Shown here one piece after another: positions 1 through 64,000 of a DNA stretch of 64,000 nucleotides; the first letter of the stretch is position 1, and each line of letters begins with the position of its first letter. The stretch is from assembly GCF_009720385.1 (NCBI RefSeq), contig NZ_WARX01000006.1:124001-188000 (forward strand). Reading direction: 5' to 3'. The notes below the pieces were generated by a model, which did no database searches, had not been told where the DNA came from, and saw only the letters and a program-made list of their open reading frames with translations. A program made the position numbers and the translations under genes. Source of the stretch: Catellatospora vulcania. GTDB taxonomy: Bacteria > Actinomycetota > Actinomycetes > Mycobacteriales > Micromonosporaceae.

Positions 1-93
1 GCCCCCTACCTGCATCGGCGAGCGTCGGGGTGCCTGGTTGGCGGCGTGTCGTGACCCGGCGGACCGCGTTCGCCGAGCACGGTCTAGCCTCGG
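1..93. other. Upstream flank, no gene seen
   Basis: No coding region can be supported here. The only recognisable signal is TAGCCT at 85-90, which fits a -10 box for the following ctaG-like gene. A GTG at 97 lies exactly six bases after it, the leaderless spacing seen repeatedly in this window. Confidence 0.5.
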
Positions 94-1113
94 GTGGTGC
101 CGCCTGTCGATCATTTCACCGCGCTGACCTCGAACGTTGCGACCTTGACCGCCGAGACTCCCCCGTTCACGGTGGAGACGCTCGTGACCGGGGCGCGGCT
201 CGACTCGTGGCTCGCGGTCGGACTGCTGCTGGCGGGTGCGCTTTATCTCTACGGCACCCACCGGCTGCGGGTGCGCGGCGACCGGTGGCCGATCGGGCGC
301 ACCATCGCCTTCCTCGGCCCCGGCCTGGGCACGCTGGCCCTGGTCACGGTGAGCGGCGTCGGCGGCTACGACACCACGCTGCTGTCGGTGCACATGCTGC
401 AGCACATGGCGCTGTCCATGGTCGCGCCGATCTTCCTGGCGCTCGGCGCGCCGGTCACGCTGGCCCTGCGCACCCTGCCCGGCCGTCCGCGCCGCACGCT
501 GCTGGCGGCGCTGCACAGCAAGGTCGCGGCGGTGCTCGCCTTCCCGCTGGTCGCGTTCGGCATCTTCGTGGCCAACCCGTTCGCGCTGTATTTCACCAGC
601 CTGTACGAGCAGACGCTGCGGCACGAGTGGCTGCACGAAGTCATGCACGCGCACTTCATCGCCACCGGCTGCCTGTTCTTCTGGCCCCTGCTGGGCCGCG
701 ACCCGCTGCCGGGACGCTGGCCGTATCCGGCCCGCGCGCTGCTGATGCTGTTGAGTGTCCCGTTTCACACCGTGCTCGGGCTCACCATCATGCAGCAGAA
801 GACCCTCCTCGGCGGCGACTGGTATCCGTCGCTGAACCTGTCCTGGATGGACCCCTGGGCCGACCAGGTCACCGCGGGCGGGGTGCTGTGGGCGGGCGGC
901 GAGCTCGTCTCGGTCACCATGCTCGCGGTCCTCGTCGTCCAGTGGATCAAGCAGTCCCGCCAGGAGGCCGCCCGCATCGACCGCCAGCTCGACCGCGAGG
1001 AGGCCGCGCAGGCCGCCGTCGACGCCGCCGCAGCGGCCGGGTCGGCGCAGGTGGACGCGGACGGCGCACCGCACGACCACGAGATCACTTCACCGCTTAG
1101 GATGAGCGCATGA
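94..1113 (+). CDS. ctaG: Cytochrome c oxidase assembly protein, CtaG/caa3 type
   Basis: Integral membrane protein of 339 residues with about seven hydrophobic segments. It matches the Caa3_CtaG family, which helps assemble the copper-containing terminal oxidase. A histidine-rich segment HMLQH lies near residues 100-104, followed by many histidines near membrane borders, as expected for copper handling. The C-terminus is a charged, Ala-rich cytoplasmic tail. The GTG at 94 is used here, but GTG 97 fits the TAGCCT box at 85-90 better as a leaderless start. The stop overlaps the next gene by four bases. The oxidase genes ctaC/ctaF lie 2 kb downstream, supporting the call. The role in copper insertion is family knowledge. 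Confidence 0.85.
   Translation: MVPPVDHFTALTSNVATLTAETPPFTVETLVTGARLDSWLAVGLLLAGALYLYGTHRLRVRGDRWPIGRTIAFLGPGLGTLALVTVSGVGGYDTTLLSVHMLQHMALSMVAPIFLALGAPVTLALRTLPGRPRRTLLAALHSKVAAVLAFPLVAFGIFVANPFALYFTSLYEQTLRHEWLHEVMHAHFIATGCLFFWPLLGRDPLPGRWPYPARALLMLLSVPFHTVLGLTIMQQKTLLGGDWYPSLNLSWMDPWADQVTAGGVLWAGGELVSVTMLAVLVVQWIKQSRQEAARIDRQLDREEAAQAAVDAAAAAGSAQVDADGAPHDHEITSPLRMSA
1098..1103 (+). promoter_or_regulatory. Leaderless -10 box for the receiver protein
   Basis: TAGGAT followed by six bases and the ATG at 1110. It lies inside the last codons of the ctaG-like gene, so the receiver gene may have its own promoter as well as coupling to ctaG. Confidence 0.5.
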
Positions 1114-1505
1114 GTACCAAGACCGTCCTGCTCTACAGCGACGACCCGCAGGTCCGCGACCGGATGCGACTGGCCATCGGCGAGCACCCGGCACCCGACC
1201 TCGAGGTCGAGTTCGTCGAGGCGTCCACCTACGGCGAGTGCGTCAAGCTGGTGGACGACTACGAGATCGACCTGCTGGTGCTGGACGGCGAGGCGACCCC
1301 GGGCGGTGGCCTGGGCGTGGCGCGTCAGCTCAAGGACGAGATCGACGAGTGCCCGCCCTGCTGCGTCGTCATCGCCCGCTCGGCCGACCGCTGGCTGGCG
1401 GCGTACGCCCGCGTCGACGCGACGCTGGTGCACCCGCTCGACCCGTTCGAGACCGCGAAGGTCATCTCCACCCTGCTCCGCGACGACTCCCCCGTGGCCG
1501 CCTGA
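1110..1505 (+). CDS. Stand-alone receiver-domain protein, atypical
   Basis: Single response-regulator receiver fold of 131 residues with no output domain. The acidic pair (SDD near residues 10-11) and the central aspartate in the [12 protein letters not shown] segment are present. The lysine normally found in a KP motif near the end is replaced by histidine (LVHPLDPFE), and the usual Thr/Ser switch segment reads VIARSADRW. Phosphorylation-dependent switching may therefore be altered or absent. It overlaps the ctaG-like gene by four bases (ATGA) and precedes trpD by 40 bases. No kinase is adjacent. The partner is unknown; it could be a protein-protein interaction module. Confidence 0.75.
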
Positions 1506-1545
1506 CCCGAGCACAGCCGCCACGCCCTTCACCCCTGGAGGCCCG

Positions 1546-2643
1546 ATGGGCGACCGGAACACCTGGCCCCACCTGCTCGGCGCGCTGCTGCGCCGGGAGG
1601 AGCTCACGCCGGACGACACGGCCTGGGCCATGGGCGAGATCATGTCGGGCGTGGCGACACCGGCGCAGATCGCCGGCTTCGCGCTGCTGCTGCGGGCCAA
1701 GGGCGAGACCGCCGGTGAGGTGTCCGGCCTGGTCGCGACGATGCTGTCCAACGCGGCCCCGCTGCCGCAGACCGACGAGCAGCGCGCGGCCACCCTGGAC
1801 GTGGTCGGCACCGGCGGCGACCAGGCGCACACCGTCAACATCTCGACGATGTCCGCCATCGTGGCCGCCGGGGCCGGAGCCCGGGTGGTCAAGCACGGCA
1901 ACCGCGCCGCCTCCTCGTCCTGCGGCACCGCCGACGTGCTGGAGTTCCTCGGCATCCCGCTGGACCTGAGCCCGGCGCAGGTGGCCGCGGTCGCCGAGGA
2001 AGCCGGTATCACGTTCTGCTTCGCCGCGACGTTCCACCAGGGCCTGCGCCACGCCGGCGGGGTACGCCGCGAGCTGGGCGTGCCCACCGCTTTCAACTTC
2101 CTCGGCCCGCTGACCAATCCCGCCCGGCCCCGGGCCGGCGCGATCGGCTGCGCCGACACCCGGATGGCCGGCGTCATGGCGCAGGTGTTCGCCGACCGCG
2201 GTGACACGGTCCTGGTGCTGTGCGGCGAGGACGGCCTGGACGAGTTCACCACCGCCGCCCCCACACGCGTCTGGGTGGCTCGTGGCGGGCAGGTGACCCC
2301 GCTGCGCATCGACTCCGCCGATCTCGGCGTGGCCCGTTCCGCCGCCGGCGACCTGCGCGGCGGGGACGTGTCGCTCAACGCCGAGGTGGTGCGCCGCCTG
2401 CTCGGCGGGGAGACCGGCGCGGTGCGCGACGCCGTGCTGGTCAACACCGCCGCCGGGCTGACCGCCCACGACTGGGCGGCCAAGGGCGCGGGCCCCGCCG
2501 ACCCGGACGCCCTCGTCGAGGAGCTGACCGACGCGCTGCACGCGAACATGCGCCGCGCCGCCGAAGCGATCGACTCCGGCGCGGCGTCTGCCGTCCTGGA
2601 GCGCTGGATCACCGCCGCGGCCGCCGCGAAGTACGCCGAGTAG
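1546..2643 (+). CDS. trpD: Anthranilate phosphoribosyltransferase
   Basis: Cytosolic tryptophan pathway enzyme that transfers phosphoribosyl from PRPP to anthranilate. Predicted length is 365 residues. The PRPP-binding GTGGD motif is near residues 88-92, the NIST segment follows it, and [18 protein letters not shown] occupies about 117-134, all diagnostic of TrpD. The ATG at 1546 is preceded by a GGAGG-like sequence (CTGGAGG) at the right distance; longer readings upstream lack family similarity. It is isolated from other trp genes, as in many Actinobacteria. A strong hairpin follows directly after the stop. Confidence 0.95.
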
Positions 2644-2657
2644 CGCGACGACATACG

Positions 2658-2700
2658 AATGAAACCGGCCCCCTCCGATGCGGAGGGGGCCGGTTTCATT
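2658..2700. terminator. Bidirectional terminator, trpD/ctaF
   Basis: Perfect 20-bp inverted repeat (2658-2677 and 2681-2700) with a 3-base loop. The arms begin AATGAAACCGGCC, so an A tract on one side and a T-rich end on the other flank the G+C stem in both directions. It lies between the convergent ends of trpD and ctaF. Confidence 0.9.
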
Positions 2701-2712
2701 TGCTTCAGGGAA

Positions 2713-3138
2713 TCAGTGCTCCGCGGTGCGCCGGGTGCCGGTGTAGTACTCGAACAGCATCGCCGAGGTGGACAGCAGCACGCACAGGATGCCGAGGGCG
2801 ATCAGCCACCACATCCAGAACACCAGGCCGAGCGAGGCGATCAGCGCCGACAGCGCGATGCCGAACGGCCAGTAGCTGCCCGGGCTGAAGAAGCCCAGCT
2901 CACCGGCACCGTCGGCGATCTCCGCGTCGAGCCGGTCCTCCGGGCGCGGGTCGATGCGGCGCGAGACGAACCAGAAGTAGCCGCCGCACATCGAGCACAG
3001 CAGGAACGACAGCACCAGTGCGACGGTGCCGATCCACTCGATGCCGCCCAGGGACAGGTTCGTCCACCAGCCGTAGACGATCGCGGCGACGATCAGGAAT
3101 CCCGCGACGCCGATGAAAAGGCGGTATTCGGTCTTCAT
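2713..3138 (-). CDS. ctaF: Cytochrome c oxidase subunit 4, actinobacterial CtaF
   Basis: Small membrane protein (141 residues) with four hydrophobic segments, starting MKTEYRLF. It matches the actinobacterial subunit IV of the aa3-type oxidase, which forms a supercomplex with bc1. The ATG at 3138 is chosen because the upstream extension is Arg-rich and out of character for the family. It follows ctaC by 10 bases, so the two are almost certainly one operon. It probably has a structural or stabilising role; it has no metal ligands. Confidence 0.9.
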   Translation of the reverse strand: MKTEYRLFIGVAGFLIVAAIVYGWWTNLSLGGIEWIGTVALVLSFLLCSMCGGYFWFVSRRIDPRPEDRLDAEIADGAGELGFFSPGSYWPFGIALSALIASLGLVFWMWWLIALGILCVLLSTSAMLFEYYTGTRRTAEH

Positions 3139-3148
3139 GTCTCCAGCC

Positions 3149-4027
3149 TCAGTTCGCGGTGCGCAGGGTCGGGAACGGCGTCGTCGTCGTGGCGTAGGGG
3201 TTCTCACCGATCGCCGTCAGCGCCTCGGGAGTGCTCTTGCCCGACTTCAGTGCCGCCACGAACTGGTCGTACTTCTCCGGCGTCACGGCCCGCAGCTCGA
3301 AGTTCATCATCGAGTGGTACGTGCCGCACAGCTCGGCGCACCGGCCGACGTAGCTGCCCGTCTCGATGACGTTCACTTCGAACTGGTTGATCACGTTGCC
3401 GGGGAACACGTCCCGCTTGAACAGCAGCTCCGGCACCCAGAACGAGTGGATGACGTCGTTGCTGTGCTCGATGAAACGCACCGTCTTGCCGGTGGGGATG
3501 ACCACGACCGGGATGTAGTTGCTGTCACCGGGCGTGCTCTCCACCTTCGCGGCGTCGACGCCAGGGCCGGAGAGGTAGTTGAACTGCCAGTTCCACTTGA
3601 ACGCGACGACCTCGACGGTGGCGTCCGGGTTCTTGGTCAGCTTGTTCACATCGGTCTGCACGACGGCGGTGTAGTAGAACAGCACCGCGATCACCAGGAA
3701 CGGCAGCACCGTGTAGAGGATCTCGATCGGCAGGTTGAACCGCGTCTGCGTGGGCAGGTCCGCGTCACCGCGCTTGCGGCGGTAGGCCGCCACGCACCAG
3801 AAGATCAGACCCCACACGAAGACGCCGACCGCGAGCGCCGCGACGACCGAGCCGACCCACAGGTCGTACATCCGCTCGGACTGCTCGGTGATGCCGCCCT
3901 CGGGCCAGCCGAATCCGTCGAATGCAGCACCGATGTTGTTGATGCTGCATCCGGCGAGCAGCGTCACCAGGACCACCGACATCGCGCTCAAGCCGACGGC
4001 TCGCCTGCGGGCTCGTGTTGCGACCAC
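3149..4027 (-). CDS. ctaC: Cytochrome c oxidase subunit II
   Basis: Lipoprotein subunit of the aa3 oxidase that accepts electrons at the CuA centre. The N-terminus has an Arg-rich stretch, a hydrophobic segment and the lipobox LLAGC, so Cys is probably lipidated. Two transmembrane helices follow, then the periplasmic-side cupredoxin domain with HSFWVPEL and the CuA ligand run CAELCGTYHSMM (Cys230, Cys234, His238, Met241). Length is 292 residues. The GTG start at 4027 has a GGAGGCAGGAG ribosome site just upstream. ctaF follows by 10 bases. The promoter region is shared divergently with the cysteine desulfurase gene. Confidence 0.95.
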   Translation of the reverse strand: MVATRARRRAVGLSAMSVVLVTLLAGCSINNIGAAFDGFGWPEGGITEQSERMYDLWVGSVVAALAVGVFVWGLIFWCVAAYRRKRGDADLPTQTRFNLPIEILYTVLPFLVIAVLFYYTAVVQTDVNKLTKNPDATVEVVAFKWNWQFNYLSGPGVDAAKVESTPGDSNYIPVVVIPTGKTVRFIEHSNDVIHSFWVPELLFKRDVFPGNVINQFEVNVIETGSYVGRCAELCGTYHSMMNFELRAVTPEKYDQFVAALKSGKSTPEALTAIGENPYATTTTPFPTLRTAN

Positions 4028-4200
4028 CTGCTCCTGCCTCCCTTAGCAGCGCCACCTTCGGACGCACCGGTGAGGGGCGTGACCGACGGTCGCAGAGTAC
4101 TTCACCCCGGGGCCCCGGCCGGGCCTGGGGTCGGCCCGGTGATCCGGCGTGTCCGCGGGAACGTGGAGACGGCGACGAGTGCGTCACCGCTAGATCACGA

Positions 4201-4206
4201 TACCGT
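4201..4206 (+). promoter_or_regulatory. Leaderless -10 box for the cysteine desulfurase gene
   Basis: TACCGT followed by exactly six bases and GTG at 4213. This fixes the start of the desulfurase reading frame, which otherwise has several in-frame upstream alternatives. Confidence 0.5.
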
Positions 4207-4212
4207 CGAGGG

Positions 4213-5394
4213 GTGGGAGATCCCCGGCAGGCCGGTCCAATCGATCAGGGCGAGAACGTCCGCGGCGCGTATTTCGATGCGGCGACCGCGACGCCGCTGC
4301 ACCCGGCCGCCCGCGAGGCGCTGCTCGGCGCGCTCGAAGACGGCTGGGCCGACCCCGGCAAGCTCTACACCCAGGCCCGCCGGGCGCGACTGCTGCTCGA
4401 CGCGGCGCGCGCCACGTTCGCGCAGGTCCTGGGCGTACGCCCGGACGAAGTGGCCTTCACCAGCAGCGGCAGCACCGCGGCGCACGCCGCCGTCCTGGGT
4501 GGACTGGCCGGCCGCCGCCGCGCCGGGTCGACGCTGGTCCGCTCGGCGATCGAGCACTCGGCCGTGCTGCACGCCGGCGAACGGCACGTGCGCGACGGCG
4601 GCGCCGAGGCCGAGGTGCCGGTGGACCTGGTCGGCCGGATCGACCTCGACGCCTGGGCGCGGGAGGTGTCCGCGCCCGGCGTGGCGCTCGCCGCACTGAT
4701 CAGCGCGAGTCACGAGGTCGGCACGGTGCAGCCCGTGGCCGCGGCCGCAGCGGCGTGCCGCGAGGCCGGCGTGCCGCTTTACGTCGACGCGGCGCAGTCA
4801 CTGGGCCGCGCGCCGGTGCCGGACGGCTGGTCGCTGCTGACCGGCTCGGCCCGCAAATGGGGCGGCCCGCCCGGGGTGGGCCTGCTGGTGCTGCGCAAGG
4901 GCACCCGCTGGGTGTCGCCCTATCCCGCCGACGACCGGGAGTCCGGCCGCTTCCCCGGCGCGCCCGACCTGCCCGCGATCCTCGCCGCGGCGGCGTCGCT
5001 GCACGCCGTGCACGAGACCGCGGCACAGGAATCAAATCGACTGTCCGCCCTGGTAGACCACGTACGCGCCACCGTCGCGGCGACCGTGCCCGACGTCGAG
5101 ATCGTGGGCGACCCGGCCGACCGGCTGCCGCACATCGTCACCTTCTCCTGCCTGTACGTCGACGGCGAGGCGCTGCTCACCGCCCTGGACCGGCGCGGCT
5201 TCGCGGTGTCGTCCGGCTCGGCCTGCACGTCCTCGACGCTGCGGCCCAGCCATGTGCTGGCCGCCATGGGCGTGCTGACGCACGGCAACATCCGGCTGTC
5301 GCTGCACCACGACAGCACCGCCGAGCAGGTGGACCGGTTCCTGGCCGAGCTGCCCGGCATCGTCGCGGCGCTGCGGGCGGAGGTGGGCATGTGA
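4213..5394 (+). CDS. Cysteine desulfurase, class V aminotransferase
   Basis: PLP enzyme of about 393 residues that takes sulfur from cysteine and holds it as a persulfide. The catalytic cysteine lies in SSGSACTSS near the C-terminus. The PLP lysine sits in LTGSARKWGGPPGVG; the family usually has SGHK here, so an Arg replaces the His next to the lysine. The N-terminus AYFDAATATPLHP is the usual YLD(N/A)AATTP element. The stop overlaps the TusA-like gene by four bases (GTGA), suggesting the sulfur is passed to that carrier. It diverges from ctaC/ctaF. It resembles IscS/NifS, but no iscU is nearby. Confidence 0.9.
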   Translation: MGDPRQAGPIDQGENVRGAYFDAATATPLHPAAREALLGALEDGWADPGKLYTQARRARLLLDAARATFAQVLGVRPDEVAFTSSGSTAAHAAVLGGLAGRRRAGSTLVRSAIEHSAVLHAGERHVRDGGAEAEVPVDLVGRIDLDAWAREVSAPGVALAALISASHEVGTVQPVAAAAAACREAGVPLYVDAAQSLGRAPVPDGWSLLTGSARKWGGPPGVGLLVLRKGTRWVSPYPADDRESGRFPGAPDLPAILAAAASLHAVHETAAQESNRLSALVDHVRATVAATVPDVEIVGDPADRLPHIVTFSCLYVDGEALLTALDRRGFAVSSGSACTSSTLRPSHVLAAMGVLTHGNIRLSLHHDSTAEQVDRFLAELPGIVAALRAEVGM

Positions 5395-5630
5395 ACCCGG
5401 ACACCCCGGTCGACGTGTTGAACTGCCTGGGCCAGCGCTGCCCCCTGCCGGTCATCGCCCTCGCGAAGCACCTGCCGACGGTGCCCGTCGGCGCGGTCGT
5501 CCGGGTGCTCGCCGACGACCCCGCCGCCGCCGTGGACATCCCGGCCTGGTGCCGCATGCGCGCCCAGCAGTACCTCGGCGCGGCCTCCGCCGACGGCTCC
5601 CCCGCCTTCGACGTCCGCCGCCTCACCTGA
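5391..5630 (+). CDS. TusA-like sulfur carrier protein
   Basis: Small cytosolic protein of 79 residues with the TusA/SirA signature CLGQRCPLPVIALAK near the N-terminus; the cysteine of the CPxP motif is the persulfide carrier in this family. It starts with GTG inside the stop of the cysteine desulfurase gene, implying translational coupling and a donor-acceptor pair. Target (thiolation of tRNA, cofactors or Fe-S supply) is not shown by the sequence. A hairpin repeat follows about 65 bases downstream. Confidence 0.9.
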   Translation: MNPDTPVDVLNCLGQRCPLPVIALAKHLPTVPVGAVVRVLADDPAAAVDIPAWCRMRAQQYLGAASADGSPAFDVRRLT

Positions 5631-5659
5631 CCCCCCGCCCGCGCCGCCCCGCCCCACCC

Positions 5660-5688
5660 GCGCCGCGCCGCGCCGCGCCGCGCCGCGA
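5660..5688. repeat. CGCCG simple-sequence tract
   Basis: About five consecutive CGCCG units immediately before hairpin repeat A1. A similar GCGCGGC-rich tract follows copy A2 at 14443-14476, so the two low-complexity tracts accompany the same repeat family. Confidence 0.7.
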
Positions 5689-5693
5689 CTAAA

Positions 5694-5758
5694 ATAGACG
5701 TTGGCCTATCTGGATGAAAAATCTGCGATCAGACTCATCCAGATAGGCCAACGTCTAT
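5694..5758. repeat. Hairpin repeat family A, copy 1
   Basis: Perfect 24-bp inverted repeat (5694-5717 and 5735-5758) around a 17-base loop that contains a smaller TCTG/CAGA hairpin. The outer arm reads TAGACGTTGGCCTATC, shared with copies at 14373 and 45205. It sits between convergent tusA-like and adoK stops, so it can act as a terminator for both. Confidence 0.9.
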
Positions 5759-5785
5759 GTAAAACCGGGAGCGACGCCCGGCGGG

Positions 5786-6760
5786 TCAGTTCAGGTGGGG
5801 GCGGATGTCGGCGGCGGCCTCGTCGCCGTAGGACTCGGCCAGGCGCTTGAGGAAATTGTCCGGCTCGACGTCGTACTCCTGGGTGCCGACGGTCTCCAGC
5901 ACCAGCGTGGCCAGCAGCGACCCGACCTGCGCCGCCCGCTCCAGGCCAAGCCCCCACGACAGCGCGGCGAAGAACCCGCCCCGGAAGCCGTCGCCGACAC
6001 CCGTCGGGTCGTACACCTGGATCTCGCGGGCGACCGGCACGTGGATCGGCGCGAAGCCGCGGCCGGTGATCCGGACGCCGTTCTTGCCCAGCGTGGTGAC
6101 CCGCACCTTGACCCGGTCCAGCACCTCGTCCGAGGTCAGGCCGGTCTTCTGCTCCAGCAGCGAGTTCTCGTACTCGTTGGTGAGCAGGTACTCCGCGCCG
6201 TCGATCAGCTTGAGCACGTCGTCGCCGCCCATCCGGGCCAGCTGCTGCGACGGGTCCGCGGCGAACGCGTACCCGCGGTCGCGGCACTCCTGGGAGTGGC
6301 GCACCATCGCCACCGGGTCGTTCGCGCCGACGATGACCAGGTCGAGGCCGTCGAGGCGGTGGTGCACCGGGGACAGCTCGATGTTGCGGGCCTCGCTCAT
6401 GGCGCCGGCGTAGAACGAGGCGACCTGGCACAGGTCCTCGTCGGTCGTGCAGACGAAACGGGCGGTGTGCGCCACCTCACTGACGTGCACCGAGTCACAG
6501 TCGACGCCGTGGCGCTCCAGCCACGAGCGGTAGTCGGCGAAGTCCGCGCCGACCGCGCCGACCAGCACCGGCCGCAGGCCGAGCTTGGCCATGCCGAAGG
6601 CCATGTTCGCCGCCACGCCGCCACGCCGGATCACGAGGTCGTCGACCAGGAACGACAGTGAGACCTTGTCCAGCTGGTCGGCGATGAGCTGGTCCGCGAA
6701 GCGGCCCGGGAAGTGCATCAGGTGATCCGTGGCGATCGATCCGGTAACGCAGATCTTCAT
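5786..6760 (-). CDS. adoK: Adenosine kinase, PfkB/ribokinase family
   Basis: 324-residue sugar/nucleoside kinase. The whole protein closely resembles mycobacterial adenosine kinase (recalled as Rv2202c): N-terminus CVTGSIATDHLMHFPGRF, central SEARNIELS, AADPSQQLARM, and the C-terminal anion-hole/catalytic segment DPTGVGDGFRGGF at 251-263 with Asp257 as the expected base. It phosphorylates adenosine to AMP in purine salvage; related family members act on other sugars, so the substrate rests on similarity. The ATG at 6760 begins MKICVTGS. The gene stands alone between an A-family hairpin and the ErpA-like gene's hairpin. Confidence 0.85.
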   Translation of the reverse strand: MKICVTGSIATDHLMHFPGRFADQLIADQLDKVSLSFLVDDLVIRRGGVAANMAFGMAKLGLRPVLVGAVGADFADYRSWLERHGVDCDSVHVSEVAHTARFVCTTDEDLCQVASFYAGAMSEARNIELSPVHHRLDGLDLVIVGANDPVAMVRHSQECRDRGYAFAADPSQQLARMGGDDVLKLIDGAEYLLTNEYENSLLEQKTGLTSDEVLDRVKVRVTTLGKNGVRITGRGFAPIHVPVAREIQVYDPTGVGDGFRGGFFAALSWGLGLERAAQVGSLLATLVLETVGTQEYDVEPDNFLKRLAESYGDEAAADIRPHLN

Positions 6761-6817
6761 GGTTGACCTTCAGGTCGGCGAAAGATGGGCGCGGAAAGCG
6801 TACCGGTTGACGCACAT

Positions 6818-6861
6818 ACGACAGCGGCACTCCGGCGTGGCCGGAGTGCCGCTTGTGTCGT
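6818..6861. terminator. Hairpin downstream of the erpA-like gene
   Basis: Stem GCGGCACTCCGG (6824-6835) with CCGGAGTGCCGC (6841-6852), extended outward by ACGACA/TGTCGT after a 3-base bulge. It lies between the 3' end of the erpA-like gene and the 5' end of adoK, both on the minus strand. A clear T tract is lacking. Confidence 0.7.
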
Positions 6862-6947
6862 CGCCCACACCGGGGCGGCGGGTGAAGCTCAGGTGGGTCG
6901 GTCACCGGTCAGTGACTGTGCCTACCGGCTTCCACTGCCGCTGCGCG

Positions 6948-7319
6948 TCAGTGGAAGCTGTCGCCGCAGGCGCACGAGCCGCCCGCGTTCGGGTTGTCGA
7001 TGGTGAAGCCCTGGGCGTCGATGCGGTCGGCGAAGTCGACGGTGGCGCCCGCGAGGTACGGCGCGCTCATCCGGTCGACGACGACCTCGACACCGCCGAA
7101 GTCCTTGACGATGTCACCGTCGAGCTCGCGCTCGTCGAAGAAGAGCTGGTAGCGCAGGCCGGAGCAGCCACCGGGCTGAACGGCGACCCGCAGCCGGAGG
7201 TCGTCGCGACCCTCCTGCTCCAGCAGAGCCTTGACCTTGCCGGCCGCTACCTCGGTGAGGTTGATGCCGGTGGCGTCGTCCGTCTTGATGTCGGGCGTCG
7301 AGATGTCGGGCGTCGTCAC
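6948..7319 (-). CDS. erpA: Iron-sulfur cluster insertion protein, ErpA/IscA (HesB) type
   Basis: A-type Fe-S carrier of 123 residues. The three cluster cysteines are in place: Cys52 in GGCSGLRYQ and Cys116/Cys118 in the C-terminal GGSCACGDSF. The N-terminus is a short acidic Thr/Asp-rich lead. The GTG at 7319 is chosen because GGGAGCACCTC precedes it and upstream sequence is non-coding in character. Family role is delivery of clusters to apo-proteins such as lipoyl synthase, whose gene lies at the far end of this window. The neighbouring cysteine desulfurase would be a plausible sulfur source, but this is inference. Confidence 0.88.
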   Translation of the reverse strand: MTTPDISTPDIKTDDATGINLTEVAAGKVKALLEQEGRDDLRLRVAVQPGGCSGLRYQLFFDERELDGDIVKDFGGVEVVVDRMSAPYLAGATVDFADRIDAQGFTIDNPNAGGSCACGDSFH

Positions 7320-7405
7320 GAGGTGCTCCCAAGCGGTGAAGTGCTGATTATCCTTCGACGTAACGCTAGCGCGCCGGGGTTTGATTCCCCAGAGCGCCTC
7401 ACGGG

Positions 7406-7780
7406 CTATCCGCCCAGTGTGGTGTTGATGACTTCGCGGTGCGTGGGCCGCGCCGCGGCGTGCCGTTCCCGCCCGGCCTCGGTGGGGTGCACGAACACCC
7501 CGCGCCGGTCGGACGCGCACAGCTTGCGCTCGACCAGCCCGTCCTTCTCCAGGCGGGCGACCGTGCGCGACAGCGCGCTCTGGCTGAGGTGGATCTGCTC
7601 GCCGAGCTCCTGCATCCGCAGGCCGGTGCAGTCTTGGGCGCCGACCAGCCGGTCCAGCACCTCGAACTCGCTCATGCCGAGCTGATGCCGGTCCTGCAGT
7701 GCGCTCTCCAGCGCGCAGGAGAGCGCCGCGTACTGCCGGGACAGCTCTCGCCACGCCTTCACGGCCACCTCGTCGGGCAT
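7406..7780 (-). CDS. MarR-family transcriptional regulator
   Basis: 124-residue winged-helix repressor. The recognition region LSQSALSRTVARLEKDGLVER and wing DRRGVFVHPTEAGRE are typical of MarR; the dimerising helices lie at both ends. The ATG at 7780 is six bases after a TAGGCT box (minus strand, 7787-7792), so it is probably leaderless. It diverges from an MFS transporter gene, and a long dyad fills the 85 bases between them. Repression of both transcripts with release by a ligand exported by the transporter is the usual arrangement; the ligand is unknown. Confidence 0.88.
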   Translation of the reverse strand: MPDEVAVKAWRELSRQYAALSCALESALQDRHQLGMSEFEVLDRLVGAQDCTGLRMQELGEQIHLSQSALSRTVARLEKDGLVERKLCASDRRGVFVHPTEAGRERHAAARPTHREVINTTLGG

Positions 7781-7786
7781 GACCGG

Positions 7787-7792
7787 AGCCTA
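7787..7792 (-). promoter_or_regulatory. Leaderless -10 box for marR
   Basis: TAGGCT on the minus strand, six bases before the marR ATG at 7780. It ends two bases from the left arm of the operator-like dyad. Confidence 0.5.
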
Positions 7793-7794
7793 AC

Positions 7795-7851
7795 ATGCAG
7801 GTGCAGTAAATGTGAACGCATTTTATGCTTGCGCATTCAATGCACATGCAA
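7795..7851. promoter_or_regulatory. Operator-like dyad between marR and the MFS gene
   Basis: Two 27-base arms (7795-7821 and 7825-7851) around TTT; 20 of 27 positions pair as an inverted repeat. Conserved pieces include TGCA-GTGCA, AATG-G and GCAT. AT content is high for this genome. The dyad lies between the -10 boxes of the two divergent genes, so a bound repressor would cover both promoters. Confidence 0.75.
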
Positions 7852-7852
7852 C

Positions 7853-7858
7853 TAACGT
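7853..7858 (+). promoter_or_regulatory. Leaderless -10 box for the MFS gene
   Basis: TAACGT followed by seven bases and the ATG at 7866. It supports 7866 rather than the in-frame ATG at 7812, which would lie inside the operator dyad. Confidence 0.5.
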
Positions 7859-7865
7859 ACCCGGC

Positions 7866-9341
7866 ATGTCTTCCACCGCGACGCTGTCGCCCCCTTCACC
7901 TGCCCCCTCCTCACCGACCCCCGCGGACCAGCGCTGGACCCCGCGGCTGTGGGGCACGCTGCTGGTGCTGTGCGCGGTGCTCTTCCTCGACGGCCTCGAC
8001 ATCTCGATGGTCGGCGTCACCCTGCCCGCCATCCAGAACGACCTCGGCCTGTCCACCGCGACGCTGCAGTGGATCGTCAGCGGCTACGTGCTCGGCTACG
8101 GCGGACTGCTCCTGCTCGGCGGGCGCACCGCCGACCTGCTCGGCCGCCGCCGGGTGCTGCTGATCGCCCTGGCCGTCTTCGCGGCCGCGTCCGTGCTCGG
8201 CGGCCTGGTCGAGGACGGCACGCTGCTCATCGCGACGCGGTTCGTCAAGGGCCTGGCCGCGGCGTTCACCGCGCCGGCCGGGCTGTCCATCCTGACCACG
8301 ACCTTCCCCGAGGGGCCGGTGCGCAACCGGGCGCTGGGCATCTACACCGTCTTCGGGGCCAGCGGCTTCTCCTCCGGCCTGATCCTGGGCGGGCTGCTCA
8401 CCGAGATCGACTGGCGGGTGACCTTCCTGCTGCCCGCCCCGCTGGCACTGATCGCCCTGGTCGCCGGGATGCGGCTGCTGCCGCGCGACGGCGTGCGCAA
8501 CCCCGGCGGCTACGACGTGCTCGGCGCGGTCACCTCCACCGGCGCACTGCTGCTGCTGGTGTTCACGGTCGTCAACGCCCCCGAGGCGGGCTGGACCTCG
8601 CTGCGCACCCTCGGCTCGCTGGCCGTGGTCGCGGCGCTCGCCGCCGCCTTCGTCGTGGCCGAGCGCACCGTGGCGCATCCGCTGGTGCGGCTGGGCATCT
8701 TCGCCAACCGCAGCCTGGTGCGGGCCGACCTCACCGCGATGGCCGTCTCCGGCGGCTACCTGAGCTTCCAGTTCATCGTCGCGCTGTACCTGCAGAACGT
8801 GCTGGAGTGGTCGCCGCTGCAGATGGCGCTGTCGCTGCTGCCCGCCGGGATCATCGTGGCGAGTTCCGGCCCGGTGGTCGGCCGGCTGATCACGCGATAC
8901 GGCACCCGGCGGCTGATCGCGCTGGGCATGGTGGCGTTCGTCGCCGCGTACGCCCTGTTCCTGCGGGCCGGGCCGGAGCCGGAGTTCCTCACCGTGATCC
9001 TGCCGACCGCGCTGCTGCTGGGCCTGGGCTTCGCGCTGTCCTTCTCCGCCCTGAACGTGCAGGCGACCAACGGCGTCGCCGACGACGAGCAGGGGCTGGC
9101 CTCCGGGCTGGTGCAGAGCTCGTTCCAGGTCGGCGGGGCGGTCGCGCTGGCCGTCACGTCGGCGGTGGTCGGCGGCGGGGCGATCGTGCCGGGCCGCCTG
9201 CCGGACACGTTCCTGCTCGCCATCGCCGTGGTCACTGCCATCTCCCTGCTCGGCCTGCTCGCCGCCGTGGTGGGCCGGGCCGACCGCACGTCCGCGCCCG
9301 ACGCCGAGGATCGCCTCCTCGCGACGGAGAGCGCGGCCTGA
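7866..9341 (+). CDS. MFS exporter, DHA2 (14-helix) drug family
   Basis: Membrane transporter of 491 residues with about 14 hydrophobic segments. The N-terminal motif LDGLDISMVGVTLPAIQ after the first helix and GGRTADLLGRRRVL in loop 2-3 (motif A) place it with proton-driven EmrB/QacA-type efflux pumps. A Ser/Pro-rich cytosolic lead of about 20 residues precedes helix 1. The ATG at 7866 is set by the leaderless promoter. It diverges from marR and is followed after 30 bases by a quinone oxidoreductase-like gene, suggesting a small detoxification unit for an electrophilic or quinone-like compound. The substrate is not known. Confidence 0.88.
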   Translation: MSSTATLSPPSPAPSSPTPADQRWTPRLWGTLLVLCAVLFLDGLDISMVGVTLPAIQNDLGLSTATLQWIVSGYVLGYGGLLLLGGRTADLLGRRRVLLIALAVFAAASVLGGLVEDGTLLIATRFVKGLAAAFTAPAGLSILTTTFPEGPVRNRALGIYTVFGASGFSSGLILGGLLTEIDWRVTFLLPAPLALIALVAGMRLLPRDGVRNPGGYDVLGAVTSTGALLLLVFTVVNAPEAGWTSLRTLGSLAVVAALAAAFVVAERTVAHPLVRLGIFANRSLVRADLTAMAVSGGYLSFQFIVALYLQNVLEWSPLQMALSLLPAGIIVASSGPVVGRLITRYGTRRLIALGMVAFVAAYALFLRAGPEPEFLTVILPTALLLGLGFALSFSALNVQATNGVADDEQGLASGLVQSSFQVGGAVALAVTSAVVGGGAIVPGRLPDTFLLAIAVVTAISLLGLLAAVVGRADRTSAPDAEDRLLATESAA

Positions 9342-9371
9342 ACCACGTCCCCACTCAGAGAGGAACCGCGT

Positions 9372-10283
9372 ATGCGCGCACTGCTGGCCGACCGCTCGGC
9401 ACCCGCCGGGCTGCGGATCGGCGACGCCCCGGACCCTGTGCCGACGGCGCAGGAGGCGCTGGTCGAGGTCAAGGCGATCGCGTTCAACTACGGCGACGTG
9501 TCCCACGTCCGCGACCTGTCCGACGGGGCGGTCAGCGGCTGGGACGCGGCCGGCGTGGTGGCCGCCGCCGCGGCTGACGGCTCCGGCCCGCCGGTCGGCA
9601 CCCGGGTGGTGACGTTCGGCCCCGGCCCCGCCTGGGCCACCCTGCGCGCCGTGCCCACCGGGGAACTCGCGGTGCTGCCCGACGAGGTCGACTTCGGCGC
9701 AGCCGCCGCTCTGCCCGTGGCGGGGATCACCGCGCTGAGCGCGCTGCGGCGGCTCGGCCCGCTGCTCGACCGGCGAGTCGTGATCACCGGCGCGGCGGGC
9801 GGTGTCGGGCGGTTCGCCGTCCAGCTCGGGGCGCTGGCCGGGGCGCACGTCATCGCGGTGGCCGGCCGGCCCGAGCGAGCCAAGGGCCTGCGCGAGCTGG
9901 GGGCTGCCGAGGTCGTCTTCTCGCTCGACGAGATCACTGAGCCGGTGCACGGGGCGCTTGACAACGTGGGCGGCCCGGACCTGGCCGCACTGTGGGAGCT
10001 GCTGGCCGTCGACGGGGCGGTGATCTCGATCGGGGCGGCGTCCGGCGAGCCGACGGTGTTCCCGGCGTACTCCACCATCGGGCGGCGTCGGCGGCTGGAG
10101 TCGTTCATCGGCAGTGTCGCCGGCGGCAACGGCCCGGACCTGGCGTACCTGGTCGGCCTGATCGCCGCCGGCCGTCTGGACCCGCAGATCGGCTGGCGCG
10201 GCGGCTGGGACCGGGCCGCCGAAGCAGCCGAAGCCCTCCTGTCCCGCAACGTCAACGGCAAGGCCGTCCTCGACGTCGCCTGA
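9372..10283 (+). CDS. Zinc-type alcohol dehydrogenase-like/quinone oxidoreductase
   Basis: 303-residue medium-chain dehydrogenase/reductase. The Rossmann motif GAAGGVGRFAVQLG lies near residue 140, but the catalytic zinc ligands of true alcohol dehydrogenases are not evident, so a zinc-free quinone/enone reductase is more likely. GAGAGGAACC precedes the ATG. It probably shares a transcript with the MFS gene and the MarR-controlled promoter. NADPH as cofactor is family knowledge. The stop falls directly before hairpin repeat B1. Confidence 0.85.
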   Translation: MRALLADRSAPAGLRIGDAPDPVPTAQEALVEVKAIAFNYGDVSHVRDLSDGAVSGWDAAGVVAAAAADGSGPPVGTRVVTFGPGPAWATLRAVPTGELAVLPDEVDFGAAAALPVAGITALSALRRLGPLLDRRVVITGAAGGVGRFAVQLGALAGAHVIAVAGRPERAKGLRELGAAEVVFSLDEITEPVHGALDNVGGPDLAALWELLAVDGAVISIGAASGEPTVFPAYSTIGRRRRLESFIGSVAGGNGPDLAYLVGLIAAGRLDPQIGWRGGWDRAAEAAEALLSRNVNGKAVLDVA

Positions 10284-10291
10284 CGAAGATG

Positions 10292-10337
10292 GGAAGGGCG
10301 CCTTCTACACGGACGTCCGTGAAGAAGGCGCCCTTCC
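10292..10337. repeat. Hairpin repeat family B, copy 1 (diverged)
   Basis: Near-perfect palindrome of 46 bases centred at 10314/10315; arms carry AAGGGCGCCTTCT and AGAAGGCGCCCTT. Compared with copies at 48199 and 58509, the A/T pair in GGGCACC/GGTGCCC has become G/C on both sides, a compensatory change. It fills the 65 bases between two convergent stop codons. Confidence 0.85.
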
Positions 10338-10348
10338 TTCGCCTCGGG

Positions 10349-11575
10349 CTAGCGGGACCACTGGCCGGCGAGGCGGGCGGCGATCTCGCGCAGGCCCCGC
10401 GCGGCCTCGCCGAGCGCCAGCTCCACACTCCCGAAGTGGTCCACCAGGGCGTACGCCTCGGTGACCCCCGCCGCGCCCTGCTCGCGCCGGCCGGTGGTGA
10501 CCCGGCCCGCCAGGACCACGCAGGGCACGCCCAGGTCACGGGCCGCGCCGGCCAGGCCGGAGATGGCCTTGCCGCGTAGGGACTGGTGGTCGAACGAGCC
10601 CTCCCCGGTGATCACCAGGTCCACGTTCTCCAGCACCTCGTCCAGGCCCGTCAGCTCGCGGACCAGGTCGATGCCGGAGGCCACCGTGCCGCCCAGCGCC
10701 AGGATCGCCGCGCCGAGCCCGCCCGCGGCGCCGCCGCCGGGCAGCTCCGACAGCTTCGCCGGGCACCCGGGCAGCTCCCGCTCCAGCACCGCGGCCCAGT
10801 TCGCCAGCGCGGCGTCGAGCAGCGTCACGTCCTGCGGGGTGGCCCCCTTCTGCGGGCCGTACACCGCGGACGCGCCGTGCAGGCCGGTCAGCGGGTTGTC
10901 GACGTCCGTGGCGGCGATCAGCTCGACGCCGGCCGGGAGCAGTCCGGCCCCGGTCGGCCCGTTGCCCGCGCCGTGCACGCCACTGGATCCGCCCGCACCG
11001 GGTGTGCCGTCGGCGGCATCCGCGCCGCGTTCGGCAGAACGGCTGAGGGCGAGCGAGGCGCAGGCGGTCAGGGCCGCGCCGCCGGGGGCCAGCGGCTCGC
11101 CCGCGGCGTCCAGGCCGACCGCGCCCAGCGCGGCGAGCAGCCCCGCGCCGCCGTCGTTGGTGGCGGAGCCGCCCAGCCCGATCACCACGCGCCGGGCGCC
11201 GTGCGACACCGCGGCCTCGATCAGCGCGCCCAGGCCGTACGAGGAGGTGGTCCTCGGGTCCCGCTCCCCCGGCTCGACCAGGTGCAGGCCGCAGGCCTGG
11301 GCGCTCTCCACGTACGCGGTGCGCGCCCCGTCGCCGCCCAGCAGCAGCGTGCCGAGGACCGGGCGGCCCAGCGGGTCGGTCGTGTCGACCTCGACCAGTT
11401 CCCCGCCGATCGAGGCGTGCAGCACCTCGACGAAGCCCGGACCGCCGTCGGCGATGGGGCGGGAGATCAGCTCGTCCGCCGGGGCGGTCTGGTGCCAGCC
11501 GGCGGCGACGGCCTGCGCCGCCTCCACCGCGGTGAGCGTGCCGGCGAACTTGTCGGGACAGATCAACACTCGCAT
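10349..11575 (-). CDS. glxK: Glycerate kinase, GlxK/GarK family
   Basis: 408-residue kinase starting MRVLICPDKFAGTLTA, the usual N-terminus of the type I glycerate kinases. Other family blocks are visible: RPIADGGPGFVEVL, GLGGSATNDGGAGLLAALG and TGEGSFDHQSLRGK. It phosphorylates D-glycerate with ATP. A Gly/Ser-rich insertion (about GADAADGTPGAGGSSGVHG) interrupts the middle and is not typical. The ATG at 11575 fits a TATCGT box on the minus strand. It corresponds in position to the glycerate kinase next to the ErpA-like gene in mycobacteria. Confidence 0.88.
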   Translation of the reverse strand: MRVLICPDKFAGTLTAVEAAQAVAAGWHQTAPADELISRPIADGGPGFVEVLHASIGGELVEVDTTDPLGRPVLGTLLLGGDGARTAYVESAQACGLHLVEPGERDPRTTSSYGLGALIEAAVSHGARRVVIGLGGSATNDGGAGLLAALGAVGLDAAGEPLAPGGAALTACASLALSRSAERGADAADGTPGAGGSSGVHGAGNGPTGAGLLPAGVELIAATDVDNPLTGLHGASAVYGPQKGATPQDVTLLDAALANWAAVLERELPGCPAKLSELPGGGAAGGLGAAILALGGTVASGIDLVRELTGLDEVLENVDLVITGEGSFDHQSLRGKAISGLAGAARDLGVPCVVLAGRVTTGRREQGAAGVTEAYALVDHFGSVELALGEAARGLREIAARLAGQWSR

Positions 11576-11582
11576 GGGCTGC

Positions 11583-11588
11583 ACGATA
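11583..11588 (-). promoter_or_regulatory. Leaderless -10 box for glycerate kinase
   Basis: TATCGT on the minus strand, seven bases before the ATG at 11575, in the 124-base divergent gap with nadA. Confidence 0.4.
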
Positions 11589-11699
11589 GTGACCCGCCCC
11601 GCACGCGTGGACGACCGGCGGGGCGCGTCCCACGCCCGGCGCCGCGTGGGGCAGGCCACAGCCGCGCAGGCGAGCCTGCCGTGCCGGGTTGGTGCGACT

Positions 11700-12851
11700 A
11701 TGGGACACGTGACTGCTCCCGTACTGCTGCTGCTCGGCCGCGGCAAGGACTCGAACTCCGAACGCGGCGTCGACTGTCCGGGCGACCTGCCCGCGCCCAG
11801 CGACCCCGGGCTGGTCGAGCGTGCCGCCGCCGCCAAGGCCGCGCTCGGTGACCGGGTCTTCGTCCTCGGCCACCACTACCAGCGCGACGAGGTCATCCAG
11901 TTCGCCGACGTGACCGGCGACTCGTTCAAGCTGGCCCGCGAGGCCGCGGCCCGGCCCGACGCCGAGTTCATCGTGTTCTGCGGCGTGCACTTCATGGCCG
12001 AGTCGGCCGACATCCTCACCACCGAGTCCCAGCGCGTGGTCCTGCCGGACCTGGCCGCGGGCTGCTCCATGGCCGACATGGCCGTGCTGGAGCAGGTCGA
12101 GCAGTGCTGGGACCTGCTGAGCGACCTCGGCATCGCGGATTCCGTGGTGCCCGTCACCTACATGAACTCCTCCGCCGACATCAAGGGCTTCGTCGGCCGC
12201 AACGGCGGCGTCGTCTGCACCTCCTCCAACGCCAAGCGCGCGCTGGACTGGGCGTACGCCCAGGGTGAGAAGGTCCTGTTCCTGCCGGACCAGCACCTGG
12301 GCCGCAACACGGCGGTGCTGGAGATGGGCTACTCGCTCGACGACTGCGTGCTCTACGACCCGCACAAGCCGAACGGCGGCCTGACCGACCAGCAGCTGCG
12401 CGACGCCAAGATGATCCTGTGGCGCGGGCACTGCTCGGTGCACGGCCGGTTCACCCTGGAGAACGTGCTGGCCATGCGCGAGCAGGTGCCGGGCGTCAAC
12501 ATCCTGGTGCACCCGGAGTGCCGCCACGAGGTGGTCACCGAGGCCGACTACGTGGGCTCGACGGAGTACATCATCAAGAAGCTGGAGGCGGCCGAGCCCG
12601 GCTCCGCGTGGGCCGTCGGCACCGAGCTGAACCTGGTCCGGCGGCTGGCCGCAGCCCACCCGGACAAGCAGGTCATGTTCCTGGAGAAGACGGTCTGCTA
12701 CTGCTCCACGATGAACCGCATCGATCTGCCGCACCTGGTCTGGGCGCTGGAGGAGCTGGTCGCCGGGCGGGTGCCCAACCAGATCACGGTCGATCCCGAC
12801 ACCGCCCACCACGCGCGGGTGGCCTTGGACCAGATGCTGGCACTGCCGTAG
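11700..12851 (+). CDS. nadA: Quinolinate synthase
   Basis: [4Fe-4S] enzyme of NAD synthesis that condenses iminoaspartate with dihydroxyacetone phosphate. Length is 383 residues. Typical blocks are LGHHYQRDEVIQFADVTGDSF, FCGVHFMAE with a cluster cysteine, TYMNSSADIKGF, HPECRHEV with a second cysteine, and EKTVCYCSTMN near the C-terminus. The ATG at 11700 or a GTG at 11709 may be the start; GTG lies seven bases after GACTAT. nadB and nadC are not adjacent. A clear hairpin terminator follows. Confidence 0.93.
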   Translation: MGHVTAPVLLLLGRGKDSNSERGVDCPGDLPAPSDPGLVERAAAAKAALGDRVFVLGHHYQRDEVIQFADVTGDSFKLAREAAARPDAEFIVFCGVHFMAESADILTTESQRVVLPDLAAGCSMADMAVLEQVEQCWDLLSDLGIADSVVPVTYMNSSADIKGFVGRNGGVVCTSSNAKRALDWAYAQGEKVLFLPDQHLGRNTAVLEMGYSLDDCVLYDPHKPNGGLTDQQLRDAKMILWRGHCSVHGRFTLENVLAMREQVPGVNILVHPECRHEVVTEADYVGSTEYIIKKLEAAEPGSAWAVGTELNLVRRLAAAHPDKQVMFLEKTVCYCSTMNRIDLPHLVWALEELVAGRVPNQITVDPDTAHHARVALDQMLALP

Positions 12852-12865
12852 GCGGTTGGCTACGC

Positions 12866-12906
12866 TGAGTACGAGCACCGCGTCCGAATCGCGGTGCTCG
12901 TACTCA
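12866..12906 (+). terminator. nadA terminator
   Basis: Perfect 16-bp stem (12866-12881 and 12891-12906) with a 9-base loop, then ATTTAAG. It lies 15 bases after the nadA stop. Confidence 0.85.
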
Positions 12907-12993
12907 TTTAAGCTTCCCGTGTTTCGTCACACATCACGCAGCGCTATGCTGCCGGGGTTTGCTTTTCACTCGCGCCACACCCAGGAGGTCGCC

Positions 12994-14322
12994 TTGTCGG
13001 ACGACGTGCTCATCGTCAGCGGAGGTAGCCCGCTCAAGGGCGAGGTGCGGGTTCGCGGGGCCAAGAATCTGGTCTCCAAAGCCATGGTCGCCACCGTGCT
13101 GGGTGAGAGTCCGAGCCGCATGTACGACGTCCCGCGCATCCGCGACGTGGAGATCGTGCGCGGCCTGCTGGAGCTGCACGGCGTCAAGGTGACCAACGGC
13201 GACCTCGACGGCGAGCTGCGCTTCGACCCGTCCAACGTCGAACGCGCCGGTGTCGACGAGATCAACGTGCACGCCGGCTCCAGCCGCATCCCGATCCTGC
13301 TGTGCGGCCCGCTGCTGCACCGGCTCGGCCACGCGTTCATCCCCGACCTGGGCGGCTGCCACATCGGCCCGCGCCCCATCGACTACCACCTGGAGGCGCT
13401 GCGGCGCTTCGGTGCGCACGTCGAGAAGACCCCGGAAGGCCTGCACCTGTCCGCCCCGGACGGCCTGCACGGCATCAAGTACGAGCTGGACTACCCGTCG
13501 GTCGGCGCGACCGAGCAGATCCTGCTCACCGCCGTGCGCGCCGAGGGCGTCACCGAGCTGAGCAACGCCGCGGTCGAGCCCGAGATCATCGACCTCATCT
13601 GCATCCTGCAGAAGATGGGCGCGATCATCAAGGTGCACACCAACCGGGTGATCGAGATCCAGGGCGTGCCCCGCCTCGGCGGGTTCTCACACCGCCCCAT
13701 CCCGGACCGCATCGAGGCCGCCAGCTGGGCCTCGGCCGCGCTGGCCACCCGCGGCGACATCACCGTCAAGGGCGCCCGCCAGGCCGACATGACCACGTAC
13801 CTCAACGTGTTCCGGTCCATCGGCGGCGAGTTCGAGATCGACGACAACCCGGTCGACGGCGGCATCCGCTTCTGGCACCCCGGCGGCGACCTGCGCCCCG
13901 TCGCGCTGGAGACCGACGTGCACCCCGGCTTCATGACCGACTGGCAGCAGCCGCTGGTCGTGGCGCTGACCCAGGCCAACGGCCTGTCCGTGGTGCACGA
14001 GACGGTGTACGAGAAGCGCTTCGGCTACACCAGCGCCCTCAACCAGATGGGCGCGCACATCCAGGTCTTCCAGGACTGCCTCGGCGGCACCCCGTGCCGG
14101 TTCGGCCGGATGGGCTTCCGCCACAGCGCCGTCATCGCCGGCCCGGCCAAGCTGCACGCCACCGACCTGATCATCCCGGACCTGCGGGCGGGCTTCAGCC
14201 ACCTCATCGCGGCGCTGGCCGCCGAGGGCACCTCCCGGGTGCACGGCGTCGACCTGATCAACCGCGGCTACGAGGACTTCGAGGCCAAGCTCGCCAACCT
14301 CGGCGCCACCGTCTCCCGCTGA
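12994..14322 (+). CDS. murA: UDP-N-acetylglucosamine 1-carboxyvinyltransferase
   Basis: Cytosolic enzyme of the first committed step of peptidoglycan synthesis. 442 residues. Lys24 in GAKN and the active-site loop GGCHIGPRPID with Cys122 are visible. A cysteine here is the fosfomycin-sensitive form of MurA, unlike the Asp form of mycobacteria. The start is TTG at 12994, supported by AGGAGG at 12983-12988; upstream sequence in frame does not resemble MurA. A second murA copy elsewhere cannot be excluded. Hairpin repeat A2 lies 50 bases downstream. Confidence 0.93.
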   Translation: MSDDVLIVSGGSPLKGEVRVRGAKNLVSKAMVATVLGESPSRMYDVPRIRDVEIVRGLLELHGVKVTNGDLDGELRFDPSNVERAGVDEINVHAGSSRIPILLCGPLLHRLGHAFIPDLGGCHIGPRPIDYHLEALRRFGAHVEKTPEGLHLSAPDGLHGIKYELDYPSVGATEQILLTAVRAEGVTELSNAAVEPEIIDLICILQKMGAIIKVHTNRVIEIQGVPRLGGFSHRPIPDRIEAASWASAALATRGDITVKGARQADMTTYLNVFRSIGGEFEIDDNPVDGGIRFWHPGGDLRPVALETDVHPGFMTDWQQPLVVALTQANGLSVVHETVYEKRFGYTSALNQMGAHIQVFQDCLGGTPCRFGRMGFRHSAVIAGPAKLHATDLIIPDLRAGFSHLIAALAAEGTSRVHGVDLINRGYEDFEAKLANLGATVSR

Positions 14323-14372
14323 CCCGCTGCCCCACCCGCCACGCGGCCCGCGCCGCTCGGCAACCCCGTTTC

Positions 14373-14437
14373 ATAGACGTTGGCCTATCTGGTTGAGAAT
14401 GATCTCAGTTTTCTCATCCAGATAGGCCAACGTCTAT
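14373..14437. repeat. Hairpin repeat family A, copy 2
   Basis: 27-base arms (14373-14399 and 14411-14437) with 26 of 27 pairs and an 11-base loop. The outer arm is the same as copy 1 (ATAGACGTTGGCCTATC). It lies 3' of murA and 5' of the DUF3043-type gene; T-rich sequence (TTTT) follows the right arm. Confidence 0.9.
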
Positions 14438-14442
14438 TTTGT

Positions 14443-14476
14443 AGCGCGGCAGCGCGGCGCGGCGGCGCGGCGCGGC
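14443..14476. repeat. GCGCGGC-rich simple tract
   Basis: Low-complexity GCGGC/GCGCGG run directly after repeat A2. It mirrors the CGCCG tract next to copy A1. The rest of this 290-base gap (14477-14601) shows no gene. Confidence 0.6.
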
Positions 14477-14601
14477 GTGGGTGTGGGAGTCGCGCCGGGC
14501 GCGGTGGGTGAGGTTGGGGCGGGCGGGGCTGGTGGGGACGGGTGCGAGCGGTTGCTCACAGGTCGCCACGCGGTGGACGTCGGGTGCGGCCGCGGGTCGG
14601 C

Positions 14602-14607
14602 TACCCT
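14602..14607 (+). promoter_or_regulatory. Leaderless -10 box for the DUF3043-type gene
   Basis: TACCCT, then six bases, then GTG at 14614. It selects GTG 14614 over the longer in-frame upstream reading. Confidence 0.5.
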
Positions 14608-14613
14608 TGCTGC

Positions 14614-15240
14614 GTGCCGTTGTTCTCCCGCAAGACCACTGACGTTCCCGCCGAGGCCTCGGCCTCCGAGCCCGAGGGCTCGGAGATCGTGCGCGCGTCG
14701 CGCTCGTACACGCCCGCCAAGGGCAAGGCGACGCCGAAGCGCACCGAGGCCCAGCGCCGCAAGGCCGAGCCGCCGCCGGCGAACCGCCGCGAGGCGCTCA
14801 AGCGCGCCCGCGAGAAGTCGCGGGCCGACCGGGCCGAGTCCATGGCCGGCATGAAGGCGGGCGACGAGCGCTTCCTGCTGCCCCGGGACAAGGGACCGGA
14901 GCGGCGGCTGGTGCGCGACTACGTCGACTCCCGGCGTACCGTCGGCACCTGGTTCTTCGGCGGCGCCTTCCTGATCTTCTTCCTGATCCAGGTCCGCGAT
15001 CCGCGCATCGCGGCGGCCGCGAACATCATCTGGCTGCTGCTGGCGCTGGCCGTGGTCGTGGACAGCTTCTTCATCTGCCGGAAGATCAAGAAGCTGATCA
15101 AGGAGAACTACCCCAAGACCACCCAGCGCATGGGCTCGCTTTACATGTACGCGGTCATGCGCGGGATCACCTTCCGCCGCATGCGGATGCCGAACCCGCA
15201 GGTCAAGATCGGTGACCCGGTCGTCCCCACCAAGGCCTAG
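14614..15240 (+). CDS. DUF3043-type membrane protein
   Basis: 208 residues. The first 110 residues are highly charged (Lys/Arg/Glu/Pro-rich, for example EAQRRKAEPPPANRREALKRA), followed by two hydrophobic helices near 113-155 and a basic C-terminal tail. This architecture matches the actinobacterial DUF3043 family, whose function is unknown. The basic N-terminus could bind nucleic acid or anionic lipid at the membrane, but nothing in the sequence proves it. It is probably monocistronic, with its own leaderless promoter, and is followed by an ABC/two-component operon. Confidence 0.8.
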   Translation: MPLFSRKTTDVPAEASASEPEGSEIVRASRSYTPAKGKATPKRTEAQRRKAEPPPANRREALKRAREKSRADRAESMAGMKAGDERFLLPRDKGPERRLVRDYVDSRRTVGTWFFGGAFLIFFLIQVRDPRIAAAANIIWLLLALAVVVDSFFICRKIKKLIKENYPKTTQRMGSLYMYAVMRGITFRRMRMPNPQVKIGDPVVPTKA

Positions 15241-15298
15241 GACATCTGTCCTGCCGGAGTCGGGATCGCCGGATCTGCCCGGCCGTCCCGGCTCCGCC

Positions 15299-15304
15299 TA
15301 GCGT
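15299..15304 (+). promoter_or_regulatory. Leaderless -10 box for the ABC/two-component operon
   Basis: TAGCGT followed by seven bases and ATG at 15312. Confidence 0.45.
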
Positions 15305-15311
15305 CGGACGC

Positions 15312-16205
15312 ATGACGGAAGCGGTGCGGCTGCAAGCGGTCGCGAAGAACTACGGCCCCGTGAGGGCGGTGGACGGCATCGACCTGTCCATCGCCCGCGG
15401 CCAGACGGTGGCGCTGCTCGGCCCCAACGGAGCAGGCAAGTCCACCACCATCAACATGCTGCTCGGCCTGCTGGAGCCGACGGACGGCACGGTGCAGGTG
15501 TTCGGCGGCAGCCCCGCCGAGGCGGTGCGGGCCGGCAAGGTCGGCGCGATGCTGCAGGAGTCGGGCTTCGCCGCCAACGCCACCGTACGGGAGCTGGTCG
15601 AGCTCGCCCGCGCGCTGTACCGCGACCCGCTGCCCACCGCGGAGATCCTGGCCACGGCCGACCTCGCCGAGCTGGCCGGACGCCGCCTCGACAAGCTCTC
15701 CGGCGGCCAGACGCAGCGGGTGCGCTTCGCGTTCGCCCTGGCCGGCAACCCTGAACTGCTCGTGCTGGACGAGCCGACCGCCGCCCTGGACGTGGAGAGC
15801 CGCCAGGCGTTCTGGGCGGCCATGCGCCGCTACGCCGCCACCGGCCGCACGGTGCTGTTCGCGACGCACTACCTCGAGGAGGCCGACGACTTCGCCGACC
15901 GGGTGATCGTGATCGCGCGGGGCCGGGTCGTCGCCGACGGCAGCGGAGCCGACATCAAGCAGCTCACCGGCGGGCGTACGGTCAGCTTCGACCGCGCAGG
16001 GGCCGACCCGGACCGGCTGCGCGGCCTGCCCGGCGTCGTCGAGGTGGAGCTGCGCGGCGAGCGCGCCCTGCTGCGCTGCGACGACTCCGACCGCACCGTG
16101 CAGGCCCTGCTGTCCGACGGGCAGCCCTGGCGCAACCTGGAGATCACCGGCGCAGGCCTCGAAGAGGCCTTCCTGTCCCTGACCGCGACCGCAGGCAAGG
16201 AGTGA
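15312..16205 (+). CDS. ABC transporter ATP-binding protein (ABC-2 exporter)
   Basis: 297-residue nucleotide-binding subunit. Walker A GPNGAGKST near residue 38, signature LSGGQTQR, Walker B LLVLDEPTAALD and the H-loop FATHYLEE are all intact. The last 70 residues form the small C-terminal domain of the DrrA/NatA-like subfamily. It overlaps the permease gene by four bases and is followed by a sensor kinase and regulator, an arrangement common for exporters of antibiotics or lipids in Gram-positives. The substrate is unknown. Confidence 0.9.
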   Translation: MTEAVRLQAVAKNYGPVRAVDGIDLSIARGQTVALLGPNGAGKSTTINMLLGLLEPTDGTVQVFGGSPAEAVRAGKVGAMLQESGFAANATVRELVELARALYRDPLPTAEILATADLAELAGRRLDKLSGGQTQRVRFAFALAGNPELLVLDEPTAALDVESRQAFWAAMRRYAATGRTVLFATHYLEEADDFADRVIVIARGRVVADGSGADIKQLTGGRTVSFDRAGADPDRLRGLPGVVEVELRGERALLRCDDSDRTVQALLSDGQPWRNLEITGAGLEEAFLSLTATAGKE

Positions 16206-16939
16206 CCGTGCGCGCCTATCTCGTCTTCGAACTGCGCCGCCTGATCCGCGAGCCGCGCATGGCCGTCTTCACCGTCGTGCTGCCGGTGCTGATCTACACC
16301 ATCAGCAGCGGCAGCAACGAGGAAGCCGGTCAGGTCGGCGGCGTTGACGTCGCCGCGTACCTCATGGTCAGCATGGCCGCGTACGGCGCGCTGGTCGGCG
16401 CGCTGTCGGTCGGCATCTCGGTGTCCCAGGAACGTGCCTCCGGCTGGCTGCGCCAGCTGCGGATCACGCCGCTGTCCCCCGCCCAGGTGGTCGCCGTGAA
16501 GGCGCTGCTGGCCTCGCTGCTGGCGATCCCGCCGGTGGTCTCGGTCGGCGCGGTCGCCGCGTTCGCGCACGGCGTGTCGTTCAGCGCCGGGCAGTGGGCC
16601 GCACTGGTCGTGCTGATGTGGCTGGGCAGCCTGCCCTTCGCCGCGTTCGGGCTGGCGCTGGGCTTCACCCTGCCGCCGCAGCTGACCCAGCCGGTGAGCA
16701 TGCTGGGCGTGTTCGGCCTGGCGTTCCTCGGCGGGCTGTTCGTGCCGGTCGCCGTGATGCCGCACCTGCTCGCGTCGATCGCCGTCTGGCTGCCCAGCAA
16801 CCGCTTCGCCGAGCTGGGCTGGTCCGTGGTCGCCGGGCAGGCCCCGCCCGCCGGCGGGGTCGCCATCCTGGCCGCCTGGGCACTGATCTTCGGCGGGCTC
16901 GCGGCGTGGGCGTACCGGCGCTCGGCGGCGCTGCGGTGA
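16202..16939 (+). CDS. ABC-2 type permease
   Basis: 245 residues with six hydrophobic segments, the standard ABC-2 membrane fold. It begins TVRAYLVFELRRLIREPRM, a typical cytosolic lead helix. GTG start at 16202 overlaps the ATPase stop by four bases, and its own stop overlaps the kinase start (TGATG). It should form the channel of the exporter encoded with the preceding gene, working as a dimer. Confidence 0.88.
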   Translation: MTVRAYLVFELRRLIREPRMAVFTVVLPVLIYTISSGSNEEAGQVGGVDVAAYLMVSMAAYGALVGALSVGISVSQERASGWLRQLRITPLSPAQVVAVKALLASLLAIPPVVSVGAVAAFAHGVSFSAGQWAALVVLMWLGSLPFAAFGLALGFTLPPQLTQPVSMLGVFGLAFLGGLFVPVAVMPHLLASIAVWLPSNRFAELGWSVVAGQAPPAGGVAILAAWALIFGGLAAWAYRRSAALR

Positions 16940-18123
16940 TGTCGCGGTTCCTGGACGGCCTGAGCCGGGCGGGCGCGACCTCGTCGCACCCGCCCGGGTC
17001 GGCCGCCTCCCGCGAGGCCAAGCGCCGAGGGCAGCGCCGCGGCGCGGTGTTCGCCGCGCTGTGGCTGTGGCCGATGGCCCCCGCGATCCATGCCGTGCTG
17101 GTCGGCCAGGTTTTCGCGCCGGTGGCGGCCGGTCTCGGGCTGGCCGCCTTCATCACGCTCTACCTGTACGTCGTGGTGCAGGGCTTCAGCACCACGAACC
17201 AGCCGGGCCTGCGCAACCAGGCCCTGCTCGCGCTGGTCACCGTCCTCGGGGTGGCGCTCGCGGCGGCGTACGGCGGGCAGCCGGGCGGATGGCTGGGACT
17301 GGTGCTGTACCTGGCCGCCGCCGGGGTGGCGCTCTACCCCCTGCCCGTGGCCTACCTCTGGCTGGCCGCGATGGTCGCGGTGCAGGTCGGGCTGGGTCTG
17401 CTGCACGGCGAGCCGGGCCGGGAGATCGGCGAATCGGTCTTCAACACGATCATGGCGGGCGCACTGATCATGGTGGTACGCCGGATGATGCGCCTCATCC
17501 GCGAGCTGAGCGCGACCCGGGAGGAGCTGGCCCGCGCCGCCGTCGAGGGCGAGCGCCTGCGTTTCGCCCGCGACCTGCACGACCTGCTCGGCCACAGCCT
17601 GTCCCTGATCGTCGTCAAGGCCGAGGTGGTACGCCGCACCGCCGAGCGCGACGCGGCCGCCGCCGCCCGGGAGGCGGGCGAGATCGAGCAGATCGGGCGC
17701 ACCGCGCTGGCCGAGGTACGCCAGGCCGTCAGCGGATACCGCGCCCGCGCCTTCGCCGCCGAACTGGCCACCGCCGGGGCGGCGCTGTCCGACGCGGGCA
17801 TCGAGCCCACCGTGCGGACCACGGCCGAACCACTGCCGTCCGCCGTCGACGACGCCTTCGCCTGGGCGGTCCGCGAGGCCGCCACCAACGTGATCCGGCA
17901 CAGCGGAGCGGGCTCGTGCGTGATCGCGCTCAGCCGCACCGACCACTGGCAGCTGGAGGTACGCGACGACGGCCGCGGCATCCCGGCGGAGGCCGCCCCC
18001 GGCAACGGCCTACGCGGCCTGGCTGAACGGCTGGCCCTGGTCGGCGGCACGCTGTCGACCGTGGACCTGTCCGGCGGCGGCTTCGTGCTGCGCGCCACCG
18101 CGCCCGCGGGCGGCCCCGCATGA
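16939..18123 (+). CDS. Sensor histidine kinase, NarL/DesK type
   Basis: 394 residues. About five N-terminal membrane helices (roughly residues 35-165) serve as sensor, followed by a HisKA_3 dimer helix with ERLRFARDLHDLLGHSL, His214 being the expected phosphorylation site. The HATPase domain has REAATNVIRHS (N box) and EVRDDGRGIP (G1 box). The ATG at 16939 overlaps the permease stop by one base. With its regulator it resembles DesK/LiaS-like pairs that respond to membrane state or to the exported compound; the signal is unknown. Confidence 0.9.
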   Translation: MSRFLDGLSRAGATSSHPPGSAASREAKRRGQRRGAVFAALWLWPMAPAIHAVLVGQVFAPVAAGLGLAAFITLYLYVVVQGFSTTNQPGLRNQALLALVTVLGVALAAAYGGQPGGWLGLVLYLAAAGVALYPLPVAYLWLAAMVAVQVGLGLLHGEPGREIGESVFNTIMAGALIMVVRRMMRLIRELSATREELARAAVEGERLRFARDLHDLLGHSLSLIVVKAEVVRRTAERDAAAAAREAGEIEQIGRTALAEVRQAVSGYRARAFAAELATAGAALSDAGIEPTVRTTAEPLPSAVDDAFAWAVREAATNVIRHSGAGSCVIALSRTDHWQLEVRDDGRGIPAEAAPGNGLRGLAERLALVGGTLSTVDLSGGGFVLRATAPAGGPA

Positions 18124-18196
18124 TCCGCCGCCGTGCTCGCCGCGGGTCTGCTGTGCCGCGGGCGGCGGGTGCGCCCGTGCCGATCGGAGGCGGCGC

Positions 18197-18802
18197 GTGA
18201 TCCGGGTGCTGCTCGCCGAGGATCAGGGCATGATGCGTGGCGCGCTGGCGCTGCTGCTCGGCCTGGAACCCGACATCGAGGTGGTGGCCCAGGTCGGCCG
18301 GGGCGACGAGGTGGCCGCTGCCGCTGCCGCGGCGTCGCCCGACGTGGCGCTGCTCGACATCGAGATGCCCGGCCTGTCCGGCCTGGACGCCGCCGCGCAG
18401 CTGCGGGCCGCCGCGCCGGAGTGCAAGGTGCTGATCCTGACCACCTTCGGCCGGCCGGGTTACCTGCGCCGGGCCATGGACGCCGGAGCGCGCGGCTTCC
18501 TGGTCAAGGACGGCCCCGTCGAGGAGCTGGCCGAGGCGGTCCGCCGGGTGCTCGCCGGGCAGACCGTCATCGACCCCGCGCTGGCGGCCGCCGCCCTGGC
18601 CGCCGGCCCCAACCCGCTCACCGAACGCGAGCGCGAGGTGCTGGCCAGCGCCGCCGACGGAGCGACCATCGCCGACCTGGCCGTCCGCCTGCACCTGTCC
18701 GAAAGCACCGTCCGCAACTACCTCTCCGCCGCCATCGGCAAAACCGGCACCCGCAACCGCATGGAAGCCATCCAAACCGCCCGCACCCAGGGCTGGCTCT
18801 GA
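18197..18802 (+). CDS. Response regulator, NarL/LuxR type
   Basis: 201 residues. The receiver has Glu8/Asp9, the phospho-acceptor Asp54 in LLDIEMPG, and Lys in the VKDGP segment. The C-terminal LuxR helix-turn-helix includes LTEREREVLASAADG and LHLSESTVRNYLSAA. GTG start at 18197 follows GGAGG. There is a 73-base gap after the kinase gene but no terminator, so co-transcription is likely. It probably controls the exporter operon it belongs to. Confidence 0.92.
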   Translation: MIRVLLAEDQGMMRGALALLLGLEPDIEVVAQVGRGDEVAAAAAAASPDVALLDIEMPGLSGLDAAAQLRAAAPECKVLILTTFGRPGYLRRAMDAGARGFLVKDGPVEELAEAVRRVLAGQTVIDPALAAAALAAGPNPLTEREREVLASAADGATIADLAVRLHLSESTVRNYLSAAIGKTGTRNRMEAIQTARTQGWL

Positions 18803-18907
18803 CCCCGGCGCGATGGGTCGATCATGACTTGCGGGCGTGTTCGACGGCGTGTCGCAACCCTGCCACCGTGCTCGATCCGGAACCGGGTCGGCGGCCGTAG
18901 AGCGCGG

Positions 18908-19222
18908 TCAGGGTAGACCGGCGAGGCGGAGCAGGGCGGCGGTGACGGCGGCCGCGACCACGACCACCACGAACGGGGCCTTGCGCCAGGCGAGGACCGC
19001 GCCGACCAGCACGCCCAGCGGGCGGGCGACACCGACGGACAGCCGTCCCGCCTCCGTGAACACCGCGGTGGCGACCAGTGCGGCGAGCAGTGTCGTGGCG
19101 GCGATCGGCAGCAGATGGCGCAGCCGTTCGGGCAGCACCAGGCGGTCGTGCAGCAGCACCCCGGCGATCCGGGTCGCGTAGGTGCCCACGGCCAGCGCGA
19201 GCACCACCAGCAGCATCGTCAC
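18908..19222 (-). CDS. azlD: AzlD-like branched-chain amino acid transport subunit
   Basis: 104-residue protein with four hydrophobic segments. The AzlD signature is seen in TYATRIAGVLL near the N-terminus. It pairs with AzlC, whose gene overlaps it by four bases upstream. AzlCD complexes export branched-chain amino acids (as BrnFE in Corynebacterium). It is the last gene of the unit, convergent with the LuxR regulator gene. Confidence 0.85.
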   Translation of the reverse strand: MTMLLVVLALAVGTYATRIAGVLLHDRLVLPERLRHLLPIAATTLLAALVATAVFTEAGRLSVGVARPLGVLVGAVLAWRKAPFVVVVVAAAVTAALLRLAGLP

Positions 19223-20151
19223 CGCGACCCCCGCTGCGCCCGAGTCTCCACTGCCGTAGACGCGGCCTCGATCACGGGGACAGGCGGCGCGCCCTGATCG
19301 CCGGACTCCGCGTCGACCGGGACGCCGGTCGGCCCCGCTTCGCTCGGGTTACCCGCCGACCCCGCTGCGTCCGGGATACCAGCCGTCCCCGCTTCGCTCG
19401 GGCTACCCGCCGACCCCACTGCGGCCGGGACACCAGCCGTCCCCGCGTCGCCCGGTACCTCGGCGGGGCGCGCGGGCGGGGTGGGCAGCAGCACGGCGGC
19501 ACCGACGCCGAGCAGCGCGGCCAGCACCGGCAGGCCCGCCGGAAGCAGCGGCGTCGCGGCCACGGCGAGCAGTGAACCGGCGATCGCGGCGGCGCGGGTG
19601 GCCCGGTCGCGCAACGACGGCAGCAGCAGGGCCAGCAGGCCCGCCGGGAACGCGGCGTCGAGCCCGTACACGGCGGGGTCGCCGACCGCACTGCCCAGCA
19701 GGACGCCGATCAGCGTGCCGATGTTCCAGGTCACGAAGATGGTCACGCCGACGGTCCAGAACGCCCGGCCGCGGCGCTCGGGGTGGCGCTCGGCCAGCGC
19801 GAAGGCCGTGCTCTCGTCGATCACCAGGTGCGCCCCGGTGAACCGGGCCAGCCTGCTCCGGCCGATCGCCGGCCCGACCGCCAGCCCGAACGGCAGATGG
19901 CGCGCGTTGATCAGCATGCCGCCGACCACCGCCGCGATCGGGCTGCCGGTCATCAACGCGACCGCGAGGAACTGCGAGCCACCGGCGAAGACCAGCACCG
20001 ACATGGCCGCGGGCACCCAGGCGGGCAGGCCCGAGGCCACCGCGATCGCGCCGAACGACAGGCCGATGACGCCGACCGCCGCGCCGATCGCGGCCGCGTC
20101 GCGCCACAGCCGGGCTTCGCGCCCGTCCGCCTGCCGCATGCTGGTAATCAC
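19219..20151 (-). CDS. azlC: AzlC-like branched-chain amino acid permease with repeat tail
   Basis: 310 residues. The first 225 residues are the normal AzlC membrane domain, with SFGAIAVASGLPAWVPAAMS and FAGGSQFLAVAL near the N-terminus. The last about 80 residues are an unusual Ala/Gly/Pro/Glu-rich extension built from an 18-residue unit (GTAGIPDAAGSAGNPSEA and variants) repeated about 2.3 times, encoded by 54-bp tandem repeats. This tail is not part of the family and looks disordered. The azlD start overlaps the stop. ATG 20151 or 20139 may be the start. Confidence 0.85.
   Translation of the reverse strand: MITSMRQADGREARLWRDAAAIGAAVGVIGLSFGAIAVASGLPAWVPAAMSVLVFAGGSQFLAVALMTGSPIAAVVGGMLINARHLPFGLAVGPAIGRSRLARFTGAHLVIDESTAFALAERHPERRGRAFWTVGVTIFVTWNIGTLIGVLLGSAVGDPAVYGLDAAFPAGLLALLLPSLRDRATRAAAIAGSLLAVAATPLLPAGLPVLAALLGVGAAVLLPTPPARPAEVPGDAGTAGVPAAVGSAGSPSEAGTAGIPDAAGSAGNPSEAGPTGVPVDAESGDQGAPPVPVIEAASTAVETRAQRGSR
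19331..19450. repeat. 54-bp tandem repeat within azlC
   Basis: About 2.3 units, each with CCCCGCTTCGCTCGGG at its left edge on the plus strand. It encodes the 18-residue repeats in the AzlC C-terminus and keeps frame. Confidence 0.8.
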
Positions 20152-20314
20152 CTCAAGACGTTCCGTCAGTTACCACCACGGTAACGCCGCCGGGCGGCAC
20201 CCCGGACGACCGCCCGCGCGCCGCCCATCCTGTGGACGCCCGCTGACCAGCCCCGTCCCCCACCCGCCCGCTTCCCACCGCCGACCCGGGCGGCCGGGCC
20301 GGGCCGGTCCGGCG

Positions 20315-20381
20315 CAAGATCGCTGTTTCGGGTCGGAAAGTGAGGTCAGGCCGCAGGTTTTGACACGAAACAGCGATCTTG
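20315..20381. repeat. Hairpin repeat family C, copy 1
   Basis: 20-base arms (20315-20334 and 20362-20381), CAAGATCGCTGTTTCG with one mismatch in the full arm. The same arms occur at 36783-36847. It lies 3' of the MFS gene at 20432 and 5' of azlC in a 280-base gap. The remainder of the gap is G+C-rich with no evident gene. Confidence 0.88.
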
Positions 20382-20431
20382 ACGGCGGCGAGGGTGGGGG
20401 TGAGGGTGAGGGCAGCGCGTGTCCGCGGGCC

Positions 20432-21883
20432 TCAGGCGGAGGTGAGGGCGGCGGGGCGGGACGGCACTGCGGTGGGCGCGGCGTCGGCGCGGTCCGCGGC
20501 GCGTACCGCACGGCGCAGGCCCGGTGCGACCAGCGCGGCCAGCAGCAGGCCCAGCACCGCGGCGGCCAGGGGAACCGCGAACGCACCGCGGTAGCCGTAC
20601 GCGTCGGCGAGGCGGCCCGCGACGGCCGCGCCCAGCGACACCCCCGCGACCACGCCACTGGCCAGCAGCGTCATCACCATGCCCGCGCGGCGCGGCGGGC
20701 ACAGCCGGCCTGCCAGGGCGTATCCGGAGATCAGGTACGGCGCGGCGGTCACGCCGAGCACGACCACGGCGGCCAGGGCGGTGACCGTGGAGTGCGCGAG
20801 CAGTAGTGCGGCGGTGCCCGCGACCAGCGCCGCGGCCGACCAGAGGTACCGGGTGACCGGGCCGAGCGACTCCGGCAGCCAGGCCACGGCGAGCCCGGCG
20901 ACGGCGCTGCCGACACCCAGCACGGCATAGATCAGACCGGCCGAGCCGGGCGAGCCGATCGAGTCGGCGAAGGCGGTCACGCCGGTCTGCGTCGCCCCGA
21001 ACACGACGCCGATCACCGACATGGCCGCGACCAGCGCCGCCACCCGCGCGAACGGCATCCGCCCGGCGGCGTCGGCCCGCTCGACGGCTTCGGCCCGCCC
21101 GGCGGCGTCCACACGCGGCGCGGAACCGGCCTCGGCGCCGGCTCGGCGAGCTCCGCCGACCGGTCGAACTCCACCGGTGGGGCGAGCGCCCGACGCGGAC
21201 TCGACGCGCGGAGCGCGCAGCACGACCCGCGGAGCGCGCAGCACGACCCGCGGAGCGCGCAGCACGACGCGCGGAGCGCGCAGCACGGGCGGCACGGTGC
21301 GGTGCAGCGCGAACGGCACCGCGGCCAGGACCGTCAGCACGGACGCCACCAGCAGCGGCGCGCCCGCCCAGCCGGACAGCACCAGGATGCCGACCAGCGC
21401 CGGGCCGGCCAGGAACGAGGCCTCGTCGACGGCGCCCTCGTACGCCATCGCGGTGGGCAGTTGCCGTTGCTGTCCGCGGTCGCCGAGCAGCACCGCCCAG
21501 CGCACCCGTACGAGCGGGCCGACCTGGGGCATGGCGAATCCGGCGAGCGCCGCTAGCGGCAGCACCGCGCCGGACCGGCCGCCGGTGACGGCGAGCACGA
21601 GGGCGGCGTACGCGGCGGCGTCGACGGCGGCCGTGGCGAGGCCGACGGCGCGCTGGCCGAAACGGTCGGCGAGCGTCCCGGCGACGGGGCCGCCGAGCGC
21701 AGCCCCGATGCCGAACGCGGCGGCGGCCAGTCCTGCGGTGCCGTAGCTGCCGGTGGCCGCGACGACGAGGGTGATCACGCCGAGCGGGCCCATGGCGGCG
21801 GGCAGGCGGGCGAGGAAGGCGAGCACGAGGAACCAGGGTCCGGTGATCCGGACGAGGTCACGATAGGTGGCACGGGCGGGCAT
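20432..21883 (-). CDS. MFS transporter with repeat-expanded central loop
   Basis: 483 residues, 12 hydrophobic segments in two sets of six. Loop 2-3 carries GGPVAGTLADRFGQRAVG (motif A). The central cytosolic loop is enlarged by four tandem VLRAPRV units (21-bp DNA repeats) and then an Ala/Arg-rich stretch. The ATG at 21883 begins MPARATYRDLV; the frame stays open further upstream but that part has no membrane or family character. Substrate is unknown; the overall form suggests a drug or metabolite exporter. Confidence 0.85.
   Translation of the reverse strand: MPARATYRDLVRITGPWFLVLAFLARLPAAMGPLGVITLVVAATGSYGTAGLAAAAFGIGAALGGPVAGTLADRFGQRAVGLATAAVDAAAYAALVLAVTGGRSGAVLPLAALAGFAMPQVGPLVRVRWAVLLGDRGQQRQLPTAMAYEGAVDEASFLAGPALVGILVLSGWAGAPLLVASVLTVLAAVPFALHRTVPPVLRAPRVVLRAPRVVLRAPRVVLRAPRVESASGARPTGGVRPVGGARRAGAEAGSAPRVDAAGRAEAVERADAAGRMPFARVAALVAAMSVIGVVFGATQTGVTAFADSIGSPGSAGLIYAVLGVGSAVAGLAVAWLPESLGPVTRYLWSAAALVAGTAALLLAHSTVTALAAVVVLGVTAAPYLISGYALAGRLCPPRRAGMVMTLLASGVVAGVSLGAAVAGRLADAYGYRGAFAVPLAAAVLGLLLAALVAPGLRRAVRAADRADAAPTAVPSRPAALTSA
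21200..21290. repeat. 21-bp tandem repeat inside the MFS gene
   Basis: Four near-identical copies of CGCGGAGCGCGCAGCACGACC (read on the plus strand with small variations), coding for VLRAPRV repeats. The unit length is a multiple of three, so copy number can vary without breaking the frame. Confidence 0.8.
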
Positions 21884-22028
21884 GATTCGGCACTCCGGGT
21901 ACGACGCGGTTGATGCGCGCCGTCCCACCCAACCAGCGTGCCCCTTGCGGCCCTGTGCGTCGCCCAGTGTAACCAGCCAAGATCCGCTTCCGGTAGCGGA
22001 TGTCACCAGCAGCACAGCCGGCGGCCTG

Positions 22029-22079
22029 TTAAGAAGGTGCCCTTGCTCTACGAAAACCGTTAAGAAGGTGCCCTTCCTT
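22029..22079. repeat. Hairpin repeat family B, copy 2 (direct form)
   Basis: GTTAAGAAGGTGCCCTT occurs twice in the same orientation (22029-22045 and 22060-22076). Because the unit is itself almost palindromic it can still fold. The right unit supplies the last codons and the TAA stop of the ABC ATPase gene on the minus strand. Confidence 0.85.
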
Positions 22080-23028
22080 CGGAGCGGTAGAGGCGGGCGA
22101 TGACTTCTTCGATTTCGGGTTCGGTTACGGAGAGGTCGCGGAGGCCGCCGAGGGCGGACAGCGCGGAGACCAGGGTGCCGACGGAGGCGGTGCCGTCGAG
22201 GGTGAAGGTCAGCCGCGGGCCGGTGGCGGCGGCGAGGTATACGCCGGGCAGGGCGGGCAGGGTGGCCGGTGGCGCGTCGAATTCCACGGTCACCCGGCGC
22301 TGCGAGCCGTAGCGGGCGTGCAGGGCGTCGATGCCGCCGTCGTGCACCACGCGGCCGTGGTCGATGACGACGATGCGCCGGCACAGCCGCTCGATGTCGG
22401 CCAGGTCGTGCGTGGTCAGCACGATCGTCGTGTCGCCGGACTCGCCCAGCTCGGCCAGGAAGCCGCGGACCGCCTGCTTGCTCACCACGTCGAGGCCGAT
22501 GGTCGGCTCGTCGAGGAACAGCACCTCTGGGCCGTGCAGCAGGGCCGCGGTCAGCTCGCCGCGCATGCGCTGGCCCAGCGAGAGCTGGCGCACCGGGGTG
22601 TCCAGGAACGGATCGAGTTCGAGCAGGCCGCGGCAGCGGCGCAGGCGGACGGCGTGCTCGGCGGCGGGCACCCGGTAGATGTGGCGCAGCAGCTCGTACG
22701 AGTCGCGCAGCGGCAGGTCCCACCACAGCTGCGAGCGCTGCCCGAACACCACGCCGATGCGCCGGGCCAGCAGGATGCGCTGCGGCACCGGGGTCAGCCC
22801 GCACACGGAGACCGCGCCGCCGGACGGGTTCAGCACCCCGGTGAGCATCTTCAGCGTCGTGGACTTGCCCGCGCCGTTGGGCCCGAGGTAGCCGAGCAGC
22901 TCGCCGCGCTGCACGATCAGGTCGACGCCGTCGACCGCGGCGACCTCCCGGCGTTCGCGCCGCAGCAGGCTCTTGCGCACCCGCACGGTGAAGTCCTTGC
23001 GCAACCCGTGCGCCTCGATCACGTTCAC
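22060..23028 (-). CDS. ABC-2 exporter ATP-binding protein
   Basis: 322 residues. Walker A GPNGAGKST, Q-loop FGQRSQLWWDLP, signature LSLGQRMR (variant of LSGGQ), Walker B VLFLDEPTIGLD and H-loop LTTHDL are present. The FGQRSQL and LSLGQRMR forms are typical of a subfamily paired with two different ABC-2 permeases, as found here. The last residues GRAPS and the stop lie inside repeat B2, so the repeat seems to have altered the C-terminus. GTG start at 23028. Substrate is unknown. Confidence 0.9.
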   Translation of the reverse strand: MNVIEAHGLRKDFTVRVRKSLLRRERREVAAVDGVDLIVQRGELLGYLGPNGAGKSTTLKMLTGVLNPSGGAVSVCGLTPVPQRILLARRIGVVFGQRSQLWWDLPLRDSYELLRHIYRVPAAEHAVRLRRCRGLLELDPFLDTPVRQLSLGQRMRGELTAALLHGPEVLFLDEPTIGLDVVSKQAVRGFLAELGESGDTTIVLTTHDLADIERLCRRIVVIDHGRVVHDGGIDALHARYGSQRRVTVEFDAPPATLPALPGVYLAAATGPRLTFTLDGTASVGTLVSALSALGGLRDLSVTEPEIEEVIARLYRSEGRAPS

Positions 23029-23050
23029 GCCGCCTGCCTCCCGTTCGCGT

Positions 23051-23860
23051 TCATGAGCCGGTGCTGCGGTAGTGGCGTACGCCGGTGCGCCAGACCAGGG
23101 CGGCCAGGGCGGCGGCGACGGCGGCCAGCACCGGGCTGCACCAGCCCAGCCAGGCCGGGCTGCCCAAGGGGTCGGTTCGGTCCAGCAGGATCAGCGCCGG
23201 GTAGTACGCCACGAAGCCGAAGCCCAGCCCGAAGGCGAGCAGGTGGCGGAACCAGCCGCCGTAGACCGTCATCGGGTACGAGGTGAAGTCGCGCCCGCCG
23301 TAGGTCAGCGCCGCGCTCAGCTCGCCGGAGTCCACCCACCAGAACGCCACGGTGGCGGTGGCCACGAAGAACGCGCTGAAGAACACCGCCCCGGCCACCG
23401 GTGTGAGCACGAGGAGCAGGAGGTTGGCGGGGGTGGCCGGCACCCCGGCCAGGCGCACCGCGACCACCAGCACCGCCACGCCGGAGACCACTCGGCCCAG
23501 CCGCCGCACGCCGACGTCGAGCACCAGCAGCTGCCACAGCACGCCCAGCGGGCGGATCAGGACCGCGTCGAGCAGCCCGGTGCGCACGTGGCGCTGCATC
23601 TTGTCGATGTTGCCGACGGCCAGGTCGGCCAGCGAGAAGCCCAGCGACGACAGGGCGAACACGAGCAGCGCGTCGGTCAGCGAGAACCCGGCCAGCACCG
23701 GCACCCGGTGGAAGACGACCAGCACGGTGAGCAGGTCGGCGCCGAGGAAGACGACGTTGGAGAACAGATCGAGGGCGAAGCTCACCCGGTACGACGCCTG
23801 CGAGCGCACCTGCGCGGCGACCAGCCGCCGGTAGATCGCCGCGGTCGACGGCTCAGCCAC
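23051..23860 (-). CDS. ABC-2 family permease, second subunit
   Basis: 269 residues with six hydrophobic segments. The N-terminus YRRLVAAQVRSQASYRVSF and the central GNIDKMQRHVRTGLLDAVLIRPLG are typical of the ABC-2 permeases paired with the LSLGQ-type ATPase. It overlaps the upstream permease gene by eight bases and is followed after 22 bases by the ATPase gene. It should form a heterodimeric channel with the product of 23853-24716. Confidence 0.85.
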   Translation of the reverse strand: MAEPSTAAIYRRLVAAQVRSQASYRVSFALDLFSNVVFLGADLLTVLVVFHRVPVLAGFSLTDALLVFALSSLGFSLADLAVGNIDKMQRHVRTGLLDAVLIRPLGVLWQLLVLDVGVRRLGRVVSGVAVLVVAVRLAGVPATPANLLLLVLTPVAGAVFFSAFFVATATVAFWWVDSGELSAALTYGGRDFTSYPMTVYGGWFRHLLAFGLGFGFVAYYPALILLDRTDPLGSPAWLGWCSPVLAAVAAALAALVWRTGVRHYRSTGS

Positions 23861-24716
23861 CCTGCACCACCAGCCGCCGCTCGGCCCGTCGCTGCACGAG
23901 CACGCAGGCTGTGAACAGCAGCCCGGCCCACAGCGCCTGGAGCCCGAGCAGGGCCAGCTGCCCGGTCGGCGGGTCCCGTTCGACCAGCACGTCGAGCGGG
24001 ACCTGCAGCAGCGACGGGAACGGCGTGCCCAGGTAGACGGCGGTGGCGAGCCCGTCGGGCAGGAATCGGATCGGGAAGTACAGGCCGCCGAGCATGCCCG
24101 CGCAGACGGCCCAGCCCATCAGCACACCACGGGTGTCCAGCAGCCAGTAGCCGGCCGCGTTGACCAGGTAGCGCCCGGCGAAGCAGACCAGCACGGCGAG
24201 CAGCACCGACACCGCGAACATGGGGTAGGTGGCGGCCCGCTGCGGCAGGTACATGTCGAACGCGAGCGCGCCGACCACGACCGGCACGACGAACCGGGTG
24301 AGCATGGCGTACGCCGCCCGGCCCAGGTCGGGCAGCAGGTAGCCGAGCACCGGGTGCACCGGGCGCAGCAGGTCGGTGACCACGTCGCCGGAGCGGATCC
24401 GGTCGGCCAGGTCGGTCCAGCCCCACATCGCCACCACGCCGATCAGGCCCTGCCCGGCCCACACGTAGGTGACCAGTTGCGGGGCGTCGTAGCCCGCGGC
24501 CTGCCCGCCGAGCGCCACCGCGGAGCCGGCCACGGCCAGCATGACGTAGGTGCGCACGAAGCCGAACATGGTGTTGGTGATGGTGGCCGCCACGGTCGCC
24601 TGGCGATATGTGGAGAACCTCCGGAATCCGGATGCACCTAATGTCCGGAAAAGCCCTGCCGCTTCGGTGAAGTTTCGGATTGTGAGCCGATCCGCAGTGG
24701 CGGTGACGAAGCCCAC
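23853..24716 (-). CDS. ABC-2 family permease, first subunit
   Basis: About 287 residues from GTG 24716, with six hydrophobic segments. The segment [24 protein letters not shown] is the conserved beginning of this permease family, and [16 protein letters not shown] is also typical. The start is uncertain: GTG 24716 gives a 30-residue lead, and later in-frame starts would remove the conserved segment. It is first gene of the three-gene exporter operon. It diverges from the WG-repeat gene, with an A+T-richer intergenic of about 120 bases. Confidence 0.8.
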
Positions 24717-24835
24717 CCCGTACCCTCCACTCGCAACCGCATTCTTTTTTCGGCCGGGCGCGACCATACCTTTGTGGCAACCCGGTTCGCGATGCATTTG
24801 TGCCATACAAGACTCAGAACCAGGCGAGGTGGGGC

Positions 24836-27628
24836 GTGACCGACGAGCGCACCGACGAGCGGCACCGCGGCACGCCGGCCTGGGCCGGCACGCCAACGTC
24901 GCCCTGGTCGCGCGTGCCCGGACAGCGCCCGCCGTCAGACTCGGCCGAACCCGCCGCGCAGCAGCCCGCCAACGCGCAGGCGCCCCAGCAGCAGGGCCCG
25001 CCGCAGCCCGGCCAGTACGGCCCCGGCCAGCACCCGAACGGCCCCCAGCAGTACGGCCAGCCGCAGGCCGGTCAGGGCCCGCCGCCCGGACCGTTCCCGC
25101 CGGCCAACGGCCAGCGCCAGCCGCAGCAGGGCCAGGGCAACTGGGACCCCAACGCGCAGCGTGGCGGGCGTCCCGGCCCCATGCCGCCGCAGCCCGGCCC
25201 GCAGTACCGCCCGAACGGCCCCGGCCCGCAGCAGGGCCAGGTCTACGGCGGCCCCAACCAGCCGCACCCGCAGCAGGGCCCCGGCCCGCAGGGTCAGTAC
25301 GGCCCGCCCCAGCAGGGACGCCACCCGCAGCAGGGCCCCGGCCCGCAGGGTCAGCGCCCGCCGCAGCAGGGCCAGGTCTACGGCCAGCACCCGAACGGCC
25401 CCCAGTACGGCCAGCCGCAGTACGGCCAGGGCCAGCAGGGCCAGCCGTACGGCAACCCGCAGGGCCAGCCGCAGTACGGCCAGCCGCAGGGCCGCCCCGG
25501 CCAGCCGCAGCAGGGCCAGGTCTACGGCCAGCCGGGCCAGCCCGCGCAGGGCAACCCCGGTATGCCCGGCCAGGGCCAGCAGGCTCCGGGCCAGGCGCCC
25601 GGCGGCCAGCAGGGCTATGCCCCCGCCCCGGGCCAGCAGGCGCCGAACCAGCAGGCACCCGGCCAGCAGGCTCCCCACCAGCAGGTGCCCGGCCAGCCGG
25701 TGCCGCAGCAGGCTCCGCAGGCCGCGGCCGCCGCGCCGACGACGGCCCCGCCCGCCCAGCAGGCCGCGCCGGCCGCCCAGCAGAGCGCCCCGACGTCTCC
25801 CGCGCAGTCCGTGGCAGCGCCCGCCGCGCCGGCGACGGCCGCCGCCACGCCTGCCGCCACGGCCGCCGGCGACCAGGCGCAGGCTGCCGCCGCGGCCCGC
25901 CGGGGACGCCACGCCAGCGCCGACACCGGCATGATGGCCGCCATCACCGACGACACTCCGGCCCCCGCCGCGTCGGCCGCACCCGCGGCTGCACCGGCCT
26001 CCGCCGAGACCGCGGCCAGCGCCGCTCCGGTCTCCTCGGCCCCCGTGTCGGCGACTCCGGTCTCGGTCAACCCGGTCTCGCCGGCCGTGCCGCAGATGCC
26101 GGTCGTGGCCACCCCGGACACGGTGCTGCCCGTCGCCGCGAGCGCGGCCGGCGCGGCCACCGCGCTGTCCGCGCCGACGATGCTGCACCCGCTGGTCCGG
26201 CCGGGTGGCGCACCCGCACCCGCCGCCGAGCCCGCGCCGACGACCGCGACGGTCACCGGCGACGCGGCGGCAGCCGCTGCCGCGGCGGCCGAGCCGGAGC
26301 CGGAGGCCACCCCGGAGTCGGGGCCCGACCCGGAGCAGGTGCTGGCGGCGTACGAGTGGCGCTTCCACCACGAGACCCTGCGCGAGCTGGTCGACAACCC
26401 GGACGAGCTGCGCGAGATCCGCGACCGGCTCACCGAGAAGCTCACCCCCGCCACCGACAACCCGACCCGCGCCCGGCTGCTCAGCCTGCGGGCCGTGGTC
26501 TCGCGCATCCTCGGCGACCTGACCAAGGCGCTGTCGGACGGCAAGATGGCCCTCGTGCACGCCGAGGCGACCGGCGAGCTGCGCCGCATCGCGCTGGCCA
26601 AGGCCCGGCTGGCGCACGTGCTGCAGTGGCGTGGCGACTTCACCGAGGCCGACAAGCTGTTCGCCGAGGCCAACTCCACCGAGCTGCCCGACCGGCTGCG
26701 CGCCACCATGCACGAGCACGCCGGAAGGTCCTGCCTGGACCAGGGCCGCTACATGGAGGCGTTCAACCACTTCGAGAAGGCGCTCGAACTGCGCAAGGTC
26801 GAGGACCCGGAGCTGATCACGCGCACCGAGATGGCGCTCGACGCCGTCTCCATGAAGATCGCCGAGAACGGCATGGGGCCGTACCCGCGCAGCATGGACG
26901 AGATCCTGCAGGTCAGCAAGCCGCCGGTGCCGCGCTTCGACGAGCGCGTGCAGTGCTGGGGCTTCGCCGGGGCCGACGGCCGCACGGTGATCTCCCCCGC
27001 GTTCGCCGACGTGCAGCCGTTCCGCGACGGCGCGGCCTGGGTGCGCCGGCCGGAGATGGAGACCTGGGAGCTGATCGACGAGGCGGGCACCCGGCTCATC
27101 GACGGCCGGGCCGGCTGGCTCGGCGTGGGCTCGTTCTCCGACGGGCTGGCCTGGGTGTCGCGCGACGGCGCGGGCAACTGGCTCGCCATCGACAAGCAGG
27201 GCCGGGTCGTCATCTCCACCGGCTTCGAGGACGTGCGCCCGTTCCGCCGCGGCCTGGCCGCGGTGCGCCGGGGCGGCTGGGGCGCGGTCGACAAGCAGGG
27301 CCGGGCCGTGGTGCCGTTCCAGTTCACCGGGTTCGCCACCGCGCTCACCGACGGCCGCTACGTCGACGGCTTCTCCGACGAGGGCCTGGCCATCGTGGAC
27401 GCGGGCGGCCGCAAGGGCGTGGTGGACCGCACCGGCGCCGTGGTGGTGCCGCCCGTGCACCCCGCGCTGGTCATCCACCCGGTGGCGTTCCTGATCGCGG
27501 GCCCGTCCGGCCGCTGGGGCGCGCTGGACCGCAAGGGCCGCCCCTTCATCGACCCGGAGCTGCCCAGCCGCCAGGTCGTGATGGAGGAGCTGGACCGGCT
27601 GCTAGCAGACACGAAGCCGGTTCTGTAG
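24836..27628 (+). CDS. Disordered Q/P/G-rich protein with TPR-like and WG-repeat domains
   Basis: 930 residues, no signal peptide or membrane segment. Residues 30-300 are a low-complexity tract of Gln, Pro, Gly and Tyr with recurring QQG, GQVYGQP and GPGPQ. Residues 300-495 are Ala/Pro-rich. Residues about 498-690 are helical TPR-like pairs ([48 protein letters not shown]). From about 707 to the end come WG (KWG-type) beta repeats such as [29 protein letters not shown] and [14 protein letters not shown]. Function is unknown; the layout suggests a cytosolic scaffold. GTG 24836 has GAGGTGGGG just before it; GTG 24800 is an alternative. Confidence 0.85.
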
Positions 27629-27666
27629 AGCAATTACCCCTCTGGTGGGCCGGAAAGCGGTCGGCA

Positions 27667-27672
27667 TAGGGT
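27667..27672 (+). promoter_or_regulatory. Leaderless -10 box for the aldo/keto reductase
   Basis: TAGGGT followed by six bases and ATG 27679, in the 50-base gap after the WG-repeat gene. Confidence 0.5.
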
Positions 27673-27678
27673 CTCCGT

Positions 27679-28677
27679 ATGGAGTTTCGGCATTTGGGAC
27701 GTTCCGGGATGCTCGTCAGCGAGATCTCGTACGGAAACTGGATCACCCACGGCTCGCAGGTCGAGGAGGACGCCGCCGACGCGTGTGTGCGTGCCGCCCT
27801 CGACAGCGGGATCACCACCTTCGACACCGCGGACGTGTACGCCGGCACCCGCGCCGAGGCCGTCCTCGGCCGCGCGCTGAAGGGCGAGCGCCGCGAGGGC
27901 CTCGAGATCTTCACCAAGGTCTTCTGGCCGACCGGTGCGGGACGCAACGACCGGGGCCTGTCCCGCAAGCACATCATGGAGTCGATCAACGGTTCGCTGC
28001 AGCGCCTGCAGACCGACTACGTCGACCTCTACCAGGCGCACCGCTACGACTACGCGACGCCGCTGGAAGAGACGATGGTCGCGTTCGCCGACATCGTGCA
28101 CTCGGGCAAGGCGCACTACATCGGCGTCTCGGAGTGGAAGGCGTCGGAGATCCGCGCCGCCCACGCGCTGGCCACCGAGCTGAAGATCTCGCTGGTGTCG
28201 AGCCAGCCGCAGTACTCGATGCTGTGGCGGGTCATCGAGGCCGAGGTCGTGCCGACCTGCGAGGAGCTGGGCCTCGGCCAGATCGTCTGGTCGCCGATGG
28301 CGCAGGGCGTGCTCAGCGGCAAGTACCTGCCGGGCCAGCCGCCGCCGGCCGGTTCGCGGGCCACCGACGAGAAGTCGGGCGCGAACTTCATCGCGCGCTG
28401 GCTCGACGAGGACGTGCTGACCCGGGTGCAGCTGCTCAAGCCGCTGGCCGAGCAGGCGGGCCTGACCATGGCCCAGCTGGCGATCGCGTGGGTGCTGCAG
28501 AACCCGAACGTCTCGTCGGCGATCGTCGGCGCGACGCGCCCGGAGCAGGTCTACGACAACGTCAAGGCCTCGGGTGTGAAGCTCGACGCCGACCTGATGA
28601 AGGCGATCGACGAGATCGTCGAGCCGGTCACGGAGCGGGACCCGGCCAAGACCGAGTCCCCCGCCGCGCGTCCCTGA
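27679..28677 (+). CDS. Aldo/keto reductase, potassium-channel beta-subunit-like
   Basis: 332-residue NADPH-dependent (alpha/beta)8-barrel oxidoreductase. The catalytic tetrad is visible: Asp in FDTADVY, Tyr in the same motif, Lys in FTKVFW and His in YQAHRYD. IVGATRPEQVYDN near the C-terminus binds the cofactor phosphate. Length and order resemble the AKR6/AKR14-like group. Physiological substrate is unknown. It has its own leaderless promoter and a perfect palindromic terminator. Confidence 0.9.
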   Translation: MEFRHLGRSGMLVSEISYGNWITHGSQVEEDAADACVRAALDSGITTFDTADVYAGTRAEAVLGRALKGERREGLEIFTKVFWPTGAGRNDRGLSRKHIMESINGSLQRLQTDYVDLYQAHRYDYATPLEETMVAFADIVHSGKAHYIGVSEWKASEIRAAHALATELKISLVSSQPQYSMLWRVIEAEVVPTCEELGLGQIVWSPMAQGVLSGKYLPGQPPPAGSRATDEKSGANFIARWLDEDVLTRVQLLKPLAEQAGLTMAQLAIAWVLQNPNVSSAIVGATRPEQVYDNVKASGVKLDADLMKAIDEIVEPVTERDPAKTESPAARP

Positions 28678-28683
28678 CAGAAG

Positions 28684-28719
28684 CCGTCAGGGGCCGCCCG
28701 CGCGGGCGGCCCCTGACGG
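28684..28719. terminator. Bidirectional palindromic terminator
   Basis: Perfect 36-base palindrome with arms CCGTCAGGGGCCGCCCG. It separates the convergent aldo/keto reductase gene and the 64-residue ORF. Confidence 0.88.
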
Positions 28720-28727
28720 TCCGGGGA

Positions 28728-28922
28728 TCAGGCCCCCTGCAGGCTCATCCGGTACTCGTCGCGGTCGCCCTCGACGAGGATCACCTCCACGGCACCGGCG
28801 GCGACCAGGTCACGCCAGGTCTGGCCGAGCCACGACTCGGCGTCGGCCTGGTTGCTGAACGTCTCGTTCGGGCCTTCGACGGGCTTGCCCGCCGCATCCT
28901 CGTACCGCCAGCTCCACGTCAT
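28728..28922 (-). CDS. Small conserved actinobacterial protein
   Basis: 64 residues starting MTWSWRYEDAAGKPVEGP, soluble, Trp-rich and acidic, with no metal or nucleotide motif. ATG 28922 is preferred to an in-frame ATG seven codons upstream because small actinobacterial proteins of this type commonly begin M(T/S)WSWRYE. It ends next to the palindromic terminator and diverges from cobU-cobT. I recognise the family as conserved but know no function. Confidence 0.7.
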   Translation of the reverse strand: MTWSWRYEDAAGKPVEGPNETFSNQADAESWLGQTWRDLVAAGAVEVILVEGDRDEYRMSLQGA

Positions 28923-29000
28923 GACGATCAGCTTATCCGCCACCGCCGGTCCGGCCGAGCAGGCGGCGCATCCGCTGACCCGCCCCGCCGCCGAAGGTCA

Positions 29001-29006
29001 TAAGGT
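29001..29006 (+). promoter_or_regulatory. Leaderless -10 box for cobU-cobT
   Basis: TAAGGT followed by six bases and ATG at 29013. No cobalamin riboswitch was recognised in the 90-base gap. Confidence 0.5.
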
Positions 29007-29012
29007 ACGGGC

Positions 29013-30923
29013 ATGTCGCATGACGGTTGGCCCCCACACTTCGGGGCACGGGTGCTGGTGCTCGGTGGTATCCGCTCGGGCAAGAGCGAGTACGCCGAAT
29101 CACTGCTGTCGGGCGCGCGGTCGGTGCGCTACCTCGCCACCGCCCTGGCGGACGGCGGTGACCCGGCGTTCGCCGACCGGGTGGCCGCGCACCGCGAGCG
29201 CAGGCCGCAGTCCTGGATCACCGTCGAGACGTACGGTGAGCCGGAAGACCTGGTCACCGCGCTCGGCCAGGCGGCCGCCGACGACATGCTGATCGTCGAC
29301 GACCTCGGCGGCTGGGTGGTGAACCTGCTGGACCGCGAGGACGCGAACGTGCACGTCACCCGGCTGGCCGCCGCCGTCGCCGGGTGCGTGGCGCGGGTGG
29401 TGCTGGTCAGCCCCGAGGTCGGCCTGTCCGTGGTGCCGCCGTCCGAGCTGGGCGTGCGTTTCGCCGACCTGATGGGACTGACCAACCAGGCCGTCGCCGC
29501 GGCCTGCGACTCTGTCGCCCTCGTCGTCGCCGGGCAGCCCCTGTGGCTGCGCGGCGCGGACGCCGCCGACGGAGCGGACGCCACGGGCCTGGCCACGACG
29601 GCAGTCACCGCCGCGCCGGTCAGCCCGGCGGCAGGCGCGCCCGCTGCGGGTGCGACGGCAGCGGGTGCGGCCGTGGCCGCAGGACCGACCGCCGCGGCCG
29701 GTTCGCCGGTCACCGTGCCGCTGCCCGCCACTCCCGCGATCCCCAGCCCCGAGGTGCTCACCCCGGCCGCCGCCGCGCCGAAGCTCTCCACCGCGCTGAC
29801 CGAGAGCACCCAGGCCCTGCCTATCGTGGCCACCGGCCTGGTCATCGGGCCGAACATGGACCTGCCCATCCCGGACAGCGACGCCCGCGACGCCGCCCGC
29901 GACCACCTGCACCTGCTCGACATCCCCGGCTCCGGCCTGGGCCGGCTGGCCGAGATCGTGCTGTTCGCCGCGGGCGCGCAGGGCCGCGCCGTGCCGCTGC
30001 CGTGGCAGCAGCCGCGGATGCTGCTGCTGCACGGCGACCACGAGGGCGACCTCGCCGCGGGCCAGACCACGCACGGGGCGGCGCTGATCGCAGCGCAGGC
30101 CCGCCGCGGCGAGGGCCCGATCGGTCTGCTGGCCGCCGAGAACGGCGTCAGCCTGCAGATCGTCGACACGGCCGCGGCCGAGGCCGTCGAGCACACCCAG
30201 GCCACCGACCCGAACACCGTCGAGGGCCTGCTGCGCTACGGCTGGCAGCTTGCCGACGAGGCCGTCGACAGCGGGGTCGACCTGCTGCTGCTGGGTTCGT
30301 GCGGGGCCGGCGCGGAGGCGGCCGCGGCCGCGGTGGTGTCCGCGGTGACCGGCGCTGAGGTGCCCGGCCTGCTGAGCCGGATCGTCAGCGCCGACGGCAC
30401 CGTGGACGACGCCGCCTGGATGCGGCGCTGTGCCGCGGTGCGCGACGCGCTGCACCGGGTCCGCGGGCGGGTGCTGCCGGCCAAGGAGCTGCTCACCGAG
30501 CTGGGCGGGCCGGACCTGGCGGTGGCGGCCGGCGTCATCCTGGGCGCGACGGCGCGGCGTACGCCGGTGCTGCTGGACGGGCCGGTCGGCGTCGCCGCCG
30601 GGCTGGTCGCCCGGGACCTGGGCAGCCAGTCGCGGCTGTGGTGCGCGCTGGCCGACAACGGCCGGCACCCGACCACCGTGCTCGCCGCCGACGTGCTCGG
30701 CCTGACCGCGCTGACCGACCTGAACACCGGGCTCGGCGAGGGGGCGGGCGCGCTGCTGGCGCTGCCGCTGCTGCGGTCGGCGCTGACCCTGGCCTCGTCG
30801 CTGCCCGCGCTGCCGCCGCTGCTCGACGAGCCGCCGGCCCACCTGCAGGAGCCCGAGGACGAGCCGGACGACGCCACCGACCCGGCCGTGTCCCGCGCCG
30901 ATGACACCTCCGTCGTGGAGTGA
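29013..30923 (+). CDS. Fused CobU (cobinamide kinase/guanylyltransferase) and CobT (DMB phosphoribosyltransferase)
   Basis: 636 residues with two enzymes of cobalamin nucleotide-loop assembly. Residues 1-180 are CobU: P-loop GGIRSGKS at 18-25, the GMP-accepting histidine in VAAHRERRPQSW near 58, and FADLMGLTNQ. An Ala/Pro-rich linker covers about 185-280. Residues about 285-620 are CobT, from LPIPDSDARDAARDHL to the catalytic glutamate in NTGLGEGAGA. CobU activates adenosylcobinamide to the GDP form; CobT makes alpha-ribazole phosphate. The cobS start overlaps its 3' end by 23 bases, completing the pathway. An acidic tail follows CobT. Confidence 0.93.
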   Translation: MSHDGWPPHFGARVLVLGGIRSGKSEYAESLLSGARSVRYLATALADGGDPAFADRVAAHRERRPQSWITVETYGEPEDLVTALGQAAADDMLIVDDLGGWVVNLLDREDANVHVTRLAAAVAGCVARVVLVSPEVGLSVVPPSELGVRFADLMGLTNQAVAAACDSVALVVAGQPLWLRGADAADGADATGLATTAVTAAPVSPAAGAPAAGATAAGAAVAAGPTAAAGSPVTVPLPATPAIPSPEVLTPAAAAPKLSTALTESTQALPIVATGLVIGPNMDLPIPDSDARDAARDHLHLLDIPGSGLGRLAEIVLFAAGAQGRAVPLPWQQPRMLLLHGDHEGDLAAGQTTHGAALIAAQARRGEGPIGLLAAENGVSLQIVDTAAAEAVEHTQATDPNTVEGLLRYGWQLADEAVDSGVDLLLLGSCGAGAEAAAAAVVSAVTGAEVPGLLSRIVSADGTVDDAAWMRRCAAVRDALHRVRGRVLPAKELLTELGGPDLAVAAGVILGATARRTPVLLDGPVGVAAGLVARDLGSQSRLWCALADNGRHPTTVLAADVLGLTALTDLNTGLGEGAGALLALPLLRSALTLASSLPALPPLLDEPPAHLQEPEDEPDDATDPAVSRADDTSVVE

Positions 30924-31701
30924 CGGTCCGCAGCCGCGGACCGGCCGTCTCGACGGCCTGCGGCTGGCGCTGACCACACTGACGGTCGCGCCGGTCGCCG
31001 GACCGCGAAGTCTGGACCGTGCCGTCGCCGGCCGGGCCATGACGCTGGCCCCGGCGGTCGGCGCGCTGCTCGGGGCGCTGCTCGGCGGGGTGCTGGCGGC
31101 CCTGGCGACGGGACTGCCCGCCCTGGTCGCCGCGACGCTGGCGGTGGGCCTGGCCGCGCTGCTGACGCGCGGGCTGCACCTGGACGGGCTCGCGGACACG
31201 GTGGACGCGCTGGGGTCGTACCGCTCGCGCGAGCGCGCCCTGGAGATCATGAAGTCGCCGGAGGTCGGCCCGTTCGGCGTGGTCGCCCTGATCCTGGTGC
31301 TGCTGCTGCAGATCGCGGCGCTGGCGTCGCTGTCGGCGCGGCCGCTGCCCGCACTGCTGGCGGCGGTGGCCGCCGCCGTCGCGGGTGGACGGCTGGCGAT
31401 CACCGAGGCGTGCCGCCGGGGCGTGCCCGCGGCGCGGCCCGGCGGGATGGGCGCCCTGGTCGCGGGCACGGTGCACCCGGCCGCGGTGGCGCTCGCCGCG
31501 TTGTTCGTCGCAGCCCTCGCGGTGCCCGCGGTGCCGGACCGGCCCTGGCAGGGCCCGGCCGCCGTGTTCGGCTCGCTGCTCGTCGTGGCCGGTCTGCGCG
31601 TCCATCTGGTACGCCGGTTCGGTGGCGTCACCGGCGACGTGCTCGGTTTCCTGTCCGAAACGGGGACCACGGTGATCGCCATCGGACTGATTCTCTTCTG
31701 A
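30901..31701 (+). CDS. cobS: Adenosylcobinamide-GDP ribazoletransferase
   Basis: Integral membrane enzyme (266 residues) that joins adenosylcobinamide-GDP with ribazole to form cobalamin. The metal-binding LHLDGLADTVDALGS and MKSPEVGPFG motifs are intact, between several hydrophobic segments. ATG at 30901 lies inside the end of the cobU-cobT gene, so the three activities are translated together. Other cob genes are absent in the window, consistent with salvage or a dispersed pathway. Confidence 0.95.
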   Translation: MTPPSWSDGPQPRTGRLDGLRLALTTLTVAPVAGPRSLDRAVAGRAMTLAPAVGALLGALLGGVLAALATGLPALVAATLAVGLAALLTRGLHLDGLADTVDALGSYRSRERALEIMKSPEVGPFGVVALILVLLLQIAALASLSARPLPALLAAVAAAVAGGRLAITEACRRGVPAARPGGMGALVAGTVHPAAVALAALFVAALAVPAVPDRPWQGPAAVFGSLLVVAGLRVHLVRRFGGVTGDVLGFLSETGTTVIAIGLILF

Positions 31702-31713
31702 CGCGCGGCCCGC

Positions 31714-31719
31714 TAGCAT
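31714..31719 (+). promoter_or_regulatory. Leaderless -10 box for the 356-residue protein
   Basis: TAGCAT followed by six bases and ATG at 31726, just after the cobS stop. Confidence 0.5.
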
Positions 31720-31725
31720 TCGCGA

Positions 31726-32796
31726 ATGATCTTCGAATCCGCCACTCCGCTCGCCCGCGCCTGCGACGCGCTGGCGCGCGCCCGCCGCGAGCGCGACATC
31801 GAGGCGTTCGAGTCGGCCACGGCGCAGCTGTGGGAGGCCGCCCAGACGGCCCCGGCGGACGAGCTGACCACCGCGCTGACCACCTGCGCCGAACTGCTCG
31901 GCGAGCTGGGGCCCGGCTTCGGCGGCGAGTTCGCGGTGCTCTGCGGCGCGCTGATCGAGCTGGGCGCCTCGCCCGAGCCGCTGGTCCCGGTGCTGCGCGA
32001 CAGGCTCACCGAGGTCGCCGGCCTGTCCGCGGAGTTCGCCGCGGTGTGGGCGCGCGAGTTCCCCGGCGAGGGCACGCCCGAGCCCGACCCGGCGGAGTTC
32101 GAGCCCACCCTGGAGCGCCTCGACGCGGCCATCCCGCCCGACCAGGCGGTACGCCTCGCGGAGAGCTGGTTCGGGCTGCAGTCCTGGATGCGCTGCGCCA
32201 CCACGCTGCTGCAGAACTCGACCACGGCCCGGCAGGCGTTCCATGACGAGCCGGCGCTGCGGGCGGCCGTCGCCGCGCTGGAGCCCGAGCGCGAGGACAT
32301 GACCTGGCTGTCCATGCTGCTGTCGGTGCTCGACGGGGAGCGGCTGCTGGTGCTGCACCGGGCCACCGGGCGCGGCTGGCGGGTGACGATCGGCGGGATC
32401 GGCGACAACTTCCAGCTGCACACCCTGCTGGCCGCGACCCTGTCCGGGCCGGCCGCCGACGGGCTGCTGGAGGGCCTGACGGTCGATCCGGCGTGGGCGG
32501 CGGTGGCCCTGGACGCGCCGCAGTCGTCGTTCGGCGGGCACGTGACCGGCTCGTTCAACCTGGCCGACGCGTACGGCGCGTGGATCTGGAACGAGGGGGT
32601 GCCCGCCGACATCCCGGCGCTGGACGGGGTACGCGTGGTCGTGCTCGACCCGCCGCCCTACGCGCGGAGCTGGGACAACGTCCGCCGCTACCCGATGATG
32701 ACCGCGTCGATCACGCTTGACGAGGTGCTTTCCGCCGACGAGGCGGCGACGTGGCTGGGCCGGGTCGGCGAGGCCAAGGGCTTCGGTCAGGCCTGA
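31726..32796 (+). CDS. Hypothetical protein, 356 residues
   Basis: Soluble and acidic. The N-terminal half is helical (LARACDALARARRERDIEAFESA), the C-terminal half is mixed alpha/beta with many Trp and Asp (GAWIWNEGVPADIPALDG, VVVLDPPPYARSW). No catalytic motif, signal peptide or membrane segment was seen. I do not recognise the family beyond its actinobacterial look. It follows cobS with its own promoter and overlaps the 3' end of the convergent YjbR-like gene by ten bases. Confidence 0.75.
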   Translation: MIFESATPLARACDALARARRERDIEAFESATAQLWEAAQTAPADELTTALTTCAELLGELGPGFGGEFAVLCGALIELGASPEPLVPVLRDRLTEVAGLSAEFAAVWAREFPGEGTPEPDPAEFEPTLERLDAAIPPDQAVRLAESWFGLQSWMRCATTLLQNSTTARQAFHDEPALRAAVAALEPEREDMTWLSMLLSVLDGERLLVLHRATGRGWRVTIGGIGDNFQLHTLLAATLSGPAADGLLEGLTVDPAWAAVALDAPQSSFGGHVTGSFNLADAYGAWIWNEGVPADIPALDGVRVVVLDPPPYARSWDNVRRYPMMTASITLDEVLSADEAATWLGRVGEAKGFGQA

Positions 32797-33137
32797 GCGT
32801 CGTACTGCTTGACCAGCTTCTTCGGGGCGGTGCGCCGCCAGGCGTCGACGACCAGCTCGCGCAGCTCGTCCGGGTCGGCCTTGGCGAGCACGACCTCGAC
32901 CCAGCCGAACCGCCCGACGTACGCGGCGGACGAGTAGACGTCGGGCGCGGCGGCCAGCAGCGCCGCCTGCTCCTCCTTGGTGGCCTTCACCGACATGGTG
33001 GGGCTGCCGGGCGCGCCGCCGGCGAACATCTTGTCGCCGACCCGCAGCGTCGGGTGCCCCCACTGCTCGACCATCACCTCGGCCCCGCCCGGCAGCGCCA
33101 GCACCCAGTCCCTCACCTGCTCGTACGTGACAGCCAT
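32787..33137 (-). CDS. MmcQ/YjbR family protein
   Basis: 116 residues with the YjbR/CyaY-like fold signature: early ALPGGAEVMVEQWGHPTLRVGDKMFA, a central beta segment, then DVYSSAAYVGRFGWVEVVL and the C-terminal AWRRTAPKKLVKQY. The family has a double-wing shape often called DNA-binding, but its role is unproven. ATG 33137 lies seven bases after a TAGGGT box; three additional upstream codons are possible. The last ten bases overlap the convergent neighbour. Confidence 0.85.
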   Translation of the reverse strand: MAVTYEQVRDWVLALPGGAEVMVEQWGHPTLRVGDKMFAGGAPGSPTMSVKATKEEQAALLAAAPDVYSSAAYVGRFGWVEVVLAKADPDELRELVVDAWRRTAPKKLVKQYDAQA

Positions 33138-33144
33138 GGCGAAC

Positions 33145-33150
33145 ACCCTA
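33145..33150 (-). promoter_or_regulatory. Leaderless -10 box for the yjbR-like gene
   Basis: TAGGGT on the minus strand, seven bases before ATG 33137; it lies just beyond the stop of the ArsR-type gene. Confidence 0.45.
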
Positions 33151-33155
33151 GGCCA

Positions 33156-33881
33156 TCAGCCGGGCTCGCCGGACACGTCGACGCCGAGCAGCCCGCGCAG
33201 CGCCCGTACGCCCTCGGGGGTCGCGCGCACCGCCCGGCCGGTGCCGATCCGCTCGATCCAGCGGCGCGCCAGCAGCCGGTCGCACAGCACGGCCCCACCG
33301 GCCCCGGCGAGGTGGTGGCGGCGCTCGGTCCAGTCCAGACACGGCCGGGCCACCGGGCGGCGGGAGCCGTGCAGCTCGTCGGCGGCGTCCAGGGACTCGG
33401 CGAACCAGCGCACCCCGTCGGCGGTGAGGGCGAACCCGGTGTCGCGCTGCAGCAGACCCCGCCCGATCATCGCCTCGGTGAGCCCGACGCCGAGCCGTCC
33501 GGCCAGGTGGTCGTAGCAGGTGCGGCCCCGGACCAGCGCCGCCGCGGCGGCCGACGCGCGCAGGGTCGTGGCGGGTGGAGTGGGCCTGCCACCGTACCCG
33601 GCGAGGTCCTCCACCAGCTGCGCGGTATGCGCGTCGGCCAGCCGCAGGTAGCGGTGCCTGCCCTGGCGCTCCTGCGCGAGCAGCCCGCCCGTGACCAGCT
33701 GGTCGACGTGTTCGCTGGCCGTGGACGGGGCCACCCCGGCCTGGCGGGCCAGCTCGCCGAGCGTCCACGCCCGCCCGTCGAGCAGGGCGAGCAGGAACGT
33801 GGCCCGGGTGCTGTCGGCGAAGAGCGCGGCGAGCCGGGCCAGCGGGACACCGGCGGCGTCAGACGGGGCAGGAGCAGGCAT
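33156..33881 (-). CDS. ArsR-type winged-helix regulator
   Basis: 241 residues. The N-terminal about 90 residues hold the helix-turn-helix (LGELARQAGVAPSTASEHVDQLVTGGLLAQ) and wing RQGRHRYLRL. The C-terminal about 140 residues include RTCYDHLAGRLGV and CLDWTERRHHLAG, typical of long ArsR-like proteins with an effector part containing Cys and His. A metal or small-molecule ligand is possible but not demonstrated. ATG at 33881. It sits downstream of gcvT, and imperfect direct repeats occupy the gap in between. Confidence 0.85.
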   Translation of the reverse strand: MPAPAPSDAAGVPLARLAALFADSTRATFLLALLDGRAWTLGELARQAGVAPSTASEHVDQLVTGGLLAQERQGRHRYLRLADAHTAQLVEDLAGYGGRPTPPATTLRASAAAAALVRGRTCYDHLAGRLGVGLTEAMIGRGLLQRDTGFALTADGVRWFAESLDAADELHGSRRPVARPCLDWTERRHHLAGAGGAVLCDRLLARRWIERIGTGRAVRATPEGVRALRGLLGVDVSGEPG

Positions 33882-33900
33882 GTCCCCAGTCTGCCCCCGC

Positions 33901-34000
33901 CACACTTCGGCCCCGACCGAACGATGCCCTGGCACACTCCGGCCCGGACCTGACGATCGTGCCGGGCTGCTTCCGGTCCGGACCGAACGACGCCGCCGGG
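33901..34000. repeat. Imperfect direct repeats upstream of the arsR-type gene
   Basis: Three units of 32-34 bases starting at 33901, 33933 and 33967. Shared core is CGG(C/T)CC(G/C)GACC(G/T)(A)ACGA, followed by a GCC-rich end. A weaker fourth unit may run into the gcvT stop at 34001. The array could be operator sites for the regulator. Confidence 0.6.
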
Positions 34001-35122
34001 CTACTTCACCGAGGGCTGGACGAACGGCGGCTTGGTCACCGTCATCGAGCTGCGGCGGCCGCGCACGTCGACCTCGACGGTGTCGCCCTCGGTCAGGCCC
34101 GCGGCGGTGTCGAGCAGGGCCAGCGCGATGCCGATCTTGCGGGTGGGCGAGAAGGTGCCGCTGGTGATCTCGCCGACGGTCCGGTCGCCGGACAGCACGC
34201 TCATATGCGCCCGCGGGATGCCCCGGTCGTTGGCGACCAGGCCCCACAGGGTGCGCCGGGCGCCGGCCGCCTTCTCCGCGGTCAGCACGTCGCGGCCCCA
34301 GAACTCGGGCTTGCTCCAGCCGACGGCCCAGCCGGAACGGGCCTGCACCGGGGTGATGTCCAGGGACAGGTCCTGCCCGTGCAGCGGGTAGCCCATCTCG
34401 GTGCGCAGCGTGTCGCGCGAGGCCAGGCCGCAGGCGCGGGCGGGCACGCTCGCGCCGAACAGCGCGTCCCACACCGTCGTCGCGTCGCCCGACGGGACGA
34501 CCAGCTCGTAGCCGTGCTCGCCGGTGTAACCGGTGCGGCACACGGTCAGGGTGACCCCGTTCAGCTCCGCTGTGGCGAAGCTCATGTACTCGTGGTCGGT
34601 GGGCAGGCCCAGCTCGGCCAGCAGCTCCGCCGAGCGCGGACCCTGCACCGCCAGCACCGCGAAGTCCGCGTGCTCGTTGGTGACGGTCAGCTCGGCGGGC
34701 GCGGCGGCGGTCAGCCGCCGGACGACCTCGGTGGTGTTGGCCGCGTTCGGGATCAGGAAGACGTGGTCGTCGCCGTAGAGGTAGGCGATGATGTCGTCGA
34801 CCACGCCGCCGGTCGCCTCGTCGCAGCACAGCGTGTACTGCGCTTTACCAGGCTTGATGCGGCCCAGGTCGTTGGTGAGGCAGGCGTTGACGAAGTCCGC
34901 CGCGCCCGGCCCCGTGATCCGCGCCTTGCCCAGGTGGCTGACGTCGAACACGCCCACGCCCTCGCGCACCGCGGCGTGCTCCTTGAGCACCCCGCCCCCG
35001 GCATACTCCAGCGGCATGTCCCAGCCGCCGAAGGCGGCGAACTTCGCTCCCAGCGCCGTATGACGATCGTGCAGAGGCGATGTGAGCAGGTCGGCAGAGT
35101 CTTTTGAACCCATGTCGGTCAT
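34001..35122 (-). CDS. gcvT: Aminomethyltransferase (glycine cleavage T protein)
   Basis: 373 residues. It transfers the methylene group from the aminomethyl-lipoyl H protein to tetrahydrofolate, releasing ammonia. Family blocks: [53 protein letters not shown] and the C-terminal YPLHGQDL and [11 protein letters not shown] at 35122 lies six bases after TAAGTT on the minus strand; a second in-frame ATG four codons later is possible. gcvH and gcvP are not in the window. Its neighbours lpdA and lipB/lipA belong to the same lipoate-dependent chemistry. Confidence 0.93.
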
Positions 35123-35128
35123 GAGCGC

Positions 35129-35134
35129 AACTTA
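35129..35134 (-). promoter_or_regulatory. Leaderless -10 box for gcvT
   Basis: TAAGTT on the minus strand, six bases before ATG 35122. The divergent pepA promoter lies in the same 72-base gap (TTAGCAT at about 35154-35160). Confidence 0.45.
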
Positions 35135-35194
35135 CCCTGACGTTTGGGGTTCGTTAGCATCGGCGCAGCAACCCACGTCCACCAGGAGTACTTT

Positions 35195-36763
35195 GTGACC
35201 ACGCCCACCACGGCTCTGCCCACGCTGAGCCTCGCCGACACCGACCCCGCCGACCTCACCGTGGATGCCGTGGTCATCGGCGTACACAGTCAGGAAGGCG
35301 CCGAGGGCGCGGCCGGGGAGCTGCTGCTGGCGTCCGGGGCCGAGAGCATCGCCGCCGCGTTCGACGGCAAGCTGACCGCCACCCTGGCCCTGCTGGGCGC
35401 CACCGGCGGCGCGGGCGAGGTCACCAAGCTCGCCACGCTCGGCACCATCACCGCCCCGGTGCTGGTCGCCGTAGGCCTGGGCGGCGAGCCCACCGGCCCG
35501 GCGCCCGCTCCCGACACCCTGCGGCGCGCCACCGCCGCCGCGGTCCGTGCCCTGGCCGGCGCGAAGAAGGTCGTGCTGGCGCTGCCCCTGTCCGACGACG
35601 CCGACGACAGCGGCGCGCTGACCCTGCGCGCGGTCGCGGAGGGCGCGGCGCTGGGCGCATACCGGTTCACCGGCTACAAGGCCAAGCCGTCCACCGGCCG
35701 CAAGGACCCGGTCACCGCCGTGTCGGTGCTGGTGCCCGACGCCAAGGAGGCCGGCGCCAACGCCGAGGTCAAGCGGGCCGCCGTGGTCACCACCGCGGTC
35801 GCGCGCACCCGCGACTGGGTGAACGCCCCGGCCAACCTGCTGCGCCCGCCGAACTTCGCCGACGAGATCGCCGCCCTGGCCGGCAAGGCCGGCCTCGACG
35901 TCGAGGTGCTCGACGAGAAGGCGCTCATCGAGGGCGGCTTCGGCGGCATCCTCGCCGTCGGCATGGGCTCGGCCGCCAAGCCGCGCCTGGTCAAGATCAC
36001 GTACAAGCCGGCGCAGGCGACCACCACCGTGGCGCTGATCGGCAAGGGCATCACCTTCGACACCGGCGGCGTCTCGATCAAGCCCGCGCAGGGTATGTGG
36101 GAGATGAAGTCCGACATGGCCGGTGCGGCCGCCGTGGCCAGCACCATGGCCGCGATCGCCGAGCTCAAGCCCGCCGTGGCGGTGACCGCGTACATCCCGA
36201 TCGCGGAGAACATGCTGTCCGGCGAGGCGTACCGGCCCGGTGACGTGATCACCATGCGCAGCGGCAAGAAGGTCGAGGTGCTCAACACCGACGCCGAGGG
36301 CCGCATGATCCTGGCCGACGCCATCGCGCTGGCCTGCGAGTCCCAGCCCGACTACCTGATCGAGACCTCGACGCTGACCGGCGGCCAGGTCATCGCGCTC
36401 GGCAAGAAGATCGCCGGCGTGATGGGCTCGGAGAAGCTGGCCCAGCGCACCAAGGCCGCGGGCGACCTGGTCGGCGAGCCGACCTGGCCGATGCCGCTGC
36501 CCGACGAGATCCGCAAGTCGATGGAGTCGGACGTCGCCGACATCCTGCAGGTCAGCGCGGGTATGGAGCGCGCCGGCCACATGCTGCAGGGCGGCGTGTT
36601 CCTGCGCGAGTTCGTCACCGAGGGCATCGAGTGGGCGCACATCGACATCGCGGGCCCGTCGTTCCACTCCGGCGAGGCCACCGGCCACTGGAGCAAGGGC
36701 GGCACCGGTGTCCCCGTCCGCACCCTCCTGGCCCTGATCGACGACCTCGCCGCCAACGGCTGA
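35195..36763 (+). CDS. pepA: Leucyl aminopeptidase
   Basis: M17 cytosolic aminopeptidase of 522 residues that needs two metal ions. The catalytic domain has GKGITFDTGGVSIKPA with Lys and Asp ligands, and the signature NTDAEGRMILADAI near residues 364-377. The N-terminal macro-like domain occupies about the first 180 residues. Start GTG 35195 follows AGGAG at 35183-35187; the in-frame upstream reading is not conserved. Hairpin repeat C2 follows the stop. Confidence 0.95.
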   Translation: MTTPTTALPTLSLADTDPADLTVDAVVIGVHSQEGAEGAAGELLLASGAESIAAAFDGKLTATLALLGATGGAGEVTKLATLGTITAPVLVAVGLGGEPTGPAPAPDTLRRATAAAVRALAGAKKVVLALPLSDDADDSGALTLRAVAEGAALGAYRFTGYKAKPSTGRKDPVTAVSVLVPDAKEAGANAEVKRAAVVTTAVARTRDWVNAPANLLRPPNFADEIAALAGKAGLDVEVLDEKALIEGGFGGILAVGMGSAAKPRLVKITYKPAQATTTVALIGKGITFDTGGVSIKPAQGMWEMKSDMAGAAAVASTMAAIAELKPAVAVTAYIPIAENMLSGEAYRPGDVITMRSGKKVEVLNTDAEGRMILADAIALACESQPDYLIETSTLTGGQVIALGKKIAGVMGSEKLAQRTKAAGDLVGEPTWPMPLPDEIRKSMESDVADILQVSAGMERAGHMLQGGVFLREFVTEGIEWAHIDIAGPSFHSGEATGHWSKGGTGVPVRTLLALIDDLAANG

Positions 36764-36782
36764 CCCGCTGCCGCAGGCATCC

Positions 36783-36847
36783 AAGATCGCTGTTTCGTGT
36801 CAAAATCTGCGGTTGAACCTCAGGTTTTGGCACGAAACAGCGATCTT
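36783..36847. repeat. Hairpin repeat family C, copy 2
   Basis: 23-base arms (36783-36805 and 36825-36847) with 22 of 23 pairs, core AAGATCGCTGTTTCGTG. The loop has an inner stem CTG-GGTT/AACC-CAG. It lies between convergent pepA and the 105-residue ORF, and aligns with copy 1 in the inverse orientation, including part of the loop. Confidence 0.9.
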
Positions 36848-36865
36848 CGCGTTTCAGAGGGCGGG

Positions 36866-37183
36866 TTACTCCGCGGGGCGGAGTTTCTGGCGGGCGTTGA
36901 AGTCGCGCATGCGTTGCGGATAGCCGACCAGTTGGACGTCGTAGACGGGCATGGACAGGCGCTGGGCGAACTGGCGCACCGCCGTGGGGTTGGGCATGCG
37001 GCGACGGGTCCACTCACCGTCGTGGGCGATCAGGATGACCGTGGTCCCGGTCACCGTGGTACGCGGCTCGATGAACGCCTCCACGCCGCGGCGGGACTGC
37101 ACGAACTGCTCAAGATGCGTGACAGCGGCCGGGTCGGCCGGACGGTCGGCCGGGGACCCGCCCCGGCGGCGGAACCAACCCAC
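36866..37183 (-). CDS. Conserved actinobacterial protein, 105 residues
   Basis: Soluble protein beginning VGWFRRRGGSPADRPADPAA, then THLEQFVQSRRGVEAFIEPRTTVT, TVILIAHDGEWTRRRMPNP and VYDVQLVGYPQRMRDFNARQK. The pattern of a short beta-sheet with HDGEWTRR resembles small actinobacterial proteins encoded next to pepA and lpdA, whose function is not known to me. GTG 37183 has GAGGAG upstream. It diverges from lpdA. Confidence 0.8.
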   Translation of the reverse strand: MGWFRRRGGSPADRPADPAAVTHLEQFVQSRRGVEAFIEPRTTVTGTTVILIAHDGEWTRRRMPNPTAVRQFAQRLSMPVYDVQLVGYPQRMRDFNARQKLRPAE

Positions 37184-37367
37184 GCCTGCTCCTCTGTTGA
37201 AGGTGTGCCACTCCGGTGCGCATGGTACTGGCAAGAGTAGCCAGACGTGTCCTTCAGCACCTCGGTGCGCGGTCGGACCCCGGCAGTGACAAGATGGCCG
37301 AGTGTGGGCTGAGCACACGCCGGCTCACAGTGACGCGAAGTGGCAATGACGCGACCTTGGAGCGATC

Positions 37368-38744
37368 GTGAGCGAGACCTTTGACGTAGTCATCCTCGGC
37401 GGCGGCAGCGGTGGTTACGCCACCGCGCTGCGTGCGGCGCAGTTGGGTCTGTCCGTCGCGCTGATCGAGAAGGACAAGCTGGGCGGCACCTGCCTGCACC
37501 GGGGCTGTGTCCCGACCAAGGCGCTGCTGCACGCCGGCGAGGTCGCCGACCAGACGCGCGAGGCGTCGCACATCGGCATCAAGGCCGAGCTGATCGAGAT
37601 CGACATGGCGGGCGTGAACTCGTACAAGGACGGCGTGGTCGCCGGCCTGTACAAGGGCCTGCAGGGCCTGATCAAGGCCTCGAAGGTCACCTACGTCGAG
37701 GGCAAGGGCACGCTCGTCGCGCCGGACGCCGTCGAGGTGGACGGCAAGCGCTACACCGGCCGCAACATCGTGCTGGCCACCGGTTCGTACTCGAAGAGCC
37801 TGCCCGGCCTGGAGCTGGACGGCGAGCGGGTCATCGCCAGCGAGCACGCGCTGACCATGGACCGGGTGCCCGCGTCCGCGATCGTGCTGGGCGGCGGCGT
37901 CATCGGCGTCGAGTTCGCGAGCGCCTGGAAGTCGCTGGGCGCCGAGGTGACCATCATCGAGGCCCTGCCGCGCCTGGTCGCGGCCGAGGACCCGGACATC
38001 TCCAAGCAGCTGGAGCGCACCTTCCGCAAGCGCGGCATCGGCTTCAAGGTCGGCAAGCCGTTCGAGAAGGTCGAGAAGACCGAGAGCGGCGTGAAGGTCA
38101 CCATCGCCGGCGGCGAGACCCTGGAGGCCGAGCTGCTGCTGGTCGCCGTGGGCCGCGGCCCGGCCACCGCCAACTGCGGCTACGAGGCCCAGGGCGTCAC
38201 CATGGAGCGCGGCTTCGTGATCACCGACGAGCGCCTGCGCACCAACCTGCCCAACGTGTACGCCGTCGGCGACATCGTGCCCGGCCTGCAGCTGGCGCAC
38301 CGCGGCTTCGCGCAGGGCATCTTCGTCGCGGAGACCATCGCCGGGCAGAACCCGGCCCCGATCGTCGAGTCGGGCATCCCGCGCGTCACCTACACCGACC
38401 CCGAGATCGCGTCGGTCGGCGTCACCGAGGCCCAGGCCAAGGAGAAGTTCGGCGCGGACAACATCGAGACGTACAACTACAACCTCGGCGGCAACGGCAA
38501 GAGCAAGATCCTGGGCACCCAGGGCTTCGTCAAGCTGGTCCGCCAGAAGGACGGCCCGGTCGTGGGCATCCACATGATCGGCGCCCGGATGGGCGAGCAG
38601 GTCGGCGAGGCCTCGCTGATCGTCAACTGGGAGGCGTTCCCGGCCGAGGTCGCGGCGCTCATCCACGCCCACCCGACGCAGAACGAGGCGCTCGGCGAGG
38701 CGCACCTGGCGCTGGCCGGCAAGCCGCTGCACGCGCACAACTGA
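37368..38744 (+). CDS. lpdA: Dihydrolipoyl dehydrogenase (E3)
   Basis: 458-residue FAD/NAD flavoprotein. It has the FAD motif [14 protein letters not shown], the redox disulfide Cys42/Cys47 in [11 protein letters not shown], the NAD motif [11 protein letters not shown], and the C-terminal HAHPTQNEA with the catalytic His-Glu pair. It reoxidises dihydrolipoamide on 2-oxo-acid dehydrogenases and on the glycine cleavage H protein. GTG 37368 follows GGAGCGATC. The E2 gene follows after 64 bases, so an E3-E2 unit is likely. Confidence 0.95.
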
Positions 38745-38808
38745 GCGAATAAGCTCACCTCGTCCTTTTGTAACTGCGGATCAGCACTTAACTGAGGAGT
38801 CTGAAGCA

Positions 38809-40578
38809 ATGCCGGTATCGGTAACCATGCCGCGGCTCGGCGAGAGTGTCACCGAGGGCACCGTCACCCGGTGGCTCAAGCAGGAGGGTGACCGGGTCGA
38901 GGTCGACGAGCCGCTGCTCGAGGTCTCCACCGACAAGGTCGACACGGAGATCCCGTCGCCGGCTGCCGGCATTCTCAGCAAGATCATCGTCGGCGAGGAC
39001 GAGACCGCTGAGGTAGGCGCCGAGCTCGCCGTCATCGCGGGCGAGGGCGAGAGCCCGGCCGCGGCCGCTCCGGCCGCCACGCCCGCCGCCGAGGCCCCCG
39101 CGGCCGCGGCTCCCGCCGAGGCCGCCCCGGCCGAGGAGGCGGCACCGGCGCCGGCTCCCGCCGAGGCCGCGCCGGCCCAGGCCGCGGCTCCCGCCGGGGA
39201 CGCCACCCCGGTGAAGATGCCCGCGCTGGGCGAGAGCGTCACCGAGGGCACCGTCACCCGCTGGCTCAAGCAGGTCGGCGACGCGATCGAGGTCGACGAG
39301 CCGCTGCTGGAGGTCTCCACGGACAAGGTCGACACGGAGATCCCGTCCCCGGTCGCCGGCACCCTGCTGGAGATCACGGTCCCCGAGGACGAGACCGCCG
39401 CCGTCGGCGCGCAGCTCGCGCTGATCGGCGCGGCGGGTGCCGCTCCGGCCGCCCCGGCCCCGGCTCCGGCTGCCCCGGCTCCCGCTGCCCCGGCGACTCC
39501 GGCCCCCGCCGCGCCGGCTCCCGCCGCCACTGCTCCCGCTCCGGCGCAGGCTCCGGCCGCTCCCGCTCCGGCGCAGGCCGCAGCTCCGGCGCAGGCCGCG
39601 GCCCCGGCGCAGGCCGCAGCCCCGGCCGCCGAGGCGGTCAACGGCTCGGACGGTTACGTCACCCCGCTGGTGCGCAAGCTCGCCGCCGAGCACGGCGTCG
39701 ACCTGGGCAAGGTCAGCGGCACCGGCGTCGGCGGTCGCATCCGCAAGCAGGACGTGCTGGACGCGGCCGAGAAGGCCAAGGCGCCGGCTGCCGCTCCCGC
39801 GGCCGCCGCGCCCGCCGCCGCCCCGGCTCCGGCCGCCAAGGCCGCGCCGAGCCCGCTGCGCGGCCGCACCGAGAAGCTGTCCCGGCTGCGTACCACCATC
39901 GCCAAGCGCATGGTCGAGTCGCTGCAGGTGTCGGCGCAGCTCACCACCGTGGTCGAGGTCGACGTCACCAAGATCGCGAAGCTGCGTACGCAGGCCAAGG
40001 CCGACTTCCTCGCCAAGAACGGCGTGAAGCTGTCCTTCCTGCCGTTCTTCGCGCTGGCGGCGGTCGAGGCGCTGCGCGTGCACCCGAACGTGAACGCGTC
40101 GATGGACCTGGAGGCCGGCACGGTCACCTACCACGACGCCGAGCACCTGGGCATGGCCGTGGACACCGACAAGGGCCTCATCGTCCCGGTGATCCGCAGC
40201 GCCGGCGACCTCAACCTGGCGGGCCTGGCCCGCCGGATCGCCGACGTGGCCGAGCGCACCCGCTCCAACAAGATCCTGCCGGACGAGCTGTCGGGCGGCA
40301 CCTTCACGCTGACCAACACCGGCAGCCGGGGCGCCCTGTTCGACACGCCGATCATCAACCAGCCGCAGGTCGCCATCCTCGGCACCGGCGCGGTCGTCAA
40401 GCGGGCCGTGGTCGTCGACGACCCGAGCCTGGGCGAGCTGATCGTGCCGCGGTACATGGTCTACCTGGCCCTGTCCTACGACCACCGCCTGGTCGACGGC
40501 TCCGACGCCGCGCGTTTCCTGGGCACCGTCAAGGAGCGCCTGGAGACGGGCGCCTTCGAGGGCGAACTGGGTCTGTGA
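38809..40578 (+). CDS. sucB: Dihydrolipoamide acyltransferase (E2) with two lipoyl domains
   Basis: 589 residues. Two lipoyl domains, each with [14 protein letters not shown] (lipoylated Lys43 and about Lys173), are joined by Ala/Pro-rich linkers. The peripheral-subunit-binding domain is near residues 283-320 ([30 protein letters not shown]). The catalytic domain ends with [15 protein letters not shown] near 557-570. Two-domain architecture equals mycobacterial DlaT, which serves pyruvate dehydrogenase, while many annotations use sucB (2-oxoglutarate). Sequence alone does not separate them. The lipoyl groups would come from LipB/LipA encoded further on. A strong hairpin follows. Confidence 0.93.
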
Positions 40579-40590
40579 GCCGAAGCTGAC

Positions 40591-40620
40591 AAGGGTGGCC
40601 GGCGCACGCCGGCCACCCTT
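40591..40620 (+). terminator. sucB terminator
   Basis: Perfect 14-bp stem AAGGGTGGCCGGCG/CGCCGGCCACCCTT with a CA loop, followed by TTCG, 12 bases after the stop. Confidence 0.9.
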
Positions 40621-40652
40621 TCGCTTTGCGCGGGCACGCTGGACGCGGTCGT

Positions 40653-40658
40653 TACTGT
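40653..40658 (+). promoter_or_regulatory. Leaderless -10 box for the ABC ATPase at 40665
   Basis: TACTGT followed by six bases and GTG at 40665; it selects this start over a longer in-frame reading from 40626. Confidence 0.5.
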
Positions 40659-40664
40659 GTCGGG

Positions 40665-41297
40665 GTGCCTGTCGTCGTCACCCGTGACCTGTCCGTGGAA
40701 CTCGGTGGCCGCACCGTGCTGGACCGGGTCGGCCTCACCGCCGAGCCCGGGGAGATCGTGGCCGTGCAGGGCGTCAACGGCTGCGGCAAGTCCACCCTGC
40801 TGCGCTGCCTGAGCGGCCTGCTGCGGCCCGGCTCCGGCGAGGTCGAGGTGCTCGGCGCGGCCCCGTCCGCCTACCCTGCCTTCTGGCGGGACGTCGGGCT
40901 GCTGGCCGAGGAGCCCGCCTGGTATCCCGGCCTGAGCGTGCGCGAACACCTCGCACTGGTCGCGCTGACCCACGGCGCGACCGTTCCGGTGGACCGGACG
41001 CTGGACGACTTCGAGCTGGCCGCCCGCGCCGACGTGAGCCCGCTGGCCCTCTCCTCCGGGCAGCGGCAGCGGCTGGCGCTCGCCGCGACGATGGCCCGGC
41101 CCAGCCGCCTGCTCCTGCTCGACGAGCCCGAGCAGAAACTCGACGCCGCGTTCCGCGACCGCCTGGCGGCGATGCTGCGGGCGTACGCCGGCACCGGCGG
41201 CACGGTCCTGCTGGCCACCCACGACGCGGCCCTGGTCGCCGCCCTGGACGCGACCAGCCTGCACCTGCGCGACGGAAGCCCCGCCCGGCCCGCATGA
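40665..41297 (+). CDS. ABC transporter ATP-binding protein
   Basis: 210 residues, short form. Walker A is GVNGCGKST (Cys in place of the common Ala), signature LSSGQRQR, Walker B LLLLDEPEQKLD and H-loop LLATHD. The gene product lacks a C-terminal extension. It is coupled by four overlapping bases to the DUF6297-type membrane protein gene, which should supply the permease. Substrate is unknown. Confidence 0.88.
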   Translation: MPVVVTRDLSVELGGRTVLDRVGLTAEPGEIVAVQGVNGCGKSTLLRCLSGLLRPGSGEVEVLGAAPSAYPAFWRDVGLLAEEPAWYPGLSVREHLALVALTHGATVPVDRTLDDFELAARADVSPLALSSGQRQRLALAATMARPSRLLLLDEPEQKLDAAFRDRLAAMLRAYAGTGGTVLLATHDAALVAALDATSLHLRDGSPARPA

Positions 41298-42880
41298 CCG
41301 ACCACACCGCCTCCCCCGCCGCACCGCCCACCGCAGGCGACATCGCGCGCGCCGCCACGCCGCGGACCGCCCGTGCCACGGCCCGCGCGGCGCGGGCGGC
41401 GACCCGCTCCCCCGGCCGGCGGGCCGCCGACACGCACTGGTCGGACCGCTACCTGCCCGTCGCGGGTGTCGGCGTCGGCGGCGCGCTGCTGCTCGGCCCG
41501 TTCCAGGGCCTGCTCGGCGACCTGTCCCGGCCGGTCCCGCCCGCCCCGCCGGTGACCGCCCTGGTGGGTCTCGCGCTCGCGGTGGCGGCTCTGGCCGGGC
41601 TGGTCCGGATCGCCTCGGTCGCAGGTCCGGTGCTGCTCACCCCCGCCGATGCCCGCTGGCTGCTGCTGTCGCCGCTGGACCGGCGTGCCGTGCTCACGCC
41701 CGCGGTGCTGCGCGCCGCCGTGGTGGCGGTGGTCGCCGGTGCGCTGCTCGGCGGCGTGACGCTGTCGCTGCTGGGCGTACCCGATCACGGCGCGCTGCGG
41801 CTGGCCGCCGCAATCGGGTGCGGTGTCTCGTCCGCGCTGACCGGCGTGGGACTGGCCGCACTGGCACAGCGGTCGGAGCGGGCCGGGCCGCCGCTGCGCC
41901 GCATCACGGGCGGCGTGGCGCTGCTCGCGCTGCTCACCGGCGCGATCGTCGCCGCGGCCGGTGCGGCGGTAGGCCCGCTACCGGCCGTCCCGCTGCCCGC
42001 GGCGCTGGGCGCGGCCGGTGCGGGTGTGCTCTGCGCCCTGGTGGTCGCTGTGGCGGTGGGGCGGAGCCTCGCGACCTTCCCCGCCCGGCCGGTGCTGGAC
42101 GCCGCGACCCGGCTCAGCGCCGCGGGCGACGCGGTCGTCGCACTGGAGCCGTCGTTCCTGTCCCGCGTGGCCGAGAACGCGTACTGGCGCGAGCGCCGGC
42201 CGCCGTCGCGCCCGTGGCCCGCCTGGCCGGGCCCGCTGGTGCTGGCCTGGCTGGACTGGCGCGGGCTGCGCCGCCGCCCGGCCCGGTTCGCCGGGCTCGC
42301 CCTCAGCACGCTGGTGCCCGTCCTGCTGGCGACGGTGTGGCCGGACCGCCCGCTGCTGTTCACCGCGGCGGTGTTCGGGCTCGGCCTGGCGGCGGCGAGC
42401 GCCGGTGCGGGCGGCGTACGCCGGGAGACCGACAGCCCTGCCCTGCACCGCCTGTTCGGCGTCGCCGCCCTGCCCGCCGACGCGGCCCGGCTGGTGCTGC
42501 CCGCGCTGCTGGCCGCGGGCTGGCTCACCGCCGCGCTGGGCCTGCTGGAGCTGGCCGGGGCGCTGCCCGGTGACGGCTGGGCGTGGCTGGGCCCGGCCGC
42601 GTGCGGCGTGCCCGCCGTCGCCGCGCTGCGGATGGCCCGGCGCGGTCACATCGACCACGCGTCCGTTCCCGTGGTGATGCCGATGGTCGGTTCGCGGATC
42701 CCGCTCGGCTGGCTGACCTGGAGCCTGTCCGGGCTCGACGTGGCAGTGCCGGGCCTGCTTCCGCTGCTGCTGGCCCTGGCCTGCGCAACAGCCGCGCCCG
42801 GACCGGCGGTGGCCGCGCAGGCAGCGCTGTCGGCACTCGTACTCGCCGGGTACCTGTGGCGGCGGCACAGGCAGGTCTGA
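41294..42880 (+). CDS. DUF6297-type polytopic membrane protein (ABC permease partner)
   Basis: 528 residues, about 12 hydrophobic segments, with an Ala/Arg-rich cytosolic lead of 45 residues. The central segment AENAYWRERRPPSRPWP and LVLAWLDWRGLRRRPARF are cytosolic loops of the type found in actinobacterial exporter permeases annotated DUF6297. Its ATG lies inside the stop of the ATPase gene (ATGA). Role as channel is inferred from this pairing. Confidence 0.8.
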   Translation: MTDHTASPAAPPTAGDIARAATPRTARATARAARAATRSPGRRAADTHWSDRYLPVAGVGVGGALLLGPFQGLLGDLSRPVPPAPPVTALVGLALAVAALAGLVRIASVAGPVLLTPADARWLLLSPLDRRAVLTPAVLRAAVVAVVAGALLGGVTLSLLGVPDHGALRLAAAIGCGVSSALTGVGLAALAQRSERAGPPLRRITGGVALLALLTGAIVAAAGAAVGPLPAVPLPAALGAAGAGVLCALVVAVAVGRSLATFPARPVLDAATRLSAAGDAVVALEPSFLSRVAENAYWRERRPPSRPWPAWPGPLVLAWLDWRGLRRRPARFAGLALSTLVPVLLATVWPDRPLLFTAAVFGLGLAAASAGAGGVRRETDSPALHRLFGVAALPADAARLVLPALLAAGWLTAALGLLELAGALPGDGWAWLGPAACGVPAVAALRMARRGHIDHASVPVVMPMVGSRIPLGWLTWSLSGLDVAVPGLLPLLLALACATAAPGPAVAAQAALSALVLAGYLWRRHRQV

Positions 42881-42990
42881 AGCCGCGCCCGCGATCCGAG
42901 GACGTGCCCGACCCTCCCGTCGGCGGGTTCGCGTCACCGCGGCCGGACCCGGGCGGTGACCGAGGGCTGCGCGATCGCCGTCGCGCAGGG

Positions 42991-42996
42991 CAGAAT
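42991..42996 (+). promoter_or_regulatory. Leaderless -10-like box for the M48 protease
   Basis: CAGAAT followed by six bases and GTG at 43003. It differs from TANNNT at the first base, so it is a weaker case. Confidence 0.35.
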
Positions 42997-43002
42997 GCGC
43001 CG

Positions 43003-44268
43003 GTGCCGAGAAGATCGAATGTGATGCCGGGCGCGGCCTGCGGGGCGTGCGGGCAGCCGCTGGTGTCCGAGCGCGACGCCCTGCCGTGGTGCGAGTCGTG
43101 CGAGTGGAACCTCGACGCTTTCGACCGGCGCAGCCGCGCACCGGGTTGGCGCTGGATCGACCGGCTCACCTTCGGCTGGGCGCTGCGCAGGTCGACACGC
43201 GACTTCGCGCTCTGGGCGCGTGCGGGCGTGCATCGCCCGCGCCGTACGACCTGGCTGGCATTGCAGGCGGTGTCGGCCGTCCTGCTGGCGGGCTGGGCGC
43301 TGCTGCTGTTCACCGGCATCCGGCTGGTGCTGACCGAGGTCGACGGTTGGCTGATGATCGGCGTGCTGTGCCTGGTGCTGGCGTACGGGCTGCGCCCACG
43401 CTTCGGCCACCTCGACGACGAGCTGCCGGTGGCCACCCGCGAGCGTCTCCCGGCGCTGCACGAGCTGGTCGACCGGGTCTCCGCGGCGGTGGGCACCGCG
43501 CCGCCGGACGTCATCGCGCTGACCTACGACATGAACGCGGGCACGGCCGAGATCGGCCTGTTCCGCCGTCGCCGGGTGATGCTGCTCGGCCTGCCGCTGT
43601 GGGCGGTACTGCCGGCGCAGCAGCGGGTGGCGCTGCTCGGCCACGAGATGGGCCACTTCGTCAACGGCGACCAGCGGCGGGCGTACCTGGTGGCCCCGGC
43701 GATGACGCTGGTGGCCCGGCTGATCGAGGTGCTGCGGCCGTCGTACGCGTCGATGGCCCTGGCCGGTCCCGGCGGCCTGATCATCCGGGCGTGCACCGGC
43801 GCGACCAGCTGGCTGGTGTCGCTGCTGGAGTTCGCCATGCACGTCGCCGCGGCCCGCGGCGGGCACCAGGCGGAGTACCTCGCCGACCGGATCGCCGCCC
43901 GGGTGGCGGGCGACACGGCGGCGCAGGATCTGGCTGACGGCATGGTGGTGCTGAGCGAGGTGCTCGAGCCGCTGGGCCGGTCGGCCCGGATGGGCGCCGG
44001 ACCGGCGGTGTGGCTGTCGAGCGCCGAGCACGTGCGGGAGCAGGCCGCCCCGCGACGCAACCGGCTGCGCCAGCTGTCGGTGCGCGAGGAGGCCTCCCTG
44101 TTCGCCTCGCACCCGCCGAGCGGTCTGCGGGCGCGGATGCTGGAATCGCACCGGGCCGACCCGCCCCGGGCCGCGCTGGTCGAGCTGACCGCGGAGCAGA
44201 ACGCCCGCATCGACGCGGAGCTGGCGAGCCGCTTCGAGGAATTGCGCCAGGCGGTGTCGGCGCGCTGA
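43003..44268 (+). CDS. M48-family membrane metalloprotease with N-terminal zinc ribbon
   Basis: 421 residues. Near the N-terminus two pairs of cysteines (CGACG and CESC, about residues 13-34) form a probable zinc ribbon. A single or double membrane segment follows (about 85-130). The catalytic HEMGH is at 214-218; the third zinc ligand is expected in the HQAEYLADR segment. It is a gluzincin related to Ste24/HtpX but distinct from the HtpX-like protein at 58541. Possible role is membrane protein quality control. GTG 43003 is preferred; ATG 43024 is possible. Confidence 0.85.
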   Translation: MPRRSNVMPGAACGACGQPLVSERDALPWCESCEWNLDAFDRRSRAPGWRWIDRLTFGWALRRSTRDFALWARAGVHRPRRTTWLALQAVSAVLLAGWALLLFTGIRLVLTEVDGWLMIGVLCLVLAYGLRPRFGHLDDELPVATRERLPALHELVDRVSAAVGTAPPDVIALTYDMNAGTAEIGLFRRRRVMLLGLPLWAVLPAQQRVALLGHEMGHFVNGDQRRAYLVAPAMTLVARLIEVLRPSYASMALAGPGGLIIRACTGATSWLVSLLEFAMHVAAARGGHQAEYLADRIAARVAGDTAAQDLADGMVVLSEVLEPLGRSARMGAGPAVWLSSAEHVREQAAPRRNRLRQLSVREEASLFASHPPSGLRARMLESHRADPPRAALVELTAEQNARIDAELASRFEELRQAVSAR

Positions 44269-44286
44269 GCTCGCGCCGTGATCGGG

Positions 44287-44292
44287 CATGAT
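44287..44292 (+). promoter_or_regulatory. Leaderless -10-like box for the TIGR01777 epimerase
   Basis: CATGAT followed by six bases and ATG at 44299; it overlaps the gap after the M48 protease stop. Confidence 0.35.
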
Positions 44293-44298
44293 TGTCGT

Positions 44299-45189
44299 AT
44301 GCGGATCGTCGTGGCCGGAGCCTCGGGCTTCCTGGGCCAACCCCTGGTGTCCACCCTGCGCTCCTCGGGTCACGAGGTCGTCCAGCTGGTACGCCGTCCC
44401 GCGGCGGACGCCTCGGAGCGGCAGTGGGACCCCGCCGAGCCGATCCGGTTGCCCGACGGCACCGACGCGGTGGTGAACCTGTGCGGGGTCGGCGTGAGCG
44501 ACCGCCGGTGGACGGAGGAGTACCAGGCGCTGATCCTGTCCAGCCGGGTGGTGCCGACCGCGACGCTGTCCCGCGCGGTCGCCGCGCAGCGCATCCCGAT
44601 CCTGGTCAACGCCTCCGGGGTGGGTTACTACGGCGACACCGGTGACCGCGAGGTGACCGAGCTGTCCCCGGCCGGCGACGACTTCCTGGCCGGGATCTCC
44701 CGGCACTGGGAGCAGGCGACCTCGCCCGCCGCGGCCGCGGGGGCGCGGGTGTCGCTGCTGCGCACCGGCTACCCGCTGCACCGCGACGGCGGCTTCCTCA
44801 AGGCGCAGCTGGTGCCGTTCAAGATGGGCATCGGCGGCCGGCTGGGCAACGGGCGGCAGTGGGTGCCGTGGATCTCGCTGTTCGACTGGCTGGCCGCGAC
44901 GCAGTTCATCCTGGACAGCGACCAGGTCGAGGGTCCGGTGAACATGGTCGGCCCGGCTCCGGTCACCAATGCCCAGTTCACCAAGGCCTTCGGCGCGGAG
45001 CTGCACCGTCCCACGGTGATGCCGATCCCCAAGGCCGCCCTCAAGATCCTCTACGGCGAGTTCGGCAACGAGGCGTACCGCAGCCTGCGCGTCATGCCCG
45101 GCGCCCTGACCGCGGCCGGCTTCCCCTTCCGCCACCGCACCGTCACCCAGGCCCTCCACGCCGCCCTCACCGACCCCATCCCCGCCTAG
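44299..45189 (+). CDS. TIGR01777 family NAD(P)-binding epimerase-like protein
   Basis: 296 residues of the extended SDR fold. The cofactor motif is AGASGFLGQPLV at the N-terminus; NASGVGYYGDTGDR carries the active-site Ser-Tyr region (Tyr-Tyr in place of YxxxK), as in the YfcH/SDR39U1-like proteins. HPDW-type ends are replaced by GEFGNEAYRSLRVMPGAL. Substrate is unknown. It has the same position next to the E2 gene and lipB as in mycobacteria. Hairpin repeat A3 follows. Confidence 0.88.
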   Translation: MRIVVAGASGFLGQPLVSTLRSSGHEVVQLVRRPAADASERQWDPAEPIRLPDGTDAVVNLCGVGVSDRRWTEEYQALILSSRVVPTATLSRAVAAQRIPILVNASGVGYYGDTGDREVTELSPAGDDFLAGISRHWEQATSPAAAAGARVSLLRTGYPLHRDGGFLKAQLVPFKMGIGGRLGNGRQWVPWISLFDWLAATQFILDSDQVEGPVNMVGPAPVTNAQFTKAFGAELHRPTVMPIPKAALKILYGEFGNEAYRSLRVMPGALTAAGFPFRHRTVTQALHAALTDPIPA

Positions 45190-45204
45190 CGGGCCCCGTT
45201 TTCA

Positions 45205-45269
45205 ATCGACGTTGGCCTATCCGATCGAGTTCGATCTACAAATTCTCGATCAGATAGGCCAACGTCTAT
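45205..45269. repeat. Hairpin repeat family A, copy 3
   Basis: 25-base arms (45205-45229 and 45245-45269) with two mismatches. The outer GACGTTGGCCTATC is identical to copies 1 and 2, while the inner stem is GATCGAG/CTCGATC instead of GGATGA/TCATCC; the sequence differs but pairing is kept. It separates two convergent genes. Confidence 0.9.
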
Positions 45270-45312
45270 GGTGGGCGGTGTCGGGGCGGCCTTCGGCGGG
45301 GCCTTCAGATCG

Positions 45313-46986
45313 TCAGCACTGGCCGTCGGCTATGACGTAGTAGTTGGGGGCGGTCTGCTTCAGGGTGTGGGTGTAGAAGGTGTTGTAGAGACCCATGTTC
45401 TGGTTCGAGCCGTTGGCGTACGTGTACCCGAGCGACTGGTACGCGCGTCCCGCCGCCACCTGGGCGTAGTTGCTGGCCGTGAAGCAGGCCGCGGTCGCGG
45501 CCGTGGTGGCCGGGACGGAGCCCGACTGTGCGCCCTCGACGCCGGACGAGTTCACCGCGCTGACCGTGTAGCTGTAGGTCGTGGACGCGGCCAGGCCGGT
45601 GTTGGTGTACGACGTGGCCGTGACCGGTGACGCGGTGACCTTCACCCCGCCGCGGTACACGTGGTAGCCGGTCGCGCCGGAGACCACCGACCAGGACAGC
45701 GACACGCTGCTCTCGGTGACCGCCGTGACGGTCAGCCCCGTCGGCGCGGCGGGGCCGGGCGGCGGGGTCGCCGACGTGGTCGCCGACACCGCACCGGACG
45801 CGGCCCCCTCGCCGGCCGCGTTGACCGCGCGGACGGTGTAGCTGTACGTCGTCGACGCGCTCAGCCCGCCGTCGGTGTAGGACGTGCCGGTGACCGGCGA
45901 CGCCGTCACCCTGGTCCCGCCGCGGTAGACGTTATAGCCGGTCGCGCCGGAGACCGCGGCCCAGGACAGGCTGACGCTGACGTTGGTGACCCCGGTGACG
46001 GCCAGGCCGGTGGGCGCGCCCGGCGGCGTGGTGGCGGTGTCGTCCAGGCCGAAGTACACCGCATCGCGGTAGGCCGAGCAGATGGTGTCCAGGAAGTACG
46101 ACGTCGCGGTGCCGCACTGGTCGACGCCGCTGCCCGGGTCGACCGGGGTGCCGTGGCCCATACCCGCGACCTTGTACAGCCGCACGTCGCTGCCGTACGT
46201 CTCCAGCGTCGTGCCGCCGGGCAGGCCGGTCGTGCCGGTGGGGGTCTGCGTGGCGCCGCGTACGTCGGTCCACTGGGCCACCAGTTCGGTGCCGTTGGCG
46301 GGCACCACGGTGGTGTCGGACTGGCCGTGCCAGATCGCCACCTTCGGCCACGGGCCGCCGTAGCCGGGGTAGGCGTTGCGGACCAGGTCGCCCCACTGCT
46401 GCGGGGTCTTGCTCTGGGCCGCGCCCTGGCAGACGGTGCCGCAGTTGTACGGCAGTCCCGCCACGACCGAGCCGGCCTTGAACACGTCCGGGTAGGTCGC
46501 CAGCATCACCGCGCTCATCGCGCCGCCCGCGGACAGGCCGGAGACGTAGACACGGTGGGCGTCCGCGCCCAGGTTCGCGACCGCGTGCGAGACCATCTGC
46601 CGCACCGACAGCGCTTCGCCCTGCCCGCGCGCGATGTCCGCGGCCTGGAACCAGTTGAAGCAGCTCAGCGAGTTGTTCGCGGACTTCTGCTCGGCCACGA
46701 TCAGGCTGAAGCCCCACAGGTCGGCGTATTTGCGCCAGCCGGAGTTGGTGAAGTAGCCGGTGCCGTTCTGGGTGCAGCCGTGCAGCAGCACCACGACCGG
46801 CCGCCCGGCGGGCAGGCTGTCCGGGCGGTAGCTGTACATGGTGAGGTTGCCGGGGTTGCTGCCGAACGAGCTGACCTGGGTCAGCGTCGCGGCCTGGGCC
46901 GGGGCGGCGGCGACGGCCACCCCGGCGAGTCCGGTCAGGACGGCGAGCGCCGCGCGGAGCAGCCGCGGGGCGGAGGGTCTGGGCAT
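45313..46986 (-). CDS. Secreted PHB depolymerase-like esterase with two FN3 domains
   Basis: 557 residues. A Sec signal peptide is visible (Arg-rich start, hydrophobic core, cleavage near APAQA-A). The catalytic domain (about 35-335) has VVLLHGCTQNG (oxyanion region), the nucleophile motif GLSAGGAM, and His in GMGHGTPVDPG, as in the PHB depolymerase/CE1 esterase family. Two fibronectin type III domains follow (APTGLAVTGV and APTGLTVTAV), then a 60-residue Tyr/Asn-rich domain ending in Cys. It acts outside the cell on a polyester, lipid ester or acetyl/feruloyl-polysaccharide. ATG 46986 follows AAGGAG. Confidence 0.9.
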   Translation of the reverse strand: MPRPSAPRLLRAALAVLTGLAGVAVAAAPAQAATLTQVSSFGSNPGNLTMYSYRPDSLPAGRPVVVLLHGCTQNGTGYFTNSGWRKYADLWGFSLIVAEQKSANNSLSCFNWFQAADIARGQGEALSVRQMVSHAVANLGADAHRVYVSGLSAGGAMSAVMLATYPDVFKAGSVVAGLPYNCGTVCQGAAQSKTPQQWGDLVRNAYPGYGGPWPKVAIWHGQSDTTVVPANGTELVAQWTDVRGATQTPTGTTGLPGGTTLETYGSDVRLYKVAGMGHGTPVDPGSGVDQCGTATSYFLDTICSAYRDAVYFGLDDTATTPPGAPTGLAVTGVTNVSVSLSWAAVSGATGYNVYRGGTRVTASPVTGTSYTDGGLSASTTYSYTVRAVNAAGEGAASGAVSATTSATPPPGPAAPTGLTVTAVTESSVSLSWSVVSGATGYHVYRGGVKVTASPVTATSYTNTGLAASTTYSYTVSAVNSSGVEGAQSGSVPATTAATAACFTASNYAQVAAGRAYQSLGYTYANGSNQNMGLYNTFYTHTLKQTAPNYYVIADGQC

Positions 46987-47142
46987 GGCGGGCTCCTTGA
47001 TAGTGATCCGTGTCACTCCCCTGTGGAGCCGCACGCTACGGTCTGCGGCAACACTCCCGACATGTCCACGAAACACACATTGCCGCGCCCCGCTATGGCG
47101 TCACTGTGGACCGGCCCGCCCGCAGGATCGCCGAACTCCAGA
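46987..47142. other. Intergenic region, no gene seen
   Basis: 156 bases between the esterase start and the end of the LLM gene, both on the minus strand. It should hold the esterase promoter; no palindrome or conserved site was recognised. Confidence 0.4.
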
Positions 47143-48150
47143 TCAGGCGACCGCCAGACCCGGGACGCGGTCGCGCGCCTGGTCGCGTCGCCACGCTGTC
47201 GGCAGCGCCGCCAGTGTCGCGATGAGATCCGAGGTCGCCTCGGGCGAGCCGGCTGCCTCGACCATGCACAGCTGGCGGCGTACCCCCGTGGTCTCGGCGC
47301 TGTGCGCCAGCGCGGCCGCGACCTCTTGTGGCGGGCCGACGGGCTGGATACGCAGCAGGTGTTCGACGTGGGCGGCCAGATCGCGGCCCGGTGGCGCGCC
47401 GCCGGCCGGGACGGCTGCGCGGATGCCGGCCAGCCAGCGGGGCAGGTTCGCGCGCAGTTCGCGCTCGCCGACGACCCGGCTCGCGCAGGGGTACGCCAAC
47501 CGCACGCGCGCGTGATCCGCACCGCCCGGATCGTGCCCGTGGGCCGAGGCCGCCTGGGCCCAGCGGTCGACGAGCGCGGCGGCTTCGGGGTCGTCGGCAT
47601 GCACGCCGAGCAGCAGCGGCAGGCCGTGCCGTCCCGCCAGTTCGGCGGTCTCGCCGGAGGTGACCGCGACCCGCACCGGCACCCTTGTCGCGGGCCGGGG
47701 CACCACGGCCAGCGGCCCGAAGCGGTGGAACTCCCCGTTCGCGACCACCTCGGCCGTCCCGGACAGCCAGCGCAGCAGCAGGTCCAAGGACTCGGCGAAA
47801 CCCCGGCGGTAGTGGTCGAGGCCGCGGCCGAGCACCTCGATCTCCTGCCACGGACCGCCCCGGGCCACCCCGAGCTGGAAGCGGTCCCCGGCGAGCGCGT
47901 GCAGCATGGCCGCCTCCTCGCCGAGCGCGACGGGGTGGCGGGAGCCGAGCACGGCGGCGGCCGTGCCGACGGTGATGCGCCGGGTCCCGGCCAGGATGTG
48001 CCCGGCGAGCACGGTCGCCGACGGGCACTGCCCGTACGCGACGAAGTGGTGTTCGGCCAGCCAGACTCCGCGCATACCGGCCCGCTCGGCCTCGCGCGCG
48101 TGGGCCACCGCCACGGCTGGGCCGAAGGCGCTGGTCAGGAAGATGTCCAC
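47143..48150 (-). CDS. LLM-class flavin-dependent oxidoreductase
   Basis: 335 residues of the luciferase-like TIM barrel: N-terminus MDIFLTSAFGP, EHHFVAYGQCPSATVLAG, TAAAVLGSRHPVALGEEAAML and QLGVARGGPWQE are typical of bacterial luciferase-family monooxygenases using FMNH2 or F420. The cofactor cannot be told from the sequence alone. Alone in its transcript, with repeat B3 located upstream of its start. Confidence 0.85.
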   Translation of the reverse strand: MDIFLTSAFGPAVAVAHAREAERAGMRGVWLAEHHFVAYGQCPSATVLAGHILAGTRRITVGTAAAVLGSRHPVALGEEAAMLHALAGDRFQLGVARGGPWQEIEVLGRGLDHYRRGFAESLDLLLRWLSGTAEVVANGEFHRFGPLAVVPRPATRVPVRVAVTSGETAELAGRHGLPLLLGVHADDPEAAALVDRWAQAASAHGHDPGGADHARVRLAYPCASRVVGERELRANLPRWLAGIRAAVPAGGAPPGRDLAAHVEHLLRIQPVGPPQEVAAALAHSAETTGVRRQLCMVEAAGSPEATSDLIATLAALPTAWRRDQARDRVPGLAVA

Positions 48151-48198
48151 AGAACCTCATTTATGGATCGCATCCGCCCAGTTGACAGGCGGTAGGGC

Positions 48199-48250
48199 GT
48201 TAAGAAGGGCACCTTCTACAACGCGGAGCGTTAAGAAGGTGCCCTTCCTT
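48199..48250. repeat. Hairpin repeat family B, copy 3
   Basis: Arms 48199-48224 and 48228-48250, separated by GGA. It differs from copy 4 (58509-58560) only in the spacer, giving a nearly identical 52-base block 10 kb apart. It lies just after the stop of the SCO5389-like gene. Confidence 0.92.
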
Positions 48251-48255
48251 TGTTC

Positions 48256-48651
48256 TCAGCAGTCGCGGAGTTCCGGGGACTGGTTGCGGAGTTGGGCTAC
48301 CGGGGAGATGAACTCCTGGTAGGTCTGGCCGCCGACGGCGCCGAGGGCGAAGGCGGCGACGCGGTGGCAGTTCTGGAAGGCGAGCTTGATGCCGAAGTGG
48401 CGCTCCAGGCCACCGCGGATCGCGTCGCTGGCCAGGGCGCGCAGCAGCTCGCCGCGCTCGGCCTCGCTGGGCGGCGGGGTGCCGTGCTCGCCGAACTCCG
48501 CGCCGGGCTCGTCGGCCAGCCGCTCGGCGGCGGCGCTGACCACGGTCCAGGCGTACGGCAGCGACTGGCGTACGCAGTCGACGAACTCGGCGTCGTCGAC
48601 CTGCCCGGCCTCGGCCCGCTCCAGCAGCGCCACGGGGACGTCCAGGGACAT
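48256..48651 (-). CDS. SCO5389-family conserved protein
   Basis: 131 residues, soluble. Distinctive segments are SLDVPVALLERAEAG, FVDCVRQSLPYAWTVVSAAA, ELLRALASDAIRGGLERHFG and AFQNCHRVAAF. Recognised as similar to the Streptomyces SCO5389 family of unknown function; two cysteines and several histidines could bind metal, but there is no proof. It follows the CooC-like ATPase gene by 32 bases, forming a two-gene operon. Confidence 0.8.
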   Translation of the reverse strand: MSLDVPVALLERAEAGQVDDAEFVDCVRQSLPYAWTVVSAAAERLADEPGAEFGEHGTPPPSEAERGELLRALASDAIRGGLERHFGIKLAFQNCHRVAAFALGAVGGQTYQEFISPVAQLRNQSPELRDC

Positions 48652-48683
48652 GGTGTTCTCCTTCTGTTGGGACGGCGGGGCCG

Positions 48684-49661
48684 TCAGTGGTGTCGTGCCA
48701 GCTCAAGCCGCTGTGGCCCGAGCACGAACGAGGGGTCGACCTGGGCGGCGAGGTCCTCGCCGCTGCGGGCGTTGCCCCACGCCTGCGCGTTTCGCAGGTG
48801 GAACTCGACGGCCTGCGCGGTGTAGCGCGGCCAGTCCTTACCCACACCATCCACAGTGGACCGGATCCTGTCCAGTGCGGCGCGGTTCGCGGCCTCCAGC
48901 TCGCTGATCGACTGCGGCGCGCCGCGCTCGGCGGCCCGCACGAAGCCGGACCGGCTGATCCAGGTGAGCAGGTCGTCGCCGACGTGCTCACGCAGGAAGG
49001 CCACGTCCGACTGGTCGTCGATCTTGTTGCCGATGACGTGCACCCGCACCCCGAAGTCGCGGGCGTAGCCGATGTACTGCCGGTACACCCCCACGCTGCG
49101 CAGGGTCGGCTCGCACACCAGGAAGGTGGCGTCGAACCGGGTGAACAGGCCGGAGGCGAAGCTGTCCGCGCCCGCCGTCATGTCCACCACGACGTACTCC
49201 CCCGGCCCGTCGACCAGGTGGTTGAGCAGCAGCTCGACCGCGCCGACCTTGGAGTGGTAGCAGGCCACGCCCAGGTCCTCGGTGGCGAACGGCCCGGTCA
49301 CCGCCAGCCGCACCCCGCCGACCCGGCGCACCAGGGCGTCGTAGATCGGGTTGGTCTCGTCGACCCGCAGCAGCCGGGAGCCCTGCCCCGGCGGCGTGGT
49401 CTTGACCATGGCGGCGGCCGAGGAGATGCGCGGATTGTCGCCGCGGAGGTATTCCTTGATCTTGTCCAGGTGGTCGCCCAGCGACGGCAGCAGGACGGCC
49501 TCGTCCTCGCTGAGCCCGAGTGCCGTCGCCAGGTGCTGATTGATGTCGGCGTCGATGGCCAGCAGGGCCGCGGGGGTCGCCGCCGCCGCGAGATGCCTGG
49601 CCACCAGCGCCGCAAGGGTGGTCTTGCCACTGCCGCCCTTGCCGACGAATGCCATCTTCAT
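48684..49661 (-). CDS. CooC/MinD-like P-loop ATPase
   Basis: 325 residues of the SIMIBI class. The deviant Walker A KGGSGKTT is at residues 8-15, with AIDADINQHLATALG as switch I region and VVVDMTAGADSFASGL as Walker B/switch II. GNKIDD serves base recognition. The nearest known members are CooC-type maturation ATPases for nickel enzymes and ParA-like proteins; no carbon monoxide dehydrogenase or parB is nearby. The gene lies directly behind a Fur/Zur-like dyad that reaches to two bases from the ATG, so metal control is plausible. Confidence 0.85.
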   Translation of the reverse strand: MKMAFVGKGGSGKTTLAALVARHLAAAATPAALLAIDADINQHLATALGLSEDEAVLLPSLGDHLDKIKEYLRGDNPRISSAAAMVKTTPPGQGSRLLRVDETNPIYDALVRRVGGVRLAVTGPFATEDLGVACYHSKVGAVELLLNHLVDGPGEYVVVDMTAGADSFASGLFTRFDATFLVCEPTLRSVGVYRQYIGYARDFGVRVHVIGNKIDDQSDVAFLREHVGDDLLTWISRSGFVRAAERGAPQSISELEAANRAALDRIRSTVDGVGKDWPRYTAQAVEFHLRNAQAWGNARSGEDLAAQVDPSFVLGPQRLELARHH

Positions 49662-49663
49662 AA

Positions 49664-49692
49664 CTGCTATTGATAGTCATTTTCAATAGCAG
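49664..49692. promoter_or_regulatory. Fur/Zur-like operator dyad
   Basis: Perfect 10-bp arms CTGCTATTGA and TCAATAGCAG around a 9-base centre. The central 15 bases (TGAAAATGACTATCA on the minus strand, 49671-49685) match a 7-1-7 Fur-family box at 13 of 15 positions of TGATAATNATTATCA, counting the centre as free. It ends two bases before the ATPase start codon, where it would cover the core promoter. Confidence 0.65.
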
Positions 49693-49802
49693 GGTCAATC
49701 ACCCTGCGTGTTCCCGCGCGTGTCGCTCCGTCACGGTGTGCGTGTCGCTCCGTCACGGTGTGATGCCGTCCGGCAGACCTCGGACCGGGACCGCCGCGCT
49801 GA

Positions 49803-49808
49803 TAAACT
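49803..49808 (+). promoter_or_regulatory. Leaderless -10 box for the membrane glycosyltransferase-like gene
   Basis: TAAACT followed by seven bases and GTG at 49816; it excludes the 36 in-frame codons upstream. Confidence 0.45.
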
Positions 49809-49815
49809 GCGCCGA

Positions 49816-51696
49816 GTGTCGATCGCCTCGCCCACCAGCCCGCTGAGCCCGCCCGCCGACGTCGCGGAGACGGCCGGCGGAGTCCCCGACGAGGCCGCCG
49901 TGCAGACCCGCCGCCGCCGCGCCGACCTGCTGGTCGCGGCCACCGCGCTGGTCATGGCGGTATGGGTCACCGGCGCGCTCTGGTCGGACCCGGCGCACCG
50001 CGCCAGCGGAGTCAACTCCGGTGACCAGGCGTTCTTCGAGTGGCTGCTGTCGTATGGCGCGTACGCGCTCACCCACGGCACGGACCCGCTCTTCACCCAC
50101 CTGCTCAACGTGCCCGACGGCGTGAACCTGGCGGTCAACACCTCGATCTCGGTGTACGCCTTCGTCTTCGCCCCGCTGACCATCCTGGCCGGCCCCGCGC
50201 TGACCTTCCTGGTCATCCTCACCCTGAACCTGGCCGGCACGGCGTACGCCTGGTACTGGCTGTTCTCCCGGCACCTGGGCGCGAACCGGATCGGCGCGGC
50301 CGTCGGCGGCCTGTTCTGCGGCTTCGCCCCGGCGATGATCTCCCATGCGAACGCCCACCTGAACTGGACCGCGCAGTGGGTCATCCCGCTGATCATCGCG
50401 CAGTGCCTGCTGCTGGTGCGCCGGGACCGGCCGGTGCGCGACGGCGCGCTGCTGGGGCTGTGGATCGCGGTCTGCTTCTCCATCGCCGCCGAGGCGCTGT
50501 TCTTCACCGCGCTGGCGCTGGGCGTGTTCACGCTGGTCTGGGTGCTGTCCCGGCGCGCGGAGGTCAAGGCGCTGGTGCGCCGGGTGCTGACCGGGCTGGG
50601 CAGCGGCGCGCTCGTCGCGGGCGTGCTGCTGGCGTACCCGCTGTGGCTGCACTTCGCCGGACCGCAGCGCTACCACGGCACCGGCTTCGACCCGCGCATC
50701 CACAACGAGGACCTCGCCGCGTTCGCCGCGTGGCCGGAGCGCTCGCTGGCCGGCGCGGTCGGCCTCAACACCGACCTCGCCGCGAACCCGACCGAGGAGA
50801 ACTCGTTCTTCGGCCTGCCGCTGCTGCTGCTGGTGATCATCGGCCTGGTGGTGCTGTGGCGGCGGGCTGCCCGGCCGCACCGGGCCAACCTGCTCGGCCT
50901 GGGCGTCACCGCGTTCGTGTTCCTGCTGCTCTCACTCGGCCCGGAGCTGCGCTGGCTGGGCGGGCTCACCGGGATTCCGATGCCCGAGGCGCTGATCGGC
51001 TGGCTGCCGGTGTTCAACGCCGCGCTGCCGTCCCGGCTCGCCCTGATCGTCGCGCCCGTGTTCGGGCTGGTCCTGGCCTGGCTGGCCACCGCGCTGAGCC
51101 GCACCGACGGCGGCAGCATGCGGGTGACCCTGCCCGGCCCGCGCTGGGCCTGGATCGCCGGGCTCACCGTCGCAATGCTGCCGCTGGTCCCGACGCCGCT
51201 GCTGGCCCGCGAACGCGCCGCCGTGCCGGAGTTCTTCACCTCCGGCCAGTGGCGCGAGTACGTCGCCGACGGCGGCACCGTGGTGCCCGTGCCGATCACC
51301 AACGACCTGCTCCCCGATGGCCAGCGCTGGCAGGCCGCGGCCCTGGCCGACGCGGCCGGGGCGGGCGAGGGCGTGTTCCGCCTGCCCGCGGGCTTCTTCC
51401 TCGGCCCCGGCGGCCCGAACGGCACCGGCCGCATCGGCCCGATCCCCCGCCCGACGCAGACGCTGCTGGAGACGGTCGCCAAGACGGGCGACGCCCCCGT
51501 GATCACCGACGCCTACCGGGCCGCGCTGCGCGAGGACCTGCGCTACTGGAACGCGAGCATCGTGGTGCTCGCCGACGACGTGCACGGCGCCCACTGGCCG
51601 ACCTACCAGCCCGCCCTCAAGTCGGTCATGACCGACCTCCTCGGCCCGCCCCAGCGCGTCGCCGACGTCTGGCTCTGGAAAGTCCCCACCGCCTGA
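49816..51696 (+). CDS. Polytopic membrane protein, GT-C glycosyltransferase-like
   Basis: 626 residues with about 11-12 hydrophobic segments and a large soluble C-terminal part. The first external loop has SGVNSGDQAFFEWLLSYGAYALTHGTDPLF, with Asp and Glu positioned as in lipid-linked sugar transferases (GT-C). A second loop carries HANAHLNWTAQW. Arg/Lys-rich cytosolic loops separate helix pairs. The real donor and acceptor are unknown. GTG 49816 is fixed by the promoter. It converges on the membrane protein at 51824 across repeat D1. Confidence 0.75.
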   Translation: MSIASPTSPLSPPADVAETAGGVPDEAAVQTRRRRADLLVAATALVMAVWVTGALWSDPAHRASGVNSGDQAFFEWLLSYGAYALTHGTDPLFTHLLNVPDGVNLAVNTSISVYAFVFAPLTILAGPALTFLVILTLNLAGTAYAWYWLFSRHLGANRIGAAVGGLFCGFAPAMISHANAHLNWTAQWVIPLIIAQCLLLVRRDRPVRDGALLGLWIAVCFSIAAEALFFTALALGVFTLVWVLSRRAEVKALVRRVLTGLGSGALVAGVLLAYPLWLHFAGPQRYHGTGFDPRIHNEDLAAFAAWPERSLAGAVGLNTDLAANPTEENSFFGLPLLLLVIIGLVVLWRRAARPHRANLLGLGVTAFVFLLLSLGPELRWLGGLTGIPMPEALIGWLPVFNAALPSRLALIVAPVFGLVLAWLATALSRTDGGSMRVTLPGPRWAWIAGLTVAMLPLVPTPLLARERAAVPEFFTSGQWREYVADGGTVVPVPITNDLLPDGQRWQAAALADAAGAGEGVFRLPAGFFLGPGGPNGTGRIGPIPRPTQTLLETVAKTGDAPVITDAYRAALREDLRYWNASIVVLADDVHGAHWPTYQPALKSVMTDLLGPPQRVADVWLWKVPTA

Positions 51697-51715
51697 CGCG
51701 GCGGCGGGGCCCGTC

Positions 51716-51796
51716 CACGATCCACCGACTTGCCCGGCACCTGGGCGAATGGCGCTTCAAGATACGCACAGGTGCCAGGCAAGTCGAACGATCATG
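51716..51796. repeat. Hairpin repeat family D, copy 1
   Basis: 32-base arms (51716-51747 and 51765-51796), about 26 of 32 positions pairing. Core CGACTTGCC(C/T)GGCACCTG; the loop side has GCGTAT. Same core in copy 2 at 61095. It lies between two convergent stop codons. Confidence 0.82.
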
Positions 51797-51823
51797 ACGC
51801 CGGGCCGTGCGGGCCCGAGCGCG

Positions 51824-53203
51824 CTACCAGTGCCAGGCGGTGCGGGTCAGGCGGGGGGCGAGGTGGTCGCGCCAGGCGGCGCGGACCTGGCCGGCGATGC
51901 GGCCGACCAGTGGCGTGGCGAGCCAGGCGAGGACCACGGCGCTGTAGGCCACGCTGACCCACTGCGCTCCGGTCAGGTGGTTGAACTGCCAGGACACCAG
52001 CGGGTACCACAGCGAGCTGTACTCGGGCGAGTACCAGCACAGCGCCTCGACCGACTGCGCGGTGCCGAAGCAGGCGGCGGGCCACAGCTCGTGCCAGAGC
52101 AGGCTGTTAAGCCCGATCCAGACCGACAGCACCAGCACGGCCAGCGTGATCAGGTTCGCGCCGGGGCCCGCCTGGCGGTGGCCCAGGCGCAGCGCGAGCG
52201 CCAGCGCGGCGGGCAGGATGCCGGCCAGGAAGAACCGCGGCCCCCAGGACATCCCGGCGTACCAGGCCCACCAGGGGGCGTACACGAGCACCAGGCCGCC
52301 GACGAAGAGCAGCCAGAGCCGCTGGATCCGGGCCAGGTCGACGCCGGTCGGGCCGAGGTCGGCCAGGGCGCGCCGGGTCGGCAGGAACATGCCCGGCACG
52401 TACCAGACGATGCCGCGCCCGAAGGCGAACACGATCGCCAGCACTCCGAAGAAGAACGGGTACGAGAAGCCGGGCCGACCGGAGAACGGCATGACGTCCT
52501 TCGAGCCGCGGTCGCCGACGTACCCGCCCTTGCGGGCCAGGATCTCCAGCAGGATCAGCGCCGCCGCGACCGCCACCGGCACCAGCACCCGCAGCCGTCG
52601 CCGCCGCCACGTCTCGACCAGGCTCACCAGGCCGAGACCGACCAGGGTGGCCGGGGTGTTGACGACACCGGCCACGGCCGCCGCCCAGCCCCACCCGCGA
52701 CGCCGTCCCCGCACCACGACGACGATGCCGACCATCACCCCCATCATGGTGAAGGTCTCGCTGCCGTAGTGGCCGACGTCCGGCGCGAGCATGCTCGCCG
52801 CGACCGTGATCAGCATGAAGCGGCGGATCAGCGCGCCGGGGACCAGCCCGCGCAGCAGCAGCCCCAGCGCGGCCAGCCCCGCCGTGAAGACGACCAGGTT
52901 GAAGTACCTGATCCCGGCCTCGGGGGTGGCCACCACGCGGCCGAGCAGCCACAGCGGCGCGGAGAACAGCGGGCCCATGAGGGAGTACTCGCTGTGGTCG
53001 ACGCGGCCCTCGCCGAGCAGCACGCTCAGGCTGTTGAGCCGGTCCACGCCGTCGGCCACGACCGCGACCTGCTGGCCCCAGACCAGGCGGGCCAGCCCCG
53101 CGAGGATGAGCGACGTCTCCACGACCGCGGTCCAGTCCGGACGCTGCCGCCCGCCCGGCTCGGACACGTGCTCGGCGGTGGGTTCCACGGTGGTCAGCGA
53201 CAC
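51824..53203 (-). CDS. Polytopic membrane protein, unknown (GT-C-like)
   Basis: 459 residues with about ten hydrophobic segments. An external loop near residues 50-75 has DGVDRLNSLSVLLGEGRVDHSEYSLMGPLFS, with acidic residues reminiscent of GT-C mannosyltransferases; CWYSPEYSSLWYPLVSWQFNH is another extracellular loop. GTG 53203 lies six bases after TAAGGT on the minus strand. Together with its convergent and following neighbours it suggests surface glycan metabolism, but no family was firmly recognised. Confidence 0.7.
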   Translation of the reverse strand: MSLTTVEPTAEHVSEPGGRQRPDWTAVVETSLILAGLARLVWGQQVAVVADGVDRLNSLSVLLGEGRVDHSEYSLMGPLFSAPLWLLGRVVATPEAGIRYFNLVVFTAGLAALGLLLRGLVPGALIRRFMLITVAASMLAPDVGHYGSETFTMMGVMVGIVVVVRGRRRGWGWAAAVAGVVNTPATLVGLGLVSLVETWRRRRLRVLVPVAVAAALILLEILARKGGYVGDRGSKDVMPFSGRPGFSYPFFFGVLAIVFAFGRGIVWYVPGMFLPTRRALADLGPTGVDLARIQRLWLLFVGGLVLVYAPWWAWYAGMSWGPRFFLAGILPAALALALRLGHRQAGPGANLITLAVLVLSVWIGLNSLLWHELWPAACFGTAQSVEALCWYSPEYSSLWYPLVSWQFNHLTGAQWVSVAYSAVVLAWLATPLVGRIAGQVRAAWRDHLAPRLTRTAWHW

Positions 53204-53209
53204 GGCGTC

Positions 53210-53215
53210 ACCTTA
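53210..53215 (-). promoter_or_regulatory. Leaderless -10 box for the 459-residue membrane protein
   Basis: TAAGGT on the minus strand, six bases before GTG 53203, in the 46-base gap after the asparagine-synthase-like gene. Confidence 0.45.
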
Positions 53216-53249
53216 CGCACCGCCGCGGCTGCGGTCCGTCCGTGGTGCG

Positions 53250-55175
53250 TCACCTGCCTGTGCCCTTGCGGCCGTTGACCCGGGTACGGACCTGAGCCAG
53301 CACCCTGCGCCCCAGGCCGGTCCGCTTGACCTGCCTGACCACGGGCGCGATCACCCGGCGCATCGCGCGCGGCACCCGGGTGGCCCTCAGGTGGGGCCGG
53401 ACGAAAGCCTGGTAGCTCTGCGTCGCCGGGCGCACGCCGTCGGGCTCGAACGCGCCACAGGCCACGGCCAGCGCCGCGTACTGCTGGAGGACCTTCTCCT
53501 GCGGGGTGCCGACCCGGCCGACCGCGCAGGCCAGCACCGTGTCGGCCACCACCTCGCGGCGGATGAGCCGCTGCAGGTCGCCGTGCACGGTGTCGAGCAG
53601 CCCGTGCACGGAGGCCAGGCCGGTGCCGTCCCAGATCCGGGTGACCGTGGAGGGCCCCGTGTTGATGCTGACGAACGGGACGTCGGCCCATTCCGGCACG
53701 TACCGCCGGATCAGCCCGTGGTGCAGCGTGCGCTTCGGCTTGAGCTGCGGGTCCAGCGCGAACGCGGCCACCACGAAGTCGGGGGCCAGGAACATGGACC
53801 TGCTGAGGCCGTAGGCGAGCGTCGCCCAGCGCCGCATCCGTTCCATCAGGTACGCGTAGTCGCACAGCTTCAGCCCGGTGAGCCCGGCCGCCTCGGCCCG
53901 GTCGGTGATCGTGAGCAGCCGCGCCCGCTCCCGTTCGCGCACATCGGGGTGGACCGCGCCGAGCGGTGTCGCCGTCGCCAGCAGCTTGCGGCGGATCAGT
54001 TCGTCGGCCGTCGCCCGCGAGCAGTCGCCGGTGAACTCCGGCGGATACCAGTTGCCGACCGCCAGCTCGCCGCCCGCGCCGCTGAGCGCCACCGACACCT
54101 GCTCGACCAGCCGCCCCGAGCGCGCCGGCCGGATCGAGTACGTGGACGGGTACTGGTAGTCGTACTCCGCCTGGAGCCTGCGTACCCGCTCGGTCAGGTC
54201 GGTCTCGGTGACCCGGCCGACCGGGCTGGACGCCGCGAGCCGGTGTTCGATCTCCACGCCCAGCTTCTCGCGGAGGATGCCGGTCAGGCGGCTCGCGGTC
54301 TCCCCCTCGGCCCGGGTGTCGATGTTGGTGTTGAACGCGGGGACCAGGCCCGCGCCGATCGTCGCCGCGGCGATCACCCGGGAGTCCTTGCCGCCGGACA
54401 GGGCGAGCCGGAGCGGGCCGTCGTACAGCGCGGCCAGGCTCGTCGCCGCGGTGCCCAGCCCGGTGCCGGCCAGCTCCAGCAGGTCGTCGAAGGAGCACTC
54501 AGCCTGTGCCGCGACCGCGCGGCGCATCAGGTCGTCGACGCTGAACCCCTGCCGGTGGGTGACGTCCCAGCCGCCGCCGGGCCGCCGGGCCGCGGACAGC
54601 CGCGCGCCGGGCTCCATCAGCCGGACCCCGGCGTACGGCGACGAGTCGCCCGCGAAGTGCCCCGCGGACACGTACGACGACCAGCCGTCGAGGTCGGGCG
54701 CGAGCGGGATGCCCAGCGCCCGCGCGACCACGCCGGGCCGGCTGGCGAACACCACGAAGTCGTCGGTGCGGCCCACGAAGATCCGGCACATGCCGAGCCA
54801 GTCCTGCTGCAACTCGGCCCGCCCGTCGCGTACCGCCAGCAGGCCGAACGGCGGCACCACCGGCGCGTGCACGTCCTCGCCGGCCAGCAGGCGGCCCGCC
54901 ATCCGCGTCGGCCCGCCGGAGACGTCGGCGCCGACCGGAACGCCGAACGACACCGCGGTGACGTCGCCGTCCTGGGCGACCAGCGGCCAGCGCCAGGAAC
55001 TCCAGTCCGCGCTGTGCCCGGCGAGCACGCCCCAGCCGTCGCCCGCACAGCGGTGGCGTACGTAGGACTCCGGCACGACGGGTGCCAGCGCCGCGTCCAC
55101 CCGTTCGCTCATCAGCCGTGACGCATCGTCGGACACGCCGCCGTTGAGCACGAAATAGCCATACACGAAATACAT
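53250..55175 (-). CDS. Asparagine synthase-like protein without the glutaminase cysteine
   Basis: 641 residues. The C-terminal part is an asparagine synthetase domain with the ATP pyrophosphatase loop LALSGGKDSRVIAA (SGGKDS at 260-265) and LTGLKLCDYAYLMERMRR further on. The N-terminal half resembles the Ntn glutaminase domain but begins MYFVYGYFV, without the catalytic Cys2, so glutamine-dependent amidation is unlikely. Such proteins act in natural-product or glycan pathways using ammonia or another nucleophile. ATG 55175 follows GGGGG. Basic C-terminal tail (VRQVKRTGLGRR). No precursor peptide gene was found nearby. Confidence 0.8.
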   Translation of the reverse strand: MYFVYGYFVLNGGVSDDASRLMSERVDAALAPVVPESYVRHRCAGDGWGVLAGHSADWSSWRWPLVAQDGDVTAVSFGVPVGADVSGGPTRMAGRLLAGEDVHAPVVPPFGLLAVRDGRAELQQDWLGMCRIFVGRTDDFVVFASRPGVVARALGIPLAPDLDGWSSYVSAGHFAGDSSPYAGVRLMEPGARLSAARRPGGGWDVTHRQGFSVDDLMRRAVAAQAECSFDDLLELAGTGLGTAATSLAALYDGPLRLALSGGKDSRVIAAATIGAGLVPAFNTNIDTRAEGETASRLTGILREKLGVEIEHRLAASSPVGRVTETDLTERVRRLQAEYDYQYPSTYSIRPARSGRLVEQVSVALSGAGGELAVGNWYPPEFTGDCSRATADELIRRKLLATATPLGAVHPDVRERERARLLTITDRAEAAGLTGLKLCDYAYLMERMRRWATLAYGLSRSMFLAPDFVVAAFALDPQLKPKRTLHHGLIRRYVPEWADVPFVSINTGPSTVTRIWDGTGLASVHGLLDTVHGDLQRLIRREVVADTVLACAVGRVGTPQEKVLQQYAALAVACGAFEPDGVRPATQSYQAFVRPHLRATRVPRAMRRVIAPVVRQVKRTGLGRRVLAQVRTRVNGRKGTGR

Positions 55176-55297
55176 GCAACCCCCGTCGCCTCGTGCGGCA
55201 GAGGGTACGGACGCGGCCGGGTCGGGGGGTCGGACAATCTGGACACGAGCGGGACGACTAGAGAATCCGCAGGTCAGGGTGCGGTTAACGGCAGATG

Positions 55298-55342
55298 AAA
55301 GTGCACCTTCGGCTGACGGTTGCCAAGCCGAAGGTGCACTTT
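55298..55342 (-). terminator. Terminator downstream of the MMPL gene
   Basis: Perfect 17-bp stem AAAGTGCACCTTCGGCT/AGCCGAAGGTGCACTTT with an 11-base loop. On the minus strand it lies 16 bases after the MMPL stop and ends in TTTC. Unlike families A-D it occurs only once in the window. Confidence 0.85.
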
Positions 55343-55357
55343 TCCCCCACCCCGGGA

Positions 55358-57655
55358 CTACTGCGGCAAGTGACCGTTCGGCTCGGTTCCGCCTGCCCGC
55401 CAGAGCTTGCCGGGCCACCACACGATGCGGCCGAGGTCGACCGTCAGCGCGGGCACCAGCAGCGAGCGCACCAGCAGCGTGTCGAGCAGCACCCCGAACG
55501 CCACCGCGAACGCGATCTCGACCACGAAGACCAGCGGCAGCACCGCCAGCGCCGCGAACGTCGCCGCGAGCACCACGCCCGCCGACGTGATGACGCCGCC
55601 GGTCACCGCCAGGCCCTTGAGCGTGCCCTGCGTGTGGCCGAGCTTGGCGGCCTCCTCACGGACCCGGGTCATCAGGAAGATGTTGTAGTCGACGCCCAGC
55701 GCCACCAGGAACACGAACGCGAACAGCGGGTACGACGAGTCCGCGCCCGCGAAGCCCAGCACGTCTTTGAAGACGATGCCGGAGATGCCGAGGGTGGCCA
55801 GGTAGGACAGCACCACGGTGGCGATGAGCAGCAGCGGCGCGACCAGCGACCGCAGCAGCAGCATCAGGATCAGGAAGATGACGCCGAGCACCAGCGGGAT
55901 GATCACGTTACGGTCGCGCTGCGAGGTGTGCTGCACGTCGTAGTTGATCGCACTGAACCCGCCGACCTTGGCGTCCGCCCCGTCGATCGCGTGCACCGCG
56001 GCCCGCAGCCGCTCGACCGTCGCCAGCGCGGCCGGCGAGTCGGCCGCGTCGGTCAGCGTCGCGTCGATGCGCACCATGCCGTCGACGACCTTCGGCTCCG
56101 GCAGCGGCGGCACCACGACCGGAGCGTCCGTGCCCGGCGGCGGCGTGGCCTGCCCGTCCATGATGCCCGTCCCCGCACCGGGCTGGTCGCCCGTGGCCGG
56201 CCCGCCCTCGGCGCCCGGCGGGACGACCGGCATGACCGGCATCCCGGTGAACGGGGCCGCCTCGGCCACGCCCTTGGTCTGGCGGACCGCCAGCAGCACC
56301 TGGTCCAGCTTGCCGGCCCGGGTCACGATCTCGGCGGGATTGCCGGTGCCGCCCGGGAAGTGGGCGGTGGTCAGCTCCTGCGCGGCGACCGAGTCGGGGT
56401 TGCCGGTGAAGCCCTCCGACTGCGGGATGCCGTCGGCCTCCAGCCGGGTCAGCCCGGCGACACCGGCCAGCAGCAGCACCGCGGTGCCGATCCAGACCAG
56501 CCGCGCCCGGCGGCCGACCAGCGCGGACACCTTCGCCCAGATGCCCGTCTCCTCGCTGGGCGCGGAGCCGAACTTCGGCCGCACCGGCCAGAACGCCACC
56601 CGGCCGAGCAGGGCCAGGATGGCCGGCAGCAGCGTCAGCGAGACGGCGAGGCTGCTGGCGATGCCGATCGCGCCGACCGGGCCGAGGCCCTTGTTGGAGG
56701 CGAGGTCGGACACGAGCAGGCAGAGCAGGCCCAGGATGACGGTGGCGCCGCTGGCCAGGATCGGCTCGAACGAGGCGCGCAGCGCGACCCGCATCGCGTC
56801 GTACCGGCTCTCGGTGTGCCGCAGCTCCTCCCGGAAGCGCGACACCAGCAGCATCGCGTAGTCGGTGGCCGCACCCAGCACCAGCACGTCGAGGATGGCC
56901 TGGCTCTGCCCGGAGACGGTGATGACCTCCGCCTTGGCCAGCAGGTAGACCACGCCGTTGGCCAGTGCGAACGCCAGGCCCGCGCCGAACAGCACGACCA
57001 CGGGCAGGATCGGGCTGCGGTACACGATCAGCAGGATCACTCCGATGATGCCTACGGTGACGCCGAGCAGCAGGCCGTCGATGGAGCCGAAGACCTCCAT
57101 CATGTCGGTGAGGATGCCGCCCAGGCCGCCGACGTGCGCGTCCAGCCCGTCGGGCAGGCCGGTGTGGTCGCGGATCCAGGTCACGTCGGTCATGTTCTTC
57201 TGCGCGTCGGTCTCCGTGAACAGCACGGTGACCTGGGCCGCCTTACCGTCGTCGGAGTAGTGCGGCAGCATCGGGAAGTCGGCGAGCCGGCTGCCCAGCT
57301 CACGCTTGATCGTGGCGAGCTGCTCGGTGATGACCGCCTTGTCGGCCTCGGTCAGCCCGCTGTCGCGGCCGTAGACCAGCTGCGCGGGCACGACGTCGAG
57401 CCCGGCGAACTTCTTGCTCAGGTCGAGCACGACGGTCGCCTCGGCGCTCTCCGGCAGGAAGGAGGCGTTGTCATTCTTCTGGACCTCGGCGGTCTTGCTC
57501 GCGAAGCCGCCCATGGCCCCGCCGACGAGCAGCCAGACCACCAGCCCGAGCGCGGGCAGCAGCCAGCGCAGCCGTCGCGGCCGCGGTGGCGCGACGGCCC
57601 CGGTCTCCTGCCCCGGTTCGCCCCGGAGCTCCTTCTTCTCCCGCGTCGCCGTCAT
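55358..57655 (-). CDS. MMPL-family (RND) transporter
   Basis: 765 residues. Twelve hydrophobic segments in the 1+5, 1+5 order with two large external loops; the second loop contains a long Pro/Gly-rich insertion. The proton-relay motifs are ATDYAMLLVSRFREEL in helix 4 and GVDYNIFLMTRVREE in helix 10. It resembles actinobacterial MMPL exporters for lipids or antibiotics (ActII-3 type). ATG 57655 follows AAAGGA. Upstream lies the palindrome at 57712. Substrate is unknown. Confidence 0.9.
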   Translation of the reverse strand: MTATREKKELRGEPGQETGAVAPPRPRRLRWLLPALGLVVWLLVGGAMGGFASKTAEVQKNDNASFLPESAEATVVLDLSKKFAGLDVVPAQLVYGRDSGLTEADKAVITEQLATIKRELGSRLADFPMLPHYSDDGKAAQVTVLFTETDAQKNMTDVTWIRDHTGLPDGLDAHVGGLGGILTDMMEVFGSIDGLLLGVTVGIIGVILLIVYRSPILPVVVLFGAGLAFALANGVVYLLAKAEVITVSGQSQAILDVLVLGAATDYAMLLVSRFREELRHTESRYDAMRVALRASFEPILASGATVILGLLCLLVSDLASNKGLGPVGAIGIASSLAVSLTLLPAILALLGRVAFWPVRPKFGSAPSEETGIWAKVSALVGRRARLVWIGTAVLLLAGVAGLTRLEADGIPQSEGFTGNPDSVAAQELTTAHFPGGTGNPAEIVTRAGKLDQVLLAVRQTKGVAEAAPFTGMPVMPVVPPGAEGGPATGDQPGAGTGIMDGQATPPPGTDAPVVVPPLPEPKVVDGMVRIDATLTDAADSPAALATVERLRAAVHAIDGADAKVGGFSAINYDVQHTSQRDRNVIIPLVLGVIFLILMLLLRSLVAPLLLIATVVLSYLATLGISGIVFKDVLGFAGADSSYPLFAFVFLVALGVDYNIFLMTRVREEAAKLGHTQGTLKGLAVTGGVITSAGVVLAATFAALAVLPLVFVVEIAFAVAFGVLLDTLLVRSLLVPALTVDLGRIVWWPGKLWRAGGTEPNGHLPQ

Positions 57656-57711
57656 CGCGAGGCGTCCTTTCCCTACGTGCAGAACATGGTTGGCACACCG
57701 TGACACTATTC

Positions 57712-57725
57712 GTGAAAGTTTTCAC
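57712..57725. promoter_or_regulatory. Short operator-like palindrome ahead of the MMPL gene
   Basis: GTGAAA-GT-TTTCAC, 57 bases before the MMPL ATG in the divergent gap with lipB. A TAGTGT box lies next to it on the minus strand. It could be a TetR- or similar repressor site; the regulator is not adjacent. Confidence 0.45.
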
Positions 57726-57824
57726 AAGCGTGGTTGCGCACACCCTACCGACCGCGAGCCGGGCACGCATTCACGGGTACGGGTGACGCCGAGCACCTTC
57801 GCTGGCCAGGCCCGCGAGCGCGAG

Positions 57825-57830
57825 TAGCCT
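57825..57830 (+). promoter_or_regulatory. Leaderless -10 box for lipB
   Basis: TAGCCT followed by seven bases and GTG at 57838. Confidence 0.5.
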
Positions 57831-57837
57831 GAGCGAC

Positions 57838-58500
57838 GTGACCAGCATCGTCTCGCCGGCACTCGCGGTACGCCGCGCCGGCACCGTCGAGTATCTGACC
57901 GCCTGGGACGAGCAGCGCCGCCTGCACGCCGGCGTCGTCGCGGGCACCGAGCCGAACACCGTGCTGCTGCTGCAGCACCCCAGCGTGTACACCGCCGGCA
58001 AGCTCACCGAGGCCTGGGAGCGCCCGTTCGACGGCACCCCGGTGGTGGACGTGGACCGCGGCGGCAAGATCACTTGGCACGGGCCGGGGCAGCTCGTCGG
58101 CTACCCGATCATCGAACTTCCGGTGCAGCGCGGCGGGCTGGCCGACGTGGTCGCGCACGTACGGCGCACCGAGCAGCTGCTCATCGACGTCTGCGCCGAA
58201 CTCGGCGTCGCCACCACGCGGATCAAGGGCAACAACCGCTCCGGGGTATGGGTGCGCGAGGACGAGCGCGGGCCGGACCGCAAGGTCGCCGCGATCGGCA
58301 TCCGGGTCGCCCGCAACGTCTCGCTGCACGGCTTCGCGCTCAACTGCAATCCCGACATGACGTGGTTCGACCGGATCGTGCCCTGCGGCATCACCGACGC
58401 CTCGGTCACCTCGCTGAGCGCCGAACTCGGCCGCGAGGTGACCGTCGACGAGGTCCTCCCCATCGTGGAGCGCCACCTGCCGAAACTCCTCGCCGCCTGA
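57838..58500 (+). CDS. lipB: Octanoyltransferase
   Basis: 220 residues. It moves octanoyl from acyl carrier protein to the lysine of lipoyl domains. Blocks: [44 protein letters not shown] with the catalytic Lys, and [14 protein letters not shown] with the thioester-forming Cys. Its substrates include the E2 encoded at 38809 and the glycine cleavage H protein. lipA lies 5 kb further on instead of directly following. The stop is eight bases before repeat B4. Confidence 0.95.
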
Positions 58501-58508
58501 CCCGACGA

Positions 58509-58560
58509 GTTAAGAAGGGCACCTTCTACAACGCATAGCGTTAAGAAGGTGCCCTTCCTT
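58509..58560. repeat. Hairpin repeat family B, copy 4
   Basis: Arms GTTAAGAAGGGCACCTTCT-based (58509-58534) and 58538-58560, separated by ATA. It is almost identical to copy 3. The minus-strand reading GRAPS-stop of the HtpX-like gene falls inside the right arm (TAA at 58541-58543). Confidence 0.92.
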
Positions 58561-60469
58561 GTGTCAGGGGTGGGAGGGGGCAGTGGAGCATGCCGCAGAC
58601 GGTGCGGGTGAGCTCCTGCTCCGCGACGGTCATGGTGCCGTCCTCGGAGATCACTGCGACGACCGCTTGGATCAGCAGTGACTTGTCGCGGGGGTCGAGG
58701 CCGTCGAGCAGGGGCCAGGCGCTGTCCAGGGCCAGCACGCCGTGCTGCGGGGCGGTCATCGGCACCGGCTGTCCGGGCAGGATCATCGCCAGGCCGACGT
58801 GGTAGGCGCGATCGGCCGACGCCTCGTCCGGGTGGCCGGCGCGGGCCAGCACCGCGAGCAGTGCGGCGATCGCGTTGCGGCAGGTCGCGAGGTTGTGCCG
58901 GCGGGTCGGCCAGGGCGGGGAGTCGTAGGTCGCCTCGTACAGGTCGCGGTGCAGCAGCCGGGACAGGGCGTACTCGAAGACGCTGACCCGGCCGTCGGCC
59001 CTGGCCAGGGTGTCGATGGTGCCGAGCAGCTCGGAACGGCGGGCCAGCGGGTGGGCGCGCAGCGCCGGGAAGCACAGCTGGGCCAGCGGCAACCGCAGCA
59101 GCGGGTGCAGCCCGGCGAGCCATCCCGCGGCCGCGATCGTGTCCGCGACGACGGCCTCGCCGTGCCGTTCGCGCAGCGCCGCGAGCTGGTTGTCGGCCAC
59201 CTCGGGCTGCTCCGACAGCAGCAGCCCGAACAGCAGGCCGGGAGCGGTGTCGCCGCGCCGGGCGCGGGCCAGGATCTCGGGCGGGAACCGTTCGAGGATG
59301 GACTCCGCCCGCTGGTACGCGGGCTGCTGCGGCGAGCCGACGGAGGCGGCGACCGCGTCGGGGCGTACCGCCATCCGGGTGTCCTGGTCCGGCAGCGGAC
59401 CGCCCTGCTCGGGCCCGGCCAGGCCCATCGCCGCGTCCTCGGCCATGCCGGAGGGCGGCCGGTCGTGCCACTGCTGGGCCAGGGCGGCCAGCTGCGCCGG
59501 GTCGAAGTCCGGTTCGAGCGCGCGGATGCGGTCGGCCAGCGGCGGGTGGGTGGCGAACAGCGAGCGCAGCCGGGCCTCGCCGAACAGCATGTGGCCGACC
59601 TCGTCGATCTTCGGGGTGGCCAGGCGGGAACCGGCGTCCAGCCCGCCGATCTTCTTGAGCGCCCCGGCCAGGCCCGAGGTCTGCCGGGTGAACTGCACCG
59701 CCGAAGCGTCGGCCAGGTATTCCCGCTGCCGCGACACCGACGCCTGGATCAGCCGCCCCGCGAACACCCCGATCGACCCGGCCACGATCAGCGCGATGCC
59801 GATCAGGGGCAGCGGGTTGCTGCCCTGGTTGTCGCGGCGGTCGCGGCCGCCGCCGAACGCGCCCGCGTACAGGAACGTGCGCCCGACGATGGCCAGGAAC
59901 AGGATGCCGAACAGCAGCCCGATGAGCCGGATGTTGATCCGCATGTCGCCGTTGAGAACGTGGCTGAACTCGTGCGCGATGACGCCCTGCAGCTCGTCGC
60001 GGTTGAGCCGGTCCAGCGCGCCGCGGGTCACCGCGATCGCCGCGTCGGCCGGGGACCAGCCCGCCGCGAACGCGTTGATGCCGGGCTCGTCCTCCAGCAC
60101 GTACACCTCGGGCACCGGCACGCCGGAGGCGAGCGCGATCTCCTCGACCACGTTGCGCAGCCGGCGCAGCCGCAGGTCGGTGGTGTCCTCCGGGACCAGC
60201 ACCCCGCCCAGGTCGCGGGCCACCTTGCCGCCGCCGGCGCGCAGCCCGATGGTGCGGAACAGCGAGGCCAGCAGGATCGACCCGCCGGTCAGCACCGCGG
60301 TCCAGAACATCAGCCAGGCCAGCTCGGCGGCCGGGGCCTCGAACGCGCCGAGCGCGAAAGCGACCGCGAGGCAGACGACCGCCACGATCGCGACCACGGC
60401 CAGCACGTAGAGCAGGACCAGGCGGAACGACATCCGCTTGACCTGCCGCTGGCGCTCGAAGAAGTCCAT
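58541..60469 (-). CDS. HtpX-like M48 metalloprotease with long C-terminal domain
   Basis: 642 residues. Two membrane helices near residues 15-70, then the M48 catalytic domain with HEFSH at 166-170, another pair of helices near 185-235, and REYLADASAV with the third zinc ligand. The last about 300 residues form an extra soluble helical domain rather than ending at the usual 290 residues. It follows the lemA gene by 11 bases, the common LemA-M48 pair. The final residues GRAPS and stop are contributed by repeat B4. Role: probably membrane protein quality control. Confidence 0.88.
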   Translation of the reverse strand: MDFFERQRQVKRMSFRLVLLYVLAVVAIVAVVCLAVAFALGAFEAPAAELAWLMFWTAVLTGGSILLASLFRTIGLRAGGGKVARDLGGVLVPEDTTDLRLRRLRNVVEEIALASGVPVPEVYVLEDEPGINAFAAGWSPADAAIAVTRGALDRLNRDELQGVIAHEFSHVLNGDMRINIRLIGLLFGILFLAIVGRTFLYAGAFGGGRDRRDNQGSNPLPLIGIALIVAGSIGVFAGRLIQASVSRQREYLADASAVQFTRQTSGLAGALKKIGGLDAGSRLATPKIDEVGHMLFGEARLRSLFATHPPLADRIRALEPDFDPAQLAALAQQWHDRPPSGMAEDAAMGLAGPEQGGPLPDQDTRMAVRPDAVAASVGSPQQPAYQRAESILERFPPEILARARRGDTAPGLLFGLLLSEQPEVADNQLAALRERHGEAVVADTIAAAGWLAGLHPLLRLPLAQLCFPALRAHPLARRSELLGTIDTLARADGRVSVFEYALSRLLHRDLYEATYDSPPWPTRRHNLATCRNAIAALLAVLARAGHPDEASADRAYHVGLAMILPGQPVPMTAPQHGVLALDSAWPLLDGLDPRDKSLLIQAVVAVISEDGTMTVAEQELTRTVCGMLHCPLPPLTQGRAPS

Positions 60470-60480
60470 CGCCGCGATGG

Positions 60481-61077
60481 TCAGAACTGCACGCGCGGGG
60501 CCTCGCGCTTGCCCGGGTCGTCGATCTCCAGCAGCGCGGCCTTGTGGAACCCGAACGGCCCGGCCAGCGCGCTGCCCGGGAACGTCTCGCGCTTGTTGTT
60601 GTACGCCAGCACCGCGTCGTTGTAGCCCTGCCGGGCGAACGCGACCCGGTTCTCGGTGGAGGTCAGCTCCTCGGACAGCTGCATCATGTTCTGGTTGGCC
60701 TTGAGGTCCGGATAGGCCTCGGACACCGCGAACAGGCGGCCCAGCGCCTGGGTGAGGCCGTTCTCGGCACCGGACAGACCCTGCATGGCCGCCGGGTCGC
60801 CCGGGTTGCGGGCCGCGTTGGCCTGAGCGGTCATCGCGGCGGTCCGGGCGGCGGTGACCGCCTCCAGGGTCTCGCGCTCGTGCTTGAGGTAGCCCTTCGC
60901 CGTCTCGACCAGGTTCGGGATCAGGTCGTGGCGGCGGGTGAGCTGCACGTCGATCTGCGCGAACGCGTTCTGGTAGCCGTTGCGCGAGCGCACCAGGCCG
61001 TTGTAGAGCGAGGCGACCCAGGCCACGACCACCACCGCGATGATCACCAGGCAGATCAGCCCGACCAGGAGTTCCAT
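60481..61077 (-). CDS. lemA: LemA family protein
   Basis: 198 residues. A single N-terminal membrane anchor (MELLVGLICLVIIAVVVVAW), then NGLVRSRNGYQNAFAQIDVQLTRRHDLIPNLVETAKGY, the LemA signature, and a four-helix bundle. ATG 61077 is preceded by GTGAGGG. The family is anchored with its bundle outside or facing the membrane and is often encoded with M48 proteases, as here. Molecular role is not established. Confidence 0.9.
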   Translation of the reverse strand: MELLVGLICLVIIAVVVVAWVASLYNGLVRSRNGYQNAFAQIDVQLTRRHDLIPNLVETAKGYLKHERETLEAVTAARTAAMTAQANAARNPGDPAAMQGLSGAENGLTQALGRLFAVSEAYPDLKANQNMMQLSEELTSTENRVAFARQGYNDAVLAYNNKRETFPGSALAGPFGFHKAALLEIDDPGKREAPRVQF

Positions 61078-61094
61078 GCCCTCACCGTGCCACC

Positions 61095-61171
61095 TGATCA
61101 TCCGTTTTGCCTGGCAATCGGACGTATCTTGCTTTCGCATACGCCCGATTGCCAGGCAAGCCGGTCGATCA
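61095..61171. repeat. Hairpin repeat family D, copy 2
   Basis: 33-base arms (61095-61127 and 61139-61171) with about 28 of 33 pairs. Core CTTGCCTGGCA plus CGTAT next to the loop, as in copy 1. It lies 3' of the aspS2-type gene and 5' of lemA. Confidence 0.85.
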
Positions 61172-61217
61172 AACGCCGCGCGACCCGGTGTGGTGGGCCG
61201 CGCGGCGGGTCTGTGGG

Positions 61218-62495
61218 TTACGGGGTGACGCGGTGCAGGTCGCGGGGGTACGCGGTGACCTCGCGGATGTTCTGCGCCCCGGTGATGCGGGCGACGAACC
61301 GCTCCAGGCCGATCGCGAACCCGCCGTGCGGCGGCATGCCGTGGCGGAACGCCTGCAGGTAGGGCTCGTACGGTTCGGCGCTCTCCCCGTGCGCGGCCAG
61401 CGCCGCGAGGTAGTCGCTGTACCGGTGCAGCCGCTGCCCGCCGGTGACCATCTCCAGGCCCCGGAAAAGCAGGTCGAAGCTGTTCGACCAGCGCTCGTCG
61501 CCGGGCTCAGGGTGGGTGTAGAACGGCCGCTTGACCATCGGGTAGCCGGTGACGAAGACGAACTCGCTGCCGTGCTCGCGCTTGGCCCACTCCCCGATCG
61601 CCCGCTCGTGCGCCGGGGCGAGGTCGGGCTCGTCCGCCGGCGCACCGGCGATCTTGAGTGCCTCGCTGAAGTGCAGGGCCGGGATCTCGGCCGGCACCTC
61701 GGGCAGGTCCAGGTCTGCGACGGCCGCACCGAGCGCGCCGACCCGGGCCACCATCGAGGCCACGGTCTCGCGCAGCACCGCCATCACGTCGCGGTGGTCG
61801 CCGATGAAGCCCAGTTCCGCGTCGAGCGAGGTGTACTGGGCCAGGTGCCGGGTGGTGTCGCTGGGCTCGGCCCGGAACACCGGCCCCACCTCGTACACCC
61901 GCTCGAACACCCCCACCATCTGCTGCTTGTAGAACTGCGGCGACTGGGCCAGGTAGGCCGGGCGGCCGAAGTAGTCCAGCGCGAAGACGTTCGCCCCGGA
62001 CTCGGTCGCCGTCGCCACGATCTTGGGTGTGTGGATCTCGGTGAAGCCGAGCGCGTCGAGGCCCTCGCGGAACCCGGCCGCCGCGGCGGCGCTGACCCGC
62101 AGCGCACGGGACCGGGACGGGTGGCGCAGCGACAGCGGGGCGTGGTCCAGCTGGGTGGGCAGGGTCGGCGACAGCACCGGCCGGTACAGGTCGAACGGCG
62201 TCGGCTGGGCGGGCTCGCCGAGCAGGCGTACCGCCGGTTCGGTCAGCTCCACCCCGCCCGGCGCGGCCGGGTTCGCGGTGACCAGGCCCTCGACGGCGAC
62301 CACGGTCTCCTCGGGCAGCGTCTCCAGGTGGGCCCGCAGTTCCGGCGCGGTGACCACGACCTGGCTGAGCCCGGACGCGTCGCGCACGATGAGGAAGCAG
62401 ACCGATTTGAGCAGCCGGCGGCGATGGATCCAGCCGGCGATGGTGATCCGTGCGCCCACATGGCGGGGCAGCTCGACGGAAAGGATGCGTTGCAT
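61218..62495 (-). CDS. Archaeal-type aspartyl-tRNA synthetase (aspartate-tRNA(Asn) ligase)
   Basis: 425 residues, class II synthetase. The N-terminal OB-fold has GARITIAGWIHRRR, and the catalytic core has motif 2 VYEVGPVFRAEPSDTTRHLAQYTSLD and motif 3 GGFAIGLERFVARI. The short length without the bacterial GAD insertion marks the archaeal/eukaryotic AspS2 type; such enzymes are often non-discriminating and charge tRNA(Asn) with Asp. The start at 62495 has GGAGG five bases upstream in TAACCCACC context. The T-box leader upstream implies control by tRNA charging. A normal bacterial aspS may exist elsewhere. Confidence 0.9.
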   Translation of the reverse strand: MQRILSVELPRHVGARITIAGWIHRRRLLKSVCFLIVRDASGLSQVVVTAPELRAHLETLPEETVVAVEGLVTANPAAPGGVELTEPAVRLLGEPAQPTPFDLYRPVLSPTLPTQLDHAPLSLRHPSRSRALRVSAAAAAGFREGLDALGFTEIHTPKIVATATESGANVFALDYFGRPAYLAQSPQFYKQQMVGVFERVYEVGPVFRAEPSDTTRHLAQYTSLDAELGFIGDHRDVMAVLRETVASMVARVGALGAAVADLDLPEVPAEIPALHFSEALKIAGAPADEPDLAPAHERAIGEWAKREHGSEFVFVTGYPMVKRPFYTHPEPGDERWSNSFDLLFRGLEMVTGGQRLHRYSDYLAALAAHGESAEPYEPYLQAFRHGMPPHGGFAIGLERFVARITGAQNIREVTAYPRDLHRVTP

Positions 62496-62697
62496 GGTGG
62501 GTTACCTCCGGGTTCTTCCGCAACGCCATCCCCAAAGGGGTGTGGGCGGTTTGGGAACCCGCGGTGCCACCACACCTTCACCCGGGACGATCGTCTCGGG
62601 CCTCTACCAGCGGGTGAGCGGAGCCACACGGGCGGCGTGCCGCCGTCCCGACCCGGGCGTCACTCCGGTGATTCGCCCCGTCACTGCTGTTGGCAGG
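62496..62697 (-). promoter_or_regulatory. T-box leader RNA of the AspRS gene
   Basis: On the minus strand, GGTGGCACCGCGGG (62558-62571) is the T-box antiterminator/antisequestrator bulge sequence that pairs with the tRNA acceptor end. Just after it GGGTTC (62555-62560) can pair with GAACCC (62510-62515), which is directly joined to the GGAGG ribosome site (62505-62509). The conflict between the two helices suggests control of translation initiation, known for actinobacterial T-boxes. The specifier triplet in stem I was not resolved; several GAC triplets are present. Confidence 0.8.
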
Positions 62698-62727
62698 AAA
62701 TTACCGACCGGTGTTCCACCCCCGCAA
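62698..62727 (-). promoter_or_regulatory. Promoter of the T-box/AspRS transcript
   Basis: On the minus strand TTGCGG (62722-62727), 18 bases, TAATTT (62698-62703). It gives a leader of about 195 bases. Confidence 0.5.
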
Positions 62728-62736
62728 CCCCATTTC

Positions 62737-62765
62737 TTGAATGCCGTTCCGTCGGCGCATATATT
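62737..62765 (+). promoter_or_regulatory. Promoter of the toxin-antitoxin pair
   Basis: TTGAAT (62737-62742), 17 bases, TATATT (62760-62765), an unusually complete sigma-70-like match for this window. AT-rich half-sites (GCATATAT and CATATACG) lie around the -10, where the antitoxin could bind. Confidence 0.55.
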
Positions 62766-62796
62766 CGTCCTCGGAGACATATACGGGAGGCTCGCC

Positions 62797-63096
62797 ATGG
62801 CCAACACTCTGATCGATCTCGACGACGAGGCGCTGGAGCAGGCGCGCCGCTACTACGGCACGTCCACGAAGAAGGACACGGTCAACCGCGCCTTGCAGGA
62901 CGCCGCCACCCGGCTGCGCGAGCGCCGCAACGCCTTCGGCGACCACCTGGCGGAGGCCTACCGGGACTTCGCCGCGATGTCCCCCGCCGAGCAGCAGGAC
63001 TACCGAGAGCACCTCGACCGGACGCAGGAACTGCTGGAGCAGACGCCGACCCTCGACGTCGCCTGGGCGCAGCGCCGGGCCGAGTGGGCCGGCTGA
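62797..63096 (+). CDS. VapB-like antitoxin
   Basis: 99 residues. The N-terminus ANTLIDLDDEALEQARRYYGTSTKKDTVNRALQDA is the ribbon-helix-helix type (MetJ/Arc-like) DNA-binding part typical for VapB; the C-terminal half is acidic/charged and should bind the toxin. ATG 62797 follows GGGAGG at 62785-62790. The toxin gene begins two bases after the stop. It probably represses its own promoter. Confidence 0.85.
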   Translation: MANTLIDLDDEALEQARRYYGTSTKKDTVNRALQDAATRLRERRNAFGDHLAEAYRDFAAMSPAEQQDYREHLDRTQELLEQTPTLDVAWAQRRAEWAG

Positions 63097-63098
63097 GG

Positions 63099-63503
63099 GT
63101 GCGCTACCTCCTCGACACCAGCGCGTACTTCCAGGGCAGGCTGAACGCCGCGGCGATGCGGCGGCTCGGCGAACTGGCCGCCGACGATCAGCTCGCGATC
63201 TGCGTGCCGGCGATGCTGGAGATCCTTGTCGCGGCCCGCAACGGCCGCGACTGGCTGCAGATGCGCAAAGCGCTCGGCCTGCTCCCCAGGGTCGAGCTGA
63301 GCGATCCGATGGCCGTCATCGACCTGCACGGCGCGCTCACCCAGCACGGCCGGCACCGCACCCCGCCGGTCGACGTGCTGGTCGCCGCGACCGCTGCCGA
63401 GCACCGGCTGACCGTGCTGCATTACGACCGCGATTTCGAGCGGTTGACCGCGACCAGCGGCGGCACGCATGAGTGGGTGATTCCGGCCGGTAGCGGGCAC
63501 TGA
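63099..63503 (+). CDS. VapC-like PIN-domain ribonuclease toxin
   Basis: 134 residues. The acidic metal-binding residues of the PIN domain are seen: Asp6 in YLLDTSA, Glu41 in PAMLEIL, Asp92 in PPVDVLVAATA and Asp110/Asp112 in HYDRDFE. GTG 63099 sits two bases after the antitoxin stop, with no room for a separate promoter. The family cleaves tRNA or rRNA. It is neutralised by the upstream antitoxin. Confidence 0.88.
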   Translation: MRYLLDTSAYFQGRLNAAAMRRLGELAADDQLAICVPAMLEILVAARNGRDWLQMRKALGLLPRVELSDPMAVIDLHGALTQHGRHRTPPVDVLVAATAAEHRLTVLHYDRDFERLTATSGGTHEWVIPAGSGH

Positions 63504-63545
63504 GACGTCCGTTACCCAGCAGAAGATCAAGGCCGTTTCGGCGCG

Positions 63546-63551
63546 TACGCT
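63546..63551 (+). promoter_or_regulatory. Leaderless -10 box for lipA
   Basis: TACGCT followed by six bases and ATG at 63558. lipA therefore has a promoter independent of lipB and of the toxin-antitoxin pair. Confidence 0.5.
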
Positions 63552-63557
63552 GGCGGC

Positions 63558-64000
63558 ATGACCATCGTCGCTCCCGAGGGCCGGCGCCTCCTGCGCGTCG
63601 AGGCCCGCAACGCCGAGACCCCCATCGAGCGCAAGCCTGAGTGGATCAAGGTCAAGGCGAAGATGGGCCCGGAGTTCACCCAGCTCAGCTCCCTGGTGAA
63701 GCGGGAAGGCCTGCACACGGTGTGCCAGGAGGCCGGCTGCCCGAACATCTACGAGTGCTGGGAGGACCGCGAGGCGACCTTCCTCATCGGCGGCGACCAG
63801 TGCACCCGGCGCTGCGACTTCTGCCAGATCGACACCGGCAAGCCGGCCGAGTTCGACGCCGACGAGCCCCGCCGGGTCGGCGAGTCCGTCGCCACCATGG
63901 GCCTGAAGTACGCGACCGTCACCGGGGTGGCCCGCGACGACCTGCCCGACGGCGGCGCCTGGCTGTACGCCGAGACGGTCCGCCAGATCCACGCACTCGT
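63558..64000 (+). CDS. lipA: Lipoyl synthase, N-terminal part (runs off window)
   Basis: Radical-SAM enzyme that inserts two sulfurs into octanoyl groups on lipoyl domains. The visible 147 residues begin [20 protein letters not shown] and include the auxiliary cluster motif [25 protein letters not shown] with the radical-SAM CxxxCxxC cysteines, and [20 protein letters not shown]. The rest lies beyond the end of the window. It acts after LipB (57838). ErpA-like and cysteine desulfurase genes near the start of the window concern the Fe-S clusters it needs. Confidence 0.96.

Follow-up and report, generated by a model that had tools for sequence, protein, structure and literature searches.

Dispersed palindromic repeat families in Catellatospora resemble REP elements and are probably used as mostly U-less 3'-end hairpins that are exchanged between species

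The window, by which we mean the whole analysed stretch of 64,000 nucleotides (positions 124001-188000 of its contig in the 8.83 Mb genome of Catellatospora vulcania), carries eleven long hairpins, which an earlier sequence-only reading had sorted into four families, A to D (Table 1). An inverted-repeat search, direct reading and folding confirmed all eleven where they had been placed. Eight belong to the 25 longest of the 52 inverted repeats in the window; one of these, A5694, was found within a longer repeat whose arms are 71% complementary. B22029, B48199 and B58509 were confirmed by direct reading. Upon folding, every hairpin beat 200 shuffles, with z scores between -6.9 and -11.5 for ten of them and of -3.6 for B22029, the weakest fold; the stable stem-loop of an intrinsic (L-shaped) terminator is present in the window hairpins. 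No Rfam family matched in the window at the gathering score. With genes called by our own codon-usage script and not taken from the annotation, six hairpins have convergent and five have co-directional neighbours. The earlier count of seven and four did not hold. B58509 and B22029 overlap the last codons of a gene, and no family hairpin was found in the ten divergent gaps of the window. The window also contains two ordinary terminator-like perfect hairpins in convergent gaps, at 2658-2700 and 28684-28719; a hairpin in the same gap was detected in 10/10 and 9/9 of the compared congeners, respectively.

Table 1. Family hairpins of the window, their gene context and the families seen in the orthologous gaps of the compared species.
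Feature	Position	Strand	Gene context	Orthologous gaps (species)
Family A hairpin	5694..5758	.	convergent gap 5630/5786	A 5/11, G 1
Family B hairpin	10292..10337	.	convergent gap 10283/10349	B 5/6, D 1/6
Family A hairpin	14373..14437	.	co-directional gap 14322/14614, 50 nt past stop	A 6/11, B 2/11
Family C hairpin	20315..20381	.	co-directional gap 20139/20432	of 7: C 1, D 1, A 1, B 2
Family B hairpin (weak)	22029..22080	.	co-directional; overlaps 3' end of gene 22060-23028 (-)	B 7/11, B plus C 2/11
Family C hairpin	36783..36847	.	convergent gap 36763/36866	C 6/10, A 3/10
Family A hairpin	45205..45269	.	convergent gap 45189/45313	A 6/8; J-type (by reading) in the other 2
Family B hairpin	48199..48252	.	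co-directional gap 48150/48256	B 8/8
Family D hairpin	51716..51796	.	convergent gap 51696/51824	D 3/9, C 1/9, without family hairpin 5/9
Family B hairpin	58509..58560	.	convergent gap 58500/58541; overlaps 3' end of gene 58541-60469 (-)	E 4/8, B 2/8, B plus C 2/8
Family D hairpin	61095..61171	.	co-directional gap, 46 nt past stop of 61218-62495 (-); reaches possible start region of 60481-61101/61140 (-)	D 8/8

Searching 840 kb de novo (C1:1-400000 plus C4:1-440000), we found 152 hairpins: 73 each in convergent and in co-directional gaps, 1 in a divergent gap and 5 within genes. Average-linkage clustering, chosen over single linkage, which had lumped 103 hairpins, left 47 hairpins as singletons and yielded nine dispersed long-palindrome families; GC-rich hairpins in additional small clusters, which resemble ordinary terminators, were left out. 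The hairpins of the clustered families measure 41 to 97 bp, mostly 45-85 bp. A profile search of 1.32 Mb of this genome returned 239 copies of the nine families (B 57, C 45, E 34, F 34, A 24, D 24, G 12, I 6 and H 3), a number that must not be scaled up because the sample is non-uniform for family A, which occupies 14 places within C1:1-720000 against 4 across the other 805 kb of C1. The four families seen at the outset were consequently an undercount: nine exist in the 840 kb, and a tenth, J, was noticed in orthologous gaps and has 16 arm matches in these 1.32 Mb. The counts include neither family J nor the TTTGCTCTGCACCC hairpin of two congeners, G004 and G005. The family models derive from the 840 kb and were refined with the 1.32 Mb under test, of which the 840 kb are a part, a circularity that is answered by a held-out set. 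Genome-wide, the family A arm (at most one mismatch) gave 60+63 matches versus 1+1 for a reversed-pattern control, and the family C arm 85+87 versus 0+0; the arm spacing in these two families is mostly 45 and 49 bases. GATC near the ends is common to the otherwise distinct families C, D, F, I and J.

The 239 copies are distributed over 99 convergent, 126 co-directional and 10 divergent positions, with 4 within genes. When only gaps of at least 80 bp are considered, 84 of 119 convergent, 108 of 387 co-directional and 9 of 187 divergent gaps hold a copy (Fisher test, p 5e-36 for convergent versus divergent and p 4e-12 for co-directional versus divergent). Copies in co-directional gaps are separated by a median of 31 nt from the stop and of 127 nt from the next start, and 105 of the 126 are nearer to the stop. 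With the models fixed, a held-out 400 kb yielded 47 copies (22 convergent, 19 co-directional, 3 divergent, 3 in genes or at ends). Ten sister species, which share gaps by descent and are hence not ten independent samples, contributed 116 copies (48, 62, 3 and 3 in the same order). Because both sets agree with the 1.32 Mb counts, we conclude that divergent copies are rare, not absent. The absence of copies from divergent gaps, as first noticed, thus holds for the window, while elsewhere such copies occur (10/239). The copies are not spread equally into divergent gaps or genes (4/239 in the latter), so that the idea of a dispersed set instead of random insertion is well supported by the gap counts in all three samples.

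Hairpins at gene ends are by themselves nothing special. Two other genera, analysed over 200 kb each, gave 16 and 18 hairpins, of which 14 and 16 lie in convergent or co-directional gaps. Such a frequency would be expected if the Catellatospora hairpins were ordinary high-GC intrinsic terminators that look alike by chance or convergence. In the control genera, however, no larger family and no profile match was seen in the 200 kb searched, with one pair of alike GC-rich hairpins in each, and most hairpins (14/16 and 16/18) are singletons, while families A-F here have 24-57 copies each and the arm counts of A and C are far above their control. Because the control genera share the 3'-end hairpins but have no families, the placement seems to be general and the repeat families the special part. 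The sequence behind the stems also speaks against ordinary terminators. Counted from the end of the profile match, the mean number of T in the following 8 nt is 0.85-1.72 for the family hairpins versus 2.06-2.28 for ordinary ones. At least 3 T in 8 nt follow 9/152 convergent sides and 5/96 co-directional copies of the families other than B, compared with 9/46 and 7/30 for B and 17/64 and 19/47 for ordinary hairpins. The U tract, the second feature of an L-shaped terminator, is hence missing after most family stems, with B being intermediate. We give the idea of chance resemblance next to no credence: it is refuted for the families, while it probably still fits the 47 singletons of the 840 kb.

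The stretch between stop codon and hairpin is enriched in C for families other than B, with C 0.47 and G 0.31 in convergent and C 0.42 and G 0.33 in co-directional gaps, versus C 0.35 and G 0.35 after hairpin-less stops. An excess of C over G is a known trait of Rho loading sites, but in co-directional gaps a G-rich stretch follows the hairpin, which is also compatible with a formerly longer palindrome.

Family copies and ordinary hairpins tend to avoid each other in convergent gaps. An ordinary hairpin is present in 6 of 91 convergent gaps with a family copy versus 32 of 80 without. A plain Fisher test of this exclusion (p 1e-7) overstates it, because part of the effect comes from the short leftover sequence; the fair comparison is a random-insertion null, under which 13.9 gaps with both are expected versus the observed 6 (p 0.006). 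In the relatives, 0 of 44 convergent gaps have an ordinary hairpin beside the family copy (null 6.4, p 0.001), and the held-out set alone points the same way without being significant (2/20, null 4.4, p 0.1). Co-directional gaps of 150-400 bp show the effect as well (1/42 with a family copy versus 26/137, p 0.006), whereas those of 40-150 bp show no exclusion of ordinary hairpins (3/54 versus 21/259, p 0.78). In two sister genomes, G007 and G002, a D hairpin is located by reading after an intact ordinary terminator-like hairpin.

We next consider whether the arms change together. Cells changed on both sides number 53 versus 16.9 in shuffles for family A (24/24 copies), 40 versus 19.1 for family E (30/34 copies, the set being without three short fragments and one copy that lacks a locus reference) and 104 versus 59.4 for family C (45/45 copies). 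For none of the three did any of 500 shuffles reach the observed value, although shuffles overstate this significance because the copies are related. The joint changes in A, E and C also exceed those in slid registers. Other measures are less clear: the number of pairs changed on both sides in family C was reached by 26/500 shuffles, and the number of further pair types in family A by 266/500. Palindrome correction during replication could be an alternative source of covarying arms. If selection acted on the sense-strand RNA, GU should exceed AC mismatches in co-directional copies. Without 28 weak stems (19 co-directional, 7 convergent, 2 divergent), we counted GU 69 versus AC 58 in this genome (p 0.19) and 30 versus 22 in the relatives (pooled 99 versus 80, p 0.09), which gives no clear sign of selection on the RNA.

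The covariation bears on the proposal that the repeats act as double-stranded DNA, for example as gyrase or nucleoid-protein sites at which the supercoils of convergent genes accumulate, a role that has been proposed for the BIMEs of E. coli. Gyrase targeting of REPs is also mentioned in the consulted part of PMC3733652. The density of copies is indeed highest in convergent gaps (3.40 per kb of gap, versus 1.33 in co-directional and 0.22 in divergent ones), and GATCG is invariant in 45/45 family C copies. Still, sites of one kind are occupied by nine distinct sequences, which replace one another there, and the changes in variable pairs preserve pairing and not sequence. Because distinct sequences interchange at like sites, shape is favoured over the sequence recognised by a protein, and we regard DNA sites as quite improbable.

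The window is in part syntenic with ten congeners, with 400 bp anchors beside the eleven hairpins that are 74.5-98% identical. In seventeen gaps one or more species carry a family hairpin, and in 15 of these at least two species do. At 9 of the 15 the set of families differs between species, and at 13 of the 17 some compared species have no family hairpin at all. The gap 58500/58541 is a clear case: B is found in this genome and G006, E in four species and B plus C in G007 and G002, though the flanking genes are 87-95% identical between species. At 51696/51824 the gap of the five species without a family hairpin is only 13-43 bp long, and at 5630/5786 it is just 5 bp long in two species. Because of these short gaps, a hairpin is not required at either place. 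The median coefficient of variation of gap length between species is 0.43 for convergent (7 gaps), 0.12 for co-directional (13) and 0.04 for divergent gaps (9).

How far the copies remember their locus differs between families. Family A copies that close species have at one gap resemble each other no more than do copies at different gaps of one genome (0.728, 40 pairs, versus 0.748, 15 pairs, p 0.39). Families B and D retain a locus signal, with 0.771 versus 0.621 (p 0.012) and 0.853 versus 0.698 (p 0.008, on 3 within-genome pairs only), respectively, and the pairing of their copies is by reading preserved. These data allow us to weigh a neutral scenario, according to which some enzyme spreads mobile palindromes without any role, their presence in 3' gaps merely reflects that insertion does the least harm there, and the perfection of the arms stems from templated correction or recent copying. 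The rare but real divergent copies, the species without a family hairpin at given gaps, the missing clear wobble signal, the lack of locus memory in A and the variation from 2 to 140 exact A arms among the 11 genus genomes are all in line with it. Against it stand the shortfall of ordinary hairpins, relative to random insertion, in convergent gaps with a family copy, the occupation of 84/119 convergent gaps of at least 80 bp, and the locus signal of B and D with its preserved pairing. We consider neutrality possible but rather doubtful.

At least 108 stretches hold an intact family A palindrome, and the 80 among the matches listed all belong to Catellatospora, Micromonosporaceae. The family A core is present in 11/11 genus genomes, this one included, and outside the genus in 1/62 genomes of the taxonomic family and 0/48 of the order. 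The family C core occurs in 9/11 genus genomes, and the family F core in 9/91 genomes of the taxonomic family. Family B is patchy, with its core in 14/91 genomes of the taxonomic family; one of them, G066, has 148 B cores, whereas the core is missing from two genomes of its genus, and in 120 kb of G066 a single B copy was found, in a convergent gap. This patchiness, together with the differing families at one gap in sister species, bears out the earlier description of the elements as portable.

A RAYT/HUH transposase, which had been suggested as the mobilising enzyme, was not found: a search with PF01797 (RAYT-type transposase) gave 0 matches in this genome, which is 99.8% complete. At least one match, as candidate RAYTs only, exists in 6/11 genus genomes and none in 4 of the 10 others. 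G002 has no PF01797 match and yet 327 exact family B cores, the most among the five genus genomes searched. Solo arms outside whole copies are absent from the 1.32 Mb for 7 of 8 families tested, with 3 for B, and for all 8 no inverted solo-arm pair within 3.5 kb, as a parent element with the same ends (a MITE feature) would show, was seen there. A search for target-site duplications between G007/G002 (94.6-96.4% identical) and G003/G010 gave no clean insertion, as 3' gaps diverge too fast between the species compared. Searches for carriers gave no match for C in phage and plasmid collections, for A in phages and for B and D in plasmids.

Family F is special in its arrangement, with 11 inverted pairs under 3 kb versus 2.1 in the null, 10 of them inward-facing ("+-"). 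The pairs bracket up to two genes or another hairpin (for example C4:54243-54630 and C1:601037-601952). The excess is not significant for A, B, C, D, E and G (B: 9 pairs, null 5.9, 7/9 inward). In G007, two palindromes of about 140 bp (L254 and L255, 541501-543500 and 755501-757500) are bounded on either side by the F left arm and have another centre; they are a longer form of F. The F-bracketed genes at one locus, presumably dapB-like, are not mobile cassettes, as their order is kept in 11/11 genus genomes; at another F-bracketed locus G007 and G010 do not have the same content between the copies.

Several candidates for a parent insertion sequence could be dismissed. Two A arms 1.2 kb apart in G004 (L094:1984-3191) turned out to be two whole A hairpins that flank a single DUF559 / REase_MTES_1575 gene, whose neighbours we take to be transporter and PhoU-like genes. 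A similar A arrangement in G003 (L095:2254-3494) is really an element with an rve-domain protein inside an A hairpin, so that A palindromes can themselves be hit by insertions. In G001, two C arms at a distance of 1.45 kb belong to two separate hairpins.

Taken together, Catellatospora has no fewer than nine distinct families, or ten if J is counted, whose behaviour is that of REP elements. We lean towards reading them as REP-like palindromic repeats, without a REP tag or a known transposase, that are tolerated at 3' ends, exchanged between species and, judging from the DNA, probably used from both directions as mostly U-less 3'-end hairpins. The repeats would multiply within the genome, persist chiefly where genes end and be swapped or substituted there from one species to the next, while insertions elsewhere would be removed because they break promoters, leaders or genes. 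Each copy, transcribed from one or both sides, would fold into a long hairpin, mostly without U tract, that serves to end or protect the transcript, either as an I-shaped terminator or as a stable end left by Rho or RNases, and a family copy could therefore stand in for an ordinary terminator. As for the proposed role as terminators or 3'-UTR elements, a terminator function is plausible: the covarying arms and the scarcity of ordinary hairpins in convergent gaps relative to random insertion speak for it, the mostly missing U tract and the species without a family hairpin against it. One may go further and imagine a genus-wide pool of at least ten mostly U-less palindromes that serve as interchangeable 3'-end signals, any family at any gene end, with whole hairpins being replaced over the time of species divergence and copied without RAYT or parent transposon, perhaps by strand templating. 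We think this extension unlikely.

REP repeats of other bacteria have been described before from 3' gaps; here many families show this placement at once in an actinomycete genus. In the literature searched, such families did not turn up for Catellatospora or Micromonosporaceae. The system allows one to ask whether gene-end signals are exchangeable like spare parts, whether the repeats are parasitic or useful, and what copies them without RAYT. It also suggests that terminator predictors based on U tracts would miss many such ends.

REPIN/RAYT systems have inverted pairs as their unit and a RAYT, a Y1 transposase, in the genome. Family F is like REPINs in its inward-facing pairs (10/11 under 3 kb), and unlike them in that a pair can bracket whole genes and that PF01797 is missing from this genome and from 4/10 others of the genus, G002 included. 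The consulted part of PMC3733652 describes REP repeats, mainly from Proteobacteria, as high-copy palindromes of several families per genome, located mainly downstream of genes and between co-directional or convergent ones, with units of 20-40 bp and the super-families GTAG and CGTC; Actinobacteria, Streptomyces, Micromonospora and Salinispora do not occur in its main text. The Catellatospora repeats agree with this portrait (PMC3733652, same part) as high-copy palindromes of 3' gaps, in their inverted dimers (here family F) and in a presence that varies between related species. They depart from it in their length, mostly 45-85 bp, and in an actinobacterial host genus with no PF01797 match in this genome. 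Unlike GTAG and CGTC REPs, they also have no conserved unpaired tag: the 20 nt flanks of A-G are without a conserved tetranucleotide, and family A ends in CGTCTAT, but this end is paired.

The uptake-sequence terminators of Neisseria and Pasteurellaceae are similar in that a dispersed repeat forms a hairpin at many gene 3' ends; they are made, according to the portion of PMC1852404 consulted, from 9-11 nt uptake signals and have T-rich tails. The unit here is, in contrast, a long palindrome with hardly any solo arms and few T after the stem. The stem-loop sequence families of 40 bacterial genomes, as outlined in the available part of PMC2267715, are likewise intergenic, structured repeat families, some of which are thought to be terminators. 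Finally, transcripts of Streptomyces clavuligerus end in stem-loops without U tract, which the consulted sections of PMC8269248 discuss as I-shaped terminators or Rho-dependent transcript ends and do not describe as repeat families. The Catellatospora hairpins, known here from DNA alone, share with them the stable stem-loop without a U tract and differ in belonging to such families.
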